DNA from: Terriglobus albidus
Lineage (GTDB): Bacteria > Acidobacteriota > Terriglobia > Terriglobales > Acidobacteriaceae
Direction: 5' to 3'
Assembly (NCBI RefSeq): GCF_008000815.1
Contig: NZ_CP042806.1
Location: forward strand, 2,232,001-2,296,000
Length of the DNA stretch: 64,000 nt
The position numbers were made by a program, and so were the translations under genes. The notes under the pieces are model-generated. The model ran no database searches and was not told the DNA's origin. It saw only the letters and a list, made by a program, of their open reading frames with translations. Below, piece by piece: positions 1 to 64,000 of this stretch. Numbering within the stretch: the stretch's first letter is position 1; each line of letters opens with the position of its first letter.

Positions 1-460
1 TCTGAGTGCGACGAGAAAGAAAGGCGAGGACACGGATTGCGCTGCTGAAAGGATGTCGCGGGAGCGTGTCATGCACGTGCCAGATTGCCGGACGCGACAT
101 ACCTGCAGTCGCCAGGGAAACGACGATTCCCGCGCGCAATGTATTCGCATGAACAATGTCGGGTTTGAGATAGTCGACCGTCCGGCGAACGGCAACTACG
201 GCTTGGCTCATTGTTCGGGCAGCTTGCCATAGCTGGCTTAGTCGCCATCCAAAGCGGGCTTGTACCTGCGGAATTTCGACGCATGGAACGTCTTCCGCCG
301 TTACCGCTCTGGTAAGGCGACCATCTGCGGGGCATGCAACGAAGGGTTCGTAGTATCTGCGGTCGAGCCCTTTGATCATGTCCAGAAGGACTCTCTCCGC
401 GCCGCTCACCTGGCCCGTATGGTTGATATAGAGGACTCGCATTCGGCCGGAGGAGTTCAT
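1..460 (-). CDS. GT4-type glycosyltransferase, N-terminal part, cut by window edge
   Basis: The reverse strand reads ATG at 460 and stays open to base 1, giving about 153 residues that begin MNSSGRMRVLYINHTGQVSG. This is the N-terminal Rossmann half of a GT-B glycosyltransferase (glycosyltransferase 4 N-terminal type): a beta strand followed by the glycine-containing SGAER loop, then a second strand and the helix around DYLKPDIVHAN, then AIWHVHD. The C-terminal nucleotide-sugar binding half lies outside the window. The start overlaps the stop of the upstream sugar transferase in an ATGA arrangement, so the two are probably translationally coupled. Context implies transfer of a sugar onto the lipid-linked exopolysaccharide repeat unit at the cytoplasmic face; donor and acceptor cannot be told. 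Confidence 0.85.
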   Translation of the reverse strand, partial: MNSSGRMRVLYINHTGQVSGAERVLLDMIKGLDRRYYEPFVACPADGRLTRAVTAEDVPCVEIPQVQARFGWRLSQLWQAARTMSQAVVAVRRTVDYLKPDIVHANTLRAGIVVSLATAGMSRPAIWHVHDTLPRHPFSSAIRVLAFLSRRTQ

Positions 461-1995
461 GCCGCCCCCGTCTCACGCAGGACGACAGGCACAGTCCGGG
501 CGAGGATCTTCATATCGAGTTCAAGTGACCAGTTGTCGATATATTGCAGGTCGAGCTCGATCCAGCGATCGAAGCTCACATTACTGCGTCCGCCAATCTG
601 CCACAGGCATGTGAGTCCGGGTTTGACGCTGAAGCGGCGCATGAGCCACGCCTCAGAGAACAAGCCTACGTCGCGCAGGTTCAGAGGACGCGGGCCAACA
701 AAGGACATCTCTCCCTTGAGGATGTTGATGAGTTGCGGTATCTCATCAATAGAGGTCCTGCGAAGGAAGGCTCCGATCTTCGTTACACGAGGATCTTTGA
801 AGATCTTGAACACCGGCCCGCTATTCTCATTGAGATGTTCGAGCGATGCCTGGGCAGCTTCAGCATTGACGACCATCGTGCGGAACTTGTAGATCCGGAA
901 GATGCGGCGCCCAAGGCCATAACGCTGCTGCAGAAAGAACACGGGACCGGGGCTGGTGCTCTTGATAAGAATGGCTACGACAAGAAACACTGGCGCGCAG
1001 AGAATCAGGCCAAAGAGTGCGCCCACAATGTCGATTCCTCTTTTAATGCGATGACGGTAGTCATCCTCAACCATCTTGAGAATGACTTTGCGGTCGTCGT
1101 AACGTTCCCGATAGCAGCGGCCTCGGCGGGAAGCATCGAAGAAGAGGTCATCGCGATACTGTACCTGGACACCCACTCGCTCGCAGACCGAGATCGTGTG
1201 TTCGATCGCGGCATAATCCGATTTCGCCGGCAGAGCGACGATGACCTCATCAACGACCTGCTTCAGCAGGATGTCCTCAAGATCTCCAATTTGTCCCAGA
1301 CAGCCGGCCGGAGTTTTCGACTGAGATACGACGCTGTCTACGCGACCCAGGATCTTGTAGTCCCATTTCGGGTGTGCTTTGAGCTCCTCGGCGATGCGGC
1401 CAGCGCGCGCGCGTTTGCCAACGATCACGGCATATCTGCTTTTCCGGAAGTGGGGTTGCACATAACGGTGGAAGAGGCCGATTGCGATTCGCGACAACAT
1501 GACGCCGCTACCGGAGATGACCCAGAAGAGCAGTGCTTCTCTCACAAAGTGGCCATGGTGCCAGATCGTGGAGATCGTCCTTCCTGCGATCAGTGAAGAA
1601 AGGAAGGTTGCCAGGGCGACCCTACCCGGAAGGCCCTTCATCGACTGCACATGCTGCCAGGTATAAAGTCCGCAGTAGGAGAAGATGGTATGCCATAGCA
1701 TCAGACACACTGCCAGTACGGCAAAATGTCCGATAGAAATTCGCATGGATAGAAAATCAAGGACGTTGCTGGAGATCCCAGGTCGTCCACCTCCGGCCCA
1801 CAGAGCCAGATAGATAAGAGCCGCACTCATGCATGTGAGATCGGCTATACGGCCCGCAGGTCCAGCTATGGCTCTCGCTAACGACGGTTGCAGGCGAAGT
1901 GCCGACTCTGTCGGCATAGACGCAACGAGCGGCGTGCTGAACGACTCAAAGCGGGTTGCCGAGCGATCGTCGAACTGCGAATTCTTCTGCTGCAT
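457..1995 (-). CDS. Undecaprenyl-phosphate sugar phosphotransferase (WbaP/WcaJ type)
   Basis: Initiating enzyme of exopolysaccharide synthesis: moves a sugar-1-phosphate from a nucleotide sugar to undecaprenyl phosphate at the inner membrane. 512 residues, the usual length for polyisoprenyl-phosphate hexose-1-phosphate transferases. About four hydrophobic segments lie in residues 50-175, followed by a Rossmann-like CoA-binding-like domain (about 185-275), another membrane segment (about 322-345) and the catalytic bacterial sugar transferase domain with KFRTM (370-374), TSIDEIPQ with the catalytic Asp-Glu pair (417-418), VGPRPL (433-438) and KPGLTCLWQ (458-466). It sits fourth in a minus-strand operon after chain-length, ATPase and export genes, and its TGA overlaps the next glycosyltransferase start. 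The first sugar (glucose or galactose) is not readable from sequence alone. Confidence 0.93.
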   Translation of the reverse strand: MQQKNSQFDDRSATRFESFSTPLVASMPTESALRLQPSLARAIAGPAGRIADLTCMSAALIYLALWAGGGRPGISSNVLDFLSMRISIGHFAVLAVCLMLWHTIFSYCGLYTWQHVQSMKGLPGRVALATFLSSLIAGRTISTIWHHGHFVREALLFWVISGSGVMLSRIAIGLFHRYVQPHFRKSRYAVIVGKRARAGRIAEELKAHPKWDYKILGRVDSVVSQSKTPAGCLGQIGDLEDILLKQVVDEVIVALPAKSDYAAIEHTISVCERVGVQVQYRDDLFFDASRRGRCYRERYDDRKVILKMVEDDYRHRIKRGIDIVGALFGLILCAPVFLVVAILIKSTSPGPVFFLQQRYGLGRRIFRIYKFRTMVVNAEAAQASLEHLNENSGPVFKIFKDPRVTKIGAFLRRTSIDEIPQLINILKGEMSFVGPRPLNLRDVGLFSEAWLMRRFSVKPGLTCLWQIGGRSNVSFDRWIELDLQYIDNWSLELDMKILARTVPVVLRETGAA

Positions 1996-2091
1996 CGCAA
2001 ACCTCCATCGATGAAATGAAAAAGAGCATAGGATTCCTGTGGGCTGTGCGAGGCAGGGCGCAGCCAGCCGTTATCGTTCAGGAAGAGATGC

Positions 2092-2796
2092 CTATGGCAT
2101 CTGGGTTGGGTTGAAAAATATGCCGAGGTTGCTCGCCTTCATGAAGCGGGCGAGGTGTTCCATCTTGTTTCGAGTAACCAGCAACATATCTCCCGGCTGT
2201 AACTCGGTATCTTTTTCCAGCTCGGCCTTGGTTTTCACGTTGTGCAGGTTGAGTCTGCGCACTTCAGCGTCATCGGCGTTGATCTTCCGAAAGAGAATGA
2301 CCTGCGTGTCGCGCGCAGAGTCTTTGAAGCCGCCGGCCAGCATGACTGCCTGCAGTGCTGTTGTGTCATCTCGCAACTCAAACTTTCCGGGATGCTCCAC
2401 CTCACCGGCAATGACGACATAGGGATGTTCGAACTCCTGCAGCGTGATTGTCAGCTCAGGATTGTTGAGCCGCACCGAAGCTTTCTGCACGATTTGGTTA
2501 TGGGCGTCATCGATGGAAAGTCCCGCCACCTTGATATTGCCCACGATGTTCAGGTTGACGCACCCATCGGGCTGAACCTTGATGGTCTGATTGAACTCCG
2601 GAGTGTAGCGATAGTTGAGGACGATGACGTCGCCAACATGCAAGGTATATACAGGCCGATGGTGCAGTTGCTGGTCAGCACCCAGCAAACGATGGCTCGG
2701 CGCCACCAGGAGAATGGCCAGTGCAATGGCCAGCTTCACTGCGTTCCATTGTTTTCCGGAAACCTGCTTATGTTCTATGCACGGGGGGATAACCAT
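2092..2796 (-). CDS. Polysaccharide export protein (Wza/SLBB type), short form
   Basis: Outer-membrane polysaccharide export family. 234 residues: hydrophobic export signal around 19-40, polysaccharide-export domain around 48-122 beginning with YTLHVGDVIVLNY, and one SLBB domain from about 126 (VVIAGEVEHPGKFELRDD) to 205, closing with LQPGDMLLV. It is shorter than E. coli Wza (about 380 residues), with a single SLBB domain and no obvious C-terminal amphipathic barrel helix, so it may need a separate outer-membrane partner. No lipobox cysteine is evident at a plausible cleavage site. The ATG at 2796 has an AGGTG ribosome site just upstream and overlaps the 3' end of the preceding ATPase gene by 22 bp, which suggests coupling. 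Confidence 0.88.
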   Translation of the reverse strand: MVIPPCIEHKQVSGKQWNAVKLAIALAILLVAPSHRLLGADQQLHHRPVYTLHVGDVIVLNYRYTPEFNQTIKVQPDGCVNLNIVGNIKVAGLSIDDAHNQIVQKASVRLNNPELTITLQEFEHPYVVIAGEVEHPGKFELRDDTTALQAVMLAGGFKDSARDTQVILFRKINADDAEVRRLNLHNVKTKAELEKDTELQPGDMLLVTRNKMEHLARFMKASNLGIFFNPTQMP

Positions 2797-3440
2797 CGGG
2801 GCACCTCGCTAGTCTGCTTGTTGAGGATGTAACCAAGGACGGTTCCACCGGCAGCGGTGATCGCCTGCTCGGCCTGGCGCGGCTGGTGCCGGAGCGTTCG
2901 GTTAGCCTCTGCCACCAGAATGACGCCATCGACAAATGGGGCAATGCTGAACAGATCACCGGATTGATCCAGGGAAGGGCAGTCGATGATCGTGTAGTCA
3001 AATTCAGAGCGCAGGAGCTCGATACAGTCGCGCCGGTAGCGCCAACTGCAATCCCATGGGCTACGCCGTTCCGACAGCACGAGCGGCCGGGGACTATCTA
3101 CCGTATCATCTCCATAGTCTTCCTTAGAGTGGTTTCCCGATCTCGCAACCGAGCTGCGAATGGCTTCGACCGTCGGTTCATGCAGCTTGCGCAGGAAGCT
3201 AAGATTGATTCCAGCTACTGACGAGAGGTCAGAACTGGAGAGCTCCTGGAGCAAGGCCCGGGCTACGTACGTCACACCTCCGCCGGTGTTACTTGAGCTA
3301 AGGGCGATGACCACTCCGGAGTCCTGCTCTCGCGGCTTCTGCAGGATTGTATAGAGGAGTGTTTGATATACCGAGCGTGATACACCATCTGCTGATGCTG
3401 CCCATTCGGCTGTCTCCGGATGATCGAGAATTATCTTCAT
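2775..3440 (-). CDS. CpsD/CapB-like P-loop ATPase (BY-kinase relative) with degenerate Walker A
   Basis: 221 residues with the fold signature of the cytoplasmic ATPase partner of Wzz-type proteins: a hydrophobic strand then the P-loop region ALSSSNTGGGVTYVA (about 46-60), and a Walker A'-like strand YTIIDCPSLD (149-158) followed by FVDGVILVAEANRT. In active bacterial tyrosine kinases the P-loop ends G-x-G-K-S/T; here valine replaces the lysine. The tyrosine-rich C-terminal tail of true BY-kinases is also missing (the end is SEVPRWLSPRA). It lies 14 bp after the chain-length determinant gene and overlaps the export gene. It is best read as a structural or regulatory partner of the Wzz protein rather than a proven kinase; nucleotide binding without the lysine is doubtful. 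Confidence 0.82.
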   Translation of the reverse strand: MKIILDHPETAEWAASADGVSRSVYQTLLYTILQKPREQDSGVVIALSSSNTGGGVTYVARALLQELSSSDLSSVAGINLSFLRKLHEPTVEAIRSSVARSGNHSKEDYGDDTVDSPRPLVLSERRSPWDCSWRYRRDCIELLRSEFDYTIIDCPSLDQSGDLFSIAPFVDGVILVAEANRTLRHQPRQAEQAITAAGGTVLGYILNKQTSEVPRWLSPRA

Positions 3441-3454
3441 ATCAGGTACCCTTC

Positions 3455-5041
3455 CTAGCGATATCGAACTAGACTTGCCCTCTGCATCTTTTGTGGTTCT
3501 GAGTTGGCAGTAAGTCCAATCAAGACCGGACCAAAGTCCGGAAGCCGTTCTTTCTTTCTCTTACGGTCTTTATCCAGCGGCACTGTAGCCAGGACTGGAT
3601 AGCGCGCGTATTTGTCCAACTCGTACGAGTTGGCAATGGTTTCTCTTCCCATCTCGGCGAGGAAGACCAGAAAGCTGGCCAGGAAGATCGCAGTGAGACC
3701 ACCCAGGATCGAGTCCACGACTGGCTTTGGACGAAATGGCATCGCAGAGTAGGTCGGATTTTGTTGTATTGCAACATTGAGAAGGCGGTTTTCATTCATG
3801 GAGTCCGCCATCTGTGCTTCATCGCGCTTTTGCGTATAAAGCTGATAGTTATTGGTCAGGTCGGCAACTTTCTGCCGTAGCGTCGTGTAGTCGACCGTAG
3901 AGTCTTCAGCGCGCGAGAGATTCCTGCGGAGCTCGCTAACCTGTTGGGACAGTGCATCGCGTTTGGCCTGTAAGGCCTTACGATTAGTCTGGTTCTGGAT
4001 GATGGAACCGGTCATGGACTGCCAGACAGGGTTTACGTCCGTCGAGCTCTCCTGCGAGGTCATCTGTTGCGCATTCTTCAGGGCAGATTTCGTGTTCGAA
4101 ATCTTCGTTTCAATCTCTTGCACAATGCGGTCCTGCGGAGTGAACTTCGTCAGCAATGAGGTGCGCTCATTCTGCAACTCGGCAAGCAGGGTATTCAGTC
4201 GCTCCACGGAGTAGTCGTTGGGAATGGTGCGCTGCTGCGTCATCTGCCGGGGAGCGATGCCGGACAGTTGATGTGTGTCACTCGCGATGCGCTGTGTCAT
4301 CTCTCCGATTTGAGCGTCCATGCTTCTCATTTCAGCCTGGGCGTCATTAATCTGGCGATCGATATTCTGCTCTGTCTCGGGAAGCGATACGATATTGTGC
4401 TGCTGTTGATACTGCGCCAGTTCCAGCTGCGCTTTGTCGAGATCGGTTTTGTAGTGTGCGGCTTCGTTGGCGAAGAATTGAGAGGTGCCTGGCGGCTGTG
4501 CAATCTCACGATGTTTCGCAAGGAAGGCATTCAACAGCCGGTTGAGTGCGTCGGCGGCTTCCTTGGGATCGGACGCGACGTACGTTGCGTGAATCACATT
4601 CGATTTACGCACGAGGTCGACATTGAGCCCCTTTTCGAATTTATCGACTGCCTTGTCATGGGCTTTCTGCTCGGCCTGCGACATGCTTCCGATTGGCCGG
4701 TTCTTCCATTCGGGATCGACCACACTACTGGCGAGGCTTCGGCTTTGGAGTAGTTGGATCTCGGAGTTGATCTGCTCTTCCGTAACTCCGTTGATCTCGA
4801 TCGTGCCATTTACCCGGCTGGGGGTGATCTGTTGATCAGCTCGAGTGTTCTGTACGAGAATGTCCATCTCTGAGCGATACTGACGCGGCCGGAGAATGGT
4901 ATACGTCACAGAGAGAGAGAAGACGACGAAGACGACAAGAAGCCACAATCGGCGATGCCGAAACACGGCTTCGAGGATATGGCGCGACGAGAAACTTTCC
5001 TGCTGCGTCGCTAGTGCTGCGTTACCTGGAAGGCTGTGCAT
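3455..5041 (-). CDS. Wzz/GumC-type polysaccharide chain-length determinant
   Basis: Inner-membrane polysaccharide co-polymerase that sets chain length and links polymerisation to export. 528 residues: N-terminal Wzz domain with a membrane segment at about 34-53 (LWLLVVFVVFSLSVTY), a long periplasmic coiled-coil region rich in Gln/Glu/Lys (about 150-430), and a second membrane segment at about 443-465 (ILGGLTAIFLASFLVFLAE). The usual fused C-terminal kinase domain is absent; the separate downstream ATPase gene takes that place. First gene of the minus-strand exopolysaccharide operon; its ATG at 5041 is preceded by GAGGTGA about 10 bases upstream. The operon promoter should lie in 5042-5300, but no box pair stands out there. 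Confidence 0.92.
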   Translation of the reverse strand: MHSLPGNAALATQQESFSSRHILEAVFRHRRLWLLVVFVVFSLSVTYTILRPRQYRSEMDILVQNTRADQQITPSRVNGTIEINGVTEEQINSEIQLLQSRSLASSVVDPEWKNRPIGSMSQAEQKAHDKAVDKFEKGLNVDLVRKSNVIHATYVASDPKEAADALNRLLNAFLAKHREIAQPPGTSQFFANEAAHYKTDLDKAQLELAQYQQQHNIVSLPETEQNIDRQINDAQAEMRSMDAQIGEMTQRIASDTHQLSGIAPRQMTQQRTIPNDYSVERLNTLLAELQNERTSLLTKFTPQDRIVQEIETKISNTKSALKNAQQMTSQESSTDVNPVWQSMTGSIIQNQTNRKALQAKRDALSQQVSELRRNLSRAEDSTVDYTTLRQKVADLTNNYQLYTQKRDEAQMADSMNENRLLNVAIQQNPTYSAMPFRPKPVVDSILGGLTAIFLASFLVFLAEMGRETIANSYELDKYARYPVLATVPLDKDRKRKKERLPDFGPVLIGLTANSEPQKMQRASLVRYR

Positions 5042-5538
5042 GATTACAAATCACCTCTGCGCAATAGAAGTACCTTTCGATCACGTGGTGCCTACGCTTG
5101 CACGCGGACCCAGGAATTGGACAATGCCGCGCGCACGCCGATCAGACGTGCGGATTGCAAAATCGACCTGCCCTTACAGGATTGTCTGAACGTAACTAGT
5201 TGCACATCGGAGGAATATCTATTTTTGGGTCATGTGATCGTGCTCGTAAAAATAGGAGGCAAATGCCAAGAAAGACAGGCACAAAATCACGGCGAAAACA
5301 CGTACGGCGTTTCGGCGCGGAACTGCATCGAATATTGGTTGTTCAAACTATCAGAACGAAATGTCCGATTCCCGACATTAGTTTTCCGAAAATTTACAGC
5401 CGGAAAATATTTGGACCAGATCGGTTTTTTGTGTGTTTTCCAATCCAATCTGGGAATTATTTCCGATTAGTATGAAGACACCGAGCACGTCAATTTCAAT
5501 CAAGCAGACGACGCAACTGTGAGCGTTCGTTCTCCGCT
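5042..5538. other. Divergent intergenic region between the exopolysaccharide operon and glycosidase copy 1
   Basis: About 500 bp that must carry promoters for both directions. An AGGAGG followed by CAA and ATG at 5263 opens a 70-codon, very basic frame (to 5475). The spacing is short and the composition looks like AT-rich non-coding DNA, so I do not call it a gene. From about 5464 the sequence resembles the region at 7548, marking the left end of the tandem duplication. Confidence 0.5.
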
Positions 5539-7026
5539 TTGTGCGCGTTAGCGGTGGTGTCTCTGAAGGATGGTAGTTTGGGTTTTCTTTCGTTTGGGAG
5601 GATTCTGGCCGCAAGCCAGCAGTCTCTAGTTATCTCTGAGTCATCGGATACAACCTGCAAGACGATTATTCGGAAACCGGTCTCACGACGCACCAATCAC
5701 TTCAACAAGTGGATGCTGCGCACATCGTTCGCGTGCGCCTTCGTCTTTTACCTGGGATGCGGCTCTGCCAAGCAGGCACTGGCGGCTGATGGGCAGGCAA
5801 CAACAGACGCAGTGACGTTGCCCCAAGTGCAGGCCTCTCCCGCCGACACCTTTGTCGACTCGATGGGCGTGGTTACGCACATAACCTATGGCAACACGCC
5901 TTATTACACCAACTGGCCTCAGACGCTGAAGTTCCTTCAGGATCTTGGTATCCGTCATATCCGTGATGGATATTTCGATTCGAGCTGGACGCCGTTTGTC
6001 GCGAAGCACCAGCAGTTGGCACAATCGGGAATCCGTACGAACTATGTGATTCCTTACGATCCCTCGATCACATCCCAGAGTATCCAGCAGCTTGCGGCTG
6101 TCAGCAATGACATGGAGCTTCTCGAAATTCCGAATGAGTGTGACCTCGCGGGAAGCTGCGGCATTTCTTTGGATTCAAGCATGGCTAATATGCTCTCGTT
6201 CTCGCCGGTTGTGAAGGCAGCAGGAACGGCGATGAATATTCCTGTGCTTGGGCCGGCCTTTGCCGCGTACGAAACCTATGGGCAAGTGGGGAATCTCACT
6301 TCGCTCATGAACTATAACAACCTGCACGTATACTTCGGCGGCCGTAATCCTGGTGCGGAAGGATGGGGTGCTCCGGATGCACAAGGAAATGCATACGGAA
6401 CATTTAAGTTCTGGCTCGACCAGGCAAATCTCGACGGACCAGGACTGCCCTCGCAGATCACAGAGGCGGGTTACATGACCTTCCCCGGTAATCCGACTCC
6501 CTACACCATTCCTCCAGATGTTGAAGAGTCTTATATTCCACGAACGTACGCCCTTGCTTATCTAAACGGCATTGGCCGGACCTATATGTACGAACTCCTC
6601 GATGAGATCAACTCCCCTGGCTTCGGACTGGTCGACGGCAATATGAATCCGCGGCCGGCATATTATGCGATTCGGAACCTGATCGGGGCTCTCGCTGATC
6701 CAGGACCGAGCTTTAACGCTGGAACGTTGCCCTATGCCGTCACTGGAGATTCGACGCTACGCAAGTTGCTATTCCAAAAACGCGATGGCAGCTTCTGGCT
6801 CATCCTCTGGTCAGAACAAAGCAGCTACGACACTGTGCATAGCCTCTATACGCCGGTGACTCCGCAGCAGGTAACACTCTCGCTTGGAGGAACCTACTAC
6901 ACTCCCAGTCTCGCTACGTTCGATACAAATGGCAATCTGAACTGGACCAACACCGATACAGCAAGCCAGACAGTGCCGCTCACGATCTCAGACCAAATGA
7001 CGATTGTGAAGATACTTCCGCGGTAA
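5539..7026 (+). CDS. Exported clan GH-A-like glycoside hydrolase, copy 1
   Basis: A predicted secreted TIM-barrel glycosidase. After a signal peptide (LRTSFACAFVFYLGCG, cleavage probably after KQALA) the mature part starts with VDSMGVVTHITYGNT. It shows the two catalytic landmarks of clan GH-A: LLEIPNE (acid/base Glu about 200) and SQITEAGY (nucleophile Glu about 309). A C-terminal beta-rich part (about 395-495) with WLILWSEQSSYD suggests a small beta-sandwich. No GH family is certain; the layout recalls GH39/GH5-like enzymes such as PslG, and the divergent exopolysaccharide operon makes a matrix-polysaccharide hydrolase plausible. The start is uncertain: 5539 is TTG, with GTG at 5554 and 5557 and ATG at 5713. 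Synonymous changes against copy 2 upstream of 5713 argue that translation starts upstream of it. Confidence 0.75.
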   Translation: MCALAVVSLKDGSLGFLSFGRILAASQQSLVISESSDTTCKTIIRKPVSRRTNHFNKWMLRTSFACAFVFYLGCGSAKQALAADGQATTDAVTLPQVQASPADTFVDSMGVVTHITYGNTPYYTNWPQTLKFLQDLGIRHIRDGYFDSSWTPFVAKHQQLAQSGIRTNYVIPYDPSITSQSIQQLAAVSNDMELLEIPNECDLAGSCGISLDSSMANMLSFSPVVKAAGTAMNIPVLGPAFAAYETYGQVGNLTSLMNYNNLHVYFGGRNPGAEGWGAPDAQGNAYGTFKFWLDQANLDGPGLPSQITEAGYMTFPGNPTPYTIPPDVEESYIPRTYALAYLNGIGRTYMYELLDEINSPGFGLVDGNMNPRPAYYAIRNLIGALADPGPSFNAGTLPYAVTGDSTLRKLLFQKRDGSFWLILWSEQSSYDTVHSLYTPVTPQQVTLSLGGTYYTPSLATFDTNGNLNWTNTDTASQTVPLTISDQMTIVKILPR

Positions 7027-7094
7027 GGTCTTCCTCGTTAAACATCTCTGATGGATCAGAGTTCCCTTGAGGAACGCTCCGCGGAGGTTGCTGG

Positions 7095-7337
7095 ATGAAT
7101 GCTTTGAATTTCGAGAGGGGGCAACCCCTCTCTTCTTTTTTGTCTTGCGCTTTCGGTGTCCGCTGCTCCATTGGTGGCCAATCTATAGATATCCGGTACC
7201 CACCCATGAGCACGCTCGCCGGAGTGAACGATCTCTTCAGCGGAGAATGCTTGGTTGAGATCGAGGCCGTTGCGATCATTCCCTCGGCTGTGACGGATTT
7301 GTCAGCGCCATTCTTCAAGGCAAAGGTTTTGTATTAA
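7095..7337 (+). pseudogene. RidA-like gene remnant with internal deletion (copy 1)
   Basis: Same start context as the intact gene at 9192 (GGAGG eight bases before ATG) and the same opening, MNALNFERG against MNAVNFLRG. After the signal-peptide region the sequence jumps to IDIRYPPMSTLAGVNDLF, which matches the last quarter of the intact copy (IDVQHPPVSTLAGVKDLF). About 80 codons, the RidA core with the trimer-forming strands, are gone. The 3' frame then runs past the normal end (EIEAVAIIPSAVTDLS..) for 17 more residues, because the insertion that supplies the stop in copy 2 is absent here. Unlikely to make a working RidA fold. Confidence 0.8.
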
Positions 7338-7654
7338 TCAGGTTTAATGTCGCCTTCTCGACTTTTCGATGAGTATGGCGATCCCTCGTGTTCCCAGTAA
7401 GGATCCATCTCTCAAAAATTTACGGGCAGTTATAGAAGAACGCGCTTTCGTATACGGTTGGCGCGGAGTTTGGAGCCCTTTGGACCAAAATGGGTCTGGA
7501 AGCCGTTTTGTATAGCATCCCGAAACTTGCGTTGGAATGGTTCCCGCTTAGGATGAAAACACCGAGCACGTAAATTTCAATCGTAAGTAGACGCCGCCTC
7601 TGTTGTGTGAGCTCTATGCCCGCTTCTGCGCGTTAGCGGTGGTGTGTCTGAAGG
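7338..7654. other. Intergenic leader of glycosidase copy 2
   Basis: About 317 bp. The distal half (7340-7545) resembles nothing else that I recognise in the window; the proximal part from about 7548 is the duplicated leader shared with copy 1. No convincing promoter boxes, hairpins or open frame were seen. Confidence 0.5.
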
Positions 7655-9124
7655 ATGGTTAGTTTGAGTTTTCTTTCGTTTGGGAGGGTGCTGGCAGCGA
7701 GTCAGCAGTCACTAATTAGTTCGAAGCCCTTGGATGCAACTTGCAAGAAGGTTTTTCGGAAGCTGGCTTTACGACACGGCAGACGATCCAGAAGACAAAC
7801 ATTACAGGCATTGTTCGTGTGCGCCTGTGCCGTTTCTTTGGGATGTGGTTCTGCGAAAGAGGTACTGGCGGCCGGAGGGCAGCAATATACAACCTCAAAT
7901 TCAGTAACCCTGCCTCAGGTGCAGGCTTCGTCCGCCGATGCGTTTGTTGACTCGATGGGTGTGGTCACGCACATGACCTACGACAACACGCCGTACTACA
8001 CCAACTGGCCGAAGGTGCTCACGTACCTTCAGAATCTTGGTATCCGTCATGTCCGTGATGGATACTTCAATCCTAACTGGGGCGCACCGCTGACCACGCG
8101 GCATCAGCAGTTGGCTCAATCCGGAATCCGCACGAACTATGTTGTGCCGTACGATCCCGCAATCACGTCACAGAGCATCCAGAAACTTGCATCTGTGAAC
8201 AAGGATATGGAACTCCTTGAGGCTCCAAATGAGTGTGATGTCGCGGGGAATTGCGGCGCCTCCGTAACCACAAGCATGGCCAATATGATTGCGTTTACTC
8301 CGGTAGTGCGTTCAGCAGGAACTGCGCTGAATATACCTGTGCTGGGGCCGTCGTTTGCTGCATACGAAACCTATGGGACGGTTGGTAACATCAGCTCTCT
8401 GATGACGCACAACAATCTGCATATCTACTTCGGCGGGCGTAACCCAGGCAGCGCCGGATGGGGTGGCCTGGACGCGCAGGGAAATGCTTATGGATCCATC
8501 CCGTTCTGGCTTGACCAGGCGAACCTCGACGCGCCTGGACTGCCTTCGCTGGTCAGCGAGACAGGGTACTTGAGCTTCCCCGGCAATCCAACACCGTATA
8601 CGATCCCAACAGATGTAGAGGAGTCCTACATCCCACGGACGTATGCTCTCTCATTTCTTAATGGCGTTCACCGGACCTATGTGTATGAACTTCTCGAAGA
8701 GGTCAATTCGCCTGGTTACGGACTGATTGACGGCAATATGAATCCGCGGCCGGCGTATTACGCAATCCAAAACCTGATTGCGAATCTCTCCGATCCGGGA
8801 CCGAGCTTTACTCCAGGAACCTTGCCCTATGCCATCACTGGGGGAGATGCGAACGTACGTAAGCTACTGCTCCAGAAGCACGATGGGAGCTTCTGGCTGC
8901 TCCTCTGGTCAGAACAGAGCAGCTATGATCCGGTGAACTGCTTGTATCTGCCGGTGACCCCGCAGCAGGTGACTCTCTCTCTGGGTGGAACTTACTACAC
9001 CCCCAATATCGGTACGTTCGATACGACGGGACATCTGAATTGGAGCAGCACCCGCACGACAAATCAGACAGTGCCGCTCACGATCTCAGACCAAATTACG
9101 ATTGTGAAGATCCTTCCGCTGTAA
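7655..9124 (+). CDS. Exported clan GH-A-like glycoside hydrolase, copy 2
   Basis: Paralogue of the preceding glycosidase, 489 residues, with most positions identical. Signal region ALFVCACAVSLGCGSAKEVLA, conserved VDSMGVVTHMTYDNT, acid/base motif LLEAPNECD, nucleophile region LVSETGY, and the same C-terminal WLLLWSEQSSYD block. Substitutions lie mainly in loops (for example HIYFGGRNPGSAGWGG against HVYFGGRNPGAEGWGA), so both copies may be active with slightly different specificity. ATG at 7655 opens the conserved SFLSFGR..LAASQQSL stretch in frame; the corresponding ATG in copy 1 is out of frame by one base. It is followed 67 bp later by an intact exported RidA-like gene. Substrate unknown; exopolysaccharide processing is inferred from position only. 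Confidence 0.77.
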   Translation: MVSLSFLSFGRVLAASQQSLISSKPLDATCKKVFRKLALRHGRRSRRQTLQALFVCACAVSLGCGSAKEVLAAGGQQYTTSNSVTLPQVQASSADAFVDSMGVVTHMTYDNTPYYTNWPKVLTYLQNLGIRHVRDGYFNPNWGAPLTTRHQQLAQSGIRTNYVVPYDPAITSQSIQKLASVNKDMELLEAPNECDVAGNCGASVTTSMANMIAFTPVVRSAGTALNIPVLGPSFAAYETYGTVGNISSLMTHNNLHIYFGGRNPGSAGWGGLDAQGNAYGSIPFWLDQANLDAPGLPSLVSETGYLSFPGNPTPYTIPTDVEESYIPRTYALSFLNGVHRTYVYELLEEVNSPGYGLIDGNMNPRPAYYAIQNLIANLSDPGPSFTPGTLPYAITGGDANVRKLLLQKHDGSFWLLLWSEQSSYDPVNCLYLPVTPQQVTLSLGGTYYTPNIGTFDTTGHLNWSSTRTTNQTVPLTISDQITIVKILPL

Positions 9125-9191
9125 GGTCTTCCTCGTTATGATCTCTGATGAATGAGTGTTCCTTTGAGGAACGCTCCGCGGAGGTTACTGC

Positions 9192-9680
9192 ATGAATGCT
9201 GTGAATTTCCTGAGGGGGGCAACCCCCTCACTTCTTTTTTGTCTTGCGCTTTCGTCGTCTGCTTCCGGACAAGCGAAGACCAAATCTCCTGTTGAGTTCC
9301 ACAACTCTCCAGCGCTGGCGCCATCACCTGGTTACAGTCAGTCGGCGGTTGTCACGAGCGGAAAGCTCATCTTTCTTTCGGGCCAGGTCGGCGCCGATAA
9401 AAGCGGCCATATCGCGAAAGATGATTTCAATGCACAGGCAAAGCAGGCCTTTGAGAATCTGAAGACCATTCTTGCTGAAAATGGAGCAGCACCGGCCAAT
9501 CTGGTGAAGGTTAACTATTACGTGGTTGGGCTGAATACAGATCGTCTGAAGTCGTTGCGGGCCATTCGCGATCAGTACATCGACGTTCAACACCCGCCTG
9601 TGAGTACACTTGCCGGCGTAAAGGATCTTTTTCGCGAAGAGTGTCTGATTGAGATCGAGGCTGTTGCGGTCGTTCCCTAG
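9192..9680 (+). CDS. RidA/YjgF family protein with export signal
   Basis: 162 residues. The C-terminal 125 or so form a RidA (YjgF/YER057c/UK114) domain: YSQSAVVTSGKLIFLSGQVG, the helix with QAKQAFENLKTILAENG, VKVNYYVVG, and the closing STLAGVKDLF..ECLIEIEAVAVVP. Classical RidA proteins are cytoplasmic enamine/imine deaminases of about 130 residues. This one has an extra N-terminal hydrophobic signal (PSLLFCLALSSSASGQ), predicting a periplasmic location. The usual arginine that binds the substrate carboxylate in RidA-subfamily members is not at the expected place (lysine in GVKDLF), so deaminase activity is uncertain. ATG at 9192 has GGAGG eight bases upstream. The stop codon is formed by the CTAG at the left edge of an inserted element. 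Confidence 0.82.
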   Translation: MNAVNFLRGATPSLLFCLALSSSASGQAKTKSPVEFHNSPALAPSPGYSQSAVVTSGKLIFLSGQVGADKSGHIAKDDFNAQAKQAFENLKTILAENGAAPANLVKVNYYVVGLNTDRLKSLRAIRDQYIDVQHPPVSTLAGVKDLFREECLIEIEAVAVVP

Positions 9681-9823
9681 TGTCGCGACATAAAATCATG
9701 AAGAGCTTTGCCATCCGAAGCGTTGAAAAAGCAGGTATTACTAGTCACCCCAGCGAACAAGTTCGCTGGGGACCCCGAACGCTCAGATGACAACATTTAT
9801 GACAAGAACTTCCGGGACACGCT
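9681..9823. mobile_element. MITE-like insertion with CTAG target duplication
   Basis: Comparison of the two duplicated units shows about 143 extra bases here, flanked by CTAG at 9677-9680 and again at 9824-9827. The ends read TGTCGCGAC and GGGACACGCT. Inside is a perfect 11-bp hairpin with AA loop (9748-9771, arm CCCCAGCGAAC). Segments such as ATCATGAAGAGC, CCGAAGCGTTGAAAA and GACAAGAACTTC recur in a related element at 47852-47971. No coding capacity. Confidence 0.65.
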
Positions 9824-9826
9824 CTA

Positions 9827-9850
9827 GGCACTGACAGATTTGTCAGTGCC
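9827..9850 (+). terminator. Hairpin after the RidA-like gene
   Basis: Perfect 10-bp stem GGCACTGACA / TGTCAGTGCC with a GATT loop, followed by ATTCTT. The equivalent site in unit 1 (about 7288-7312) is an imperfect version. Likely a weak intrinsic terminator of the duplicated unit. Confidence 0.5.
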
Positions 9851-9919
9851 ATTCTTCGAATCAAGATGGAATGCTTTCGCGTCTCTATTGCAGCAAGATC
9901 AGTGACCGGAGGCATTATC

Positions 9920-10357
9920 GTGGAGATACTCACCATCATCTGTATTGGGCTCATGACAGGCGTCGAGTTTTGCATTGCTGCTTTTATTAATCCAATCTTT
10001 GCTCAGCTTCCCGAGGCTGCGAGAAATACTGCGATCTCTTTGGGTGCGAAGCAGTTGGGGAGGGTTATGCCATTCTGGTACATAGGCGGTCTGCTGCTCC
10101 TGGTGACGGAGAGTGTCGTAAAGCGTCATTCTTCTCATATTGAGTTGCTTTGGTCGGCCTGCCTCACCTGGGTAGCGGCAATCGTATTGTCGATTTTCTT
10201 TCTTGTTCCGATCAATAATCGTATCGTGGCTGCAGGGCCATCGGCGTTTTCCGAGGAGTTACGCCGGCAGCATGATCGTTGGCATCTGCTTCACCGGTGG
10301 CGTGTTGCCGCCCTGGTGATTGCTGTGACGATGTTTCTCTTGGGAGTACAAGCATAG
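9920..10357 (+). CDS. DUF1772-type four-helix membrane protein
   Basis: 145 residues from a GTG at 9920, chosen because GGAGG sits seven bases upstream (9908-9912); a longer reading from ATG 9866 lacks such a site. About four hydrophobic segments: EILTIICIGLMTGVEF, ISLGAKQLGRVMPFWYIGG leading into LLLLVTESV, LLWSACLTWVAAIVLSIFF and VAALVIAVTMFLLG. The conserved VPINNRI and RRQHDRWHLLHRWR segments match the DUF1772 (anthrone oxygenase-like) family. The family role is poorly known; members are often found beside HxlR or TetR regulators, as here, where an HxlR gene follows nine bases after the stop. Probably an inner-membrane protein controlled by that regulator. Confidence 0.78.
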   Translation: MEILTIICIGLMTGVEFCIAAFINPIFAQLPEAARNTAISLGAKQLGRVMPFWYIGGLLLLVTESVVKRHSSHIELLWSACLTWVAAIVLSIFFLVPINNRIVAAGPSAFSEELRRQHDRWHLLHRWRVAALVIAVTMFLLGVQA

Positions 10358-10365
10358 GGTTTGAG

Positions 10366-10722
10366 ATGCCCTGGCATTGGAGGACGATGGCGGTATCGAA
10401 GAAAGAAGCCGGTGAATGCCCTGTCGATGCCATGATGCGTGTGCTCGACGGGCGCTGGAAGGGAACGATTCTCTGGTGTCTGCAGGACGGTCCCAAACGA
10501 ACGAGTGAACTCAAGCGGGCTGTTCCGGAGATCGCCGAGCGCGTCCTGATTCGGCAATTGCAGGAACTTGTCAGCGATGGCATTCTGCAACGAGCCGAAA
10601 GCGATGAGGGTGCGACCCGCGTGTACTACTCCTTCTCCGAGTACGGAAAAACACTGATCCCGATTGTGCAGATGATGTGTGAATGGGGACGTAAGCACCT
10701 GGTGCGAGAAGCAAGTCTGTGA
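10366..10722 (+). CDS. HxlR-family transcriptional regulator
   Basis: A winged helix-turn-helix regulator of the HxlR type, 118 residues from ATG 10366 (AGGG six bases upstream); ATG 10387 is the alternative but its GGAGG is only three bases away. Typical family landmarks: CPVDAMMRVLDGRWKGTIL, then the recognition-helix region RTSELKRAVPEIAERVLIRQ, LQELVSDGILQR, and the wing with TRVYYSFSEYG. The single N-terminal cysteine (CPVD) is the position that senses electrophiles or oxidants in HypR/QorR-like members. It follows the DUF1772 gene with a nine-base gap and probably regulates that operon; its ligand is unknown. Confidence 0.9.
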   Translation: MPWHWRTMAVSKKEAGECPVDAMMRVLDGRWKGTILWCLQDGPKRTSELKRAVPEIAERVLIRQLQELVSDGILQRAESDEGATRVYYSFSEYGKTLIPIVQMMCEWGRKHLVREASL

Positions 10723-10903
10723 GATGAGCCGTCGTCCGGCATCTCGTTTCGAATGATGACGAGGTTGTCAGTGGTCAGACCTTGCACTTGTTCTTACGGA
10801 GCACCTTGCGTTTTCTCCGTTCCTGCTCTCGCCAGTTGTGTTCGTGCCACGATAGGATGCCAGCGGTCCCTGAAAAACTCTCCTTTAGAAGGAAGGAAAC
10901 TGT

Positions 10904-11809
10904 ATGGCTCCTATGCCGTATCGGCCGTCTCGCACTCTTCGTTCACATGTCATTGGTTTCTTGTGCTTTTCTTCACTCGCGTGCGCTTCAGCAGGCCTGA
11001 TGGCGCAAGCGCCTGCTGCGGCGGATACGGCACAGACGCCACGACGTCCCCAGATCGGGCCTGATGGTAAACCGCTGCCGGGCATGCCGAGGTTTCATGA
11101 ACCTGATCCGTACGACATCAATGAACATACTGGCTTCAAGGAGATCTTCGACGGCAAGACATTCAGCGGATGGGATGCCGATACAACGATCTGGCGCGTG
11201 GAAGACGGCGTGATGATCGGTGAAACCCTCGAAGGAAAGCCGCGTGGGAACAACTACATCGTTTATCGCGGAGATTCGACGAAAGACTTCGATCTGAAGT
11301 TGCAGATCAAGGTCGAGAAAGGCGGCGGTGGCGGCATTCAGTATCGCAGCCAAACCGGAGTCCCGTGGACGCGTGCACAACCCGCGGGTTTGCCTCCCTA
11401 TGATCTGCGCTACATGATGACGGGGCCACAGGCCGACTTCTGGTTTCCGGTAAGGCCGCAGGCATTTACCTACACCGGGCAGTGGTACTCGGAGAATACG
11501 ATGCAGGGCATCCTGGCGTGGCGTGGGCAGGTGACGCAGACGATTCCGGGAAAGCCGAATCGTCTGGTTGCAGACATCGGCGACCGTCAGGCGCTCGGTG
11601 GTTATGTGAAGATCAACGACTGGAACGACTATGAGGTAATTGCGCGCGGTGGCGTGATGATGCACATCATCAACGGACACCTGATGGCGGTCTATATTGA
11701 CGACGATCCTAAGTCAGTCAACAATCAGGCCGGTCTGATCGGATTTGAGATCGAGAGCCAGCCATGCAAGATCTCGGTCAAGAATATCTGGTTGCGTAAG
11801 CTGGACTAG
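10904..11809 (+). CDS. Secreted DUF1080 (3-keto-disaccharide hydrolase domain) protein
   Basis: 301 residues. Export signal at about 13-36 (HVIGFLCFSSLACASAGLMA), a Pro-rich linker, then a DUF1080 concanavalin-like domain opening with FKEIFDGKTFSGWDAD and WRVEDGVMIGE, followed by DFDLKLQIKVEKGGGGGIQYRS and NDYEVIARGGVMMHIINGHL, ending KISVKNIWLRKL. DUF1080 members cleave 3-keto-glycosides in characterised Bacteroides and Agrobacterium pathways, so this is a candidate periplasmic keto-glycoside hydrolase. It could serve the oxidoreductases of the 16-32 kb locus, though it is not in that operon. ATG 10904 follows GAAGG at a suitable distance. A bidirectional terminator separates it from the convergent VWFA gene. 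Confidence 0.88.
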   Translation: MAPMPYRPSRTLRSHVIGFLCFSSLACASAGLMAQAPAAADTAQTPRRPQIGPDGKPLPGMPRFHEPDPYDINEHTGFKEIFDGKTFSGWDADTTIWRVEDGVMIGETLEGKPRGNNYIVYRGDSTKDFDLKLQIKVEKGGGGGIQYRSQTGVPWTRAQPAGLPPYDLRYMMTGPQADFWFPVRPQAFTYTGQWYSENTMQGILAWRGQVTQTIPGKPNRLVADIGDRQALGGYVKINDWNDYEVIARGGVMMHIINGHLMAVYIDDDPKSVNNQAGLIGFEIESQPCKISVKNIWLRKLD

Positions 11810-11820
11810 TCAGGAAATGC

Positions 11821-11852
11821 AAAAGAGCCGGGGAGAGGATCCCCGGCTCTTT
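11821..11852. terminator. Bidirectional intrinsic terminator
   Basis: Perfect stem AAAGAGCCGGGGA / TCCCCGGCTCTTT with a short GAGGA loop, with A-tract on one side and T-tract on the other, between the convergent DUF1080 and VWFA genes. Confidence 0.88.
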
Positions 11853-11863
11853 GTCGTTGATGG

Positions 11864-12925
11864 CTACTGTGGCGTTGGCACGCCCGGCCATTCGCGTCCT
11901 GGAGGAGCGATCGGTGCAACCTGCGAGGTTTGCTGAAGCCGGTAACCTTCGCGGGTGCGAATCTTGTATTTCTGCATACTCTTGTCGGCTAGCTTTACGG
12001 TAATGGTGCGCCAGCCCTGGTTGGGATTGGGGGCAGGGTAATAGCTGAGTGAGTAGAGGTGCGCCAGATCTTCGCGGATGGACTCGAAGGCCATCTTCTC
12101 GTCCTTCCAGCTCTTGGAGAAGTAAGCCTTACCTCCGGTGGCTTTGCTAATGCGTTCGAAGACGGTCGTCGAGGCCTCGTCGTTGAGCGCCTCACGGGTA
12201 CTGATCATGTAGATGATGGTGCCCGTGGATTGCGCCAACTCGGCTACGTCTTCCGGGGGAACCATGCTGGCGTTATCCGGGCCGTTGGAGAAGACGACGA
12301 TAGCCTTGCGGCCATGCAGCGGAGCGGCGTCTTTCAAGGTAAGCAGGAGGCTGTTGTATAGCGCCTCATCGTCGCCGGCGACAGTATTGCGGACGCCGCG
12401 GATTACGGCGCTGCGGTCGGCGGTGAGCGGAGTGATCTTCGAGAGATTGCGGCTATAGGAGTAGAAGGCCACCTTGCTGACGCCTTCGAGTGAACGGATG
12501 AAATCAGCGATCGCATCCTGCGCAAAGACGAAGCCGCGGTACATGTAGTTGCTGCTGTCAAACAGAATAAAGACGCTGGCCCCGGCAGTCTGGGGACCAC
12601 CGGTTGCAGATGGAAGAGCAGGGTCCCCGGGTATGGGTGGCGGTGCGGTAGCGGGCACTGGAAGGCCTGTATCGTCAGACGTACGGGTGAGCGTGACACC
12701 TTCTTCAAAGCCCGCGAGCTTTTCGGGGATCTTATCCTCGGTGACGACAAAGTCATCAGGCTTCAGGCCGCCGATGTAATTGCCCTTGCCGTCTGTAACG
12801 GCAACGCTCAATTGTACGAGTACGACGTTGACGCGAATACGTGAGGTGTCTTCCTGCGCACGCAGGCCACCTTGCAAAAGCACCAACAGACCCAATGACG
12901 TTCCAGTCAACAAATTCCTAAACAT
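11864..12925 (-). CDS. VWFA-related acidobacterial-type secreted protein
   Basis: 353 residues with an N-terminal export signal (SLGLLVLLQGGLRAQ). A beta-rich lead domain (VNVVLVQLSVAVTDGKG, LKPDDFVVTEDK) is typical of the VWFA-related acidobacterial family (TIGR03436-like). A von Willebrand A fold follows: VFILFDSSNYMYRG, SKVAFYSYSR, AIVVFSNGPDN and GTIIYMIST. The metal site is DSSNY rather than the full D-x-S-x-S, so the last serine of MIDAS is replaced. The family is expanded in Acidobacteria and its function is unknown; protein-protein interaction in the periplasm or at the surface is the usual guess. It lies 27 bp after the 1012-residue gene on the same strand, likely one transcript. Confidence 0.85.
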   Translation of the reverse strand: MFRNLLTGTSLGLLVLLQGGLRAQEDTSRIRVNVVLVQLSVAVTDGKGNYIGGLKPDDFVVTEDKIPEKLAGFEEGVTLTRTSDDTGLPVPATAPPPIPGDPALPSATGGPQTAGASVFILFDSSNYMYRGFVFAQDAIADFIRSLEGVSKVAFYSYSRNLSKITPLTADRSAVIRGVRNTVAGDDEALYNSLLLTLKDAAPLHGRKAIVVFSNGPDNASMVPPEDVAELAQSTGTIIYMISTREALNDEASTTVFERISKATGGKAYFSKSWKDEKMAFESIREDLAHLYSLSYYPAPNPNQGWRTITVKLADKSMQKYKIRTREGYRLQQTSQVAPIAPPGREWPGVPTPQ

Positions 12926-12952
12926 ACTCAGTGTCCCGTAATCCCCAAAATT

Positions 12953-15900
12953 TCATTGCGCGCTGCTTGCCACTGCCTGCGCCGCTTTTTGTGCAGCAAT
13001 ACTATGCCGGAAGTCTTCTCCCGTTTCTCGCATGGCGCGGTCGAGTGCTGCCCAGTCCTCAATGTGCGATGCGAAGATCTTTGCCGTCATACGCCGTGTC
13101 AGCTCCGGGACAAGACGATGAAGCATGACGGGTTGATAGCCTAGCTCATCGGCAAGCCGAGCCCAATAGAAATTATTGGAGTCCCAACTTTCGCCGAAGA
13201 GGCGGCTCGAGAAGCCTCCGAAGAAGGGAAATGGCTTGATGGCCAAGAGATCGCGGCCATAGCTGGAGTCCATGACTGGATGCGGCACGCCGAAGTCGCG
13301 CGCAATACGATCAGGCCGAGATTCTTCCGGATGCTCTTTACTCAGTGTTTCGAGTTCCTGGCCGGCAGGACTCCATGCCGGCTCCTGCGGGAAGCGCGTA
13401 CGGTACACCGAGGCGAGATAGAAGGCATCGGCTGGAGCTATCTTTGGCGGTGCGGGGGTTTTACTGTTCCATGCATCGTCTACCGTCATCATCTGACCGA
13501 CGGTCAGGCGGTCTTCCAGGATGCTATGGACACGGGAACGGACTTCCGGGTTCTTGCGGGCGAGATCGATCAGGTCTTCTCCGGCTTTCTGATAGAGCGC
13601 GGCAGCGTGCATCTCCGGGGCGGTGATCTCCCACCAGCGCGGCATGCTCGCGGAGACCAGAAGCTCAGGAACCAGCTCGCGCCAGATAAGCGCCTGTACG
13701 TTCTCCGGAACGATAAAGTCCTGCTCCGACTTTGCCAGGGCAAAAGGAAGGTCGGCCAGAGAGCCGGCCAGATAAGCGCCGCCACTGGCGGGCGAGCCGG
13801 TACCGAAGAGCTCAGCGATCATCCAGGCACGTTCGGGGCTTGAAACGGTCATGCCAGTAAAGTCGTGCGCCCGCACGAAGACTGGATTATGGTGCAGCAT
13901 CTGAGCGCCCGGCGGCTCGTAGTAAGCGTAGTTCAGACCCACCAGGGTGTCGCGGAGGAAGGCCGCCAGGGTGCCGCGTGCATTTTCAAGCTGCTGCTTG
14001 TTGGGTTGCGACTTCAGCAGCTTGGTCATGTCGGTGCGAGCCTGGAGCTGAGCATGGCGAATCGAGTATCCACGGGGAGCCCATTCAATGCGCTCCATGG
14101 TGGTGAGAATGGCGCGCGGCATCTCAAACTCGCGTAGTTGCTCGGCCATCGGCAGCAGCTTATCCGGGGTGGTTGTGCCTTGTGAAAGAGCAGAGAGACC
14201 GTCACTGAAGGCGAAGAGCGTATCGAGCGAGACCAGCCGCTGATCGGCCATGACAGAATGGATACGTCCCGCCATCTCCTGCTGCATGGCGCGGGCTTCG
14301 CGGCTGCTCTGGCGCGGGCCACCTAACAGATCGATCCATTCGTCCTGAGTACAGTTCGGCTTACCGGCGGCCGCCATGGCAAGCTGGCCGAGCGATTCGC
14401 GGGCGTGATCGAAGAGCTCGGTATCATTCTGTACCTTGTTGAATGGCTCCAGCATATGGAGCCAGGAAGCATTCAGCATCGTGGGCTGGATCTCATCCTG
14501 CCGCGCCAGTACCTGCCATATGCCGACTACAGCCTGGAAGGAACCGAGAGCATTGCCCCGAAGTGTCTCATTGGAGATGCCGCTTACAGCCTGTGCTGTA
14601 TTGATGAACTGCTGAATCGAGTTATTGTCGAGTTCCGGGAATTCCGCAAAGAGCGGGAACCAGTTGGCGTACTGCGAGAAGTGCGAAGCCATCAGACGGA
14701 CCGTCTGCGGATCGAGAGGTGTGGCGTTGCCGCGAGCGCGGTCGATGGCGTTGGCCTGGAAGAAGATCTGCAGCGGTCCGCTCTCCATATCAGTGCGGGA
14801 GATGCCAACCATTCCTTGCAGCACCTGATCCGGGCGATTCCATCCTTTCGCGTGTTTGGCCCATTCGCTTATCGCGCGGTTGCGCGGTGCATCAGCCAGG
14901 ATCCTCTTCCAGGTATCGATATCGCCCGGAATATGAGGAGTGCCATCGGGAGCCCAGTTCGCACGGGAGAAGAGGACAAGAATATCCGGAGCGCGGCGGA
15001 AGACACCGCGGGTCGCAGGTGGATCCTGGTCGTACGGACGGAAGGCCTCGTAGAGCTGCTTCAAGCGCGTCGGCTCGGTGAGGTGAGCCTGTTGCTCACG
15101 GCTGGCGCGAGACAGAGAATCGAAGTAAGCCGCTGTCCAGCCACGGTCTTTCGCAAGCAGATGAAGGATGAAGTCTCCCGGTGACTGCGGGCTTGCTCCC
15201 ACAATATCTTTCCAGGCATTGTCGCTGGCTGGGCCGCCAGGAACGATGACGCGGTTTTCGTGGACGTCGAGCTCGCCTCCATAGAAGTCGAGGACAGCGG
15301 CGACCGGCGCCAGGCGGCGAAGACCGGGCTGGTGCAGCAGCACGTTGCGTGTTTCAGGATCCAGCTTGCTCATCGCCCAGTAAAGACGCGCTACTGACGG
15401 ATCGTCGACGATGGCGTCAATCAGGCTGCTGATGCCGCGGCGACGGCTGGTGCTGATGCTGAACCAGTCGCTCTCGTGCAACAAGCCTGGCACCTGCGAG
15501 TAGGTGTAAGGCATGGTGAAGGTCTGGCCGTTTTGCAGCGCTTCTTCAAGCTGGGGGAGGGGAAAGCCGGAATCGATCGTCAGGAAGGCCCGGTCGGGAT
15601 CGGCGGTCATGAGCAGCGTGGTCTTTCCGCACCCATTGCGGATGCGGTAACCCAGGATCTGCAGGAGTGGCACTGCGTCCGTGCAGCTTGTCACCTTAAG
15701 AGCTCCCGCTGGTCCGGCGAGCGCCTGTAGCTCCCGTGCCTGGGCGACGTAGCGGTCCAGCAACATCAGATATTCGGATGGCCTGCCGCCGGAGTAGCCG
15801 CGGATAAAGACGCTACGCGCAAAGAGCGGAAGAATGTCTTCCGGAGCAGCCTTCTGGCTGACACCCGCCATGCGCAGGAACGAGCGTAATGGGCCCGGAA

Positions 15901-15991
15901 TCAGCACAGTACTGTTTTGAGCAAACGCGACCGATCCAAGCCCGATAAGGCTTGCCGCAAAGATATATAACCCACGCCGATGGAACCGCAT
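12953..15991 (-). CDS. Large secreted protein of unknown function
   Basis: I do not recognise a characterised family. 1012 residues from ATG 15991 (AGGT seven bases upstream; GTG at 15994 is an alternative). Signal peptide GLYIFAASLIGLGSVAFAQ, then a long, mostly helical, Trp- and Pro-containing protein without transmembrane segments, cysteine motifs or tandem repeats visible by eye. The N-terminal half has strands resembling a degenerate alpha-beta domain (ALKVTSCTDAVPLLQILGYR, RAFLTIDSGFPLPQLEEAL). Landmarks include GVSQKAAPEDILPLFARSVF and PFPFFGGFSSRLFGESW. It is transcribed ahead of the VWFA protein, suggesting a common periplasmic or surface complex. Reminiscent of large hypothetical secreted proteins common in Terriglobia. 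Confidence 0.7.
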   Translation of the reverse strand: MRFHRRGLYIFAASLIGLGSVAFAQNSTVLIPGPLRSFLRMAGVSQKAAPEDILPLFARSVFIRGYSGGRPSEYLMLLDRYVAQARELQALAGPAGALKVTSCTDAVPLLQILGYRIRNGCGKTTLLMTADPDRAFLTIDSGFPLPQLEEALQNGQTFTMPYTYSQVPGLLHESDWFSISTSRRRGISSLIDAIVDDPSVARLYWAMSKLDPETRNVLLHQPGLRRLAPVAAVLDFYGGELDVHENRVIVPGGPASDNAWKDIVGASPQSPGDFILHLLAKDRGWTAAYFDSLSRASREQQAHLTEPTRLKQLYEAFRPYDQDPPATRGVFRRAPDILVLFSRANWAPDGTPHIPGDIDTWKRILADAPRNRAISEWAKHAKGWNRPDQVLQGMVGISRTDMESGPLQIFFQANAIDRARGNATPLDPQTVRLMASHFSQYANWFPLFAEFPELDNNSIQQFINTAQAVSGISNETLRGNALGSFQAVVGIWQVLARQDEIQPTMLNASWLHMLEPFNKVQNDTELFDHARESLGQLAMAAAGKPNCTQDEWIDLLGGPRQSSREARAMQQEMAGRIHSVMADQRLVSLDTLFAFSDGLSALSQGTTTPDKLLPMAEQLREFEMPRAILTTMERIEWAPRGYSIRHAQLQARTDMTKLLKSQPNKQQLENARGTLAAFLRDTLVGLNYAYYEPPGAQMLHHNPVFVRAHDFTGMTVSSPERAWMIAELFGTGSPASGGAYLAGSLADLPFALAKSEQDFIVPENVQALIWRELVPELLVSASMPRWWEITAPEMHAAALYQKAGEDLIDLARKNPEVRSRVHSILEDRLTVGQMMTVDDAWNSKTPAPPKIAPADAFYLASVYRTRFPQEPAWSPAGQELETLSKEHPEESRPDRIARDFGVPHPVMDSSYGRDLLAIKPFPFFGGFSSRLFGESWDSNNFYWARLADELGYQPVMLHRLVPELTRRMTAKIFASHIEDWAALDRAMRETGEDFRHSIAAQKAAQAVASSAQ

Positions 15992-16273
15992 CACGGATAC
16001 CTCGCACCTGGAAAAGCTTCTTTAAACTTGGTCCCGAAACAGAGCCGGTGTTCCGGTGCGAGCAAGACTACATCATCCCTTGTTCCGGGTCCAAGGTCGA
16101 ATACGAGTTTTTGTTTCGTTGAATGTCATTTGATTGTCAGGCGCTTGCGAGGCGGGTCGAAGGAGCTGTAGCCGCTAAAACCGCCTGGCGAAGAAGGGCA
16201 GCCTCCAAACGATCTGAGACGACTCATAAAAACATTTTTTCTTCCCGCTTTTTGGCACCCATCAAAATTTCGG

Positions 16274-16302
16274 TTGACAGTCATTTGCCTTCTGCCTATA
16301 TA
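16274..16302 (+). promoter_or_regulatory. Sigma70-type promoter of the TonB receptor gene
   Basis: TTGACA at 16274-16279 and TATATA at 16297-16302 with a 17-bp spacer, an ideal layout. It precedes a leader of about 110 nt. Confidence 0.75.
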
Positions 16303-16321
16303 TTTTTGCCCGCGTAATAAA
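16301..16321 (+). promoter_or_regulatory. Candidate ROK-regulator operator 1
   Basis: TATTTTTGCCCGCGTAATAA overlapping and following the -10 box. It resembles the elements at 19781-19800 and 27038-27058 in the same locus (TATT..CG..AATAAA form). Assignment to the ROK regulator at 25752 is inference. Confidence 0.4.
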
Positions 16322-16348
16322 GCCGTCAAAGACGGAACTCTAAAAGCA

Positions 16349-16393
16349 GGTTGCCCTGTAACGCGGGGAAGTCCTCTTCCACACAGGGCAGCC
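16349..16393 (+). promoter_or_regulatory. Nested stem-loop in the 5' leader of the TonB receptor mRNA
   Basis: Outer 11-bp stem (16349-16359 with 16383-16393, core TGCCCTGT/ACAGGGCA) encloses an inner 5-bp stem GGAAG/CTTCC with a TCCT loop. The GGGGG ribosome site follows about 20 bases later. A smaller hairpin CCGTC-AAA-GACGG lies just upstream. Could be an RNA-stability or attenuation element; no known riboswitch class recognised. Confidence 0.5.
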
Positions 16394-16422
16394 ACAGGAA
16401 GTCATTGAAACAGGGGGCGTAT

Positions 16423-19400
16423 ATGAAGCGAAGGCTTCTGATGTTTTTCCTAGTACTTATTTCGTCGATAGGAATTTCCGCAGCTCAGGCCGTGGACAGC
16501 CAGCAAATCACTGGTACTGTCACGGATCCATCGGGTGCGGCGATTCCTCAGGCTGATATCACGGTAACCAATGAAGCCACGGGCGTCAGCCGCGCGGTAA
16601 AGTCCAACGAGGACGGCAATTATGTCGTTCTGAACGTGCCCGTCGGTAAGTACACCCTTACCACGTCCGTATCCGGCTTCAAGAAGTCAGTGATTGCGGG
16701 CGTCCAGGTGGATGTGGGCGGAAAGCCTTCCGTTCCCATCACTCTCACCCTTGGACAGGCGACGGAAACGGTTGAAGTGCAGGCGGGTGTCGTTATGATC
16801 CAGACGACGACCCCTGAAATTGGCGGTGTTATCACCAGCCAGGAAGCTACACAGATTCAGCTAAACGGCCGCAACTACGTTCAGTTGCTTACATTGCAGC
16901 CTGGTGTTTCCACAACCGTGGCCAGCGGCTTCAATATCTTCGGAACCTATGGCGTGAATGGCAACTCGCAATCGGTCAATGGTATCCGTACCGACTCAGC
17001 AAACTACTTCATTGACGGCGTCGACAACAAGGACAACGGCGGTGGCGGCAATAACTTCGTGAACATCTCGCCCGACTCGTTGCAGCAATTCCGTAATGTG
17101 GCTTCCAGCTACGACGCCAGCTACGGCGGCACCTCGGGCGCGACGGTGTCCGTTGCCATCAAGAGCGGTGGCCGTGACTTTCACGGCAGCGCGTACGAGC
17201 ACATCCGCAATGATGCAATTCAGGCTTACCCCTATCGCTTCCTGAGCCAGACCACGACTCCGATAAAGGCGCCACTTCGCTACAACGACTTTGGCTGGAC
17301 GCTGGGTGGTCCGGTCTGGATTCCCGGGGTCTTCAACCGGAACCGTGAAAAGCTCTTCTTCTTCGCCGCCCAGGAGTTCAAGCGGCTGCGGAACTCAACA
17401 GCGACAGTGATCGCAGTACCGACTCCGACGGAGATGGCGAAGGCGCTTAGCGCTGGCTCGACAGCGACCGGACGGGCATTGGCTGCCACCGTGCTGACTG
17501 ACCCTACTGGCGGCTTTAACTATCTGAGTCTGAACAATAACAACCAGTCCGAGTGGCTGATCAAGGTCGATTACAACCTGAATGAGAAGAACCAGATCAG
17601 CGGACGCTTTGTTCACGACAATGTTCTGAACGTCGGCAATCCGACCAACTTTGTTATCTACGACAGAACGATTCCCGGCCTTACATCTTCGGCTTCCTGG
17701 ACGCATGCGTTCAATTCGAAGATCGTCAACGTTCTTACTGGCTCCTATTCAGGCAACATCATCAATGAAGGCAATAACATTCGCGCAAATCCTCAGTTCA
17801 GGGGAGCAAAGATTCTTCGCTCTGACTATGGGATGACGTATAAAACGCTCTACAGCGCCTCGAACATCATTCCCCAGATAAGCCTCGCCGGCTACAGTAA
17901 CCCCAATGTCAGTCCGCGTCAGTTCGATAATTACCAACGCATCTATGCAATAAAGAACGACCTCTCGATGGTCTTTGGGAACCACTCCTTGAAGGCTGGT
18001 GGATACTTCTGGAGAGCGCGTAAGAACCAGACGGCCCCCCCGGCGCTGAATGGCCAGTTCACCTTCAATTCGCCTGCCAACGCTGCGCTGGGTACAACAG
18101 CGAAGGAGGAGACACTCAAGAGCCTCTTCAACGGAAACTTCGCAAGCTACACCGAAGGCAGCAATATTCCCCAGATTCAGGCGCGCTTTCCACAATTCGA
18201 AACCTATGTCCAGGATGACTGGACTGTAACCCGCCGTTTGACGGTGAACTTAGGACTTCGTTGGCAGCTGATGCCTCCGATCTCCAGCTGGCCTAACAAC
18301 ACCGCTTTCTTCGATCCGACTCTGTTCGATCAGACGAAGGCAGCAACGATCGGCTCGAACGGAAGCATTACCTCCAATCCTTCGCCGTACAACGGGCTCG
18401 TGCTGCCTGGCACCGGCTTCTCCGACAAGGCGAAGCAGGTGGTAGCGCCATCCGTATACAACAATCCGGCGGTGCAGGCGCTGTTCCGCAACAAGCCCGG
18501 CGGTATTGTCGAGACGAAGTACAACACCTTCGCGCCTCGTGTAGGTTTCGCCTACGATCTGAGCGGCAAGCAGGAAACCGTGCTCCACGGCGGCTATGGC
18601 ATGTCGTACGAACGTGTTGAGGGTAACTATATCTATGGTGCGGCTTCACAGTTGCCGTTTGTAGCAGTGGCTTCACTGGCCAGCGCGGGTAACGCCGATA
18701 GCCTTGGCAGCATTGGAACGGCAGCGACGCCGACCAATATCACCAACTCAGCCGATATGAGTCTGTCTCCGCCGCGGATTCACAACTACAGCGTGGGTAT
18801 CCAGCACAAATTGTTCGACAACACGTCTCTGGAACTGAACTACGTCGGTTCGCGTGCCGCCAACCTAACCTATCGCAAAAACCTGAATCAAGCTGCTGCC
18901 GGTACAGAGCAGGCGAATCCAGGTGTGCAGCGTAATGCTCTTCGTCCATACCGTGGGTATGGTGAGATCTACCAGTACACCAACGGCGCTCATGCGAACT
19001 ACAACTCGTTGCAGTTCCGCATGCAGACCCGTTTCAAGCAGGGTGGACTTGTAACTATCTCCTATACCTGGTCTAAGGCTCTGACGATGGGCTCGGCCTT
19101 CGATTACCAGCCGCAGGACAGCCTCAACCTTGCGGCTGATTACGGTCCGGCAAACTTCAACCAGCCAAAGATTTTCGTTGCCAGCTATGTCTATCCCATT
19201 CCGTTCTGGCGGAACGGGAAGGAGTGGTACAAGCGCGCGATCGGAGACTGGCAGGTTTCCGGTGTGACTCGTATCGCAAATGGCCTTCCGATCAACGTCA
19301 TCCAGGCCTCTGGTCTGTCGGTTGCTGGCAACCTGGTCACCACGGCCAACGTTGCCCAGCGTCCGAACCTGGTTGGTAATCCGTACGCCAACAATGGTAA

Positions 19401-19698
19401 GCAGTATCTGAACCCTGCTGCGTTTGCCACCCCGGCGGCCGGAACCTACGGCAACCTGGGCTACGACGCCATCAAGGGACCGCTATTCAACAATTGGGAT
19501 GCTGCGGTGCAGAAGAACATTCCGATCCACGAGCAGATTGGCGCAGAGTTCCGTGCTGAGATGTTCAACGTGCCCAATCACATGTCCATGTTCACGATTG
19601 CCAACACGCTGGGTGCCTCGACCTTCGGCCAGGTAACCAGTTCCACCGGCGCGACGGACCCTCGGACCATGGAATTCGTTCTCCGCGTTCATTTCTAA
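16423..19698 (+). CDS. TonB-dependent receptor with carboxypeptidase-regulatory N-terminal domain (Oar-like)
   Basis: 1091 residues from ATG 16423, preceded by GGGGG. Signal peptide LLMFFLVLISSIGISAAQA, then a carboxypeptidase-regulatory-like beta-sandwich (about 28-110: ITGTVTDPSGAAIPQADITV, GNYVVLNVPVGKYTL). A plug domain with QLNGRNYVQLLTLQPGVS and YFIDGVDNKDNGGGGNNF follows, then a long outer-membrane beta barrel with DWTVTRRLTVNLGLRWQL and a C-terminal phenylalanine (LRVHF). This is the acidobacterial Oar-like receptor type, thought to import oligosaccharides or other large ligands with TonB/ExbBD energy. As first gene of the locus it is the likely entry route for the glycoside degraded by the downstream enzymes. 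Strong promoter and structured leader upstream, terminator downstream. Confidence 0.93.
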   Translation: MKRRLLMFFLVLISSIGISAAQAVDSQQITGTVTDPSGAAIPQADITVTNEATGVSRAVKSNEDGNYVVLNVPVGKYTLTTSVSGFKKSVIAGVQVDVGGKPSVPITLTLGQATETVEVQAGVVMIQTTTPEIGGVITSQEATQIQLNGRNYVQLLTLQPGVSTTVASGFNIFGTYGVNGNSQSVNGIRTDSANYFIDGVDNKDNGGGGNNFVNISPDSLQQFRNVASSYDASYGGTSGATVSVAIKSGGRDFHGSAYEHIRNDAIQAYPYRFLSQTTTPIKAPLRYNDFGWTLGGPVWIPGVFNRNREKLFFFAAQEFKRLRNSTATVIAVPTPTEMAKALSAGSTATGRALAATVLTDPTGGFNYLSLNNNNQSEWLIKVDYNLNEKNQISGRFVHDNVLNVGNPTNFVIYDRTIPGLTSSASWTHAFNSKIVNVLTGSYSGNIINEGNNIRANPQFRGAKILRSDYGMTYKTLYSASNIIPQISLAGYSNPNVSPRQFDNYQRIYAIKNDLSMVFGNHSLKAGGYFWRARKNQTAPPALNGQFTFNSPANAALGTTAKEETLKSLFNGNFASYTEGSNIPQIQARFPQFETYVQDDWTVTRRLTVNLGLRWQLMPPISSWPNNTAFFDPTLFDQTKAATIGSNGSITSNPSPYNGLVLPGTGFSDKAKQVVAPSVYNNPAVQALFRNKPGGIVETKYNTFAPRVGFAYDLSGKQETVLHGGYGMSYERVEGNYIYGAASQLPFVAVASLASAGNADSLGSIGTAATPTNITNSADMSLSPPRIHNYSVGIQHKLFDNTSLELNYVGSRAANLTYRKNLNQAAAGTEQANPGVQRNALRPYRGYGEIYQYTNGAHANYNSLQFRMQTRFKQGGLVTISYTWSKALTMGSAFDYQPQDSLNLAADYGPANFNQPKIFVASYVYPIPFWRNGKEWYKRAIGDWQVSGVTRIANGLPINVIQASGLSVAGNLVTTANVAQRPNLVGNPYANNGKQYLNPAAFATPAAGTYGNLGYDAIKGPLFNNWDAAVQKNIPIHEQIGAEFRAEMFNVPNHMSMFTIANTLGASTFGQVTSSTGATDPRTMEFVLRVHF

Positions 19699-19707
19699 CC
19701 TCCAACG

Positions 19708-19730
19708 GGCCCCGGTTTTATGCCGGGGCC
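19708..19730 (+). terminator. Intrinsic terminator after the TonB receptor gene
   Basis: Perfect 8-bp stem GGCCCCGG/CCGGGGCC, loop TTTTATG, followed by TGCATTTTCC. It separates receptor transcription from the cytochrome promoter at 19755. Confidence 0.8.
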
Positions 19731-19754
19731 TGCATTTTCCCTGGACAACCCCGC

Positions 19755-19784
19755 TTGACACGCGATTTTCGCGCCTCTTATATT
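19755..19784 (+). promoter_or_regulatory. Sigma70-type promoter of the cytochrome/quinoprotein operon
   Basis: TTGACA at 19755-19760 and TATATT at 19779-19784 with an 18-bp spacer, 80-110 bp before the cytochrome gene. Confidence 0.72.
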
Positions 19785-19800
19785 CGAGGCGGAAAATAAA
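19781..19800 (+). promoter_or_regulatory. Candidate ROK-regulator operator 2
   Basis: TATTCGAGGCGGAAAATAAA directly at and after the -10 box. It shares CGGAAAATAAA with the xylB promoter element at 27038-27058. Confidence 0.45.
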
Positions 19801-19866
19801 TCCATTTCTATTACGGCTGCGCCTTGCTTCTAATGGAGTTTGCGCGGCGCAAGAAGCGAAGGTTCG

Positions 19867-20730
19867 ATGAGGCTCCGTTCCCGAAACATCCTGCTGGCCG
19901 CTGCGGTGGCGGCGCCAGTGATGCTGTTTACCTTTAGCCGTATGACAGCTCAGGCCCCACAGACTCCTGGTCAAAGACCCACTCCTGCTCAGAGACCCAG
20001 TTGGACGGTGGGGTCACAAGGTCCTCTGCCGGAGCATGCCAAGTTCACGCCGCTGCAGGCAGAGAGCGGTGGAGCGCTCTTCATCCAGAACTGCGCCTTC
20101 TGCCATGGCAAAGACGCCGGCGGTGGCGAGACCGGGCCCGACCTGACACGCTCGAAGCTGGTGACCGGTGATAAGAACGGCGAGGCGATCGGTGCAGTCA
20201 TCCGCAATGGCCGTCTGGATAAGGGGATGCCGCGCTTCAGCCTGTCGGATACGGAAATCCTGAACCTCGTAGCGTTTATTCACACCCAGCAGGATGCCTC
20301 CATGTCGCAGTCGGGCAATCGCCGTGGTGTCGACGAGAGCGACCTGCATACCGGCAATGCCGATGCAGGCAAGAAGTATTTTGAAGGACCGGGCGGGTGC
20401 ACGCAGTGCCACTCGGCGACGGGCGATCTGGCCGGGATTGCCTCGAAGTTCAGCGGCCTCAGGCTCGAGATGCAGATGCTGTATCCCCGCGACGCGAAGA
20501 CGAAGGCGACGGTGAAGACCAAGTCCGGCCAGACCTTTGCCGGCACCGTCGAGTATGAAGACGAGTTCACGCTCGGCATTCGCGATAGCTCCGGTATCTA
20601 TCACTCGTGGCCGATGACTGCGATCACGGCAAAGCTCGATAAGCCGGTTGAGGCTCACGTAACCGCCATGAGCAAGTACACCGATGACGACATTCACAAT
20701 GTTCTCGCGTATATCCAAACCCTTAAGTAA
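19867..20730 (+). CDS. Exported di-heme c-type cytochrome with Sm-like insert
   Basis: 287 residues from ATG 19867 (AAGG upstream). Signal region ILLAAAVAAPVMLFTFSRM, then a first cytochrome c domain with CAFCH, distal methionine in KGMPRFS, and helix ILNLVAFIH. A second CxxCH (CTQCH) follows. Between it and its probable distal Met (AMSKYTDDDI) lies a beta-rich stretch, TVKTKSGQTFAGTVEYEDEF through IYHSWPMTAI, resembling a small Sm-like barrel. It overlaps or abuts the quinoprotein gene, so it is the obvious electron acceptor for periplasmic sugar or alcohol oxidation, passing electrons to the respiratory chain. Confidence 0.9.
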   Translation: MRLRSRNILLAAAVAAPVMLFTFSRMTAQAPQTPGQRPTPAQRPSWTVGSQGPLPEHAKFTPLQAESGGALFIQNCAFCHGKDAGGGETGPDLTRSKLVTGDKNGEAIGAVIRNGRLDKGMPRFSLSDTEILNLVAFIHTQQDASMSQSGNRRGVDESDLHTGNADAGKKYFEGPGGCTQCHSATGDLAGIASKFSGLRLEMQMLYPRDAKTKATVKTKSGQTFAGTVEYEDEFTLGIRDSSGIYHSWPMTAITAKLDKPVEAHVTAMSKYTDDDIHNVLAYIQTLK

Positions 20731-20761
20731 GGAAAGAGAGCGCACGTTGAAGCAGGTCCGG

Positions 20762-22354
20762 ATGAATTGGAAAAAGAGTGCACGGGTGCTGACGCTGGCT
20801 GCTGCCGCGACTGTCACCACGGGTTTGAATGCGCAGAACGTCGATAGTGCGATGCTGAAGAATCCTCCGCGCGATAGCTGGCTGGGATATCACGGTGACT
20901 ACTCCGGCCGCCGCCACAGCGCCCTGACGGAGATCAATACGCGCAACGTCAGCGGGCTGTCGCTGGGATGGGCCTTTCAGACACAACAGAACGGCGTTCT
21001 GAAGGCGACGCCGATCCTGGCGGACGGCATTCTGTACTTCACCCTGCCGGACCACGTGTGGGCTATCGACGCGCGTTCCGGTCACCAGTTGTGGCACTAC
21101 GCCGCCCCGCCGACCAAGGCGTTCCACATCGGTCAGCGTGGTGTCAGCATTCTGAAGGACAAGCTCTACTACATGACCTCGGACGCGCATCTGCAGGCGC
21201 TGGATGCGAAGACCGGCAACGTGTTGTGGGATGTGGAGGTCGCTGACTCGAAGAAGGGGCAGTGGGCAACGATGTCTCCGCTCATCGTTGGCAATCACGT
21301 CCTGGTGGGAGCGTCGGGCGACTTCGATAATCTGCAGGGCTTTCTGCGCGCTGTCGATCCGGATACCGGAAAGACACAGTGGACGTTTTATTCCACACCC
21401 ACGGTCGATACACCACGGGTCGCCTACAGCGGCAACATGTGGATGACCGGTACCTACGATCCGGAGCTGAACCTGATCTACTTCGGCACAGGCAATCCTT
21501 CGCCAGTGCTGAATGGTAAGGTGCGGCCGGGCGACAACCTTTATACCTGCACGATCCTGGCGCTTGATCCCGAGACCGGCAAGCTGGTGTGGCACTTCCA
21601 GCCTTCACCGCACGACACCCACGACTGGGACGCGGTGGAGATTCCAGTACTGGCCGACGGCCTCTTTGATGGCAAGCCGCGCAAGATGCTGATGCAGGCT
21701 TCGCGTAACGGCTACTTCTTCGTGATCGATCGCACGAACGGCAAGAACATGCTGACCACAACCTTCGGTCCTGTGAACTGGACGAAGGGTGTGGATAAGG
21801 ATGGCCGGCCGATTCCGAATCCGGATAAGGAGCCCGCTCCGGATGGACGCCTGATCGCACCGGACGAGGGCGGCATGACGAACTACCGTTCGCCTAGCTT
21901 CGATCCGAAGACTGGTTTGTTTATCGTGAGCGCTTCGCCGAGCTACAGCCTCTACTTCAATAAGCCCGCCGACGGCGCATATGGCTGGGCCGGAGCGGAC
22001 TACGGCCTGTGGAGCAAGGGTGTCCTGGATGCGATCGACTACAAGACCGGCAAGATTCGGTGGTCGCATGAGCTCGGCCAGCGTGCGGGCTCGGGCGTTC
22101 TGACTACAGAAGGCGGACTGACCTTTACCGGTGATGCAACCGGGAACTTTCTGGCGCTGGATACAGCGACCGGCAAGACGCTATGGCATGCCGGCGCCGG
22201 CGGGCAGATTGCGTCGTCGCCTATCAGTTACGAACTGGACGGGCATCAGTACATCCTGACCAGCGGCGGCAATGTGATGTTTGCCTGGCGCCTGCCGGAG
22301 GCTCCTGCGGCGCCCGCAGCGAAGCGGACTCCAACTGCAGCAACAACGAAGTAA
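20762..22354 (+). CDS. PQQ-type quinoprotein dehydrogenase, beta-propeller
   Basis: 530 residues from ATG 20762 (AGG upstream; a TTG at 20747 is possible). Signal peptide ARVLTLAAAATVTTGLNAQ. Eight-bladed quinoprotein propeller with tryptophan-docking repeats such as AIDARSGHQLWHY, ALDAKTGNVLWDV, ALDPETGKLVWHF and ALDTATGKTLWHA, the entry motif HSALTEINTRNVSGL, and HDTHDWD holding the likely catalytic/metal aspartate. No fused cytochrome; the preceding gene provides it. Acidobacterial members of this group are numerous and mostly uncharacterised, and some may not bind PQQ; no PQQ synthesis genes are in the window. Predicted to oxidise a sugar or alcohol in the periplasm. Confidence 0.87.
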   Translation: MNWKKSARVLTLAAAATVTTGLNAQNVDSAMLKNPPRDSWLGYHGDYSGRRHSALTEINTRNVSGLSLGWAFQTQQNGVLKATPILADGILYFTLPDHVWAIDARSGHQLWHYAAPPTKAFHIGQRGVSILKDKLYYMTSDAHLQALDAKTGNVLWDVEVADSKKGQWATMSPLIVGNHVLVGASGDFDNLQGFLRAVDPDTGKTQWTFYSTPTVDTPRVAYSGNMWMTGTYDPELNLIYFGTGNPSPVLNGKVRPGDNLYTCTILALDPETGKLVWHFQPSPHDTHDWDAVEIPVLADGLFDGKPRKMLMQASRNGYFFVIDRTNGKNMLTTTFGPVNWTKGVDKDGRPIPNPDKEPAPDGRLIAPDEGGMTNYRSPSFDPKTGLFIVSASPSYSLYFNKPADGAYGWAGADYGLWSKGVLDAIDYKTGKIRWSHELGQRAGSGVLTTEGGLTFTGDATGNFLALDTATGKTLWHAGAGGQIASSPISYELDGHQYILTSGGNVMFAWRLPEAPAAPAAKRTPTAATTK

Positions 22355-22367
22355 GAAGAGGCAAATC

Positions 22368-23345
22368 ATGAAGCATTGGTTTCTTGCACTCGCAGTTGGC
22401 TTTGGCTCGCTGACACCGGCGGCGATGGCCGCATCGAAGATTCACGTTCTTATCCTTGACGGTGAGAGCGCGGCTCCTTATCACAACTGGGCGGCTGAGA
22501 CGCCGGTCCTGAAACAGGAGCTGGAGGAGACAGGCCTCTTCGATGTAGAGGTGCTGACGATTCAAAAGGACGGCGACTTCTCTCAGTTCCATCCCGCGTG
22601 GTCAAAGTATCAGGCAGTGGTGCTGAACTACGACGCTCCGGATGAGCGCTGGTCGAGCGAGGTGAAGTCTTCCTTCGAGCAGTACATGAAGAATGGCGGC
22701 GGTCTGGTGACGATCCATGCTGCCGATAATGCCTTTCCCGATTGGGTTGCTTTCAACGAGATGACCGGTATCGGCGGATGGCGCGGACGCACCGAGAAGG
22801 CTGGTCCGCACTGGGTTTATAAGGATAGCAAGCTGGTCGCCGACGACAAGCCGGGCCGGGCAGGTTCTCATGGTTTGCGGCTTCCATTCCAACTCACGGT
22901 GCGCGACGCCAACCACCCCATTACCAAGGGACTACCGAAGCAGTGGATGCACCAGGGCGATGAGATGTATGCCAATATGCGTGGCCCCGGCAAGATGACC
23001 GTGTTGGCCACCGCCTATTCTGACCCCGAGAACCACGGTACTGGTTTTGACGAGCCGATGCTGATGGTCTCGCAGTTCGGGAAGGGACGCATCTTCCATT
23101 CGACACTGGGGCACGATGTGATGGCGATCAGCTCTGAGGATTACGTGGTGACCTTCCAGCGCGGTGTGGAGTGGGTTGCGACCGGCAAGGTGACTCAGCC
23201 TGTTCCTGCCTCGTTTCCGACCGCGAACTCGGTGAGCTATCGTACCGATCTGGCGGCGAAGGATCCGCACTACAGCAAAGGGCTGAACCCGATGGATGGG
23301 CCGCCGCCGATGCGCCCGGCTCCACAACCCACGCCGCAGAAGTAA
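22368..23345 (+). CDS. Secreted ThuA-domain protein
   Basis: 325 residues from ATG 22368. Signal peptide FLALAVGFGSLTPAAMA, then a ThuA (class I glutamine amidotransferase-like) domain: IHVLILDGESAAPYHNW, YQAVVLNYDAP, YMKNGGGLVTIHAADNAF, EMTGIGGWRGR, ITKGLPKQWMHQGDEMYANM and GKGRIFHSTLGHD. ThuA-type proteins accompany keto-sugar pathways; in Sinorhizobium ThuAB acts on trehalose through 3-keto derivatives. The nucleophile cysteine of amidotransferases is absent, as is normal for the family. Position between the quinoprotein and the sugar isomerase, 13 bp after the former, indicates one operon. Likely periplasmic, acting on an oxidised glycoside; exact reaction unknown. Confidence 0.88.
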   Translation: MKHWFLALAVGFGSLTPAAMAASKIHVLILDGESAAPYHNWAAETPVLKQELEETGLFDVEVLTIQKDGDFSQFHPAWSKYQAVVLNYDAPDERWSSEVKSSFEQYMKNGGGLVTIHAADNAFPDWVAFNEMTGIGGWRGRTEKAGPHWVYKDSKLVADDKPGRAGSHGLRLPFQLTVRDANHPITKGLPKQWMHQGDEMYANMRGPGKMTVLATAYSDPENHGTGFDEPMLMVSQFGKGRIFHSTLGHDVMAISSEDYVVTFQRGVEWVATGKVTQPVPASFPTANSVSYRTDLAAKDPHYSKGLNPMDGPPPMRPAPQPTPQK

Positions 23346-23372
23346 GATGGTCGGGAGAGAACATCGCAAATC

Positions 23373-24440
23373 ATGAAGACGATTAAGGGACCTGGAATCT
23401 TTCTTGCGCAGTTTGCCGGCGATGAACCGCCATTCAACTCACTGAACGAGATCTGCAAATGGGCCGCCGGAATCGGCTTCAAGGGGGTGCAGATTCCCAC
23501 CTGGGATGGCCGCTTGTTCGATCTGAAGCGCGCCGCAGAAAGCACAGCCTATTGCGATGAAGTCCGTGGGATTGCGGCATCGCATGGTCTGGCGATTACG
23601 GAGCTCTCTACACATCTGCAGGGGCAGCTCGTTGCTGCTCATCCGGCCTACGATGCGCTCTTCGACAGCTTTGCGCCAGCGTCCCTGCACGGCAAGCCTG
23701 CTGCGCGTACGGAGTGGGCAATCGAGCAGCTTCGTTTCGCAGCGAAGGCTTCGCGAAACCTGGGACTCGATCGTCATGCCACGTTCTCAGGAGCGTTGGC
23801 ATGGCCGTATCTCTATCCCTGGCCGCAGCGTCCTGCCGGCCTGGTCGAGACCGCCTTCGGAGAGCTGGCGAAGCGTTGGCTGCCGCTGTTGAATTTCTTC
23901 GACGAGCAGGGCGTGGATGTCTGCTACGAGATCCATCCTGGCGAAGACCTGCACGACGGTTCATCGTTTGAGATGTTCCTGGACCTGGTGAATGGCCACA
24001 AGCGTTGCAACCTGCTTTACGACCCCAGCCACTTTATTCTGCAGGGGCTGGATTACCTGGAGTACATCGACCTGTATCACGACCGCATCAAGATGTTTCA
24101 CGTCAAGGACGCCGAGTTCCGGCCGACGGGACGGCAGGGCGTCTATGGCGGCTTCCAATCTTGGGCGAATCGCGCGGGCCGTTTCCGTTCGCTGGGCGAT
24201 GGCCAGGTGGACTTCAAGGCGATCTTCTCCAAGCTGACGCAATATGGCTTTGACGGTTGGGCAGTGATGGAGTGGGAGTGCTGCATCAAGAGCTCCGAGC
24301 AGGGCGCTCGTGAAGGAGCGCCGTTCATCCAGAGCTGCATCATTCAGGCGGTGGAGAAGGCGTTCGATGACTTCGCCGGAGCGGCGACCGATCAGCAGAT
24401 GCTCGACAACCTGCTTGGTATTGGAAGGAAGGACGCATGA
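23373..24440 (+). CDS. Sugar phosphate isomerase/epimerase-like TIM barrel
   Basis: 355 residues, no export signal. An AP-endonuclease-2/xylose-isomerase-like TIM barrel: GIGFKGVQIPTWDGRLFDL, GLAITELSTHLQGQL, VCYEIHPGEDLHDG, NLLYDPSHFILQGLDYLEYI, IKMFHVKDAEFRP and GWAVMEWECC. The Glu/Asp/His set for a divalent metal is present (EIHPGED, DPSHF, HVKDAE, EWEC). Its stop overlaps the next oxidoreductase start in an ATGA junction, and this isomerase-Gfo/Idh pair is typical of inositol- and keto-sugar routes. Probably isomerises or epimerises the keto-sugar in the cytoplasm. Confidence 0.88.
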   Translation: MKTIKGPGIFLAQFAGDEPPFNSLNEICKWAAGIGFKGVQIPTWDGRLFDLKRAAESTAYCDEVRGIAASHGLAITELSTHLQGQLVAAHPAYDALFDSFAPASLHGKPAARTEWAIEQLRFAAKASRNLGLDRHATFSGALAWPYLYPWPQRPAGLVETAFGELAKRWLPLLNFFDEQGVDVCYEIHPGEDLHDGSSFEMFLDLVNGHKRCNLLYDPSHFILQGLDYLEYIDLYHDRIKMFHVKDAEFRPTGRQGVYGGFQSWANRAGRFRSLGDGQVDFKAIFSKLTQYGFDGWAVMEWECCIKSSEQGAREGAPFIQSCIIQAVEKAFDDFAGAATDQQMLDNLLGIGRKDA

Positions 24441-25585
24441 GCAAGAAGCTCGGACGGAAGCTGCGCCTGGGCATGGTAGGTGGAGGCCCGGGAGCCTTCA
24501 TCGGAGAGGTGCATCGCATTGCGGCACGCTTTGATGGCAAGTATGAGCTGGTAGCCGCGGCGTTGTCTTCCAATGCGGAGAAGTCGAAGACCTTTGCTGC
24601 AGAGTTGGGAATTCCGCGCGCGTACGGAAGCTTCGCCGAAATGGCTGAAGTGGAGTCGAAGCGCGAGGACGGCATCGACGTCGTTGCGATTGTGACGCCG
24701 AACGACACGCACTACGCGATTGCCAAGGCATTCCTTGACGCTGGTATCCACGTCATGTGCGACAAGCCCATGACGACCACGCTGGACGACGCGATCAAGC
24801 TGGCTGAAGAGGTTGAGCGCTCGGGCCTGATCTTCGCGCTGACACATACGTACTCGGGTTACCCGATTGTGCGGCAGATGCGCAGCATCGTGGAGAGCGG
24901 CGTACTCGGCAAGGTCCGCATGATCAATGTGGAGTATGTGCAGGGCTGGCTGGCGACTCCGCTTGAGAGCTCGGGATCAAACAAGCAGGCGGAGTGGCGC
25001 ACCGATCCCAAGCGCAGCGGTCCGGCTGGGTGCCTGGGTGACATTGGAACGCACGCCTATCATTTGGCCTATTTTGTCGGTGGCCTGGAGCCGGCATCGA
25101 TCTCTGCCGACCTGACGACCTTTGTCGAAGGGCGCCGGCTGGATGACAACGTCCAGGCGATGATCCGTTACGAGGGCGGAGCCAAGGCAAGTCTGTGGTC
25201 GTCGCAGATCGCCATTGGGAATGAGAACAACCTGAATCTGCGTATCTACGGCGAAGCCGGTTCGCTGGAATGGAACCAGGAGAATCCGAACTACGCACGC
25301 TACACGCCGCTGAATCAGCCGACGCAGATTCTGAGTCGGGGTGGTGGAGCGTTGAATGCCGCGGCGGCACGGTTGCCCGCAGGGCATCCCGAGGGATACT
25401 TCGAGGCCTTTGCGCAGCTCTATGCCGATCTGGCGGAGCGTATTACGGCCCGGCTGGAAGAGCGTGATCCTGCACCGGCGTCGTTGTTGCTGCCGACCTG
25501 CCAGGATGGCGTAAACGGACTGAAGTTTATTGAGGCGGCATTGCGCTCCTCAGCGAACCAATCTTCCTGGACATCGCTTAAGTAG
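24437..25585 (+). CDS. Gfo/Idh/MocA-family oxidoreductase (cytoplasmic)
   Basis: 382 residues. N-terminal dinucleotide fold with [18 protein letters not shown], then [20 protein letters not shown] and the CDKPM motif with the family's catalytic-lysine position. The C-terminal substrate domain includes [17 protein letters not shown] (the D..H pair used in catalysis) and [20 protein letters not shown]. Lacks an export signal, unlike the TAT-bearing homologue at 30163. ATGA overlap with the isomerase gene shows tight coupling. Predicted to interconvert a hydroxyl and keto group on a sugar with NAD(P); substrate unknown, with pentose or glycoside favoured by context. Confidence 0.9.
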
Positions 25586-25751
25586 TTACGGCGATGTGAC
25601 TTGCTGTCGTACCATGGTGGCACTAGAGCATTTTCCCTGTTGCTGGGTATCCCGGAAGAGGAGTGCAGCGGCGTTTTCATTGCGGAAAACGCCCATAGAT
25701 ACGGAAGCCCGACTCTACACCTACAGGGAAAAGGCACAACTGATCGGTACG

Positions 25752-26993
25752 ATGAGTTCTCTGAAGTCCAGAAAACCGAATGCACGGCAGACCCATGGAG
25801 TGCGCCAGATCGATCTGGCGTCGTTCCAGCCTGCCTCCAGCGAGATGGCTCGCGATATCAATCGCGATATCATCCTCGAGCTCATTCGTTTTAAGCAGCC
25901 GCTGGCGCGTGCGGATCTGTCGCGTTTCTCCGGTCTGCGCCCGAGCACGGTTTCGGCGATTGTCGAGCAGTTGATCCAGGAGAACTGGGTGCAGGAGGGT
26001 GCGGTTATCAAGCCCGCGCGCGGGCGACCCTCGACCATGCTTTCGGTCAACAGCGACAAGGTGACGCTGGCGCTTGATCTGCGTCCGGACCGCGCCATCC
26101 TTGCCGTGGCCGACCTGAGCGGCCGCTTCCTGTCTCGCGAGACCATTACGACCTCGTCGGATCTGAAGAAGACGGTGGCGCAGATTGGTAAGCGGATGCG
26201 GGCATTGCGCGACGAGCACTCCACCAAGTCGTTTGAGGGGATTGGGGTTAGTCTGCCGGGCCGCGTCCAGCCGGCGACCCAGCGTGTGCTGCTGGCGCCG
26301 AATATGCACTGGCATGAGTTCGATCTGAAGAAGGCGCTGGAAGATGTTTCAGGCCTGCAGGTAGAGATCGACAACGACGCCAACGTCTGCCTGATCTCAG
26401 AGCTTTGGTTTGGCCGGCTGCAGGGCGCCAGGGATGTCGTGCTGGTTGCCGTGGCCGAAGGTGTCGGCGCGGCCATTCTTACCGGCGGGCACATGCACTC
26501 CGGGTACAACGGTATGGCTGGCGAGTTCGGACACGTCTCGATCGACCCCAATGGACCGCTGTGTCAGTGCGGGCAGAAGGGCTGCTGGGAGATGGTAGCG
26601 TCCTCGCGTGCAGCCATTCGAAGCTTCAACGAGACCAGCCGCCGCAAGGTGAAGGACATCTATGAACTGCTGCAGCTCAGCGAAGAAGGCGATGAGAGTG
26701 CCATTGAAGCGCTCACCGAGCAGGCTCGCGCCCTTGGCCGGGGGTTGCGGCTGATCACGACCAGCATCTCCCCGGAGCTGATTCTGGTTGTGGGCGATAT
26801 CACTGCCTCGTGGGATCGTTTTGGCCCCGTCGTTGCCCAGGAGCTGGCGGCATCCATGCTCGCTGGCCCCCCGCCGTTACTGCGCGCCGCGGGTGATGCA
26901 GAGCTGGCCCGCCTGAGCGGCAGCGCGGCGATGTTGATGCAGCGCCACGTCTCGTACCACCGTTCGACACACGACGCATCCCGCAGGTCCTGA
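25752..26993 (+). CDS. ROK-family transcriptional repressor (XylR-like)
   Basis: 413 residues from ATG 25752. N-terminal winged helix (about 35-90: NRDIILELIRFKQPLARADL, RPSTVSAIVEQL) followed by a ROK sugar-kinase-like domain with EIDNDANVCLISELWFG, GVGAAILTGGHMHSG, GEFGHVSIDPNGP and the zinc cluster CQCGQKGCWE. The ATP-site residues of active ROK kinases look incomplete, as expected for a regulator. It stands between the oxidative operon and xylBA; with xylulokinase and xylose isomerase just downstream it is a good XylR-type repressor candidate. The three AT-rich elements at the promoters at 16.3, 19.8 and 27.0 kb are its possible targets. Confidence 0.9.
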   Translation: MSSLKSRKPNARQTHGVRQIDLASFQPASSEMARDINRDIILELIRFKQPLARADLSRFSGLRPSTVSAIVEQLIQENWVQEGAVIKPARGRPSTMLSVNSDKVTLALDLRPDRAILAVADLSGRFLSRETITTSSDLKKTVAQIGKRMRALRDEHSTKSFEGIGVSLPGRVQPATQRVLLAPNMHWHEFDLKKALEDVSGLQVEIDNDANVCLISELWFGRLQGARDVVLVAVAEGVGAAILTGGHMHSGYNGMAGEFGHVSIDPNGPLCQCGQKGCWEMVASSRAAIRSFNETSRRKVKDIYELLQLSEEGDESAIEALTEQARALGRGLRLITTSISPELILVVGDITASWDRFGPVVAQELAASMLAGPPPLLRAAGDAELARLSGSAAMLMQRHVSYHRSTHDASRRS

Positions 26994-27011
26994 TTCCGAA
27001 AACGGTTTTCA

Positions 27012-27058
27012 TTGACCATCGAAAGAACATGTTGATATATTTTTGGACGGAAAATAAA
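27012..27058 (+). promoter_or_regulatory. Promoter and candidate ROK operator 3 upstream of xylB
   Basis: TTGACC (27012-27017), 18-bp spacer, TATATT (27036-27041), overlapped by TATTTTTGGACGGAAAATAA (27038 onward). The latter has inverted arms TATTTT/AAAATA and shares CGGAAAATAAA with the element at 19781. Confidence 0.55.
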
Positions 27059-27122
27059 GAAACTGCGGCCCCTTCACAGCCTCCTTTCTTTAGAACTTTA
27101 AGCCAGATGGGAGCTCTGATTT

Positions 27123-28604
27123 ATGTACTTGGGAATTGATTGCGGGACCCAGGGTACAAAGGCACTTCTCATCACCGAGGCGGGCGCAGTCCGTGGTCGC
27201 GGATATGCCAGGCATCAGTTGATTGAGCGTGCCAGCGGGGCTCGCGAGCAGGACCCGCAGTGGTGGGTCGATGCCTTGCGCACCAGCGTGACGCAGGCGG
27301 TGAGCCATCATGGCGCCGAGGTTTTGGCACTGGGCGTAAGCGGACAGCAGCACGGCCTGGTGGTTCTGGATGAAGCGAAGCAGGTGATCCGTCCCGCGAA
27401 ACTGTGGAATGACACCGAAACCGCTCCGCAGAACGCCGCCTTGATTGAACGGCTGGGCGGAAAGAGCGCCATGATGGAGCGCTTCGGTATTCTGCCGATG
27501 ACCGGCTATACCGTCTCGAAGCTGTTGTGGATCAAAGAGAACGAGCCCGAGAACTTTGCCCGTATCCGCCATATCCTGCTGCCACATGAGTATTTGAACT
27601 TCTGGCTGACCGGACAGATGTATGCCGAGTACGGCGACGCCTCCGGTACGGCCTTCTTCGACATCCGGACGCGGGAATGGGTTCGCGAGATTCTGGATGA
27701 GATCGATGGAGGTACCGGCCAGCTTGCGGCAGCCCTGCCTCCGCTGCTGAAGGTTGACCAGATTGTCGGTGCGGTTCGCCCCGAGGTCGCGGCTGAGCTT
27801 GGACTTTCACCGCAGTGCGTTGTCTCCTCCGGCGGTGGCGACAACATGATGGGCGCCATCGGAACCGGCAATGTGCGCCCTGGGATTGTGACGCTGAGCC
27901 TGGGCACCTCTTCGACGGTCTATTCGTTCCTGGAGAAGCCGTTAGCCAGCGTGGATCCGAGCGTTGCTCCGTTCTGCTCCTCCTCGGGTGGATGGTTGCC
28001 GCTGGTCTGCACCATGAATGCCACCAACGTGGTGACGCAGACTCTGCATGTGCTGGGCAAGGGCGTGGAAGATATAGATCCGATTCTGGCCTCGACCAAT
28101 CCTGGTGCGGACGGAATTACCTTCCTGCCCTTCCTGAACGGTGAGCGTACGCCCGACCTTCCGACGGCACAGGGCAGCATGCATGGTGTGACGGCCACGA
28201 ACTTCAGCGCCGGCAACCTGTTGCGCAGCGTGATTGAGGGCGTGACCTTCGGTGTGCTGAATGGCCTGGAGCTGATTCTGCAGGGCCAGCCTGCCAGCAA
28301 GATTCAAGTGATTGGAGGCGGTTCGCGCTCAGCGGAGTGGAGGCAGATGATTGCCGATGCCACCGGCGCGGTGATCCAGGTACCGATTGAAGAAGAGGCC
28401 GGCTGCCTTGGGGCGGCGATTCAGGCCATGTATGCCTATAAGAGCCAGCAGGAAACTCCGGTGACTTTTGCTGTGCTCTCCGAGCGCCTTGTCAGCGTCG
28501 ATGAGGAGAAGACAGCTCACCCCCGGGCGGAGAAGCGTCCCGCCTATCGTGCGGCGCAGGACCGCTACAACGCTGTACTCAAAGCTCAGTTTCCGAACCT
28601 ATGA
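27123..28604 (+). CDS. xylB: Xylulokinase
   Basis: FGGY-family sugar kinase, 493 residues, phosphorylating D-xylulose to xylulose-5-phosphate in the cytoplasm. N-terminal YLGIDCGTQGTKALLI (phosphate-binding loop), VSGQQHGLVVLD (the xylulokinase QQHG signature), NDTETAPQNA, the C-terminal ATPase motif GGGDNMMGAIGTGNV, FLPFLNGERTPDLP, and VIGGGSRSAEWRQMIAD. Length and motifs fit XylB better than glycerol, ribulose or gluconate kinases. It starts 65-110 bp downstream of the promoter/operator at 27012-27058 and is followed 18 bp later by xylA in the same transcript, so both are probably under the adjacent ROK repressor. Confidence 0.94.
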   Translation: MYLGIDCGTQGTKALLITEAGAVRGRGYARHQLIERASGAREQDPQWWVDALRTSVTQAVSHHGAEVLALGVSGQQHGLVVLDEAKQVIRPAKLWNDTETAPQNAALIERLGGKSAMMERFGILPMTGYTVSKLLWIKENEPENFARIRHILLPHEYLNFWLTGQMYAEYGDASGTAFFDIRTREWVREILDEIDGGTGQLAAALPPLLKVDQIVGAVRPEVAAELGLSPQCVVSSGGGDNMMGAIGTGNVRPGIVTLSLGTSSTVYSFLEKPLASVDPSVAPFCSSSGGWLPLVCTMNATNVVTQTLHVLGKGVEDIDPILASTNPGADGITFLPFLNGERTPDLPTAQGSMHGVTATNFSAGNLLRSVIEGVTFGVLNGLELILQGQPASKIQVIGGGSRSAEWRQMIADATGAVIQVPIEEEAGCLGAAIQAMYAYKSQQETPVTFAVLSERLVSVDEEKTAHPRAEKRPAYRAAQDRYNAVLKAQFPNL

Positions 28605-28622
28605 TCCAGATTGGAGAACCAC

Positions 28623-29954
28623 TTGTCTGAAACTATCTTCAGCAACTTTCCTAAGGTGAAGTTTGAAGGTGCCGCGAGCACCAATCCCCTGGCCTATCAG
28701 TACTACGACGCCGACCGCGTCGTGCTGGGCAAGCCGCTGCGCGAGCATCTTCGTTTCGCCGTGGCCTACTGGCACTCGTTCGCGATGACGGGAAGCGATC
28801 CCTTTGGCGGGCCTACGATTCATCGTCCATGGACGGCAGCGGGTGATCCCATTGCTTTGGCGAAGCTGAAGGCCGATGCCGCGTTCGACTTCTTCCGCGT
28901 GCTCGATGTGCCGTTCTACTGCTTCCACGATGCCGATATCGCCCCCGCGGAGGAGACGCTTGCCGGCACGCTGAAGAACCTGCACACCATCGTCGACTAC
29001 CTGGGCGAGAAGATGAGCTCGTCGAAGACGAAACTGCTGTGGGGAACCGCGAACCTGTTCTCGCATCCGCGCTTCATGGCCGGCGCTTCCACCAATCCTG
29101 ATCCCGAGGTCTTTGCCTGGTGCGCTACCACGGTGAAGCACTGCATGGACGCGACCATGAAGCTCGGCGGCGCGAACTACGTTCTGTGGGGCGGACGCGA
29201 GGGCTATGAGACACTGCTGAACACCGACATGAAGCAGGAGCTGGAGCAGATGGGCCGCTTCCTCTCGCTGGTAGTCGACTACAAGCACAAGATCGGCTTC
29301 AAAGGCCAGATTCTGGTCGAGCCGAAGCCGAAGGAACCCACCTCGCACCAGTACGATTTCGACACGGCGACGGTCTACGGCTTCCTGAAACGCTTCGGTC
29401 TGGAGAACGAAGTGCGTGTGAACCTCGAAGCTAACCACGCTACGCTGGCCGGGCACACTTTCGAGCATGAGATTGCGACCGCGGGCGCCTTCGGCATCCT
29501 GGGCTCGCTGGACATCAACCGCGGCGATGCGCTGCTGGGCTGGGATACTGACCAGTTCCCGAACGATCTGTGGAGCATGACCATGTCGATGTACCAGGTC
29601 ATCAAGGCCGGTGGTCTTGGCGTGGGCGGATGCAACTTCGACGCGAAGGTCCGCCGCCAGAGCTTCACGGCCGAGGACCTGGTGTATGCGCATGTCGGTG
29701 GTATGGACCTGTGCGCCCGCTCCTTCCTGACAGCCGCGAAGCTGATCGAAGAGGGCGAGTACGACGCCATCCTCACCGAGCGCTATGCCGGCTGGAAGAG
29801 TCCGGAGGCGCAGGCCATGTTCAACGGCAAGCTCTCCCTGGAGGAGATTGCGGCCAAGGCGGAGAAGGACGCGATTCAGCCTCAGCCTCGTTCGGGGCGT
29901 CAGGAGAAGATCGAAAACCTGCTCGCCCGCAAGATCTACCGCGACCTGCAGTAG
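28623..29954 (+). CDS. xylA: Xylose isomerase
   Basis: 443 residues. Converts D-xylose to D-xylulose in the cytoplasm with two divalent metals. Start chosen as TTG 28623 because GGAG lies six bases upstream, giving [12 protein letters not shown]; a TTG at 28611 lacks a ribosome site. Class II xylose isomerase landmarks: [27 protein letters not shown]-type strand [10 protein letters not shown] with the catalytic His, [57 protein letters not shown] and [10 protein letters not shown]. All metal ligands (Glu, Glu, His, Asp) appear present. A strong terminator follows. Confidence 0.96.
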
Positions 29955-29980
29955 ATTTTCGTAACGCTTCTGAAGTGCAC

Positions 29981-30020
29981 AAAAAGGCCGTGATGTCAGG
30001 AAAGACATCGCGGCCTTTTT
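29981..30020 (+). terminator. Intrinsic terminator after xylBA
   Basis: 17-bp stem (5' arm AAAAAGGCCGTGATGTC, one G-T pair), loop AGGAAA, ending in a T-tract. Confidence 0.92.
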
Positions 30021-30162
30021 TATTGCAAGTCGATGAATTGCCTGACCTGCGCGGGGAAGAAGACGGCCTGCGTCGGTTCGAGACAAGACAAAAGTACCGT
30101 TGGCTCTGTACACTGTCGGTCCGCCAGTAAAACCTTTCGATTTTGACGTACGGAGATGATCC

Positions 30163-31518
30163 ATGGCCACTTCGCAGACCGACCGCCGCGAGTTCCTCAA
30201 GCTTTCCACTGCCGCGCTAGCCACCTCTGCGCTCTCGATGAACGCCCGCAGCTATGCTGCCGTCGTCGGAGCCAACGACCGTGTCCGCACCGCCGTGGTC
30301 GGCTGCGGCGACCGTATGCGGCAGGCTCTGATTCCTGCCTTTCAGGCCTGTAAGCAGGAGAACAACTTCGAGTTCGTCGCAGTATCTGACATCTGGTCAA
30401 TGCGCCGCGAATCGGGCCAGGCGCTGCTGAAGAAGCTCTCCGGCGGAGACATCGCCATCTGCCGTAACAACGACGAGCTGTACTCGCGCAAGGACGTGGA
30501 TGCGGTTCTGATTGCCACCGCCGACTTCCAGCACGCACAGCACGGTATTGAAGCTGTGAAGGCCGGCCGTGATGCCTATTGCGAAAAGCCGACGGCGGAC
30601 ATGATGTCAGACGCGCGCGATCTGCTGAAGGCCGTAAAGGAAAGCGGACGGGTCTTCCAGGTGGGAACGCAGCGCCGGTCAACGCCCGCGTATCAGAAGG
30701 CATATGAGTACATCCGCTCCGGTAAGTTCGGCGACATCAACATGGTGGAGATGACCTGGAACGTTAATCAGCCGGGCCGCTGGCGGCGTCCTGATGTTGT
30801 GCCGTTGCTGAAAGAGGAAGACACGGATTGGAAGCGCTACCTGCTGAACCGCCCGTATGAGCCGTTCGATGCGCGTAAGTATCTCGAGTTCCGTCTCTTC
30901 TGGCCGTTCTCCTCGGGTATTCCCGACCAGTGGCTGGTCCACCAGATCGACACCGTGCACTGGTTCTCCGGCCATCCGCATCCTCGCTCAGTCGTCGCCA
31001 ACGGAGGCATCTATCAGTGGCATGACGGCCGCCGTAACTGGGATACGTTTACCGCGGTCTTCGACTACGGCCCGCAGGATGATCCGAAGAAGGGCTTCCA
31101 GGTGCTGTACTCGTCTCGGCAGACGAATTCGGCCGGCGGTATCAAGGAGATCTACTACTCCAACGGCGGCAGCTTGAACATGGATACGCAGGAGGTAACG
31201 CCGGATGGCGGCCTCACCACGAAGGCGGCTGCGGAGATGAAGATGCCGGCCAACCAACTGCCGAAGTTCTCGCTGGCTGAGAAGGCAGAGAAGGTTTCAA
31301 CCGATGCGAACACCGGCGGCGACCCGATGACGACGGCCAACATGCATAACTGGATGGAGTGTGTGCGCAGCCGCAAGACGCCGAATGCCAGCATTGAGGC
31401 CGGCTATTCGCACTCGATCGCGCTGTGCATGTGCATTGCGGCGATGCAGACCGGGCAGAAGGTGACCTTCAACGACAAGACGCAGCAGATCATCGCCGGA
31501 GGCAAGGTCTATGCGTAA
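30163..31518 (+). CDS. TAT-exported Gfo/Idh/MocA-family oxidoreductase
   Basis: 451 residues. The N-terminus carries a twin-arginine signal (DRREFLKLSTAALATSALS), so the folded enzyme with its bound cofactor is exported to the periplasm. Dinucleotide-binding strand VRTAVVGCGDRMRQALIPAF, DAVLIATADFQHAQHGIEA, the CEKPTADM motif with the catalytic-lysine position, and the C-terminal domain with WLVHQIDTVHWFSGHPHP. Periplasmic members of this family use a tightly held NAD(P) to oxidise glycosides to 3-keto-glycosides or hydrolyse glycosides by a redox mechanism (GH109 type). Its stop overlaps the DUF6807 gene start by 8 bp. Context supports a keto-glycoside role; substrate not established. Confidence 0.9.
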   Translation: MATSQTDRREFLKLSTAALATSALSMNARSYAAVVGANDRVRTAVVGCGDRMRQALIPAFQACKQENNFEFVAVSDIWSMRRESGQALLKKLSGGDIAICRNNDELYSRKDVDAVLIATADFQHAQHGIEAVKAGRDAYCEKPTADMMSDARDLLKAVKESGRVFQVGTQRRSTPAYQKAYEYIRSGKFGDINMVEMTWNVNQPGRWRRPDVVPLLKEEDTDWKRYLLNRPYEPFDARKYLEFRLFWPFSSGIPDQWLVHQIDTVHWFSGHPHPRSVVANGGIYQWHDGRRNWDTFTAVFDYGPQDDPKKGFQVLYSSRQTNSAGGIKEIYYSNGGSLNMDTQEVTPDGGLTTKAAAEMKMPANQLPKFSLAEKAEKVSTDANTGGDPMTTANMHNWMECVRSRKTPNASIEAGYSHSIALCMCIAAMQTGQKVTFNDKTQQIIAGGKVYA

Positions 31519-32536
31519 GTTGTTGGCAGCGGCTATGGTTCTGCTTCCACTTACTTCGGTTGCGCAGATGGTTAAAGTAACTCCGGTAGAGAGCGAACGC
31601 CGCATCGATGTCACTGTCGACGGCAAGCCCTTTACCAGCTATATGTGGCCCACCACGCTGGAGAAGCCGGTGTTATATCCGCTGACGGCTCCGGACGGCA
31701 CCATCGTGACTCGCGGATATCCGCTGAAGCCTCAGAAGAACGAGCGCACTGATCATCCGCATCACGCTGGTCTGTGGTTCAACTACGGCAATGTCAACGG
31801 ATTCGACTTCTGGAATAACTCTGACGCTATCAAGCCGGAGCAGAAGCCGAAGATGGGCTCGGTGCATCACACGAAGGTCGTTAGTACGCATAGCGGCCAG
31901 GGGAAGGGCGACCTCACGGTCGAGTCTGTCTGGACCAATGGAGCAGGGCAGGATGTACTGCGGGAGACGACGCAGTATGTCTTCGGTGTAAAGAACGGTG
32001 TCCGCTACATTGATCGCATCGGCAAGCTGACTGCGCTGGAGAAGATCACCTTCAACGACGATAAGGAAGGCGTGCTGGGCATCCGCGTGGCGCGCTGGCT
32101 CGAGTCGCCGACGGAAAAGGGTGGAACCTTCCTGGACGCCAGCGGAAATCCGACGCAGGTGGCTGCAGTGGATAACTCCATCGCGACCGGTGTGTATCTG
32201 ACCAGCGAAGGCATCGAGGGCGATAAGGTATGGTCGACCCGTGGCCGCTGGTGTGTACTGGGCGGACATACTCCGGAAGGCAAGAAGGAAGCGATTGCCA
32301 TCATCGATAACCCGAAGAACCCGGGATACCCCACCTACTGGCATGCACGCGGCTATGGGTTGTTCGCGGCGAATCCACTGGGAGCGCATATCTTCAATCC
32401 CAAGGCGGAGCCCTTCAATTACACAGTAGAGAAGGGAAAGACCGTCACATTTATCTATCGTGTTCTGATCTCATCCTCGCCTCTAACCTCGGATGAGATG
32501 AACCACGAAGCCGATGCATTTGCGAAACAGTACTAA
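31511..32536 (+). CDS. Secreted DUF6807 (PmoA-like) protein
   Basis: 341 residues with a short export signal (LLAAAMVLLPLTSVAQ). Landmarks of DUF6807, formerly labelled PmoA family: PFTSYMWPTTLEKPVLYPL, DHPHHAGLWFNYGNVNGFDF and NNPGYPTYWHARGYGLFAAN-like end region (here NPKNPGYPTYWHARGYGLF). The conserved His-rich DHPHHAG suggests a metal or catalytic site. The old methane-oxygenase name is not supported by function; such proteins co-occur with TAT Gfo/Idh/MocA enzymes and DUF1080 in Bacteroidetes, Planctomycetes and Acidobacteria glycoside loci. Overlap with the upstream oxidoreductase shows a two-gene operon ended by a strong terminator. Confidence 0.85.
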   Translation: MRKLLAAAMVLLPLTSVAQMVKVTPVESERRIDVTVDGKPFTSYMWPTTLEKPVLYPLTAPDGTIVTRGYPLKPQKNERTDHPHHAGLWFNYGNVNGFDFWNNSDAIKPEQKPKMGSVHHTKVVSTHSGQGKGDLTVESVWTNGAGQDVLRETTQYVFGVKNGVRYIDRIGKLTALEKITFNDDKEGVLGIRVARWLESPTEKGGTFLDASGNPTQVAAVDNSIATGVYLTSEGIEGDKVWSTRGRWCVLGGHTPEGKKEAIAIIDNPKNPGYPTYWHARGYGLFAANPLGAHIFNPKAEPFNYTVEKGKTVTFIYRVLISSSPLTSDEMNHEADAFAKQY

Positions 32537-32549
32537 ATAGCTATAACGA

Positions 32550-32587
32550 ACAAAGGCCGTGAAGGAATAAACCTTCGCGGCCTTTGT
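32550..32587 (+). terminator. Intrinsic terminator after the DUF6807 gene
   Basis: 16-bp stem (5' arm ACAAAGGCCGTGAAGG, one T-G pair) with AATAAA loop and a trailing TTTGT. Confidence 0.9.
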
Positions 32588-32619
32588 CTTTGCTTATAAC
32601 CCATACACCAGGGTGCCCC

Positions 32620-33996
32620 TCGATAAGGAAGAAGACTGTGTCAAGGGTAAAAAGAGCGTACGTCATTATTCGATGCGAGAGCACCGTTTGAGAGTCCAGA
32701 GGCAAGGGGTTAGAGGACCGGTGTCTTCTGGGGTAACTCAACGCTGCATCACATCTCTGTGGGGCCTAGCCCCACCAACCATCGATTCGACCGTATGAAA
32801 CAGGCCATGATGCTTCTATGCGGACATCCAGCCTGTGCTGGATGCGAGAGCGCTCACTCAACGTCACGACCATGGATGGCCAGGGGCACCCCCGAGCTGC
32901 TCTCGATATGGGCGATCTCTGGATACGGTTTATTCAGCCTGAGCATCCAGTAGAGCCGCACTGCTAACTTCCTTGCTGCCGCCACCTTGGCCACTGCTTT
33001 CGGCTTGTGGTGGCAGCGAGCCTGATACTGCTTTCGAAATCCTTCATCCAGCCGGCAGGCCGTCTGAGCTGCTTCGACCAGCAACTGGCGCATGAACCGG
33101 TTGCCCTGCTTGCTGATGGCTCCCAGTTTGCGCTTGCCGCCCGAGGTGTATTCGCTGGGGATCAGGCCCAGATAGCTGGCGACCTTCCCGCTGTACTCGA
33201 ACCGGCTCACATCGCCGATCGTCAGTACGAAGGCCATCGCCGTGATCGGACCCACTCCCGGCTGGCTCATCAACAGCTCCGCCTTCGCATCCTCCCTGGC
33301 CGCCTGCACGACTGCCTCATCCAGCTCCTTGATCTGCTGATCCAGACCCTTCATCAGCTCCAGCAGATCCTTCCGTCGACGAGCACTCCAGCCCTCCAGG
33401 GGAAGCTTTTCCAACTCAGCCCTCCCCCGAACGCTCCACAGCCGCGACTGCTTCTGTACGCCACGGTTCATCGCCAGGTGCTGCAGCCCGTTCTTCACCC
33501 GGGTCCGGATCTCCACCAGCTTGTGACGGTGGATCAGCAGCTGACGAAGATCCCGCTGCTCGGCTGAAGGCGTCCACAACCGTGGAAACCGGTCCTCCAC
33601 CAGCAGCTTCAGGATATGGTCCGCATCCCGGCGGTCCGTCTTCTGCTTCCGTACATAGCTGGCTCGGATCTTCGCCGCATCTCCGACCCACACCGTGTGA
33701 CCCAGACTGCCTAGCAGATCAATAAACCACTGCGCGTTGCCGCACGACTCGATTCCTACAAGCGCTCCCGGAGACAGAGACCGGTAGAACCGTTCCGCCT
33801 CCCCATCACCGTTGACTAGCTTCGCTTCCCGGTACTCGCCAGTCTCCTGATCTAAAAATGAAACCTGCTGCCACTGCGGATGGAAATCACAACCTACAAT
33901 CTGCATAAGAAGGCTTCTCCTGATCTTCCCGATAGGTCAGTCCTCTAACCCTTACCTATCTCGATCTTCGCTGAAGCCTTCTTCCTTATCCCATCA
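32620..33996 (-). mobile_element. IS110 family, IS1111-group element, copy 1
   Basis: 1377 bp on the minus strand. Ends set by comparison with the two other copies and uninterrupted repeats: left end TGATGGG then subterminal inverted repeat ATAAGGAAGAAG, right end CTTCTTCCTTAT then CGA. Seven bases outside the left and three outside the right inverted repeat is the layout described for the IS1111 group. No target duplication. It splits a hairpin repeat whose halves are at 32601-32619 and 33997-34016. One base shorter than the other copies (a C in the right-end C-run). Confidence 0.92.
32854..33906 (-). CDS. IS110-family transposase (DEDD), copy 1
   Basis: 350 residues. N-terminal RuvC-like DEDD domain (MQIVGCDFHPQWQ, GALVGIESCGNAQWF, KQKTDRRDADHILKLL) and C-terminal transposase-20 domain with MSQPGVGPITAMAF and SYLGLIPSEYTSGGKRKLG, holding the conserved serine used by this family for recombination. 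Differs from the other two copies at four residues (A-E-Q, RRKDLL, ARKLA, NKPYPE), so it is the older or separately acquired insertion. Appears intact. Confidence 0.95.
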   Translation of the reverse strand: MQIVGCDFHPQWQQVSFLDQETGEYREAKLVNGDGEAERFYRSLSPGALVGIESCGNAQWFIDLLGSLGHTVWVGDAAKIRASYVRKQKTDRRDADHILKLLVEDRFPRLWTPSAEQRDLRQLLIHRHKLVEIRTRVKNGLQHLAMNRGVQKQSRLWSVRGRAELEKLPLEGWSARRRKDLLELMKGLDQQIKELDEAVVQAAREDAKAELLMSQPGVGPITAMAFVLTIGDVSRFEYSGKVASYLGLIPSEYTSGGKRKLGAISKQGNRFMRQLLVEAAQTACRLDEGFRKQYQARCHHKPKAVAKVAAARKLAVRLYWMLRLNKPYPEIAHIESSSGVPLAIHGRDVE

Positions 33997-34086
33997 ATGT
34001 CCCTAGGGGACATGGGTTATTCGAGCGAAGCTCGAATTGCTTTTTTGTCATTTCGCAGCGACCAACGGGAGCGGAGAAATCTGCTT
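33997..34086 (-). repeat. Composite hairpin repeat, left part (interrupted by IS copy 1)
   Basis: Read on the minus strand: module A (AGCAGATTTCTCCGC.. GCTGCGAAATGACAAAA, 34047-34086), hairpin 1 (ATTCGAGC-GAA-GCTCGAAT, 34019-34037), then hairpin 2 (arms ATGTCCC/GGGACAT, 33997-34013), cut by the IS. The remainder GGGGCACCC.. is at 32601-32619. Confidence 0.75.
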
Positions 34087-34186
34087 TTCTCCCGGCGATA
34101 GACAAAATCTCAGGGACACTACTTTCCCACGCCGGTATTGGGCGGGAAGGAATGGGTTGAGAAGCAGCGTGGATTCAAGGTCCAAG

Positions 34187-34226
34187 CTGATTTCTCCGCC
34201 GCGCTGCGAAATGACAAACAAGAATG
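34187..34226 (+). repeat. Module A of the composite repeat, plus orientation
   Basis: GCTGATTTCTCCGCCGCGCT followed by GCGAAATGACAAACAAG. With the inverted copy at 34047-34086 it brackets about 100 bp without a gene. The rest of 34087-34574 holds no other structure I can support. Confidence 0.65.
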
Positions 34227-34574
34227 ACGTTCCCGTCTGTTCTGTGCACCCAGCCACTTTGCCAGCGTGGCGCCGGTTGCCGCATCCATCGCAATAAACA
34301 GGGAATATGGTGCACTGTCGCAAAACCGAACAGCACTAAAGAATTTGTGAACTTGACAATCCACAAGCCAAGACGAGAGTCTAAGGCCACAACACAAAAA
34401 TAAACCAAGTTTTTTCTTTTTCCCAGGTCCTGCTTGTCTGGAGGACTGTTCTTGATCTGCCTACAACTCGTTTCTTTCCTGCTGCGCTCTTTTCTTCGCG
34501 AGAGCTCTGATGTAGTGACTTCTTGCCGATCCGGCCTGTCCATCGGAACGACGAGCTCTATACCACGGCGTTCA

Positions 34575-37500
34575 ATGAGGACTACGAGACTTGCATTCTT
34601 GCTTTCTCTTTTGGGCTACTCGGCTACGTGTTTTGCCCAGTATGACTACTTACCAAAAGTAGGGATCAAGGATTTCGCGACCTATCAACAGTCAAGCATT
34701 GACAGCGTTGACCTGGACACGGGCAACGTCAATCTGCATATCCCGCTCCTAGGCTTTCCCCAGAAGGGAAGCAAGCTTCGTCTGAACTTCATCGTCAGAT
34801 ATAACGAGCCGCAGTGGTTCAGCGCGATCGGTATGCCCCTCTACAACCCTACCATTGGCGGTTATTCCGCAGCTGGGTTTTGGAAGCTCAAGGACTTCAA
34901 TAATCCGCGTCCTCTAGGTGTCGATGTAGTAAGAGACCAGGCGGTAACGAGCACCTATAACATGACTCCCCGAATAGCGCCGGGGTGTTGCGGTAACGGA
35001 GACCCTATCGACTATTATTCGGAGGGCGGTGGGATAAGGGATCGTTCTGGTGCCGTTCATGATCTTTGGGCAAGAGCTGGTACAGGCGGTCAAGTTGCGG
35101 CCCCTCTGGTAAATTTCCCAGCTCCTGATGGTTCGGGATGGGTCTTTGCAGCCGGAGGACTAAAAGACAAAGAGGGTGTGACCTACAGCAGCTTGACGAT
35201 TCAATCAGGAGGGGTAAGTCGGCCAGCCTGGAACATCTCCGACGCCCACGGGAACACTATTACAACGGACGTTGATGGCTGGCATGACAGCATGGGCCGT
35301 ATTATCCCCGGATCATGGGGAGGCCACGGCTCCGGATCGGTAAACAGCCCCAATGGATACCCGCCCTTGGAAGACGATCCATTTCCCGGCGTACCCAGCA
35401 GTGAGATGGCTCGCTGCAATAACGGAGCAGTAGCAACGAGAACCTGGACCGTACCTGCGTCCTCAGACTCGGGTGGATCGCAAACATATTACTTCTGCTT
35501 TTCGAAGTACACCGCGAACACACGCTTCAATTTCAATGGCAGGCTCGGACAGGTCAATAGTGCCGTTCTCGACGAAGCATCTTTCGATGCGTATCTCCTC
35601 ACGAAGATCATTCTGCCAAACAACACTTCGTACTCCTTTCAATACGATCCTGATTTTCTCGACCTGACTCGCATCGATCTACCCACAGGCGGCGTGGTCG
35701 TGTATACGTGGGGAACCGTCAAGTGGGACCTCTGCTCTACAGCGCAGCCCATGAAACGTGTTGTCACAGCAAGATCTGTAACGACGGGAGGCGGTGTTTC
35801 ATCCTGGAGTTACAACTGGGGGAACAACGGCGTGTGCGGTCCTCAGCCCGGAGATGCCATACCGGTGATTGTTTCCAGGCCCGATCAGAACGACGAGTGG
35901 CATTACCAAAGCCGCATAGAGGACAACGGAAAGCTCAATAAGTACGTTGTTTCTTATAAAGGGCATGCGAGTGGAGATGCTTATAAAGCAACAGGAACGA
36001 TCTCGAAGATCGTTAAAACGTCGAGCAGCTTTCGCTCCACCCCCTTGTTTACGCAGACCCAGGACATCCTGGTCTCTCCAGAGACTGGCCCAGACGGCAA
36101 TCCCATTGTGAAGTGGCTACCAGGCTATTCCACTCCTGAAACAATCCCAGGTCCTGTCGAGACGACGATCATGTCGCTCTACGACCTCACCACTCAGAAG
36201 GTGGTCTCATCTCAGGAGACCGACGCCACGCCTGTGCCCTCCTCGGGCACTATCGAGCGATGGAATCCCGACAATTACTGGTATCCAGCGCACGACACTT
36301 GTGCCTGTGTCAATTACACGGAGATAGCGACTGAAAAAGTCTACGACTTTGTTCAAGGCGCTGGTTCTGGTCCAGGGACTCTGCTGCGCAAAACCGATAT
36401 GACCTACAGATTTCAGGATACCGGTGGAGCAGACTATGAGAATAATGGCCTGACAGGGCTTCCGTCGCAGATCAAAATCTATGATGGCGGTTCACATCAA
36501 GTGGCCCAAACCGGCTACACCTATGACGATTCGACCTACTCTGCTGGCGTTGTGGCTGGAGAAGTGACATCTGTCCGGAAGTGGAAAGACGCGTCTAACC
36601 ATATCGACACATACTCCAGTTTCAACTCCGATGGGACATGGACAGGTTCCGTCGATGCGAACGGCATCAAAACTCATGTCGATTCCTTCGATTGTTCGAG
36701 TGCCTTTCCTAAGAGCGTCACGAAAGCCTACGGTACGTCGATCGCGGAAACATCTGTCTATTCTCACGACTGCAATACAGGGAAGGTTACGTCACACAAG
36801 GACGCCAATTCACAGACGACTTCCTATACCTATGCGGACTCACTGAATCGAGTAACGGCAGTAGACTACCCCGATGGCGGTCACACCGCCATCACATACA
36901 CAGACGGTGCAAATTCATCGGCAAAGGTGCAGGTCGATACCGGTGGCACCCAGGGGAAGATGTCGCAAACAGTTAGTTACGATCTTGTCGGGAGGACGAT
37001 CAAAGTTCAACAGAACGCAGGGAGCGATGTCATCAGCGTCGATACCAAGTATGACGATATGGGGCATGTCTACTCTACTTCAAATCCCTACACTGATACT
37101 CAAGGTTCGTCCAGTAGTGTGACCGTAAACACCTATGATGAACTTGAAAGGCCAATTCAAAAGACGAATCCCGATGGAAGCTCCCAAACGTTCTCTTATT
37201 CGGGAAATGTAGTCACAACAAAGGATGAAATAGGCAATGCCTGGAAGCGGACCTCAGACGCCCTTGGAGAACTGACAAACGTCGAGGAACCAAACGGCGC
37301 GAAGACAGCCTATACCTATACGGCACGTGGCGATCTCGCTACTGTCAGTCAAGCCGGCCTGTCAGGAGAGACCGCGCGCGCTCGAAGTTTCGATTACGAT
37401 TGGCTGTCAAGGCTGAGTCAGTCTTACAATCCTGAATCCGGTTGGATCTGCTATGGCGCGACATCCAGCGGAGCAGCCAGCGGATCGAACTGTACCGCCG

Positions 37501-40151
37501 ATTATGATGGCAACGGCAATCTTGGGCATAAGACCGATTCTCGTGGTGTAGTGACAAGCTACAGCTACGATGCATTCAACCGTCTCACGCTCAAACATGC
37601 CAACGACGGCATCACTCCCGATGTTGGCTACTACTACGACCAGACATCGAATTGGGGTGGAACTGTTGCTAACGGTATCGGCCGTCTGGGGCAGGTTAAC
37701 TATGCATACACCAATGGCCATTACGTGAGCGAAACATACTCATACGATGCGTTGGGAAGGGTAGTCTTTCAGTTCGTCGCTCCCTCGAACGCAGGCGCAA
37801 CTTGGTTTGCGACTACCTATGATCTTGCGGGAAATGTGATCGGGTACGGCCGTTCCAGCGGGCCGACGATAGAGCGTACTTATGATTCGGCAAGCCGGCT
37901 ACAGAAGGTTACGCTGACTGGCTACGACGGTATCCCGTTAAGCTACGACTACTTGAAGTCGGCCAGCTACTTTCCTGACGGTTCTGTCCAGAGCATGACG
38001 TTCGGCAATAACGTGACCGAGAGCTACACCAGGAACAGCCGGCTTCAGATTAACGGATTCAAGGTCACAGGACCTTCTTCGGCGGGATCGCCTGTCTGGC
38101 TCAACCGCAGCTACGATTACCTTGCGGAGTGCAGTGGAACAAGCCATAAGAATAACGGCAACATCTACCAGATCAGCGACCAACAGAACTCTTCGCGCAG
38201 CCAGTGCTTTACCTATGACAGTCTCAACCGCATCAGTTCTTATCTAAGAGGCTCAACGGGGGGCTTCAATGGCGGACAAACCTATTCCTTTGATTCGTTC
38301 GGCAATGCAAGCCAGACAAACTCGGTCGGCCCGAACCTGGTAGATTTCGCGCCGGGCTTCGACGCGAAGAACCGCATTGCCGCAAGTGCTTTCGGCTGCG
38401 ATGCTGTGCCGGGAACCATCGGTGTGGATCCGGCCAATTCAGGCTACGACCTTTCGGGAAATATGCTCTGCACAGGCGCGCGAAATTACACCGCGAAGGG
38501 GTTCGTCTTCAACGCCAGCGGGCAGGTTGCGCGTCTGTACTCACAATTGGGTTCAAATACCTATGCGCAAACGGAAGAGTATCTCTACAACGCCGATGGC
38601 AACCGAGTGCATAAAGGCTCAGGATCCGATTGGACCGATTATGCCTATGTAAACGGCCAGATGCTGACCGAGTTTCATCCCGACGGTGTCTCCGACTACG
38701 TCTATGCCAACGGACAGAAGATCGCACGCGCTGACAGCTATGACCAGCGAATCCATATCCACGGCAACCGTTGCGATCCGAACAACTGCGGGTGGCAGTC
38801 AGCGACATGGCATTTCCCGGTCCCTGCGTACACCATCAAAGCCGGCGACAAGGTCACGTGGCGTCAGTATCAGGCGGGCGGCGCTATCGGCGGGCTCACA
38901 TTGTCTTTCAATAATGGCGCAAATACCAATTGGACGAGCACGGATACAGATGGCCAGGTGATGAACAATCTCACCTCTCACTACACATGGGTGACACGCA
39001 CCGTCGATCTGAGTTCATTCGCGAACACCGTACTGGGGGACGGATGGATTGTGGCCGAAGGGCAAACGGCCGCTGGTGACTGGGATGAGTGGTTCGGCGA
39101 AATCGCGATCTACAGCACGGATGGAACGGTAACGCCGATCTATAACCGCCTGCGAAGTATCGGTCTTTCTTACTACGGCACGCCGGGCATGACGAACGTG
39201 CAAGCGAATGTCGAGCACTCCAATAGCGATGGGGATGCAAGCTTTCCACGGGCGAACACGACCTACTATGCGGCAGACCATCTAGGCTCGGCGACGATGG
39301 AATTCTCCGCTGGTGGAGTCAACGGCCCCGGAGGCTGGCCGATGTGGAGAGGAGAATACGCTCCCTACGGGCAGGAACTCACCGCCAGCATACCAACGGT
39401 AAACAACTACAAGTTCACCGGCAAAGAACGGGACTTAGAATCAGGGCTCGACTACTTCGGGGCAAGATACTACGGTTCGACTATGGGGCGCTGGATGAGC
39501 CCGGATTGGTCACGTGTGCCCACCGCAATCCCTTTTGCAACTCTCGATAATCCTCAGAGCTTGAATCTCTATAACTATGTCGGGAACAATCCGATTACAA
39601 AAAGAGATCCCGACGGACATCATCAAGAATGTGCGCCGGATAACAGTACTCTTGACCCACAAACGGGAGTTCTAACCGTTCATGCTGGTAGATGCCATGA
39701 AGTCGATGACTTGCCTTGGTGGCTAGCTTTCAACCCTTGGGGAAAGCTCGGAAGTCCAAGGCATCGCCAATCAGTGCGACAGCTCGCCAAACTGCTCCGT
39801 AGTGAAGGGTACGAAGTACAAACCGAAGTGAAAGTCGATACTCCTCAAGGAGCGAAGGCCTCTCGATTTGTCGATGTCGTTGGAGTGAAACCGCGGACAG
39901 GCGAAACAAAAATGTACCAAGTCGGTGAAGCAAATAAAGACGGTAGTCCGGTTGCCAGAGAGCGGAGCGCATTGAATGATATAGAGAAGGCAACTGGAAT
40001 ACGTCCGCAGTTTGAAGATAAGGGCGTTGGTGCGAGACTAGAGGCGATCGAATCAGGACAAGTTTCGCTGCGCACGCCAATTGAAGAAGAAGGAGAAGGC
40101 GCAGGTAGGATTGGAGGCGAGGAGCCAGAGATCCCGATCGATATCCCATGA
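34575..40151 (+). CDS. Secreted RHS/YD-repeat protein with variable nuclease-like C-terminus
   Basis: 1858 residues from ATG 34575; signal peptide LAFLLSLLGYSATCFA. A beta-rich N-terminal region is followed by many YD repeats (about 620-1320; for example YDAFNRLTLKH, YDALGRVVFQF). A separate Trp-rich, beta-sandwich-like domain (about 1390-1540; HIHGNRCDPNNCGWQ to DEWFGEIAIYS) precedes the RHS core LDYFGARYYGSTMGRWMSPD (about 1625). The end after DPDGHHQECAPDN is a distinct 180-residue module with helix HRQSVRQLAKLLRSEGYEV, then RFVDVVGV and YQVGEANKDGSPVARE, resembling a PD-(D/E)xK-type nuclease. This is the polymorphic-toxin plan: cocoon-forming repeats releasing a C-terminal toxin. A small gene overlapping its stop is the likely immunity partner. 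Confidence 0.88.
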   Translation: MRTTRLAFLLSLLGYSATCFAQYDYLPKVGIKDFATYQQSSIDSVDLDTGNVNLHIPLLGFPQKGSKLRLNFIVRYNEPQWFSAIGMPLYNPTIGGYSAAGFWKLKDFNNPRPLGVDVVRDQAVTSTYNMTPRIAPGCCGNGDPIDYYSEGGGIRDRSGAVHDLWARAGTGGQVAAPLVNFPAPDGSGWVFAAGGLKDKEGVTYSSLTIQSGGVSRPAWNISDAHGNTITTDVDGWHDSMGRIIPGSWGGHGSGSVNSPNGYPPLEDDPFPGVPSSEMARCNNGAVATRTWTVPASSDSGGSQTYYFCFSKYTANTRFNFNGRLGQVNSAVLDEASFDAYLLTKIILPNNTSYSFQYDPDFLDLTRIDLPTGGVVVYTWGTVKWDLCSTAQPMKRVVTARSVTTGGGVSSWSYNWGNNGVCGPQPGDAIPVIVSRPDQNDEWHYQSRIEDNGKLNKYVVSYKGHASGDAYKATGTISKIVKTSSSFRSTPLFTQTQDILVSPETGPDGNPIVKWLPGYSTPETIPGPVETTIMSLYDLTTQKVVSSQETDATPVPSSGTIERWNPDNYWYPAHDTCACVNYTEIATEKVYDFVQGAGSGPGTLLRKTDMTYRFQDTGGADYENNGLTGLPSQIKIYDGGSHQVAQTGYTYDDSTYSAGVVAGEVTSVRKWKDASNHIDTYSSFNSDGTWTGSVDANGIKTHVDSFDCSSAFPKSVTKAYGTSIAETSVYSHDCNTGKVTSHKDANSQTTSYTYADSLNRVTAVDYPDGGHTAITYTDGANSSAKVQVDTGGTQGKMSQTVSYDLVGRTIKVQQNAGSDVISVDTKYDDMGHVYSTSNPYTDTQGSSSSVTVNTYDELERPIQKTNPDGSSQTFSYSGNVVTTKDEIGNAWKRTSDALGELTNVEEPNGAKTAYTYTARGDLATVSQAGLSGETARARSFDYDWLSRLSQSYNPESGWICYGATSSGAASGSNCTADYDGNGNLGHKTDSRGVVTSYSYDAFNRLTLKHANDGITPDVGYYYDQTSNWGGTVANGIGRLGQVNYAYTNGHYVSETYSYDALGRVVFQFVAPSNAGATWFATTYDLAGNVIGYGRSSGPTIERTYDSASRLQKVTLTGYDGIPLSYDYLKSASYFPDGSVQSMTFGNNVTESYTRNSRLQINGFKVTGPSSAGSPVWLNRSYDYLAECSGTSHKNNGNIYQISDQQNSSRSQCFTYDSLNRISSYLRGSTGGFNGGQTYSFDSFGNASQTNSVGPNLVDFAPGFDAKNRIAASAFGCDAVPGTIGVDPANSGYDLSGNMLCTGARNYTAKGFVFNASGQVARLYSQLGSNTYAQTEEYLYNADGNRVHKGSGSDWTDYAYVNGQMLTEFHPDGVSDYVYANGQKIARADSYDQRIHIHGNRCDPNNCGWQSATWHFPVPAYTIKAGDKVTWRQYQAGGAIGGLTLSFNNGANTNWTSTDTDGQVMNNLTSHYTWVTRTVDLSSFANTVLGDGWIVAEGQTAAGDWDEWFGEIAIYSTDGTVTPIYNRLRSIGLSYYGTPGMTNVQANVEHSNSDGDASFPRANTTYYAADHLGSATMEFSAGGVNGPGGWPMWRGEYAPYGQELTASIPTVNNYKFTGKERDLESGLDYFGARYYGSTMGRWMSPDWSRVPTAIPFATLDNPQSLNLYNYVGNNPITKRDPDGHHQECAPDNSTLDPQTGVLTVHAGRCHEVDDLPWWLAFNPWGKLGSPRHRQSVRQLAKLLRSEGYEVQTEVKVDTPQGAKASRFVDVVGVKPRTGETKMYQVGEANKDGSPVARERSALNDIEKATGIRPQFEDKGVGARLEAIESGQVSLRTPIEEEGEGAGRIGGEEPEIPIDIP

Positions 40152-40747
40152 GCAAGCAGTTATATTTTTATGCGACTCCAGATGAGATTCAACGAATCAC
40201 TCTTCGAATGAGTGAGAGCATTGGTTTGTCAATGCTTAGCCCTACATCTTCGGCGCACGAACCTCTATGGCTTGATTCACCAATTCAAAACGAATCTCTT
40301 TTGTCGTCAGCGAACTCAAAATCCATCAAGTGCTATTTGATACCCAATGGCTTAGCAAATATTCGCTTCGAACACTATCCTAGAGTCTCAACGTGGCACA
40401 TAACAGACGACTCGGAAATAATTGCCGTGTCAGGCTGCGACTTTGATGGTCAAGTCTTAGTGCGGGGTAGATTTTATTGTCAGACAGACATTTTACAAGG
40501 TGACCTGATCATCAAAAAACGACAGGAATTCATCCAATGGACCGATAGAGTTTTCAGCTTTGTGAAGCAAAATCTAAGACATTTGCCCGAGTGGGATGCT
40601 TATGTAGGATCAGACGCGTGGGAATGGCATAGACGCGGTGGCCGCTTCGCTACCATGGCGTTGCCGGGACCTAAGGTTATTTTCGCCGTTCCGCGGAAGA
40701 GTAGGAGAAACCCGGGGACAGGCGGGTGGAGTGCCCCCCTGAAGTGA
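40148..40747 (+). CDS. Probable immunity protein of the RHS toxin, 3' end altered by IS3 insertion
   Basis: 199 residues, no signal peptide, no family recognised. ATG overlaps the RHS stop (ATGA), the usual toxin-immunity spacing, and base composition is more AT-rich than the flanking chromosome. Mixed alpha-beta protein with KQLYFYATPDEIQRITLRM, WHITDDSEIIAVSGCDFDGQ and HLPEWDAYVGSDAWEWHRRGG. The last part reads through a dispersed repeat (RNPGTGG) and into the left inverted repeat of the IS3 element (WSAPLK, stop at 40745-40747). The natural C-terminus has therefore probably been replaced; the core up to about residue 180 looks complete. Function inferred only from position. Confidence 0.65.
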   Translation: MSKQLYFYATPDEIQRITLRMSESIGLSMLSPTSSAHEPLWLDSPIQNESLLSSANSKSIKCYLIPNGLANIRFEHYPRVSTWHITDDSEIIAVSGCDFDGQVLVRGRFYCQTDILQGDLIIKKRQEFIQWTDRVFSFVKQNLRHLPEWDAYVGSDAWEWHRRGGRFATMALPGPKVIFAVPRKSRRNPGTGGWSAPLK

Positions 40748-40780
40748 GACGCAGTAATCTGGGGACAGGCAGGTTAGTAG

Positions 40781-41662
40781 TTATGGGTTGGCGCTGAGAG
40801 CTACGGTGGTGGAAGTAGCGGAGAGCGAGGCAAGCTCGAACTCTACTGGTGATAGATAGTCGAGAGCAGAGTGGAGCCGATGGCGATTATAGACGTCTTC
40901 GATGAAGCGGCGCATGGCGGATCTGGCATGTTGGATATTGCGATAGGAAGTGGCGTTGACTTCTTCCGCCTTGAGGGTTTTCATGAAGCTCTCGGCCATG
41001 GCGTTGTCGTAGGGACATCCTGGGCGGCTCATACTCGGTTGTATCCCCGCGGCCTGCAGGCGTGTGATGTAGTCACCACAGGCGTATTGGATACCCCGGT
41101 CTGTGTGGTGAACAAGTTCGCCAGGCGCGATCTTGCGATCACTTAGGGCCATCTCTAACGCTCCCAGCGCTAGGTTCGCGGTGAGCTGATTTCCCAACGC
41201 CCACCCCACGACCTTGCGGCTGAACGCATCCAGCACGACAGCCAGATACACGAAGGCCTCCGCCAGATGGACATAGGTGATATCTGCTACCCACAGCCGA
41301 TTAGGGCCCATGGGAGTTATGTGCCGCGCCAGATTCGGCCATACCCGCCAACGATGATTGGAGTCCGTTGTCGCAGGGCGGAACGCAGCTTTGCGCAGGC
41401 ATAACAGGTTGTCCTCCCGCATGACCCGTATCAGCCGTTTGTGGTTGACCACACGCCCTTCCCGCCGCAGAAGAGCTCCTATTCTCCTGTAGCCATAAGT
41501 ACGATGGGCCAGAGCCAGGCGGTGTATCGTGTCTCGCAGCTCTGTCTCTTCACCCAGCGGCGCTGACTTTTCCCAGTCGCGATAGAAGCTCGCCCGGCTC
41601 ACGCCGGCCAGCTTGCACATCCGCTCCACCGATCTCGATGGAGAGCCTTGCGGTAGCGTCAT
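40781..41662 (-). CDS. IS3-family transposase OrfB
   Basis: 293 residues from an internal ATG; the frame is open further upstream to the T6C slip site at 41746-41752. HTH_21-type segment (YGYRRIGALLRREGRVVNHK) and an rve integrase core with the complete DDE triad: WVADITYVHL, HHTDRGIQYA, and AMAESFMKTLKAEE about 35 residues later. Normally made as an OrfAB fusion by -1 frameshifting at the run of T. Because OrfA carries a stop before that site, the fusion is predicted not to be made, so this copy may be immobile on its own. Confidence 0.9.
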   Translation of the reverse strand: MTLPQGSPSRSVERMCKLAGVSRASFYRDWEKSAPLGEETELRDTIHRLALAHRTYGYRRIGALLRREGRVVNHKRLIRVMREDNLLCLRKAAFRPATTDSNHRWRVWPNLARHITPMGPNRLWVADITYVHLAEAFVYLAVVLDAFSRKVVGWALGNQLTANLALGALEMALSDRKIAPGELVHHTDRGIQYACGDYITRLQAAGIQPSMSRPGCPYDNAMAESFMKTLKAEEVNATSYRNIQHARSAMRRFIEDVYNRHRLHSALDYLSPVEFELASLSATSTTVALSANP

Positions 41663-42057
41663 CGTCTGGATGCTGGCGAAGATGCTGTTGCGCCACGCGC
41701 GCTGTTTCGCTGCCGTGGAGCCTCGATGTGCCGCAAGGCTTGTTTGAAAAAATCCAGATCCAACTGCTGGCCTATCTTGCGCTCCAACTCTGCGATCTTG
41801 CGCCGCGCCTAGGCTAACTCGCTGGCTTCTTCCTCGCCGTGCTCACGCTTCAGCAGTTCCGTCTTCGATGGGCGGCCAGACTTCCTTCGAAAGGCCTTCT
41901 CTCCATCCTGCCGAACAGCATCGCGCCAACGATAGAGCAGGGTTCGCTTCACTGCCAGTTCTACCGACAACGCACCGCTGCTCTCGCCAGCCTCCATTCG
42001 CTTTACTGCCCGCAGCTTGAACGACCGGCTGAACGCCCTTTTCTCTTCCTGGGACAT
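41659..42057 (-). pseudogene. IS3-family OrfA with premature stop
   Basis: Starts MSQEEKRAFSRSFKLRAVKR with an HTH_8-type DNA-binding segment (ELAVKRTLLYRWRDAVRQDG). After EEASELA the frame meets TAG (41809-41811), then continues ARRKIAELERKIGQQLDLDF, the leucine-zipper region expected in OrfA. A single C to T change in a CAG codon would explain the stop. Confidence 0.75.
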
Positions 42058-42118
42058 CGCTCCTCTTTCGATTCGCCTGTCCCCAGATTACCGTGTCTCA
42101 CTTCAGGGGTGCACTCCA

Positions 42119-42433
42119 GGGGACGTAAACAGATAAGTTGAAGTATGGGATGATTTGCGCGAGTGGTTGCAGTCGGGGAGCCGCACACGTTAAACAGCGT
42201 GGCAATGCGAGACGGTACATTCTGGAAGACAATACTGACCGAGCGGTGTACTTGAAGTAGTTGCATGAGAATGTGCGACAACACAGAACGTCGCTACTAG
42301 GATGCGGTCTGATGTCCAATCATGCTCACCTTGTGTTGGTTCCTCATGAGCCGGACAGTCTGGCGCTGAGGTTGAAGCACACGCATAGGCGGTACGCTGG
42401 TCCCGGGTTTCCGCGATTGTCGCGAAGATGATC
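42119..42433. other. Intergenic region right of the IS3 element
   Basis: About 315 bp. Begins with the GACGTAAACAG flank of the split repeat. Short open frames on the minus strand show no recognisable protein. No RNA gene or promoter seen. Confidence 0.45.
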
Positions 42434-42829
42434 TCAAGAAAGCCCGGGTTGTTTCCGGGTCGCGAGGCTGACCCAAACAATTGCTATCAGGTAGGCCACA
42501 CCATATCCCCACAGCAACCCGGCGGCAGCTACGCGCAGCACTTGTTCATTGAAACCGTAAAGGCCGTGGAACCAGCGCAGGGCTGCACCATCCAGTACCA
42601 TGGCAAGCCCGCCAACCAGCGCGGTACCCGCAAGCAGTTGCTCATTGCTCAGTCTCCCAACAACCTTGCACAACCAAACGCTGATCACGCCGCCAACCGG
42701 CGCCAGTAGAAAGCGCATGATTTCACGTGTTTCTCCGGGATTGGGGTTGTGCTTTATTTGGTATGTCACGCCCGCCCACATGATGGCAGCAAGCAGGGTA
42801 AGGGCAGCAATTTGCGATTTCCTAAGCAT
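42434..42829 (-). CDS. Small four-helix membrane protein (possibly DUF5367-like)
   Basis: 131 residues from ATG 42829, chosen because GGAGG lies eight bases upstream; an ATG at 42844 overlaps the regulator stop. Four hydrophobic segments: IAALTLLAAIMWAGVTY, FLLAPVGGVISVWLC, LLAGTALVGGLAMVLDG and LRVAAAGLLWGYGVAYLIAI. The AMVLDGAALRWF..LLWGYGVAYL pattern is reminiscent of DUF5367 proteins, but this is a weak by-eye match. It is the third gene of a minus-strand operon with an XRE regulator and another membrane protein. Function unknown. Confidence 0.65.
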   Translation of the reverse strand: MLRKSQIAALTLLAAIMWAGVTYQIKHNPNPGETREIMRFLLAPVGGVISVWLCKVVGRLSNEQLLAGTALVGGLAMVLDGAALRWFHGLYGFNEQVLRVAAAGLLWGYGVAYLIAIVWVSLATRKQPGLS

Positions 42830-42843
42830 GGTCTCAACCTCCA

Positions 42844-43044
42844 TCACCTCTCGTCGTTCCACAAAAAGACCTCTTCTACCTGCTTGCCAAATACACGGGC
42901 AATGCGAAAGGCAAGTCCCAGGCCTGGCTCATACTTCCCCTTCTCAATCGCGATGATTGCCTGTCGCGAAACTCCAACGGCATCTGCCAAGTCAGCCTGC
43001 GTCCAGTCCTGTTCGGCCCGAAGAACTCGAATCCTGTTTTTCAT
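42844..43044 (-). CDS. Small XRE-type repressor
   Basis: 66 residues, almost entirely one helix-turn-helix: RIRVLRAEQDWTQADLADAV, GVSRQAIIAIEKGKYEPGL, RIARVFGKQVEEVFLW. This is the compact YozG/XRE type usually encoded beside small membrane proteins of the DUF2178/DUF3796 class. Its ATG overlaps the TGA of the preceding membrane protein gene (ATGA), so they are coupled. It probably represses its own operon through the GTAA/TTAC repeats at 43432-43486. Confidence 0.92.
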   Translation of the reverse strand: MKNRIRVLRAEQDWTQADLADAVGVSRQAIIAIEKGKYEPGLGLAFRIARVFGKQVEEVFLWNDER

Positions 43045-43424
43045 CGATAACGCCACATAGCGATAAGGTGCCCAAGACCATAGGTCACCAGCATGAAAAT
43101 CCAGATCCACGCGGCATGAAATGGCCCGACCAGCCCCGCCTTTTGCACATATCCGTAGACGAAGACACCGACTCCTGTTGTCAGAAAGGCGAAGGTCACA
43201 GCTTCAAGGCCCACCTGGCGCTTGAACTCATCAAGAAAGCGCACGATGTATAGGACCATCGCGATCAAGGCAATCTCGCCCGGCAGCGGAATCATTGCGA
43301 TCCAGAAACGCTGTATCGGACTAAATCCGGTCTCTTCCAGCAGGCGAGATGCCCATATATCCAGAAAGCATGCGGCGATGACGATAGCAACAAGGAGAAC
43401 TCGCAATCGGGTGCGCTCTGTCAT
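43041..43424 (-). CDS. Small membrane protein paired with the XRE repressor
   Basis: 127 residues with four hydrophobic segments: LLVAIVIAACFLDIWAS, FWIAMIPLPGEIALIAMVLY, AVTFAFLTTGVGVFVYGYV and AAWIWIFMLVTYGLGHLIAM. First gene of the operon. Such proteins sit next to XRE regulators in many Gram-negative and Gram-positive genomes and may modulate them from the membrane. I see no enzyme motif. Start ATG 43424 lies directly downstream of the repeat-rich operator. Confidence 0.75.
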   Translation of the reverse strand: MTERTRLRVLLVAIVIAACFLDIWASRLLEETGFSPIQRFWIAMIPLPGEIALIAMVLYIVRFLDEFKRQVGLEAVTFAFLTTGVGVFVYGYVQKAGLVGPFHAAWIWIFMLVTYGLGHLIAMWRYR

Positions 43425-43431
43425 GCTCTAA

Positions 43432-43486
43432 AAAGTAACTTATAAATTACTTTTAGTAAAGTTAAAATTACATCCGGATTACCTTT
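43432..43486 (-). promoter_or_regulatory. AT-rich operator/promoter of the XRE operon
   Basis: Contains repeated GTAA/TTAC units: AAGTAACTTATAAATTACTT and the perfect TTACT-TTT-AGTAA inverted repeat, then two further TTAC units. Very AT-rich against its surroundings. Suits cooperative binding of the XRE repressor and overlap with the -10 region. Confidence 0.6.
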
Positions 43487-43721
43487 ACCCTTTCACCCTC
43501 CTTCGACCATCGCCAACAGAGTGCGTTGGAATAGCCTGTGCCGAAAACGAGAGGAGGAAAATTGGTGACCACCGTCTCGATGAGTGAGGCTGCCCTGAAT
43601 GCATTAATCGACAGGCCCGATGGATCTAGGCCGTCCAATTCGAACGAAGGTGTTTACGATTTCCCAGCGATATGCGTACAAGACGTCTGGCCTAACGTCT
43701 CATCCTGCAGAGGAAACACAA

Positions 43722-46148
43722 ATGGAGAGATTGCTGCGGGATGTTCGTTTCGGGGTCCGATCGCTTCTGAGATCGCCGCGCTTTTCCGTTGGGGCAGTGC
43801 TTACTTTGTCGCTGGGAATTGGTGTCAGCACCGCGATGTTCAGTGTGATTCACTCGGTTCTGCTGAAAGCCTGGCCGGTTCAGGATTCCAGTCGTCTGAT
43901 CGTTGTGTCGCAACGCCAGGCCAATGGGAACAGTAATCTCTTCTCCACGCGCGATTTTCTGGAATGGAAGCAGAAGGGCGGGCTACTGGCCCAAATGGGC
44001 GCACATGTTTCTTGGGCATTTAATCTCAGCGGATCTGGAGCGCAGCCCGAGCGGGTCGCAGGCGGCGAGGTCTCGTACGAGTGGCTGCCCGCTCTGGGTG
44101 TTCAGCCAATGCTCGGACGATTGTTTTCGCCGCAAGAGGATGTGGCGGGAGCTGGTGGCTTTGTCGTCCTCAGTTCGGCCTTATGGAAAGGCCGGTACGG
44201 CGCTAACCCAGATATCATTGGCAAGCCAATTCAGCTTAATGGAGCGCCCTATACCGTTGTCGGTGTGATGCCCGCCGGATTCAACGGCTTCACCGGGAAA
44301 GAATTGTTGTGGACCCCGTTACAGCTTCATCCGGGAAGCGGAGTCAGCTCGTCCTCGACTCTCCACTGGCTGAGCGGTTTGGTCCGCCTACCCGATGGAG
44401 TCAGCCTCGCGCAGGCGCGGAGCGAATTGGACTCGATTGCAGCCCGTCTGCATCGACAGGACCCAGGTGGTGATGAGGGTTTTGGGGTCGACCTGCAGAC
44501 GCTTAATGATGCATTTACACGCAATGTGCGGCCTGCGCTGTTGATGCTGATGGGCTGTGTCTGCTTCGTGCTGCTGATTGCCTGCGCCAACGTTGCCAAT
44601 CTCCTGCTTGCTCGCGGTGCGGCGCGGCAGCGCGAGATGGCTGTTCGTACTGCACTCGGGGCCTCTCCCTTTCGCATCGTTCGTCAGCTGCTGACTGAGA
44701 GCGTCCTGCTGGCAGGAGCAGGCGGAGTAATTGGTATTGGAATTGCCTTTCTTCTGCTGCGCGGAATGCTCGCCATCCATCCGACCTCAGTTCCTCGCAT
44801 CGAAGAAATTGGCATCGACGGCATGGTTCTGATGTTTTCCTTTTTCGTTTCTGTGACGGTGGGCATTTTATTTGGTCTAGTACCCGCCATCGATGCCGCG
44901 CGTGTCGATCTGAACGACAGTTTGCGAGAACACGGTGGCACGTCCGGCCATCGATTTGGGCGCAATCGCTCCGTCCTGGTCATCCTCGAAACGGCGCTTG
45001 CGTGCATGCTTCTGATCGGGACCGGACTTGCTCTAAGAAGCCTGTGGTCTCTCAGGAGCGTGAAGCTCGGCTTCGCGCCAGAGCATGTGCTCACGTTCCG
45101 CATTGCTGCGCCGCCGCTACTTTCCGGATCAGGAATTTCCGGCTTCTACCACGATGTCGCCGAACGTGTTCGCGCCCTGCCTGGGGTGCAATCAGCTGCG
45201 ATCGCGCGTGATCTTCCGCTTAGCGGCACCGATCCCTCCATGCCAATCGACACTGAAGGCAAAACGTCTTCGGCTGTTCCTGGAGAGATCGTGACACGAT
45301 ATCGGACGGTGGATGAAGGTTATTTCCACACGCTTCAGATACCACTGTTGCAAGGGCGCGCTTTTAGTCAACAAGACACGTCAACTTCTATGTCGGTTGC
45401 CATCGTGAGCGAGAGTCTCGCACGTAAATATTGGCCGGGAGAAAGTGCTGTAAGCAAGCGGATCAAGCCTCAATTCACCGGCAGTTTGTGGTGCGTGGTG
45501 GTCGGAGTCGCCGCCGACGTCCGTCACTGGGGCGCTGATGTTGTGATCGAACCCACGGCATATTATCCCTACACGCAGGTTCCCGACAGCATGCGCTCAC
45601 TGATCGAAGCAAATATGGCGATTGCGATCCGCAGCCGAATGTCGCAGAACGATCTTCTTCATTCAATCCATTCAGCAGTGGCGAACGTCAACTCGCAAGT
45701 CCCGGTCTATGAGGTGAAGGCAATGGATTCGATGGTTGCCGATTCCGATTCGCTGCGCAATTTCGATGTCCTGCTTCTGGGGGGATTTTCCTTTTTGTCA
45801 TTGGCTCTTGCTGCAGTTGGGGTGTATGCGGTCATGGCCTATTTCGTTTCGCAGCGTACGCGGGAGATTGGCATCCATATCGCGCTGGGTGCAAGTTCGC
45901 GCGAAGTCCTGCGGCTGATCCTCCGGCAGGGTGCACGATTGGCGATTGTCGGATCGGTCGTCGGCGTTGTCGGCGCATTTCTCCTGCGGAAGGTTATGGC
46001 TAGCTTTTTGTACGGACTCAGCGCCAACGATCCTCTTATCCTGTTCACCGCTCCGTGCATGATGGTACTTGTCATCGTATTGGCATGCTGGCTACCGGCT
46101 CGCAGGGCCACGAAGATCGATCCGATAACGGCTTTGCGTTACGAATAG
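43722..46148 (+). CDS. ADOP-type FtsX/MacB-like ABC transporter permease
   Basis: 808 residues from ATG 43722 with AGAGGA seven bases upstream. Acidobacterial duplicated orphan permease architecture: an N-terminal MacB periplasmic core domain starting RDVRFGVRSLLRSPRFSVGA and LSLGIGVSTAMFSVIHSVLL, an FtsX block (VCFVLLIACANVANLLLARG, AVRTALGASPFRIVRQLLTE), a second core domain, and a final FtsX block (FSFLSLALAAVGVYAVMAYF, REIGIHIALGASSREVLRLI) ending CWLPARRATKIDPITALRYE. No ATPase or membrane-fusion gene is adjacent, the reason such genes are called orphan. Role unknown; export or envelope-stress functions are inferred from MacB. The divergent XRE operon does not obviously control it. Confidence 0.92.
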   Translation: MERLLRDVRFGVRSLLRSPRFSVGAVLTLSLGIGVSTAMFSVIHSVLLKAWPVQDSSRLIVVSQRQANGNSNLFSTRDFLEWKQKGGLLAQMGAHVSWAFNLSGSGAQPERVAGGEVSYEWLPALGVQPMLGRLFSPQEDVAGAGGFVVLSSALWKGRYGANPDIIGKPIQLNGAPYTVVGVMPAGFNGFTGKELLWTPLQLHPGSGVSSSSTLHWLSGLVRLPDGVSLAQARSELDSIAARLHRQDPGGDEGFGVDLQTLNDAFTRNVRPALLMLMGCVCFVLLIACANVANLLLARGAARQREMAVRTALGASPFRIVRQLLTESVLLAGAGGVIGIGIAFLLLRGMLAIHPTSVPRIEEIGIDGMVLMFSFFVSVTVGILFGLVPAIDAARVDLNDSLREHGGTSGHRFGRNRSVLVILETALACMLLIGTGLALRSLWSLRSVKLGFAPEHVLTFRIAAPPLLSGSGISGFYHDVAERVRALPGVQSAAIARDLPLSGTDPSMPIDTEGKTSSAVPGEIVTRYRTVDEGYFHTLQIPLLQGRAFSQQDTSTSMSVAIVSESLARKYWPGESAVSKRIKPQFTGSLWCVVVGVAADVRHWGADVVIEPTAYYPYTQVPDSMRSLIEANMAIAIRSRMSQNDLLHSIHSAVANVNSQVPVYEVKAMDSMVADSDSLRNFDVLLLGGFSFLSLALAAVGVYAVMAYFVSQRTREIGIHIALGASSREVLRLILRQGARLAIVGSVVGVVGAFLLRKVMASFLYGLSANDPLILFTAPCMMVLVIVLACWLPARRATKIDPITALRYE

Positions 46149-46181
46149 AGAATTGATTCCTACACAGCAAAAAAATGCGGA

Positions 46182-46217
46182 GAAACCCGGAGAAACCTGA
46201 GACAGACGGGACGTAAC
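46182..46217 (+). repeat. Dispersed repeat also found split around the IS3 element
   Basis: GAGAAACCCGGAGAAACC followed by TGAGACAGACGGGACGTAAC. The IS3 flanks (AGAAACCCGGGGACAGGCGG / GGGACGTAAAC) are a variant of the same sequence. Possibly the remnant end of another element. Confidence 0.5.
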
Positions 46218-46349
46218 CATGTATAGCAAGAAAAACCTGTGCTGCTGTCCGTTGGATCATATGGATGATGACGTCAGGCTGGTTGAGGATCAGAGGCTCG
46301 GCAGGCAGTCGATGGTTACGCACTGATTCGGGGGCCGTCTGCTTTAAGA

Positions 46350-46458
46350 AAGCAGATCCCTGCGGGATGGCAAACAAAATGGGCCGGATGATTTTCACCG
46401 CATGATCAGAATTGTCGTGGCCGGCTTACCCACATCTGGCGATAATGCTGCCAGATAT
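46350..46458 (+). repeat. Composite hairpin repeat, left part (interrupted by IS copy 2)
   Basis: AAGCAGATCCCTGCGGGATG (module A variant) through a GGCCGG-bounded segment to hairpin 2, CCCACATCTGGC (46429-46440) and GCCAGATAT, cut by the IS at 46459. It continues as GGGGCACCCAGCGTGGG at 47837. Confidence 0.7.
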
Positions 46459-46548
46459 TGATGGGATAAGGAAGAAGGCTTCAGCGAAGATCGAGATAGG
46501 TAAGGGTTAGAGGACTGACCTATCGGGAAGATCAGGAGAAGCCTTCTT

Positions 46549-47601
46549 ATGCAGATTGTAGGTTGTGATTTCCATCCGCAGTGGCAGCAGGTTTCATTTT
46601 TAGATCAGGAGACTGGCGAGTACCGGGAAGCGAAGCTGGTCAACGGGGACGGGGAGGCGGAGCGGTTCTACCGGTCGTTGTCTCCAGGAGCGCTTGTAGG
46701 GATCGAGTCGTGCGGCAACGCGCAGTGGTTTATTGATCTGCTAGGCAGTCTGGGTCACACGGTGTGGGTCGGAGATGCGGCGAAGATCCGAGCCAGCTAT
46801 GTACGGAAGCAGAAGACGGACCGCCGGGATGCGGACCATATCCTGAAGCTGCTGGTGGAGGACCGGTTTCCGCGGTTGTGGACGCCTTCAGCCAAGCAGC
46901 GGGATCTTCGTCAGCTGCTGATCCACCGACACAAGCTGGTGGAGATCCGGACCCGGGTGAAGAACGGGCTGCAGCACCTGGCGATGAACCGTGGCGTACA
47001 GAAGCAGTCGCGGCTGTGGAGCGTTCGGGGGAGGGCTGAGTTGGAAAAGCTTCCTCTGGAGGGCTGGAGTGCCCGGCGACGGGAGGATCTGCTGGAGCTG
47101 ATGAAGGGTCTGGATCAGCAGATCAAGGAGCTGGATGAGGCAGTCGTGCAGGCGGCCAGGGAGGATGCGAAGGCGGAGCTGTTGATGAGCCAGCCGGGAG
47201 TCGGTCCGATCACGGCGATGGCCTTCGTACTGACGATCGGCGATGTGAGCCGGTTCGAGTACAGCGGGAAGGTCGCCAGCTATCTGGGCCTGATCCCCAG
47301 CGAATACACCTCGGGCGGCAAGCGCAAACTGGGAGCCATCAGCAAGCAGGGCAACCGGTTCATGCGCCAGTTGCTGGTCGAAGCAGCTCAGACGGCCTGC
47401 CGGCTGGATGAAGGATTTCGAAAGCAGTATCAGGCTCGCTGCCACCACAAGCCGAAAGCAGTGGCCAAGGTGGCGGCAGCAAGGAGGTTAGCAGTGCGGC
47501 TCTACTGGATGCTCAGGCTGAACAAACGCTATCCAGAGATCGCCCATATCGAGAGCAGCTCGGGGGTGCCCCTGGCCATCCATGGTCGTGACGTTGAGTG
47601 A
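46549..47601 (+). CDS. IS110-family transposase (DEDD), copy 2
   Basis: 350 residues, identical to the copy 3 protein and four residues different from copy 1. DEDD catalytic residues in GCDFHP, VGIESCG and TDRRDAD; C-terminal transposase-20 domain with the conserved serine in EYTSGGK. Intact start with AGGAGAAG upstream. In this family the protein works with an RNA made from the element's own non-coding end that pairs with target and donor DNA. Confidence 0.96.
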   Translation: MQIVGCDFHPQWQQVSFLDQETGEYREAKLVNGDGEAERFYRSLSPGALVGIESCGNAQWFIDLLGSLGHTVWVGDAAKIRASYVRKQKTDRRDADHILKLLVEDRFPRLWTPSAKQRDLRQLLIHRHKLVEIRTRVKNGLQHLAMNRGVQKQSRLWSVRGRAELEKLPLEGWSARRREDLLELMKGLDQQIKELDEAVVQAAREDAKAELLMSQPGVGPITAMAFVLTIGDVSRFEYSGKVASYLGLIPSEYTSGGKRKLGAISKQGNRFMRQLLVEAAQTACRLDEGFRKQYQARCHHKPKAVAKVAAARRLAVRLYWMLRLNKRYPEIAHIESSSGVPLAIHGRDVE

Positions 47602-47836
47602 GCGCTTTCGCATCCAGCACAGGCTGGATGTCCGCATAGAAGCATCATGGCCTGTTGTATATGGTCGAATCGATGGTTGGTGGGGCTAGGCCCCACAGAG
47701 ATGTGATGCAGCGTTGAGTTACCCCAGAAGACACCGGTCCTCTAACCCCTTGCCTCTGGACTCTCAAACGGTGCTCCCGCATCGAATAATGACGTACGCT
47801 CTTTTTACCCCTTGACACAGTCTTCTTCCTTATCGA
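47602..47836 (+). ncRNA. Candidate bridge/guide RNA region of the IS1111-type element (copy 2)
   Basis: 235 nt of conserved non-coding sequence between transposase stop and right end, the position expected in the IS1111 group. Two strong stem-loops: CATCCAGC-ACAG-GCTGGATG and GTGGGGC-TAG-GCCCCAC; the second carries a TGGGGC like the target AT-GGGGCACCC. Equivalent regions are 53566-53800 and, on the minus strand, 32620-32853. RNA production is inferred from the family, not seen. Confidence 0.4.
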
Positions 47837-47851
47837 GGGGCACCCAGCGTG

Positions 47852-47971
47852 GGTGTCTCTGAAGTCTGGCGACATAAATCATGAAGAGCGTTGCCGCCCG
47901 AAGCGTTGAAAAGCGGGTCCTTCACTGTGTTCACGGTGACAACATGACAAGAACTTCTGAGACACCACCCT
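47852..47971. mobile_element. MITE-like element related to that at 9681
   Basis: About 120 bp bounded by near-perfect 13-bp inverted ends GGTGTCTCTGAAG / CTTCTGAGACACC, then ACCCTAG. Interior shares CATAAATCATGAAGAGC, CCGAAGCGTTGAAAA and GACAAGAACTTC with the 9681 element and includes GCGGGTCCTTC. Its right edge supplies the last bases and stop codon region of the next minus-strand gene. Confidence 0.55.
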
Positions 47972-48323
47972 AGTAACTGGCTATCCTGCGGATGATGTCG
48001 AGCTTAGCGGGGTCGATGCCGTGGAGATCGTTTTCGGTGAGGCGGCCGGAGCGGATCATGCCGGCGAAGACTATGGGCAGTACGGAGTAGCGGTAATCGT
48101 AATCGCGGTCGATGCGGCGGCGCTGATCTCCGAGCCAATCTTCTATGTCCCAGAGTTCCGCGGGTTTGGTGATCTGTGCGATGCGTTCTTTTGCCGTACG
48201 CATAACGGTATCGAGGTCCTGGTGGAGCGCCTGCTCGAAGGCTCGGCGGGCGGCGATCTTTTCTGCCTGGCTCCACCTCCAGTCGCGCATGTGGATGGAC
48301 TCTATGTCCTGTGTGCTGGGCAT
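47970..48323 (-). CDS. Conserved-looking hypothetical protein, 117 residues
   Basis: Starts at ATG 48323, with GGGGGA about eight bases upstream; an upstream extension of the frame runs through the tRNA gene and is rejected. Charged, helical, no signal or membrane segment: RDWRWSQAEKIAARRAFEQA, LWDIEDWLGDQRRRIDRDYD, LPIVFAGMIRSGRLTENDLH. The sequence resembles small acidobacterial proteins of unknown function. The stop codon TAG lies within the CTAG at the edge of the insertion element. Monocistronic downstream of tRNA-Ala. Confidence 0.6.
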   Translation of the reverse strand: MPSTQDIESIHMRDWRWSQAEKIAARRAFEQALHQDLDTVMRTAKERIAQITKPAELWDIEDWLGDQRRRIDRDYDYRYSVLPIVFAGMIRSGRLTENDLHGIDPAKLDIIRRIASY

Positions 48324-48465
48324 GCTCCAGTTCCCCCTTTGGCGGAATTGTAGCCCGAGAGATTGGCGCGGACATCGGATCTGTGAATAGAAAAGCAGAT
48401 CCCTACGGGATGACAAACAAGAAGGATGTTTTTGGCGCGGACTGAGAGGAATGGCCGGGGGACTT

Positions 48466-48541
48466 TGGTGGAGCTGAGCGGGATCGAACCGCTGACCTCC
48501 TCGTTGCGAACGAGGCGCTCTCCCAGCTGAGCTACAGCCCC
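48466..48541 (-). tRNA. tRNA-Ala (anticodon CGC)
   Basis: 76 nt including an encoded CCA. Acceptor GGGGCTG pairs with CAGCTCC and contains the G3-U70 pair that identifies alanine tRNAs. Anticodon stem CCTCG/CGAGG with loop TTCGCAA (anticodon CGC, codon GCG), and T loop TTCGATC. Confidence 0.95.
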
Positions 48542-48608
48542 ACAACAGAAGTCCGCGCATCTGGTGGGCGCGGACGGTGGCACAACCAACGAAAGTTAGT
48601 TTAGCAGA

Positions 48609-48638
48609 CGAAGGGCGCGTCTCTCAACGCGCCCTTCG
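48609..48638. terminator. Strong hairpin downstream of the S41 protease gene
   Basis: Perfect 12-bp stem CGAAGGGCGCGT/ACGCGCCCTTCG with loop CTCTCA, between the protease stop (48671) and the tRNA-Ala gene. No long T-run follows on the minus strand, so termination strength is uncertain. Confidence 0.6.
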
Positions 48639-48670
48639 GTGTTTCCGTGATTCTGTGTTGCTGCACAGAC

Positions 48671-50272
48671 TTACCGCAGTGCGGCCTGCTTCTGCACATT
48701 GGCGGCCTTGTCGGCCAGGGCCTGTGCCTGCGGAAGGTAGCCGACGGCCTTCTGGATCATCGGGTCCCAGTCGGCGCGGACGTGCAGACCTTCGGTCTGT
48801 CCGAACTGCGAGGTGAAGAGCTCAGCCTTGATGTTGGCCTTGATCCAGTCCTTCACCGCATCGAAGTCAGCATCGGAGTAGGTGATGTTCTGCGTCGACG
48901 GAGCAGACTTCAGGAAGCCCTTGAAGTCGGCGATCACAGCATCGTCCACCGTGAACTCCTTGGTGACCGGATGGTTCGCCAGGTAGTGCTTGGAGTAGTT
49001 GAAGAAGGCGTAGCCGATCAGCAACTGGTCCTGCAGGTGCGTTGACTTCGGCGTTTCAACCTTCTCGTCCGGTGTGATGCCGCCGCCGCCGTAGACCGTG
49101 CGTCCGCTGTCGGTGAGTTTCACCTCGCGGTTGGCGTTGTCCTTCGGCGTATCGCGTACGTAGTAGTAGTCGTAGAGCGAGACGTTGTCGTAGTTGCGCT
49201 GAATCAGGCGGCCGCTAGGCGTGTAGTAGTGATACGTGGTCAGCGCCAGGCCGGTATTCTCGCTCAGCGTGCTGACGGTCTGCACCAGGCCTTTGCCGAA
49301 GGTGGTTTCACCTACGATCAGGGCGCGATCGTGATCCTGCAGTGCGCCGGATACGATCTCGGCAGCCGATGCCGTGTTGCGGTTCACCAGCACGACGATG
49401 GGATATGACTTACCCTGTTCGCCGCGGGTGGCGCGGTAGACCTCATCCGGGAAGGCGCGTCCCTTCTGGCTGACGACGATCTGTCCCTTCTGCAGGAACT
49501 TGTCGCTCATCGCCACAGCTTCCTTCAGCAGACCGCCGGGGTTGCCGCGCAGATCGATGACCAGCCCGTCGACTTTGCCGAACTTCTCCAGGGCATCGGC
49601 GACCTCGTGGCTGGTGGTTTCCATAAAGCTGGAGACGTGAATGTAGCCAACGCCCGGCTTGATCTGGAAGGCCAGATCAACCGAATAGCGGGGAATCTCA
49701 TCGCGGACGAGGTCAAAGGTCAGGTTTTTTTCAGAGCCTTCGCGGGCCATCACCACGGCAACATGGGTGCCGCGAGCGCCCTTCAGCAGGCTGGCCACCG
49801 CGGCCGAGTCCATGCCTTCGGTCGACTTGCCGTCGACAGAGACAATCACATCGCCCGGGCGGATGCCGGCCTTATATGCGGGCGTTCCTTCGAAGGGAGC
49901 GACGACCACGATCTTATTGTTCTGCGGCTGGATCTGCATGCCTACGCCGTAGTACTTACCGTGCTGGTCTTCGCGCATCTGCGCGTAGGCCTTCGGGTCA
50001 TAGAAGTTGGAGTGTGGATCGAGCGTGTGCAGCATGCCCGGAATGGCGCCGTCGTAGATGGCCTTATCGATGCGCTCGCCGGTCATGGGGTCGGCATAGT
50101 TCTGCTCGACCACGGCATAGGCGCTGGTGAAGCTTTTAAGGCTGTCGCGAACTTTGTTTTCGTCAGTGGCCTGTTGCGCTCCAACTCTCTGGTTCACCAA
50201 GGAACCGGCAAGGGCGCATGTGGCTAGGAAAACGGTTGCAGAGAAGGCGGCACGGCGGGTGCGAAGAGCCAT
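48671..50272 (-). CDS. S41-family C-terminal processing protease
   Basis: 533 residues from ATG 50272. Export signal AAFSATVFLATCALAGSLV; an N-terminal helical region (VVEQNYADPMTGERIDKA, LHTLDPHSNFYDP); a PDZ domain (GVGMQIQPQNNKIVVVAPFE, AGIRPGDVIVSVDGKS); and the S41 core with VDGLVIDLRGNPGGLLKEAV, catalytic Ser in NRNTASAAEIVSGALQ and catalytic Lys in TTFGKGLVQT. A C-terminal helical tail (about 430-533) follows. CtpA/Prc type, working in the periplasm on protein C-termini or cell-wall hydrolase adaptors. Divergent from the SurA-like gene, with which it shares about 210 bp of upstream DNA; both act in envelope protein quality control. Confidence 0.93.
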   Translation of the reverse strand: MALRTRRAAFSATVFLATCALAGSLVNQRVGAQQATDENKVRDSLKSFTSAYAVVEQNYADPMTGERIDKAIYDGAIPGMLHTLDPHSNFYDPKAYAQMREDQHGKYYGVGMQIQPQNNKIVVVAPFEGTPAYKAGIRPGDVIVSVDGKSTEGMDSAAVASLLKGARGTHVAVVMAREGSEKNLTFDLVRDEIPRYSVDLAFQIKPGVGYIHVSSFMETTSHEVADALEKFGKVDGLVIDLRGNPGGLLKEAVAMSDKFLQKGQIVVSQKGRAFPDEVYRATRGEQGKSYPIVVLVNRNTASAAEIVSGALQDHDRALIVGETTFGKGLVQTVSTLSENTGLALTTYHYYTPSGRLIQRNYDNVSLYDYYYVRDTPKDNANREVKLTDSGRTVYGGGGITPDEKVETPKSTHLQDQLLIGYAFFNYSKHYLANHPVTKEFTVDDAVIADFKGFLKSAPSTQNITYSDADFDAVKDWIKANIKAELFTSQFGQTEGLHVRADWDPMIQKAVGYLPQAQALADKAANVQKQAALR

Positions 50273-50485
50273 TGTGGAAGGTACCTCTTTATACAGGTAG
50301 GGAAGCAACTCGAACGCGGGCTGCTCTATCTCCCGCGTATGACGGAGTATAGCACTGGAAGGTGAGCCGAACCGAGGCCCAAAATCGCCTCGCGGGGCGT
50401 AGAATAGGCGAGTCGATACCCGATTTGGCACCTTCGCGTCGAATTTGGTATGGCAGTTCAACCGGCAGGGATTCTGTTTCGATTT

Positions 50486-52288
50486 ATGACCATTCGTCCA
50501 TCCATCCTGACAGGCAGCGCCAGCCTGCTTCTGGCTGTTTCCGCGTTCGCCCAGCAGCAGAAGTCCAGCGCTCCGCGCTATGTAAGCCCCATTGCCCAGA
50601 AGCAGCCGGTGAATTCGCCCACGCCCAAGGCCATCACACCCGACGCCGAGGTGGTGGAGGACATGGTCGTCCGCGTGAATGACCAGATCATCTCCCGCTC
50701 AGACTATGAGCGGGCCCAGCAGCAGCTCGAGGGTGAAATCACGCAGAACCGGCTGTCTCCGGAAGACGCTGACAAGCGCCGTAAGGATCTGCTGCGCGAT
50801 CTGATCGACCAGCAACTGTTGATTTCAAAGGGCAAGGAGCTCGGCGTCAATGCCGACGCCGAGGTTGTTCGCCGCCTGGACGAGATCCGCAAGCAGAACC
50901 ACTTTGATTCGATGGAGGCCCTGGAGAAGGCGGCCCGCGAGCAGGGTGTGAGCTTTGAGGACTTCAAAGCATCGATTCGCAACAATATTGTTACCGGCGA
51001 AGTGGTGCGCAACGAGGTCGGCCGTAAGTTGCAGATGACGCACGCCGACGAGCTGCGCTACTACAACGCCCACAAGAACGAGTTCAGCCAGCCGGAACAG
51101 ATCCACCTGGCCGAGATTCTGATTCCCACCCCCGGCACCCCGACCGACGCCGATATCGCTGCCGCCCAGAAGAAGGCGGACGACGTAGCCGCGCAACTGG
51201 CCGCAGGAGCGAAGTTTGAGGATTTGGCCAAGACCGTCTCCGGCGGACCGACGGCGGCGCAGGGTGGCGACCTGGGTATGTTCAAGCGCGGCGCCGGCAT
51301 GTTGGCGCAAGTGCTTGAAGACAAGACGTTTCCTCTGAAGGCCGGCGAAAATACCGCTCCCATCCGTACTCGTCAGGGTTTCGTGATCCTGAAGGTGACG
51401 GAGCATACTGCAGCCGGCGTTCCTCCGCTGGAGCAGATCGAGCCCCAGGTGCAGGAGGCGATGTACTCCGAGCAGATGAATCCGGCGCTGCGTGCCTACC
51501 TGACCAAGCTGCGTGAGGATGCCTATATTGATCTGCGGCCGGGCTATGCGGATTCCGGCTCTTCGGGCCGCCAGACTTCGTTTGTCTTTACCGCCTATAC
51601 GCCGCCTGCTCCGAAGAAGAAGGTGAACAAGTCGCGCTTCGATACGGCGAAGACGGGCCGTCTTGCCCAGGCTCCCAAGGACGGAGCGCAGCTTGCCAGC
51701 CTGCCTCTGGATAAGAACGGCAAGCCGAAGAAGATCAAGCGCGAGAAGGTACGTTACGGCCAGGCTCCGCGTACGGCGCTGCCTGCGGCTCCTGAGGACC
51801 AGGTCGCCAACACCGGGGCGCAGCAGGAGGCTGCTCCCGGCACCGCGATCGCCCCGGTGGACAGCAATCCGCTGTCGCAGGCGAATGCCGATGCTGCCGC
51901 AGCGGCGGCTGCCGCCAATGTCGATCCGCTGGCTCCGAAGGCTCAGGTGGCCGATCATAAGTCGCGCTACTCCGCCAAGCAGAAGGAGTTTGAGCAGGCG
52001 AAGGTTGACCGCAAAGCTGCCTTTGCCCGTGAGAAGGCAGCTGCTATGCCCGATGCTCCGCAGGAGGAAGAGGTGCAGAGCCGCAAGGTGCAGTCTTCTG
52101 CTCTCGGTCTGAATGGCAACAACGGTAAGAAGAAGGTAAAGCGCAAGAAGGGTGAGGAGAAGAAGCGCATCCAGCAGACCGTCCAGGCGCCCTCGGAGAC
52201 GCAGAAGGAAGTCAACAGCCAGCGCAACGATGACGGTACGTATAAGAGTCCGGTACCGCCGGGAACCGGCGATACGACGAATCGGTAA
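50486..52288 (+). CDS. SurA-like periplasmic peptidyl-prolyl isomerase
   Basis: 600 residues from ATG 50486. Signal peptide ILTGSASLLLAVSAFAQ, then a SurA N-terminal chaperone domain (about 50-180; VVRVNDQIISRSDYERAQQQ, RKDLLRDLIDQQLLISKGKE, SFEDFKASIRNNIVTGEVVR). One parvulin rotamase domain follows (about 195-310; IHLAEILIPTPG, FEDLAKTVSGGPTAAQGGDL, RTRQGFVILKV). Unusually, it ends in a tail of about 240 residues that is Lys/Ala/Pro-rich, with no visible fold and a very basic segment KKKVKRKKGEEKKR. The tail may bind nucleic acid, peptidoglycan or anionic lipid, or simply be disordered. Outer-membrane protein biogenesis is the expected role. Confidence 0.9.
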   Translation: MTIRPSILTGSASLLLAVSAFAQQQKSSAPRYVSPIAQKQPVNSPTPKAITPDAEVVEDMVVRVNDQIISRSDYERAQQQLEGEITQNRLSPEDADKRRKDLLRDLIDQQLLISKGKELGVNADAEVVRRLDEIRKQNHFDSMEALEKAAREQGVSFEDFKASIRNNIVTGEVVRNEVGRKLQMTHADELRYYNAHKNEFSQPEQIHLAEILIPTPGTPTDADIAAAQKKADDVAAQLAAGAKFEDLAKTVSGGPTAAQGGDLGMFKRGAGMLAQVLEDKTFPLKAGENTAPIRTRQGFVILKVTEHTAAGVPPLEQIEPQVQEAMYSEQMNPALRAYLTKLREDAYIDLRPGYADSGSSGRQTSFVFTAYTPPAPKKKVNKSRFDTAKTGRLAQAPKDGAQLASLPLDKNGKPKKIKREKVRYGQAPRTALPAAPEDQVANTGAQQEAAPGTAIAPVDSNPLSQANADAAAAAAAANVDPLAPKAQVADHKSRYSAKQKEFEQAKVDRKAAFAREKAAAMPDAPQEEEVQSRKVQSSALGLNGNNGKKKVKRKKGEEKKRIQQTVQAPSETQKEVNSQRNDDGTYKSPVPPGTGDTTNR

Positions 52289-52296
52289 GGAAGAGA

Positions 52297-52320
52297 AAAG
52301 GCCCCGGAAACGGGGCCTTT
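52297..52320 (+). terminator. Intrinsic terminator after the SurA-like gene
   Basis: Stem AAAGGCCCCG/CGGGGCCTTT with loop GAAA, then TCTGTTGTT. Confidence 0.9.
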
Positions 52321-52336
52321 CTGTTGTTCATGAAGA

Positions 52337-52422
52337 AGCGGATTTCTCCGCTTCGCTGCGAAATGACAAAAAAGACAATATCGACCCTTCGGTCGATACT
52401 CCCACATAAGCTACGCGTATGT
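52337..52422 (+). repeat. Composite hairpin repeat, left part (interrupted by IS copy 3)
   Basis: Module A AGCGGATTTCTCCGCTTCGC..GAAATGACAAAAAAG; hairpin 1 TATCGACC-CTTC-GGTCGATA; hairpin 2 arms CCCACATA and TATGT (52401-52422), cut by the IS. The right half GGGGCACCCGGCGTGGG is at 53801. Confidence 0.8.
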
Positions 52423-53800
52423 TGATGGGATAAGGAAGAAGGCTTCAGCGAAGATCGAGATAGGTAAGGGTTAGAGGACTGACCTATCGGGAAGATCAGG
52501 AGAAGCCTTCTTATGCAGATTGTAGGTTGTGATTTCCATCCGCAGTGGCAGCAGGTTTCATTTTTAGATCAGGAGACTGGCGAGTACCGGGAAGCGAAGC
52601 TGGTCAACGGGGACGGGGAGGCGGAGCGGTTCTACCGGTCGTTGTCTCCAGGAGCGCTTGTAGGGATCGAGTCGTGCGGCAACGCGCAGTGGTTTATTGA
52701 TCTGCTAGGCAGTCTGGGTCACACGGTGTGGGTCGGAGATGCGGCGAAGATCCGAGCCAGCTATGTACGGAAGCAGAAGACGGACCGCCGGGATGCGGAC
52801 CATATCCTGAAGCTGCTGGTGGAGGACCGGTTTCCGCGGTTGTGGACGCCTTCAGCCAAGCAGCGGGATCTTCGTCAGCTGCTGATCCACCGACACAAGC
52901 TGGTGGAGATCCGGACCCGGGTGAAGAACGGGCTGCAGCACCTGGCGATGAACCGTGGCGTACAGAAGCAGTCGCGGCTGTGGAGCGTTCGGGGGAGGGC
53001 TGAGTTGGAAAAGCTTCCTCTGGAGGGCTGGAGTGCCCGGCGACGGGAGGATCTGCTGGAGCTGATGAAGGGTCTGGATCAGCAGATCAAGGAGCTGGAT
53101 GAGGCAGTCGTGCAGGCGGCCAGGGAGGATGCGAAGGCGGAGCTGTTGATGAGCCAGCCGGGAGTCGGTCCGATCACGGCGATGGCCTTCGTACTGACGA
53201 TCGGCGATGTGAGCCGGTTCGAGTACAGCGGGAAGGTCGCCAGCTATCTGGGCCTGATCCCCAGCGAATACACCTCGGGCGGCAAGCGCAAACTGGGAGC
53301 CATCAGCAAGCAGGGCAACCGGTTCATGCGCCAGTTGCTGGTCGAAGCAGCTCAGACGGCCTGCCGGCTGGATGAAGGATTTCGAAAGCAGTATCAGGCT
53401 CGCTGCCACCACAAGCCGAAAGCAGTGGCCAAGGTGGCGGCAGCAAGGAGGTTAGCAGTGCGGCTCTACTGGATGCTCAGGCTGAACAAACGCTATCCAG
53501 AGATCGCCCATATCGAGAGCAGCTCGGGGGTGCCCCTGGCCATCCATGGTCGTGACGTTGAGTGAGCGCTTTCGCATCCAGCACAGGCTGGATGTCCGCA
53601 TAGAAGCATCATGGCCTGTTGTATATGGTCGAATCGATGGTTGGTGGGGCTAGGCCCCACAGAGATGTGATGCAGCGTTGAGTTACCCCAGAAGACACCG
53701 GTCCTCTAACCCCTTGCCTCTGGACTCTCAAACGGTGCTCTCGCATCGAATAATGACGTACGCTCTTTTTACCCCTTGACACAGTCTTCTTCCTTATCGA
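52423..53800 (+). mobile_element. IS110 family, IS1111-group element, copy 3
   Basis: 1378 bp, same ends as copy 2 (TGATGGG.. and ..CGA) and nearly identical to it. Flank joining gives CGTATGT-GGGGCACCC, which completes the CCCACATA..TATGTGGG hairpin. The right junction is only 27 bp from the stop of the YXWGXW protein gene. Confidence 0.94.
52513..53565 (+). CDS. IS110-family transposase (DEDD), copy 3
   Basis: 350 residues, identical to the copy 2 protein. RuvC-like DEDD domain and C-terminal transposase-20 domain as described for the other copies. Identical protein and near-identical non-coding ends point to recent transposition between sites 6 kb apart. Confidence 0.96.
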   Translation: MQIVGCDFHPQWQQVSFLDQETGEYREAKLVNGDGEAERFYRSLSPGALVGIESCGNAQWFIDLLGSLGHTVWVGDAAKIRASYVRKQKTDRRDADHILKLLVEDRFPRLWTPSAKQRDLRQLLIHRHKLVEIRTRVKNGLQHLAMNRGVQKQSRLWSVRGRAELEKLPLEGWSARRREDLLELMKGLDQQIKELDEAVVQAAREDAKAELLMSQPGVGPITAMAFVLTIGDVSRFEYSGKVASYLGLIPSEYTSGGKRKLGAISKQGNRFMRQLLVEAAQTACRLDEGFRKQYQARCHHKPKAVAKVAAARRLAVRLYWMLRLNKRYPEIAHIESSSGVPLAIHGRDVE

Positions 53801-53827
53801 GGGGCACCCGGCGTGGGCAGTCCAAAA

Positions 53828-54169
53828 CTAGTGGCGGTGCCAGTCGTGGTGGTCGCCGTGATCTTCACGGTCCCAGTGGCCTTCGTGAAGGCGCCAGCCT
53901 TCGGGATAGTGATCGTAGTGGGGGTGGGTGTAATACGCTCCGGCGTAGGGGCGGCGCTCCCAGCGGCCGGGAACCCAGATGTATCGGCCGCGGTTGATAC
54001 TCCAGTAGCCATCAATCCATAGATAGTCAGGACCCGGGATGGGTGGGGGAGCCTCATAACGCAGTGGGGGCGGCGGTGCTCCGATGGTGACGCCAACGCT
54101 GACCTGCGCATTGCCAGGAGCTGCCAGTGCTCCGGCGAAGACGACTGCTGTCAACCATTTTGCTTTCAT
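53828..54169 (-). CDS. Small secreted YXWGXW-like repeat protein
   Basis: 113 residues. Signal peptide LTAVVFAGALAAPGNA, then a short beta segment VSVGVTIGAPPPPLRYEAPP and aromatic repeats of the YXWGXW type: PGPDYLWIDGYW, GRYIWVPGRWERRPYAG, and a His/Asp-rich tail HGDHHDWHRH. Such proteins are common in Acidobacteria and Proteobacteria and of unknown role; the His-rich tail could bind metal. The ATG at 54169 is divergent from the YhaM-like gene. IS copy 3 ends 27 bp past its stop. Confidence 0.85.
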   Translation of the reverse strand: MKAKWLTAVVFAGALAAPGNAQVSVGVTIGAPPPPLRYEAPPPIPGPDYLWIDGYWSINRGRYIWVPGRWERRPYAGAYYTHPHYDHYPEGWRLHEGHWDREDHGDHHDWHRH

Positions 54170-54257
54170 TGCGATCTCCGTTTTGGATACAGCTTTGCTT
54201 TAAGATGCGCGGTGCGTCAGATGGTGTTGCGCTGAGGGCACAATTGACGGGGTATTC

Positions 54258-55265
54258 TTGAGTTTCAAGGATATGAAGTCTTTCTTTATCGCAGACGCCT
54301 CGCAGTACGAGAACGAGGTCATTACCAGCTACTTTGCGTTGGGCTCCATCTCGGCGCGCGAGAAAAAGTCGGGTAGCGGACAGTACCTGGCGCTCACGCT
54401 GGTAGACAAGACCGGCACCATGGACGCACGCATGTGGGACGAGTTCGAGGACGCGCTGCGTACCTGCGAACCCGGCTGCTATGTGAAGGTGCAGGGACAG
54501 ATCTCGAAGTACAACGGCCGTTTCCAGATCACGCTGCAAAAGCTTCGCCTGGCCGCTGAGAGCGAGGTCGACCCGGCAGACTTCCTGCCGCATACGCAGT
54601 ACGACATCGGAGAGATGTGGCAGGAGCTGCGCTCGACCGTCGACGCCTTCAGCAACGTGCATCTGCAGCGGCTGGTGAATGCGTTCCTCGATGATCCGGT
54701 CATTGGGCCGGCGTTCATGAGCGCTCCCGCGGCAAAGGTACTGCACCATGCCTGGATCGGCGGTCTGCTGGAGCATGTCGTCTTCCTGCTGCGCATGTGC
54801 AAGCGGGTGGCTCCGCAGTATCCCGAGGTGGATCCCGATCTGCTGTGCACGGCGGCCATTCTGCATGACGTTGGCAAGACTCGCGAGCTGGAGTGGAAGT
54901 CGAGCTTTGCCTACTCGGCCGAGGGACAGCTTATCGGGCATATCTCCATTGCGATGGGCATGCTGCGCGACAAGCTCGCACTGATCTCGCAGGTGGAGCC
55001 GTTTCCGGAGAGACTGCGCATCCTGGTGGAGCACATCATCCTGTCGCACCACGGATCGCTCGAGTTCGGTTCGCCCAAGCTGCCTATGTTTGCGGAGGCG
55101 CTGGTCTTCCATGCGATCGACGATCTCGAAGCGAAGATGCAGAACCTGAGGACACAGCTTGCGAACCATGTCGCCGGCGGAGCACAGCCGGGTTCGGTGA
55201 CCGACTGGATCCGGAGTATGGACCGGCAGTTGGTGGATTCGAAGGAATACTTGAAGAACGATTGA
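54258..55265 (+). CDS. YhaM-like 3'-5' exoribonuclease (OB fold plus HD domain)
   Basis: 335 residues from TTG 54258, or 330 from ATG 54273. N-terminal OB-fold nucleic-acid domain (about 20-105; ITSYFALGSISARE, YLALTLVDKTGTMDARMWDE, CYVKVQGQISKYNGRFQITL). An HD phosphohydrolase domain follows, with HHAWIGGLLEHVVFLLRM, LCTAAILHDVGKTRELEW (His-Asp metal pair), GHISIAMGM and HIILSHHGSLEFG. Same plan and length as Bacillus YhaM, which degrades single-stranded RNA or DNA from the 3' end; substrate here is inferred. Cytoplasmic, apparently monocistronic. Confidence 0.9.
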   Translation: MSFKDMKSFFIADASQYENEVITSYFALGSISAREKKSGSGQYLALTLVDKTGTMDARMWDEFEDALRTCEPGCYVKVQGQISKYNGRFQITLQKLRLAAESEVDPADFLPHTQYDIGEMWQELRSTVDAFSNVHLQRLVNAFLDDPVIGPAFMSAPAAKVLHHAWIGGLLEHVVFLLRMCKRVAPQYPEVDPDLLCTAAILHDVGKTRELEWKSSFAYSAEGQLIGHISIAMGMLRDKLALISQVEPFPERLRILVEHIILSHHGSLEFGSPKLPMFAEALVFHAIDDLEAKMQNLRTQLANHVAGGAQPGSVTDWIRSMDRQLVDSKEYLKND

Positions 55266-55302
55266 ATGATTGAAGAATGGAAGAATGAATAAGGTTTGCC
55301 GA

Positions 55303-55390
55303 CCCATGCTCTGGGTGCCCCATCCATCGCATCGCGATGGGTGGGCGACTAGCTAGTATTTTTGTCATTTCGTAGCGGAGAAATCTGCTT
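55303..55390 (-). repeat. Composite hairpin repeat, uninterrupted, minus orientation
   Basis: On the minus strand: AAGCAGATTTCTCCGCTACG..AAATGACAAAAATA, then hairpin 2 with arms CCCACCCATCGC / GCGATGGATGGGG (one mismatch) and the GGGGCACCC tail. Lies after the YhaM-like gene. Confidence 0.7.
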
Positions 55391-55429
55391 CTCGCCCGCT
55401 GAGGTCCATATCTAGAACGTGGAAAGCGG

Positions 55430-55482
55430 TTCGCGCGTAGCGCGAATACCTATGTCCCAGAAGCGGGACATAGGGCACCCGG
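55430..55482 (+). repeat. Composite hairpin repeat, hairpins 1 and 2, plus orientation
   Basis: Hairpin 1 TTCGCGC-GTA-GCGCGAA (55430-55446) and hairpin 2 CCTATGTCCC..GGGACATAGGG (55449-55475), followed by CACCCGGTG. An empty counterpart of the copy 1 IS target (GGGACAT|GGGGCACCC). Confidence 0.75.
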
Positions 55483-55519
55483 TGTATGGGCTCCCCATCT
55501 CGCGATAAAATTGATGTTT

Positions 55520-56695
55520 ATGCTTCGTTTCTCCACAGCAGGTGAAAGTCACGGCGAGAGTCTCGTCGCGCTGGTCAGTGGTATGCCCGCCGGGGTGCCG
55601 GTCGATCTGGAGTACGTCAACCGCGAGCTCTGGCGGCGTCAGCAGGGATATGGCCGCGGCGGCCGTATGCGCATTGAGCGCGATACGGCGCATGTGCTCT
55701 CGGGTGTTCGTCATGGCCACACCATCGGCTCGCCGGTCGCCATGACACTGGAGAACCGCGACTGGAAGAACTGGACCGAGATTTTGCCGGTTGAGCCGGG
55801 CGACCCCGCGAAGCACAAGGCTGTGGCTTCTCCGCGCCCTGGACACGCCGATCTGGCCGGTTCGCTGAAGTACGACTTTCACGATGCCCGCTATGTACTG
55901 GAGCGTGCCTCCGCCCGCGAGTCTGCTGCCCGCGTTGCTGCTGGAGCGCTGGCGAAGCTGCTGCTGAAAGAGCTTGGGATTGAAGTCGCCAGCCACGTCA
56001 TCCGCGTAGGCAAGGCTGAGCTGCAGCGGCCCGTGACCTGGGATGAGATCAAGGCTCTGCACGGCAAGGACGAGATCCTGCTGAACTGCGCCGACCCCGA
56101 GAGCGAGAAGGCCATGAAGGGCGAGGTCGACGGCATCCTGCGCACGGGCGACACCATCGGCGGAGTCTTCGAGGTGGTCGCTCATGGGGTTCCTCCAGGT
56201 GTTGGAACGCACGTGAACTGGGACGAGCGTCTGGACGGTCTGCTTGCGCAGGCGGTGATGAGCCTGCAGGCGGTGAAGGCCGTGGAGATCGGCCGTGGTG
56301 TCACGGCGGCCGAGTCGAAAGGATCAGAGGTTCACGATGCCATCTCCTACGGCGAGACGGATGGCCCATTCACGCGCTTCGAGCGCGACCACAACAATGC
56401 CGGCGGTCTTGAGGGCGGTATCTCGAACGGTGAGGATGTGATCGTGCGCGGCTATCTGAAGCCGATCTCGACACTGCGTCGGCCGCTGGGATCGGTGAAC
56501 TTTGAGACCCGTGAACCGGTGAAGGCGGCCTATGAACGCTCCGACGTCTGTGTGGTGCCGGCGGCGGGTGTAGCCGCCGAGGCGATGGTTGCACTGACGC
56601 TGGCGCGGCTGGTACTGGAGAAGTTTGGCGGCGATTCCTTGAAGGAACTGAAGCGCAATTTCGAGGGCTACTGCGTACAGATTCGTAACTTCTAG
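55520..56695 (+). CDS. aroC: Chorismate synthase
   Basis: 391 residues; last step of the shikimate pathway, converting EPSP to chorismate with reduced FMN. Start taken as ATG 55520 (MLRFSTAGESHGESLVALVS); ATG 55514 is also possible. Family signatures: GESHGESL, RRQQGYGRGGRMRIERD, HTIGSPVAMTLENRDW, RPGHADLAGSLKYDFHDARY with RASARESAARVAAGA, and C-terminal NNAGGLEGGISNGEDV and AYERSDVCVVPAAGV. Full length for the family. Preceded by the head-to-head hairpin repeats, followed by short repeats and def. Confidence 0.97.
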   Translation: MLRFSTAGESHGESLVALVSGMPAGVPVDLEYVNRELWRRQQGYGRGGRMRIERDTAHVLSGVRHGHTIGSPVAMTLENRDWKNWTEILPVEPGDPAKHKAVASPRPGHADLAGSLKYDFHDARYVLERASARESAARVAAGALAKLLLKELGIEVASHVIRVGKAELQRPVTWDEIKALHGKDEILLNCADPESEKAMKGEVDGILRTGDTIGGVFEVVAHGVPPGVGTHVNWDERLDGLLAQAVMSLQAVKAVEIGRGVTAAESKGSEVHDAISYGETDGPFTRFERDHNNAGGLEGGISNGEDVIVRGYLKPISTLRRPLGSVNFETREPVKAAYERSDVCVVPAAGVAAEAMVALTLARLVLEKFGGDSLKELKRNFEGYCVQIRNF

Positions 56696-56704
56696 CAGAG
56701 TTCA

Positions 56705-56793
56705 AAAGCGGGTCCTTCGCTTCGCTCAGGATGACAACGCGATGCTCAGGATGACAACAAGAAGCGGGTCCTTCGCGATGCTCAGGATGACAA
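56705..56793 (+). repeat. Direct repeats GCGGGTCCTTCGC..CTCAGGATGACAA
   Basis: Two full units, AAGCGGGTCCTTCGC plus AGGATGACAA, and an extra partial GCGATGCTCAGGATGACAA between them. The same sequence type appears at 60213-60249 and, degenerate, inside the 47852 element. Just upstream of def. Confidence 0.75.
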
Positions 56794-56806
56794 GATTTAT
56801 AAGACG

Positions 56807-57316
56807 ATGATCTATCCCATTATTAAGTTTCCCGACCCTGTGTTGATGAAGCCCGCCGAAGATGTCACGGTCTTCGACAAAGAGCTGAAGCAGTTGGTTG
56901 CGGACATGTTCGAGTCTATGTACGAGGCGCAGGGCATTGGTCTGGCGGCGCCGCAGATCAATATTGCGAAGCGCCTCTGCATCATCGATCTCTCGTTCAA
57001 GAAGGATCCGGCGCAGAAGATCGTACTGATCAATCCCGAGATCATCGAAAACTCAGGCAAGCAGCACGAAGAAGAGGGCTGCCTGAGCCTGCCGGAGATC
57101 CGCGAGAAGGTGAACCGCGCCTTCCAGGTGAAGGTTCGCGCGCAGGATGTCGAAGGCAAGTGGTTTGAGATCGAAGGTACAGAGCTGCTGTCGCGAGCCT
57201 TCCAGCACGAGATCGATCACCTGAACGGCATTCTGTTCATCGATCATCTCAGCCGTTTGAAGCGCGACCTGGTGCTGCGCCGCATTCGCAAGATGCAGAA
57301 GAACGGGGAGTGGTAG
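56807..57316 (+). CDS. def: Peptide deformylase
   Basis: 169 residues; removes the N-formyl group from nascent proteins using a bound metal. All three motifs are present: GIGLAAPQ (motif 1), EEGCLSLPE (motif 2, metal Cys) and FQHEIDHLNGILF (motif 3, HExxH metal site). First gene of a def-fmt-tsaB operon: fmt begins four bases after the stop. The formylation/deformylation pairing is the classical arrangement. Confidence 0.97.
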   Translation: MIYPIIKFPDPVLMKPAEDVTVFDKELKQLVADMFESMYEAQGIGLAAPQINIAKRLCIIDLSFKKDPAQKIVLINPEIIENSGKQHEEEGCLSLPEIREKVNRAFQVKVRAQDVEGKWFEIEGTELLSRAFQHEIDHLNGILFIDHLSRLKRDLVLRRIRKMQKNGEW

Positions 57317-57320
57317 AGCG

Positions 57321-58247
57321 GTGCGCCTGGTCTTCTGCGGTACTCCGCAGTTCGCCGTGCCCACGCTGCAGGCGTTGATCGACGCCGGGCATGAGATCGC
57401 CCTGGTGGTGACGCAGCCAGACCGTCCCGTCGGACGCAACCAGGAGATCGTTGCTCCTCCGGTTAAGCAGCTCGCGCTCTCGCATGGGCTGCGTGTCCTG
57501 CAGCCGGAGAAGATCAAGACCAACGCAGAGTTCCGCGCGGAGCTGGAGACGGTTGCTCCCGAAGTGATCGTGGTGGTGGCCTACGGCCGCATCATCCCGA
57601 AGTGGATGCTCGATCTGCCGCGCTACGGCAACATCAATGGCCATGCTTCACTGCTGCCGAAGTATCGCGGAGCCGCACCGATTCAATGGGCTATCGCTCA
57701 CGGCGAGACCGTCACTGGTGTGACCACCATGCTGCTGGATGAGGGCCTCGACACCGGCGCGATGCTGCTGAAACACGAGGTGCCGATCGGCCAGGAGCAG
57801 ACCTCAGTGGATCTGTTTCCGATCCTGGCCGAGGTGGGCTCGAAGCTGATGGTGGAGACGCTCGCCGGGCTGCAAGCAGGAACCATTACGCCGCAGCAAC
57901 AGGATGAGTCGCAGGCGACACTGGCGCCGATTCTTACGCGCGAAGATGGCCGCATTCAATATGCCCAGCCAGCGCAGTGGAATGTGAATCGCTGGCGCGG
58001 GTTTCAGCCGTGGCCGGGGTGCTTCACCCTCTTCCGCGGTAAGAAGCTGACGGTGCATGGCATGCATGCCATCACCGGTACTGGAGTGCCTGGAGCGGTC
58101 CGCGTGGATGGCGACAGCCTGATGGTGGCGTGTGCTGAGGACACCATGCTGGTGCTGGATGAAGTACAGCTCGAAGGCAAGAAGCGTATGCCTGCTGCTG
58201 ACTTCCTACATGGCTACCAGGTGAAGTCTGGCGAGGTGCTGGGGTGA
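57321..58247 (+). CDS. fmt: Methionyl-tRNA formyltransferase
   Basis: 308 residues from GTG 57321. Formylates initiator Met-tRNA using 10-formyl-tetrahydrofolate. N-terminal formyltransferase domain with LVFCGTPQFAVPTLQALI, VVAYGRIIPKWML, NGHASLLPKYRGAAPIQWAI (catalytic Asn-His region) and the ensuing GETVTGVTTMLLDEGLDTGA; C-terminal OB-like domain (WNVNRWRGFQPWPGCF). Overlaps tsaB by four bases (GTGA). Confidence 0.96.
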   Translation: MRLVFCGTPQFAVPTLQALIDAGHEIALVVTQPDRPVGRNQEIVAPPVKQLALSHGLRVLQPEKIKTNAEFRAELETVAPEVIVVVAYGRIIPKWMLDLPRYGNINGHASLLPKYRGAAPIQWAIAHGETVTGVTTMLLDEGLDTGAMLLKHEVPIGQEQTSVDLFPILAEVGSKLMVETLAGLQAGTITPQQQDESQATLAPILTREDGRIQYAQPAQWNVNRWRGFQPWPGCFTLFRGKKLTVHGMHAITGTGVPGAVRVDGDSLMVACAEDTMLVLDEVQLEGKKRMPAADFLHGYQVKSGEVLG

Positions 58248-58870
58248 GCGATCGGCGTTTGCTGCTGATCGATACCTGCGGCCTGGGTGGATCGGTCGCA
58301 CTATCGTCCGCCGCAGGCATACAGCAGGTGGAGCTTGCTCCACGGATGGCTGCTTCGCACGGTATGCGTGCGGTGCGGAAAGTGCTGGAAGAGGCTGGTT
58401 GTGGATTGAAGGATCTGGATGCCATTGCCGTGATGCATGGGCCGGGATCGTTTACCGGCGTGCGCGTTGGGGTTGCGATGGCGAAAGGGTTGTCCGAGGC
58501 CGCGGGCATTGGCCTGATTCCGCTGTCGCGCCTGGATGTGCTGCGGGCGATGCGTCCGGAGGCAGCATTTGCGGCGTTGGACGCAGGACGGGGCGAGTTT
58601 TACCTGGGCAACGCTGCCAGCCAGGAACTGGTGACGCTACAGGAGATGCTGAGCCGTGTGCCGGCGAAGGCGACGGTGGCGGTCTGTGAGGATCGCGTTG
58701 CCGATTCGCTGGATGCGTTGGTGGTAGTCCGTGTGCCCGAACCGACGGCAAAGGATGGCCTGGGGCTGGCGATTGCAGCATTGGATGCAGGCCAAGTAGT
58801 GACCGCCGAAGCTGTGGATGCACTATATCTGCGGCGGCCGGATGCTGAACGGGCCTTAGAGCGGGTGTAG
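58244..58870 (+). CDS. tsaB: tRNA threonylcarbamoyladenosine biosynthesis protein TsaB
   Basis: 208 residues from GTG 58244. Partner of TsaD/TsaE in making t6A37 on ANN-decoding tRNAs. ASKHA-fold features: LLLIDTCGLGGSVALSS, LDAIAVMHGPGSFTGVRVG (the TsaB GPGSFTGxR signature), VAMAKGL, and C-terminal VDALYLRRPDAERA. Length is typical. Coupled with fmt; rimI, often beside tsaB, follows after a repeat-filled gap of about 390 bp. Confidence 0.94.
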   Translation: MSDRRLLLIDTCGLGGSVALSSAAGIQQVELAPRMAASHGMRAVRKVLEEAGCGLKDLDAIAVMHGPGSFTGVRVGVAMAKGLSEAAGIGLIPLSRLDVLRAMRPEAAFAALDAGRGEFYLGNAASQELVTLQEMLSRVPAKATVAVCEDRVADSLDALVVVRVPEPTAKDGLGLAIAALDAGQVVTAEAVDALYLRRPDAERALERV

Positions 58871-58911
58871 GGCAGGGTGCCCCACCCTCGCAACACTGTT
58901 CCGTTCCAGGA

Positions 58912-59071
58912 GATCCTTTACAGTCGCTTTGTTCGAAATTCCTATTAATAGCGGCCGTAGTGGCTAGGGAAAGTGGGAAAAGTCCTTTCTTTTTCCAAGG
59001 TTGCGCAGCAACCGCCTTTTCCTGGCCTCTGTTGACCCCACAGGACTTCCGGCACAAAAGTGTAAAGGATC
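58912..59071. repeat. Possible small non-autonomous element bounded by inverted GATCCTTTACA
   Basis: GATCCTTTACA at 58912-58922 and its exact complement TGTAAAGGATC at 59061-59071 bracket about 140 bp without coding signal between tsaB and rimI. Longer matching ends or a target duplication were not evident. Confidence 0.35.
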
Positions 59072-59131
59072 ACATGAGACTGAACAGCAACGCTAGGGTG
59101 GGTGGGCGAGGAAACCACGATCTTTTTTAAA

Positions 59132-59236
59132 AGCAGATTTCTCCGCGCCCTTTGGTCGCTGCGAAATGACAAACAAAAAGACGGATCGAGCTCCCGCTCG
59201 ATAGTCCCGCATCTGCTTCGCAGATATGGGGCACCC
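59132..59236 (+). repeat. Composite hairpin repeat, complete and uninterrupted (reference copy)
   Basis: Module A AGCAGATTTCTCCGCGCCC..GCTGCGAAATGACAAACAA (59132-59175), hairpin 1 ATCGAGC-TCCC-GCTCGAT (59185-59202), and hairpin 2 CCCGCATCTGC-TTC-GCAGATATGGGG (59206-59231) followed by CACCC. It shows the unoccupied form of the IS1111-type target. Confidence 0.8.
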
Positions 59237-59263
59237 AGTTTGGTGGTTAGCGATAATTTCTCT

Positions 59264-59752
59264 ATGACGAACGTGATCCGGAGGGCGGAGGAGCGGGATG
59301 TGGCTGCACTGCAGCATCTGCAGGCTGCGACACCTGGCATGCCAGAGTGGACTCCGGTCCACTGGCTGGGGCTGCTCTCTGGAGACGCCATCGTCGTGAT
59401 CGCCGAGGCCGATGGGGAGGTGGCCGGGTATGCCGTGGCATCGCTGCTGCGGATTCCCGGCGAGGTCGTAGCCGAGCTGGAGGCGATTGTGGTGGCGTCC
59501 TCCCACCGCCGGAATGGCCTGGGGAACGGGCTCCTGCGGTATCTGTTGACTGAGGCCCAGGCCGCCGGAGCAATCCGGCTAATGCTGGAAGTTCGTACCG
59601 GGAACGGGGCGGCGCAGGCGCTCTATCGGGGGCTTGGCTTCCAGGAGGAGGGGCTGCGGCGGCGGTACTATCGCGACCCCGTCGAGGATGCCATGTTGAT
59701 GTCCCTTCAGTTTCCACAAGAGACGGTTGCCGAGGAAAAAGGACCGGAGTAG
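59264..59752 (+). CDS. rimI: GNAT acetyltransferase, RimI-like
   Basis: 162 residues from ATG 59264 (an upstream in-frame extension runs through the repeat and is rejected). GNAT fold: MTNVIRRAEERDVAALQHL, VVAELEAIVVASSHRRNGLG (acetyl-CoA pyrophosphate loop, R-x-x-G-x-G), AIRLMLEVRTGNGAAQALYR and GLGFQEEGLRRRYY with the motif-B tyrosines. Matches the ribosomal protein S18 alanine N-acetyltransferase family, commonly located next to tsaB as here. Other N-acetylation targets cannot be excluded. Confidence 0.87.
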   Translation: MTNVIRRAEERDVAALQHLQAATPGMPEWTPVHWLGLLSGDAIVVIAEADGEVAGYAVASLLRIPGEVVAELEAIVVASSHRRNGLGNGLLRYLLTEAQAAGAIRLMLEVRTGNGAAQALYRGLGFQEEGLRRRYYRDPVEDAMLMSLQFPQETVAEEKGPE

Positions 59753-59784
59753 AGTGCTTGGCATCAGTTTGGACGGAGGTATCC

Positions 59785-59985
59785 ATGCTTCCTGCGCACA
59801 CCGAGGCGTCATTTCGTCATGAGCAACTCACCCGCTTGCAGATGGAACACGCGCAATACTCTGAACGTCTTGACCATCTCGTCATGAATCCGCACCACTC
59901 GCCTGCGGACCAATGGGAAGAGATTCGCCTGAAAAAATTGAAGTTGAAGTTGAAGGATGCCATGGAGCATCTCCGGACGGACTAG
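59785..59985 (+). CDS. Small YdcH/DUF465-like protein
   Basis: 66 residues from ATG 59785 with GGAGG about six bases upstream. One long amphipathic helical hairpin: FRHEQLTRLQMEHAQYSERL, then EEIRLKKLKLKLKDAMEHLR. The LKKxKLxLKDxM pattern is typical of YdcH (DUF465) proteins, coiled-coil proteins of unknown role, often single genes of this size. 33 bp after rimI, so possibly cotranscribed. Confidence 0.78.
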   Translation: MLPAHTEASFRHEQLTRLQMEHAQYSERLDHLVMNPHHSPADQWEEIRLKKLKLKLKDAMEHLRTD

Positions 59986-60094
59986 ATTCTTTCCGGAGCT
60001 GCGGAGCATCGTCTTGGTTTTGAGCCGGCAGTTAGGGCCGGACGTTGGGCCTTGTGCTCCTAGTGTGTCTCTAGGCTGCTCGAAGCCTTGACGG

Positions 60095-60250
60095 TTGTCA
60101 TCTTGAGCGCAGCGAAGACCCGTTTTCTCCGCTTTTCGTTTCGGATATCCGAAACGAAAAGCGGTCGCGCGCAGCGCGATACCCATGTCCTTCGGCGGTT
60201 GGTGGCGGAGCCGAAAAAGCAGGTCCTTCGCTCCGCTCCAGGATGACAAC
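60095..60250 (+). repeat. Repeat cluster upstream of psd
   Basis: Contains a 36-nt perfect palindrome (60129-60164), a TCGCGC-GCA-GCGCGA hairpin (60165-60179) followed by CCCATGTCC like hairpin 2 of the composite repeat, and AGCAGGTCCTTCGCTCCGC plus CAGGATGACAA (60218-60249). No gene in 59986-60315. Confidence 0.7.
60129..60164. repeat. 36-nt perfect palindrome
   Basis: Half-site CCGCTTTTCGTTTCGGAT joined directly to its own reverse complement, with no spacer. Confidence 0.85.
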
Positions 60251-60315
60251 AGAAAGCGCCGCGTCCATCGGACAACGACCTTTTCTCCCTGCGGCTCTAT
60301 AATCGGAAGAACTTT

Positions 60316-60942
60316 ATGGTGCGTGACGGTTTTCTGTATGCGCTCGGCCTGGGTGTCGTTGCGGTTCTTCTCTCGTTGACCGGGTGGCCCTGGCTGGCAG
60401 TGATTCCGGTTCTGCTGGCGGTGTTCTTTCTCTGGTTCTTCCGCGACCCCTCGCGTACGGTCCCGCAGGGCAGGGGAGTCATTGTTTCTCCGGCTGATGG
60501 CAAGGTCACCGAGGCCGAATGGATCGAGACAGGCGCCGGATCGCGTCTGCGCATCAGTGTCTTCCTCAGCGTCTTCGACGTGCACGTAAACCGCGCGCCG
60601 ATCGAAGGTACGGTGACGCAGGTCGACCATCGCACGGGTCTGTTCAAGAACGCGCTGTCGCCGGATTCGTCGCTGGTGAACGAACAGACGTTGGTTGTCG
60701 TGGAAAATCCCAACTACCAGGTCAGCTTCAAGCTGATCGCCGGTCTGCTGGCGCGCCGCATCGTCTGCAATCTGAAGGTTGGCGACAAGGTTGACCGCGG
60801 ACAGCGAATCGGTCTGATCAAGTTCGGTTCGCGTGTGGATGTGTTGTTGCCTTCGGATGCGGTGCTGAAGGTCAAGAAGGGATCGCGGGTGAAGGGCGGA
60901 TCGACCATTCTGGCGGAGATGCCCGTTGCTTCGGAGGCTTGA
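60316..60942 (+). CDS. psd: Phosphatidylserine decarboxylase proenzyme, short (archaeal-type) form
   Basis: 208 residues; makes phosphatidylethanolamine. Two N-terminal membrane helices ([37 protein letters not shown]), then [37 protein letters not shown], and the self-cleavage site in [14 protein letters not shown], where the Gly-Ser bond becomes the pyruvoyl group. Its TGA overlaps the pssA start (TGATG), so precursor-making and decarboxylating enzymes are coupled. Confidence 0.95.
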
Positions 60943-61775
60943 TGGTTGAGCTGAGCGAGCGCCGCCCCAAGCAACCGCGGCGCGCCATGTATGTTCTTCC
61001 GTCGTTGTTCACCGCGGGCAATATCGCCGTGGGGTACTACGCCGTGATGCAGAGCCTGCAGGCGGTATCGACCGGAGACCCCAGGTACTTCGACCGCGCG
61101 GCGATCGCTATCGCCTTCGCCATGCCCTTCGACGCTCTCGACGGCCGAATCGCCCGCATGACCAACACGGCCAGCGAGTTCGGCAAAGAGCTGGACAGCC
61201 TGGCCGACGTCATCACCTTCGGCGTGGCGCCCAGCATTCTGGCTTATCTGTGGGGATTCCGCATGCTGCCCATGGTGGGCCACCTGGTCTTCCGGCAGAA
61301 GGTGATGGATCTGGGGCTGTTCATCTGCTTTTTATTCCTCATCTGCGGAGCCAGCCGCCTGGCGCGGTTTAACATCACCAAGGACCCGAAGCCGCAGAAT
61401 CCGGGACGGCCTGACCGGAAGTACTTTGTCGGTATGCCGATTCCTGCAGCGGCCGGTGTTGTTGCTTCTGTAGTGCATTGCTTTGATGGCCAGCCGATCG
61501 ACAATATCTGGATCGCGCTGGTGTGGCTGTCGTTCGTCGCGTTTGTCGGGTTCCTGATGGTGAGCCGCTGGCGCTTCTGGAGCGGCAAAGAGATTAACCT
61601 GAGCCGGGGGCATCCGTTCCGGCTTCTGATTCTGCTGACGCTGGCCGTGGTGCCGCTATTCCTGTGGTCAGGGATTACATTGATCACGCTGGCGCTCAGC
61701 TATACGGTGTACGGTCTGTTCTCGCGCGTGAGCTATGGATGGATGCGACGCCGGCGTACACAGGCCGCACTGTAA
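60942..61775 (+). CDS. pssA: CDP-diacylglycerol-serine O-phosphatidyltransferase
   Basis: 277 residues from ATG 60942, with GGAGG four bases upstream. Makes phosphatidylserine at the inner membrane. CDP-alcohol phosphatidyltransferase motif DGRIARM..EFGKELDSLADVITFGVAP (D-G-x2-A-R-x8-G-x3-D-x3-D complete) and about seven hydrophobic segments, the last being LLILLTLAVVPLFLWSGITL. Forms a two-gene operon with psd. Confidence 0.95.
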   Translation: MVELSERRPKQPRRAMYVLPSLFTAGNIAVGYYAVMQSLQAVSTGDPRYFDRAAIAIAFAMPFDALDGRIARMTNTASEFGKELDSLADVITFGVAPSILAYLWGFRMLPMVGHLVFRQKVMDLGLFICFLFLICGASRLARFNITKDPKPQNPGRPDRKYFVGMPIPAAAGVVASVVHCFDGQPIDNIWIALVWLSFVAFVGFLMVSRWRFWSGKEINLSRGHPFRLLILLTLAVVPLFLWSGITLITLALSYTVYGLFSRVSYGWMRRRRTQAAL

Positions 61776-61797
61776 GCGGCAACAGGAAGGAAACAAG

Positions 61798-62841
61798 ATG
61801 GAAGAACGCGTGTATCACGTCGGCGTGGCCGGCGCATCGAGCCTGGCAGGCAAGGACCTGCATGAGGAGCTGGGGCAAAGCGTGCTAGCTGCCGCCGATG
61901 TGCGTCTGCTTGACCATGAAGAGCTGGCCGGAACACTGGAGGCCACGGAAGACGAGATGAGCTTCATCCAGAAGATCGACTCCGATGCCTTCGACGGTCT
62001 GGACCTCGTCTTCTTTGCCGGCACCTCGGCGCAGACCGCCGAGAGCTGGAGCTTCGCCCGCAAGTCCGGTGCCGGCATCGTCGACATGAGCTATGCCCTG
62101 GAAGATCAGCCAGAGACGGTCGTACAGGCTCCGTGGGTCGAACAGGTGCTGGCCGCCAAGGGCCCGGGCGCGGCGCTAAGCCTCAGCACGGTGGGAGTCA
62201 TCGCGGCTCATCCGGGGGCGCTGATGCTGTCGCTCGTCGCGGCGCGGGCAGGGAAGAACCTTCCGCTGAAGAGCCTGGCCGCCGTGGTCTATGAGCCGGC
62301 ATCGCAGATGGGCAAGGAGGCGATGGACGAGCTGCACCAGCAGACGCTGAACCTGCTCTCATTCCAGTCGCTGCCCAAGGAACAGTACGACGCGCAGGTA
62401 GCCTTCAACCTGCTGCCGGTCTTCGGCGACGGAGCGGTGCAGCGGCTGTCCATTACCGAAGGCCGCATCCGTAAGCACTTCGCACAGCTGTCCGCAGGAC
62501 GCCTGCCGGAGCCGGCACTGCAGATCGTGCATGCCCCGGTCTTCCACGGCTATGTCATCAGTGTGCTGTTCGAGTTTGCGAAGCCGGTGGAGCTGGCTCT
62601 ACTGGAACGCGCACTCGAAGGCGAGCACGTCGAGGTGCTGCTGGGCGACGCCGAGCCGCCAAGCAATGTCAGCGCCGCGGGACGGAAAGAGATCCTGGTC
62701 CGCCTGCCCGAGGAATCCGGTGCGCCGGTCTCGCGGGTGTGGCTGTGGTTGGCTGCGGACAACCTGAAGCTGGCGGCGCAGAACGCAATTGCCTGTGCAG
62801 TTGAGCTGGAAAAGCTGCGTCCGCAAGGCAAGGTGCAGTAG
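61798..62841 (+). CDS. Aspartate-semialdehyde-dehydrogenase-like (USG-1-type) protein lacking the catalytic cysteine
   Basis: 347 residues from ATG 61798 (GAAGGAAAC upstream). Fold signatures of ASADH: HVGVAGASSLAGKDLHEEL (dinucleotide loop), DGLDLVFFAGTSAQTAE and the dimerisation-like C-terminal half (HAPVFHGYVISVLFEF, ALLERALEGEHVEVLLGD). Where active ASADH has an NC-T or SC-T cysteine, this protein reads ALSLSTVGVIAAHPGALML, with no cysteine. That matches USG-1-like relatives rather than a working dehydrogenase. 22 bp after pssA and 3 bp before corA, so cotranscribed; role unknown. Confidence 0.78.
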   Translation: MEERVYHVGVAGASSLAGKDLHEELGQSVLAAADVRLLDHEELAGTLEATEDEMSFIQKIDSDAFDGLDLVFFAGTSAQTAESWSFARKSGAGIVDMSYALEDQPETVVQAPWVEQVLAAKGPGAALSLSTVGVIAAHPGALMLSLVAARAGKNLPLKSLAAVVYEPASQMGKEAMDELHQQTLNLLSFQSLPKEQYDAQVAFNLLPVFGDGAVQRLSITEGRIRKHFAQLSAGRLPEPALQIVHAPVFHGYVISVLFEFAKPVELALLERALEGEHVEVLLGDAEPPSNVSAAGRKEILVRLPEESGAPVSRVWLWLAADNLKLAAQNAIACAVELEKLRPQGKVQ

Positions 62842-62844
62842 CCG

Positions 62845-63831
62845 ATGCTGCGGTCGTTTCACGTCGAGGCCGGCAGGCTGCGTATCGATGAGGGCGATTC
62901 GCTCTCGCTGTTGCAGCAGGCCGCATGGATCGACCTGCTGGCGCCCACACCGGAAGAAGACCACGCGGTCGAACATGCGATGGCGCTCTCCGTCCCGACC
63001 AGGGAAGAGATGTCCGAGGTGGAGAGCAGCAGCAACCTCTACCGCGAGAGTGGGGCCTCGTACATTACGGTCCGGCTGGTAAGCCGTCCGCGCGATCAGC
63101 AGCCCAAGCTGGCCGCCGTAACCATGATCGTGACGGCGAGGCAGTTTGTCACGCTGCGCTATGCCGATCCTACGGCGTTCAAGCTCTTCTGCGCGCGTGT
63201 GGACAAGTCGCCGAAGGTCATCGAGCATCCCCGCGATGCCGTGCTGACTTTTCTTGAGACCGTGGTGGACCGCGTAGCCGACATCCTCGAGGAGATCGGC
63301 AACGGCCTGGATGTCCTGGCCGGCGAGCTCTTCGCGCAGGATGCTACCTCGACTAAGGTGGCGGTGGAGAAAGACCTGGCCGCCATGCTGCGGCAGATCG
63401 GCCGCAGCGGTGACCTGGCGGGCCGCGCCCGTGAGAGCCTGCTGAGCCTGACACGGGCGGCCGGCTTCCTCTCCGGAGAAGAGAACGGCGACACGCCGCA
63501 TCAGGACCGCAACGAAGTCCTGCGGCTGAAGACACTGCAGCGGGATATCAAGTCTCTGCTGGAGCATGATGCGTACCTGCTGTCGCAGATCCAGTTCCTG
63601 CTGGACTCAAACCTGGGCATGATCAGTATTCAGCAGAACGCGATTATCAAGATCCTGTCGGTAGCGGCCGTCATCTTCCTGCCGCCTACGTTGGTGGGCT
63701 CGCTGTATGGAATGAACTTCGAGCACATGCCGGAGCTGAAGTGGCACCTGGGTTATCCGATGGCGATCGTGATGATGGTTTTATCGGCGGTGTTGCCATA
63801 CTGGTACTTCCGGCGGCGTGGCTGGCTGTAG
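62845..63831 (+). CDS. corA: CorA-family magnesium/divalent-cation channel
   Basis: 328 residues. Large N-terminal cytoplasmic domain (ARQFVTLRYADPTAFKLF, FLETVVDRVADILEEIGNGL), a long stalk helix and two C-terminal membrane helices. The first (IIKILSVAAVIFLPPTLVGSLY) ends in the selectivity motif YGMNFEHMPE; the second is YPMAIVMMVLSAVLPYWYF, followed by basic RRRGWL. Pentameric Mg2+ (or Co2+/Ni2+) channel expected. It starts three bases after the ASADH-like gene. Confidence 0.95.
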   Translation: MLRSFHVEAGRLRIDEGDSLSLLQQAAWIDLLAPTPEEDHAVEHAMALSVPTREEMSEVESSSNLYRESGASYITVRLVSRPRDQQPKLAAVTMIVTARQFVTLRYADPTAFKLFCARVDKSPKVIEHPRDAVLTFLETVVDRVADILEEIGNGLDVLAGELFAQDATSTKVAVEKDLAAMLRQIGRSGDLAGRARESLLSLTRAAGFLSGEENGDTPHQDRNEVLRLKTLQRDIKSLLEHDAYLLSQIQFLLDSNLGMISIQQNAIIKILSVAAVIFLPPTLVGSLYGMNFEHMPELKWHLGYPMAIVMMVLSAVLPYWYFRRRGWL

Positions 63832-63843
63832 AATAAAAAGCGA

Positions 63844-63930
63844 GCCGGGATGGCGGAACTGGCAGACGCAGCGGACTCAAAATCCGCCGAGGGCAACCTC
63901 GTGGGGGTTCGACCCCCCCTCCCGGCACCA
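63844..63930 (+). tRNA. tRNA-Leu (anticodon CAA)
   Basis: 87 nt with encoded CCA. Acceptor GCCGGGA pairs with TCCCGGC; anticodon stem GCGGA/TCCGC with loop CTCAAAA (anticodon CAA, codon UUG); long variable arm GAGGGCAACCTCGT typical of class II tRNAs; T arm GGGGGTTCGACCCCC. Confidence 0.96.
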
Positions 63931-63950
63931 AGATTACAAAAGACTTATGT

Positions 63951-63985
63951 CAATTTTGCCTCTCGAATGTCGAGAGGCAAAATTG
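63951..63985. terminator. Strong hairpin after tRNA-Leu
   Basis: Perfect 16-bp stem (5' arm CAATTTTGCCTCTCGA), loop ATG, followed by TTTGG. Nothing else is readable in the last 15 bases. Confidence 0.8.
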
Positions 63986-64000
63986 TTTGGTGGCTGTTCT

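Follow-up and report, generated by a model that had tools for sequence, protein, structure and literature searches.

Three copies of one insertion sequence lie in the window, the 64,000-nucleotide stretch of the Terriglobus albidus genome analysed here (NZ_CP042806.1, positions 2,232,001 to 2,296,000; Table 1). Copies 2 and 3, placed 6 kb apart, are identical over the blocks compared, and copy 1 shares about 98% identity with both. Genome-wide, the element is present in 12 copies of 1,377-1,378 bp, all of which begin with TGATGGG followed by ATAAGGAAGAAG and close with CTTCTTCCTTAT followed by CGA, so that the ends TGATGGG and CGA named in an earlier note on this DNA are exact. Structurally, the element carries 12-bp subterminal inverted repeats with extensions of 7 bp on the left and 3 bp on the right. 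Its transposase matches the domains DEDD_Tnp_IS110 (Pfam, E 5.2e-12) and Transposase_20 (E 6.7e-27) as well as NCBIfam NF033542 (222.8 bits, cut-off 140), and its best Foldseek hit is IS621 (8wt9, E 5e-16, 24% identity, TM 0.61). The IS1111 group is defined by subterminal inverted repeats 11-13 bp long, extended by 7 bp on the left and 3 bp on the right (PMC11187229). By its domains, its extended inverted repeats and its fixed site and orientation, the family belongs to this group, as the earlier note had proposed for the three elements. The stop codon of the transposase gene (tnp) is separated from the right end by 235 nt of non-coding sequence. A TTGACA hexamer stands 25 or 26 bases from the right end in 30 of the 33 elements compared below; in a circular form it would face the left end, which fits a circle-junction promoter.

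Table 1. Positions in the window of the three element copies, their predicted guide segments and their target sites.
Feature	Position	Strand	Remark
Copy 1, whole element	32620..33996	-	1377 bp
Copy 2, whole element	46459..47836	+	1378 bp
Copy 3, whole element	52423..53800	+	1378 bp
Copy 1, tnp ORF, 350 aa	32854..33906	-	element positions 91-1143
Copy 2, tnp ORF, 350 aa	46549..47601	+	stop TGA at 47599-47601
Copy 3, tnp ORF, 350 aa	52513..53565	+	element positions 91-1143
Copy 2, 5' arm CGAGAGC, outer stem of predicted target-binding loop	47550..47556	+	in ORF
Copy 2, predicted right-target guide GGGTGCCCC	47564..47572	+	in ORF
Copy 1, predicted right-target guide	32883..32891	-	in ORF
Copy 3, predicted right-target guide	53528..53536	+	in ORF
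Copy 2, predicted left-target guide TGACGT	47589..47594	+	in ORF; weak match
Copy 2, 3' arm GCTTTCG, outer stem	47604..47610	+	after stop codon
Copy 2, putative donor-guide motif ATCGATGG	47669..47676	+	resembles joined circle ends
Copy 2, TTGACA near right end	47811..47817 (hexamer within)	+	-35-like, 25 bases before end
Copy 1, right target half GGGGCACCC	32611..32619	-	
Copy 2, right target half GGGGCACCC	47837..47845	+	
Copy 3, right target half GGGGCACCC	53801..53809	+	
Empty target, uninterrupted repeat ATAT/GGGGCACCC	59206..59236	+	
Empty target, uninterrupted repeat ACAT/AGGGCACCC	55449..55480	+	

The left flanks of copies 1, 2 and 3 end in GGGACAT, CAGATAT and GTATGT, respectively. 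On the right, GGGGCACCC follows the element in 10 of the 12 copies, including all three in the window, AGGGCACCC in one (L017) and TGGCCATCC in one (L010), and the pattern [GA]GGGCACCC covers 11 of 12. In L010 the right flank comes from inside the element itself and runs into the 3' part of another copy, and we therefore regard L010 as a nested (IS-in-IS) or rearranged copy. The other 11 copies share one orientation relative to the repeat, and comparison with the genome's uninterrupted repeats reveals no target duplication. The earlier claims of a single insertion base, a constant orientation and empty hairpins near 55449 and 59206 were thus borne out, and a search of the 12 copies for unrelated flanks found none apart from the right side of L010.

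The target is an abundant REP-like repeat, a short palindrome in high copy number, as the earlier note had suspected. With at most one mismatch, RYATGGGGCACCC occurs at 172 sites genome-wide, compared with 10 for the reversed control pattern. The bare nonamer GGGGCACCC, again with at most one mismatch, is not enriched in the window (21 found, 18.6 expected), and the window alone is thus unable to show the enrichment. Across the genus, the repeat pattern is present in 19 of 19 genomes, in some only at the level of the control (9 vs 17 sites in G166, 16 vs 15 in G425). Among seven Y1 (RAYT-like) genes, three have GGGGCACCC hairpins on both sides, inverted at L204 and L205 and in direct order at L206, where one hairpin is the GTGGCACCC variant. 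Specific insertion of IS elements in REPs has been described for Pseudomonas and Sinorhizobium (Tobes and Pareja 2006, PMC1525189).

The last codons of tnp appear to contain the target guide of this Acidobacteriota lineage, an unexpected location. The predicted loop consists of an outer stem enclosing a right-target guide (RTG), a small hairpin and a left-target guide (LTG), in this order, such that the top-strand match lies 5' of the bottom-strand match. The RTG reads GGGTGCCCC, complementary to the right flank. Agreement of the LTG with the left flanks in the 12 copies is limited to 3-4 of 6 bases, and a position-free scan for 6-base left-flank matches was uninformative on its own. The left guide was first sought in a block at element positions 1199-1204 (GTATAC, ACATAC, TCATAC etc.), which varies among the 12 copies. 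This candidate was rejected: aligned with relatives, the block falls in the loop of a different arm, and the match to the left flank is located 3' of the small hairpin after the RTG. The only Rfam match at E up to 1, c-di-GMP-II within the ORF (E 0.59, 19.4 bits vs a gathering threshold of 53.5), was taken as chance. A predicted RNA guide overlapping the transposase gene, as determinant of the site, had escaped the earlier note.

Comparison with relatives supports the predicted position of the guide, its match to the flank and its overlap with the gene. Across 33 non-redundant elements with 18 different guides, the fixed-site RTG and the right flank of its own element agree at 275 of 297 bases, compared with a mean of 151 and a maximum of 199 in 20,000 shuffles; 30 of the 33 match at 8 or more of 9 bases. 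With one element per guide class (18, the first listed member of each), 149 of 162 bases match (shuffles: mean 71.6, maximum 105). An open scan of the whole 3' region, using a slightly different set of 33, reaches 8 or 9 of 9 bases in 31 elements (shuffles: mean 10.5, maximum 20 elements), and the best match follows the motif AGC[CT][CA]G in all but L061. Over 32 elements, the LTG agrees with the left flank at 127 of 192 bases (shuffles: mean 66.7, maximum 96). In 29 of the 33 elements the whole RTG lies within the ORF, in three it crosses the stop codon and in one it follows the stop; the stop codon may fall inside the guide in L085, L089 and L108. In L086 and L138, guide and right flank are both displaced by one base. 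At the fixed site, L059 (3 of 9 bases matched) and L061 (4 of 9 matched) fail to match their right flanks, and L153 matches at 7 of 9. Usually a protein tail RVPL accompanies G[GC]GGCACCC and a tail RVAL accompanies GGGCCACC, with L059 and L073 as exceptions. A covariance model built from the 33 elements detected 40 further loci in genomes of the same phylum, 35 with the guide in the ORF, three spanning the stop and two after it; here the guide was located by its position in the model, the frames in L122 and L123 continue far beyond that point, and four of the 40 hits have weak E values (0.0011 to 0.13).

These counts depend on the following choices. Before the open scan, L116 and L119 were removed for their weak inverted repeats, L104 for too short a right flank, and L082, L083, L064, L131 and L009 as duplicates. 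L146, L147, L149, L151 and L170 were also left out as duplicates. The fixed-site count omits L073, L130 and L139, near-copies or a deleted copy that score 8, 9 and 8 of 9 in the open scan, and adds L152, L153 and L168; L154 and L155 were dropped before it, their best matches of 7 of 9 lying off the motif and their ends being unsure. For L061 the motif fixed the guide site, and for L059 the site was shifted one base to the motif; both choices lowered the score, while L108 and L153 were left at their best match. Loci with no recognisable ends were excluded from the match counts. A joint search on them, which tries many combinations and served as support only, gave doubtful solutions for L110, L136, L165 and L171.

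The predicted stem is conserved by covariation across the alignment: 98.9% of 362 cells are paired, and double changes number 78, against 24.4 when shuffled and at most 11 when slid. Both sides vary in six of the seven outer stem pairs. Nine stem pairs have a double change, a count reached in 28 of 500 shuffles. Covariation was used in place of single-sequence folding because the loop in the window is no more stable than its shuffled versions (z 0.26 over 83 nt, z -1.74 over 261 nt); in its fold the guide pairs with itself. Loops of relatives gave z -2.76 (L059) and z -1.18 (L101). Synonymous codon diversity is 0.086 at codons 333-342, compared with 0.32-0.60 in 20-codon blocks up to codon 320; five of the 19 elements in the codon count carry in-frame stops. 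In the AlphaFold2 model, residues 335-350 have a pLDDT below 50 (model mean 87.1), and the tail is presumably dispensable for the protein. At the putative donor motif, all 19 elements that end in CGA have C, and 13 of the 14 that end in AGA or AAA have A. When donor matches are counted region-wide, ties elsewhere reduce to 11 of 19 the CGA-ended elements in which the own base beats the other.

The guide is placed differently in several other elements. In six Proteobacterial elements the RTG lies 75-124 nt after the stop codon, and in a second family of the same genome, with a 384-aa transposase, it lies 48 nt after the stop, as seen in the one copy examined (L021); a scan for the left guide of this family at 5 or more of 6 bases found none. 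The 15 comparison loci comprise six distinct ones with a clean solution, one that repeats another and eight with no clean solution, among which doubtful guide candidates lie at -3 (L184) and -63 (L187). In the tree, a single branch with support 96/98 parts the class with the guide in the ORF from the class with the guide after the stop.

We consider it very probable that the 12 copies constitute an IS1111-group, RNA-guided DEDD transposon whose predicted bridge/seekRNA has a target loop overlapping the last codons of tnp. One could instead regard it as an ordinary member of the group with its guide in the non-coding region, the complementarity of the last codons reflecting chance or protein conservation. 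The 235 nt after the stop would offer the room, and the RNAs of tested IS1111 members are described as mapping downstream of tnp (PMC11187229). However, the match stays at one place despite 18 different guides and tracks the flank of each element, the tail changes while its stem covaries, and the guide may even include the stop codon; we judge this account very unlikely. Homologous recombination or duplication, carrying copies together with their flanks, would make the shared site an inherited one. The proximity and identity of copies 2 and 3 would suit it, but the 12 copies differ in their left flanks past the last few bases and in their right flanks past GGGGCACCC, which renders it extremely improbable.

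Recognition of the REP-like hairpin as a structure, with the sequence match secondary, deserves somewhat more weight and is still improbable. Nine of the 12 copies have a stem of at least four pairs that ends at the site, the repeats are abundant, and the 384-aa family also inserts in a hairpin in 7 of 7 copies. On the other hand, in L017 no stem within 32 bases ends at the site, the arm sequences vary among copies while the GGGGCACCC half is kept, and in relatives the right flank differs where the guide differs. In L015 and L020 a second palindrome lies within the 32-base stretch at the site. The preference for the hairpin structure itself, as asserted in the earlier note, is not supported by these observations: it looks as though sequence rather than the hairpin is decisive, and the structure could be an additional help to insertion.

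In the RNA-guided reading, the RNA would be made, bound by the transposase and used as a guide that reads about 14 bases of a sequence sitting in the abundant repeat, and this would be why all copies share one base and one orientation. As the loop overlaps the last tnp codons, the guide would be translated as the C-terminal tail. One transcript from the circle-junction promoter would serve as both mRNA and guide precursor, and the second motif, ATCGATGG, would act as donor guide for the joined ends of the circle. We tentatively raise the possibility, which we hold to be less likely than its opposite, that the overlap makes translation and targeting compete: transposase binding or trimming the loop would remove the stop codon and end translation of that mRNA, and ribosomes crossing the loop would unfold the guide. 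If true, each transcript would be either message or guide, the competition would be a built-in limiter of transposition, and each retargeting event would rewrite the protein tail.

The IS1111-group seekRNA elements ISEc11, ISPa11, ISKpn4 and ISPst6 (Siddiquee et al. 2024, PMC11187229) are described with the same DEDD transposase, subterminal inverted repeats with 7 + 3 extensions, single base and orientation, absence of target duplication and order of top- and bottom-strand matches, and ISPa11 likewise targets a REP. As described there, their RNA lies in the non-coding region downstream of tnp, whereas the guide predicted here lies in the ORF. The IS621/IS110 bridge RNA similarly reads both target strands and has a donor loop, and its protein has the same fold (Durrant et al. 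2024, PMC11208160), but the IS110-group RNAs are described in non-coding ends, upstream of the gene. The flanks used there for RNA prediction took in 50 bp of coding sequence, and an overlap could have shown; the passages on RNA placement in PMC11208160 report none. The REP insertions of Tobes and Pareja (PMC1525189) are alike in their targets and differ in bacteria and repeats, with no guide described in the abstract. In the TnpB/omega RNA system, too, a transposon protein processes its own mRNA into guide RNA (Nety et al. 2023, PMC10278001). TnpB belongs to another nuclease family than this transposase. Its guide proper lies beyond the element's end, as opposed to the predicted place inside the ORF here. 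Among the literature titles and abstract openings listed, with the full text of PMC11187229 and PMC11208160 searched for overlap, none reports a guide inside a transposase ORF.

Bridge and seekRNAs are thus known from the non-coding ends of IS110 and IS1111 elements (PMC11187229, PMC11208160); what is new is the prediction, for a lineage of Acidobacteriota, of a target guide that lies within the end of tnp or crosses it. As a whole, the 33 elements and 40 model loci point to a lineage that keeps its guide there. The target would then be readable from the last tnp codons, with a hint in the annotated protein tail, and the C-terminal variation of these transposases would not be protein evolution. 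Guide searches confined to non-coding ends would miss or truncate such a guide, and recoding the transposase for expression would erase it. Whether one RNA acts as both message and guide becomes a testable question.

A scan of the 6.4 Mb, single-contig genome for the IS110-type transposase domain returned 22 matches in three size classes: 12 belong to the family of the window's elements, with an open frame of 360 codons (350 counted from ATG), seven have a 384-codon frame and three a 396-codon frame. All 12 genome copies of the window's family were retrieved for comparison. Each retains the 350-aa reading frame intact and shares the ends TGATGGG-ATAAGGAAGAAG and CTTCTTCCTTAT-CGA, which are the IS1111 signature, described in PMC11187229 as subterminal repeats extended by 7 and 3 bases. 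Records containing relatives of the element carry the names Acidobacteria, Silvibacterium or Terriglobia, and the same element is present in one same-class genome and one Terriglobia record (L146 and L068), which points to Acidobacteriota as the host phylum. The window also contains, at 5574-9238, a diverged tandem duplication whose period is about 2.1 kb, with 74-83% identity in the listed blocks.

Coordinates of the elements, the predicted guide and paired target repeats
Feature	Position	Strand	Description
Copy 1	window 32620-33996	minus	whole element
Copy 2	window 46459-47836	plus	whole element
Copy 3	window 52423-53800	plus	whole element
Copy 2 predicted right-target guide, GGGTGCCCC	window 47564-47572	plus	complementary to right target half
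Inverted pairs of target repeats	window 55313-55480 and 58875-59236
Inverted pairs of target repeats, further examples	genome 191307/191447 and 434928/435070
384-codon family copies	L021-L027		IS1111-type, 7 genome copies

On the right, 10 of the 12 copies abut GGGGCACCC, one abuts AGGGCACCC and one, L010, abuts TGGCCATCC; the left flanks are mainly GA[CT]AT (G in 10, A in 11, C in 6 and T in 6, A in 8, T in 11). A stem of at least 4 pairs ends at the insertion site in nine of the 12, L017 has no stem ending at the site within 32 bases, and L015 and L020 each carry another palindrome within 32 bases of it. The conserved feature at the insertion point is therefore the surrounding sequence, not one hairpin. 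The uninterrupted repeat occurs at 172 genome sites with at most one mismatch, compared with 10 for a reversed control, and in 19 genomes of the genus, this one among them, between 9 and 208 sites were counted, with a few genomes at control level. Target repeats are frequently paired in inverted orientation at a spacing of about 100-350 bases, in a BIME-like manner. At L031, L034, L036, L045 and L052 (near 1501), a different palindrome (CACCCCAACGAAC..GTTCGTTGGGGACCCCG) is located within the target hairpin, in its loop or arm, or adjoins it, and the palindrome recurs in the flanks to the left of L015 and L020; this nesting of palindromes looks as though one REP had been inserted into another.

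Given the known behaviour of bridge/seekRNAs, a short segment with complementarity to the right target half is expected. In copy 2, this predicted right-target guide (RTG) lies 27-35 bases upstream of the stop codon starting at 47599. For the guide test, relatives were collected and element ends were set from the inverted repeats. A free scan, started 75 bases upstream of the point where protein homology ends and continued in the direction of the right end, gave an 8/9 or 9/9 match to the element's own right flank in 31 of 33 elements (10,000 shuffles: mean 10.5, maximum 20 elements), and the best match follows the same AGC[CT][CA]G motif in all except L061. The final fixed-site set, counted after removal of L154 and L155 and differing slightly in membership from the free-scan set, comprises 33 elements with 18 different guides. 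Here, 275 of 297 RTG bases match the element's own right flank (20,000 shuffles: mean 151, maximum 199); when each guide class is represented by a single element, 149 of 162 bases match (shuffles: mean 71.6, maximum 105). Poor right-flank matches at the fixed site were seen in L059 (3/9), L061 (4/9) and L153 (7/9). L086 and L138 differ from the other GGGGCACC-targeting elements by a one-base shift of guide and right flank alike, which would be expected if the guide determines the exact insertion base. The RTG falls wholly within the transposase reading frame in 29 of the 33 elements and across its stop in three (L085, L089 and L108), where the stop codon is within the nine-base guide itself; in L168, it begins 8 bases downstream of where the stop codon starts. 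As a separate observation, the complete element at L010 runs directly into the 3' portion of a second copy, and the junction of CGA with TGGCCATCC coincides exactly with the 3' boundary of the second copy's guide. This is possibly a self-attack, since guide DNA necessarily contains the right target half in reverse.

In the close-group alignment, the predicted loop is composed of a 5' arm CGAGAGC, AGC[CT]CG, the RTG, a small hairpin, the left-target guide (LTG), TGATTGG and a 3' arm GCTCTCG. Across 32 elements, the LTG matches the last left-flank bases at 127 of 192 positions (shuffles: mean 66.7, maximum 96). TGATTGG after the LTG is similar to the left extension of the IS, and thus the LTG strand resembles the left junction. 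Covariation supports the predicted loop stem: 98.9% of cells are paired, double changes number 78 compared with 24.4 when shuffled and at most 11 when slid, and six of the seven outer pairs show changes on both sides; nine pairs have a double change, a number reached by 28 of 500 shuffles. The 5' arm of the loop is coding in overlapping elements. Codon diversity at conserved residues drops to 0.086 at codons 333-342, compared with 0.32-0.60 in 20-codon blocks up to codon 320, in a sample of 19 sequences, five of them with in-frame stops. The AlphaFold2 model of the transposase has a mean pLDDT of 87.1, with values below 50 at residues 335-350, the loop-encoded stretch. The predicted donor motif, ATCGATGG, is located in a further arm and varies with the element's right end, its base being C in 19 of 19 CGA-ended elements and A in 13 of 14 AGA- or AAA-ended ones; no donor motif of this kind was found in L105.

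When the window and 54 other loci were searched with a covariance model of the loop, the matches comprised all three window copies, 40 additional loci in same-phylum genomes (some of them near-copies of one another) and, weakly, L191 (E 0.74); 13 of these 55 sources gave no match. E was at most 1e-5 in 36 of the 40 loci and weaker in L126, L128, L129 and L173. By model position, the guide lies in the reading frame in 35 of the 40, across the stop in three and after it in two. The transposase also has matches in 2,060 plasmid records from outside the lineage; 18 stretches were retrieved and 15 analysed. Six distinct Proteobacterial elements (L185, of which L198 is a repeat, L186, L189, L191, L194 and L197) have inverted repeats and both guides, with RTG matches of 8/8 and LTG matches of 4-5/5 for at least one choice of ends; their RTG lies 75-124 bases downstream of the stop, and in L191 the model position is within 2 bases of the flank-derived one. 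Eight of the 15 analysed loci gave no clean guide solution, their doubtful candidates including -3 (L184) and -63 (L187). In a tree of 47 proteins, one branch (96/98) divides 40 overlap rows, as which L168 and L093 with guides beginning just after the stop are labelled, from seven downstream rows; the 384-codon row forms a long branch.

Insertion of IS1111-type elements in REPs is already known (PMC1525189; PMC11187229), as is their RNA guidance (PMC11187229). The elements described in PMC11187229 have RNAs downstream of the transposase gene, and PMC11208160 describes bridge RNAs as situated in the non-coding ends, whereas here the target guide is predicted within the reading frame. Titles and abstract openings, together with the full text of PMC11187229 and PMC11208160, yielded no published report of such a location, and we therefore regard the putative guide within the transposase frame of an RNA-guided IS1111-type element as new.

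The 384-codon family uses a different hairpin. All seven copies are inserted in its loop, between GCGGCT[T][TC] and AGCCGCTGAGG, and the hairpin pattern occurs 153 times in the genome compared with once for a control. In the one copy tested, the predicted right guide is TCAGCGGCT, 48 bases downstream of the stop codon, and the scan found no left guide. The genome further encodes seven Y1-transposase (PF01797, RAYT-like) genes, L203-L209; PMC3733652 mentions RAYT-like genes in Acidobacteria. Five of the seven lie between hairpin repeats of the two classes: L204, L205 and L206 are flanked by GGGGCACCC hairpins, and L208 and L209 by the GCGGCTTTAGCCGC hairpin, the one used by the 384-codon family. 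L207 has two GCGGCTTTAGCCGC hairpins on one side only, and neither class is found beside L203. The targets of both IS1111-type families thus look like RAYT-mobilised REPs.

From the observed sequences and covariation we infer transcription, processing, binding and use of the RNA; as a whole, the most likely mechanism leads from a circle promoter through a single transcript to guided insertion. Joining of the ends in a circle would complete the promoter, and 30 of 33 elements have TTGACA 25 or 26 bases upstream of their right end. A single transcript would then comprise both the transposase message and the RNA. The transposase, which among solved structures is closest to the recombinases of IS621 and ISCro4 with bridge RNA, would be folded from residue 1 to about 334 and would bind the RNA part, which would read target and donor, so that the element would be inserted at one base and in one orientation.
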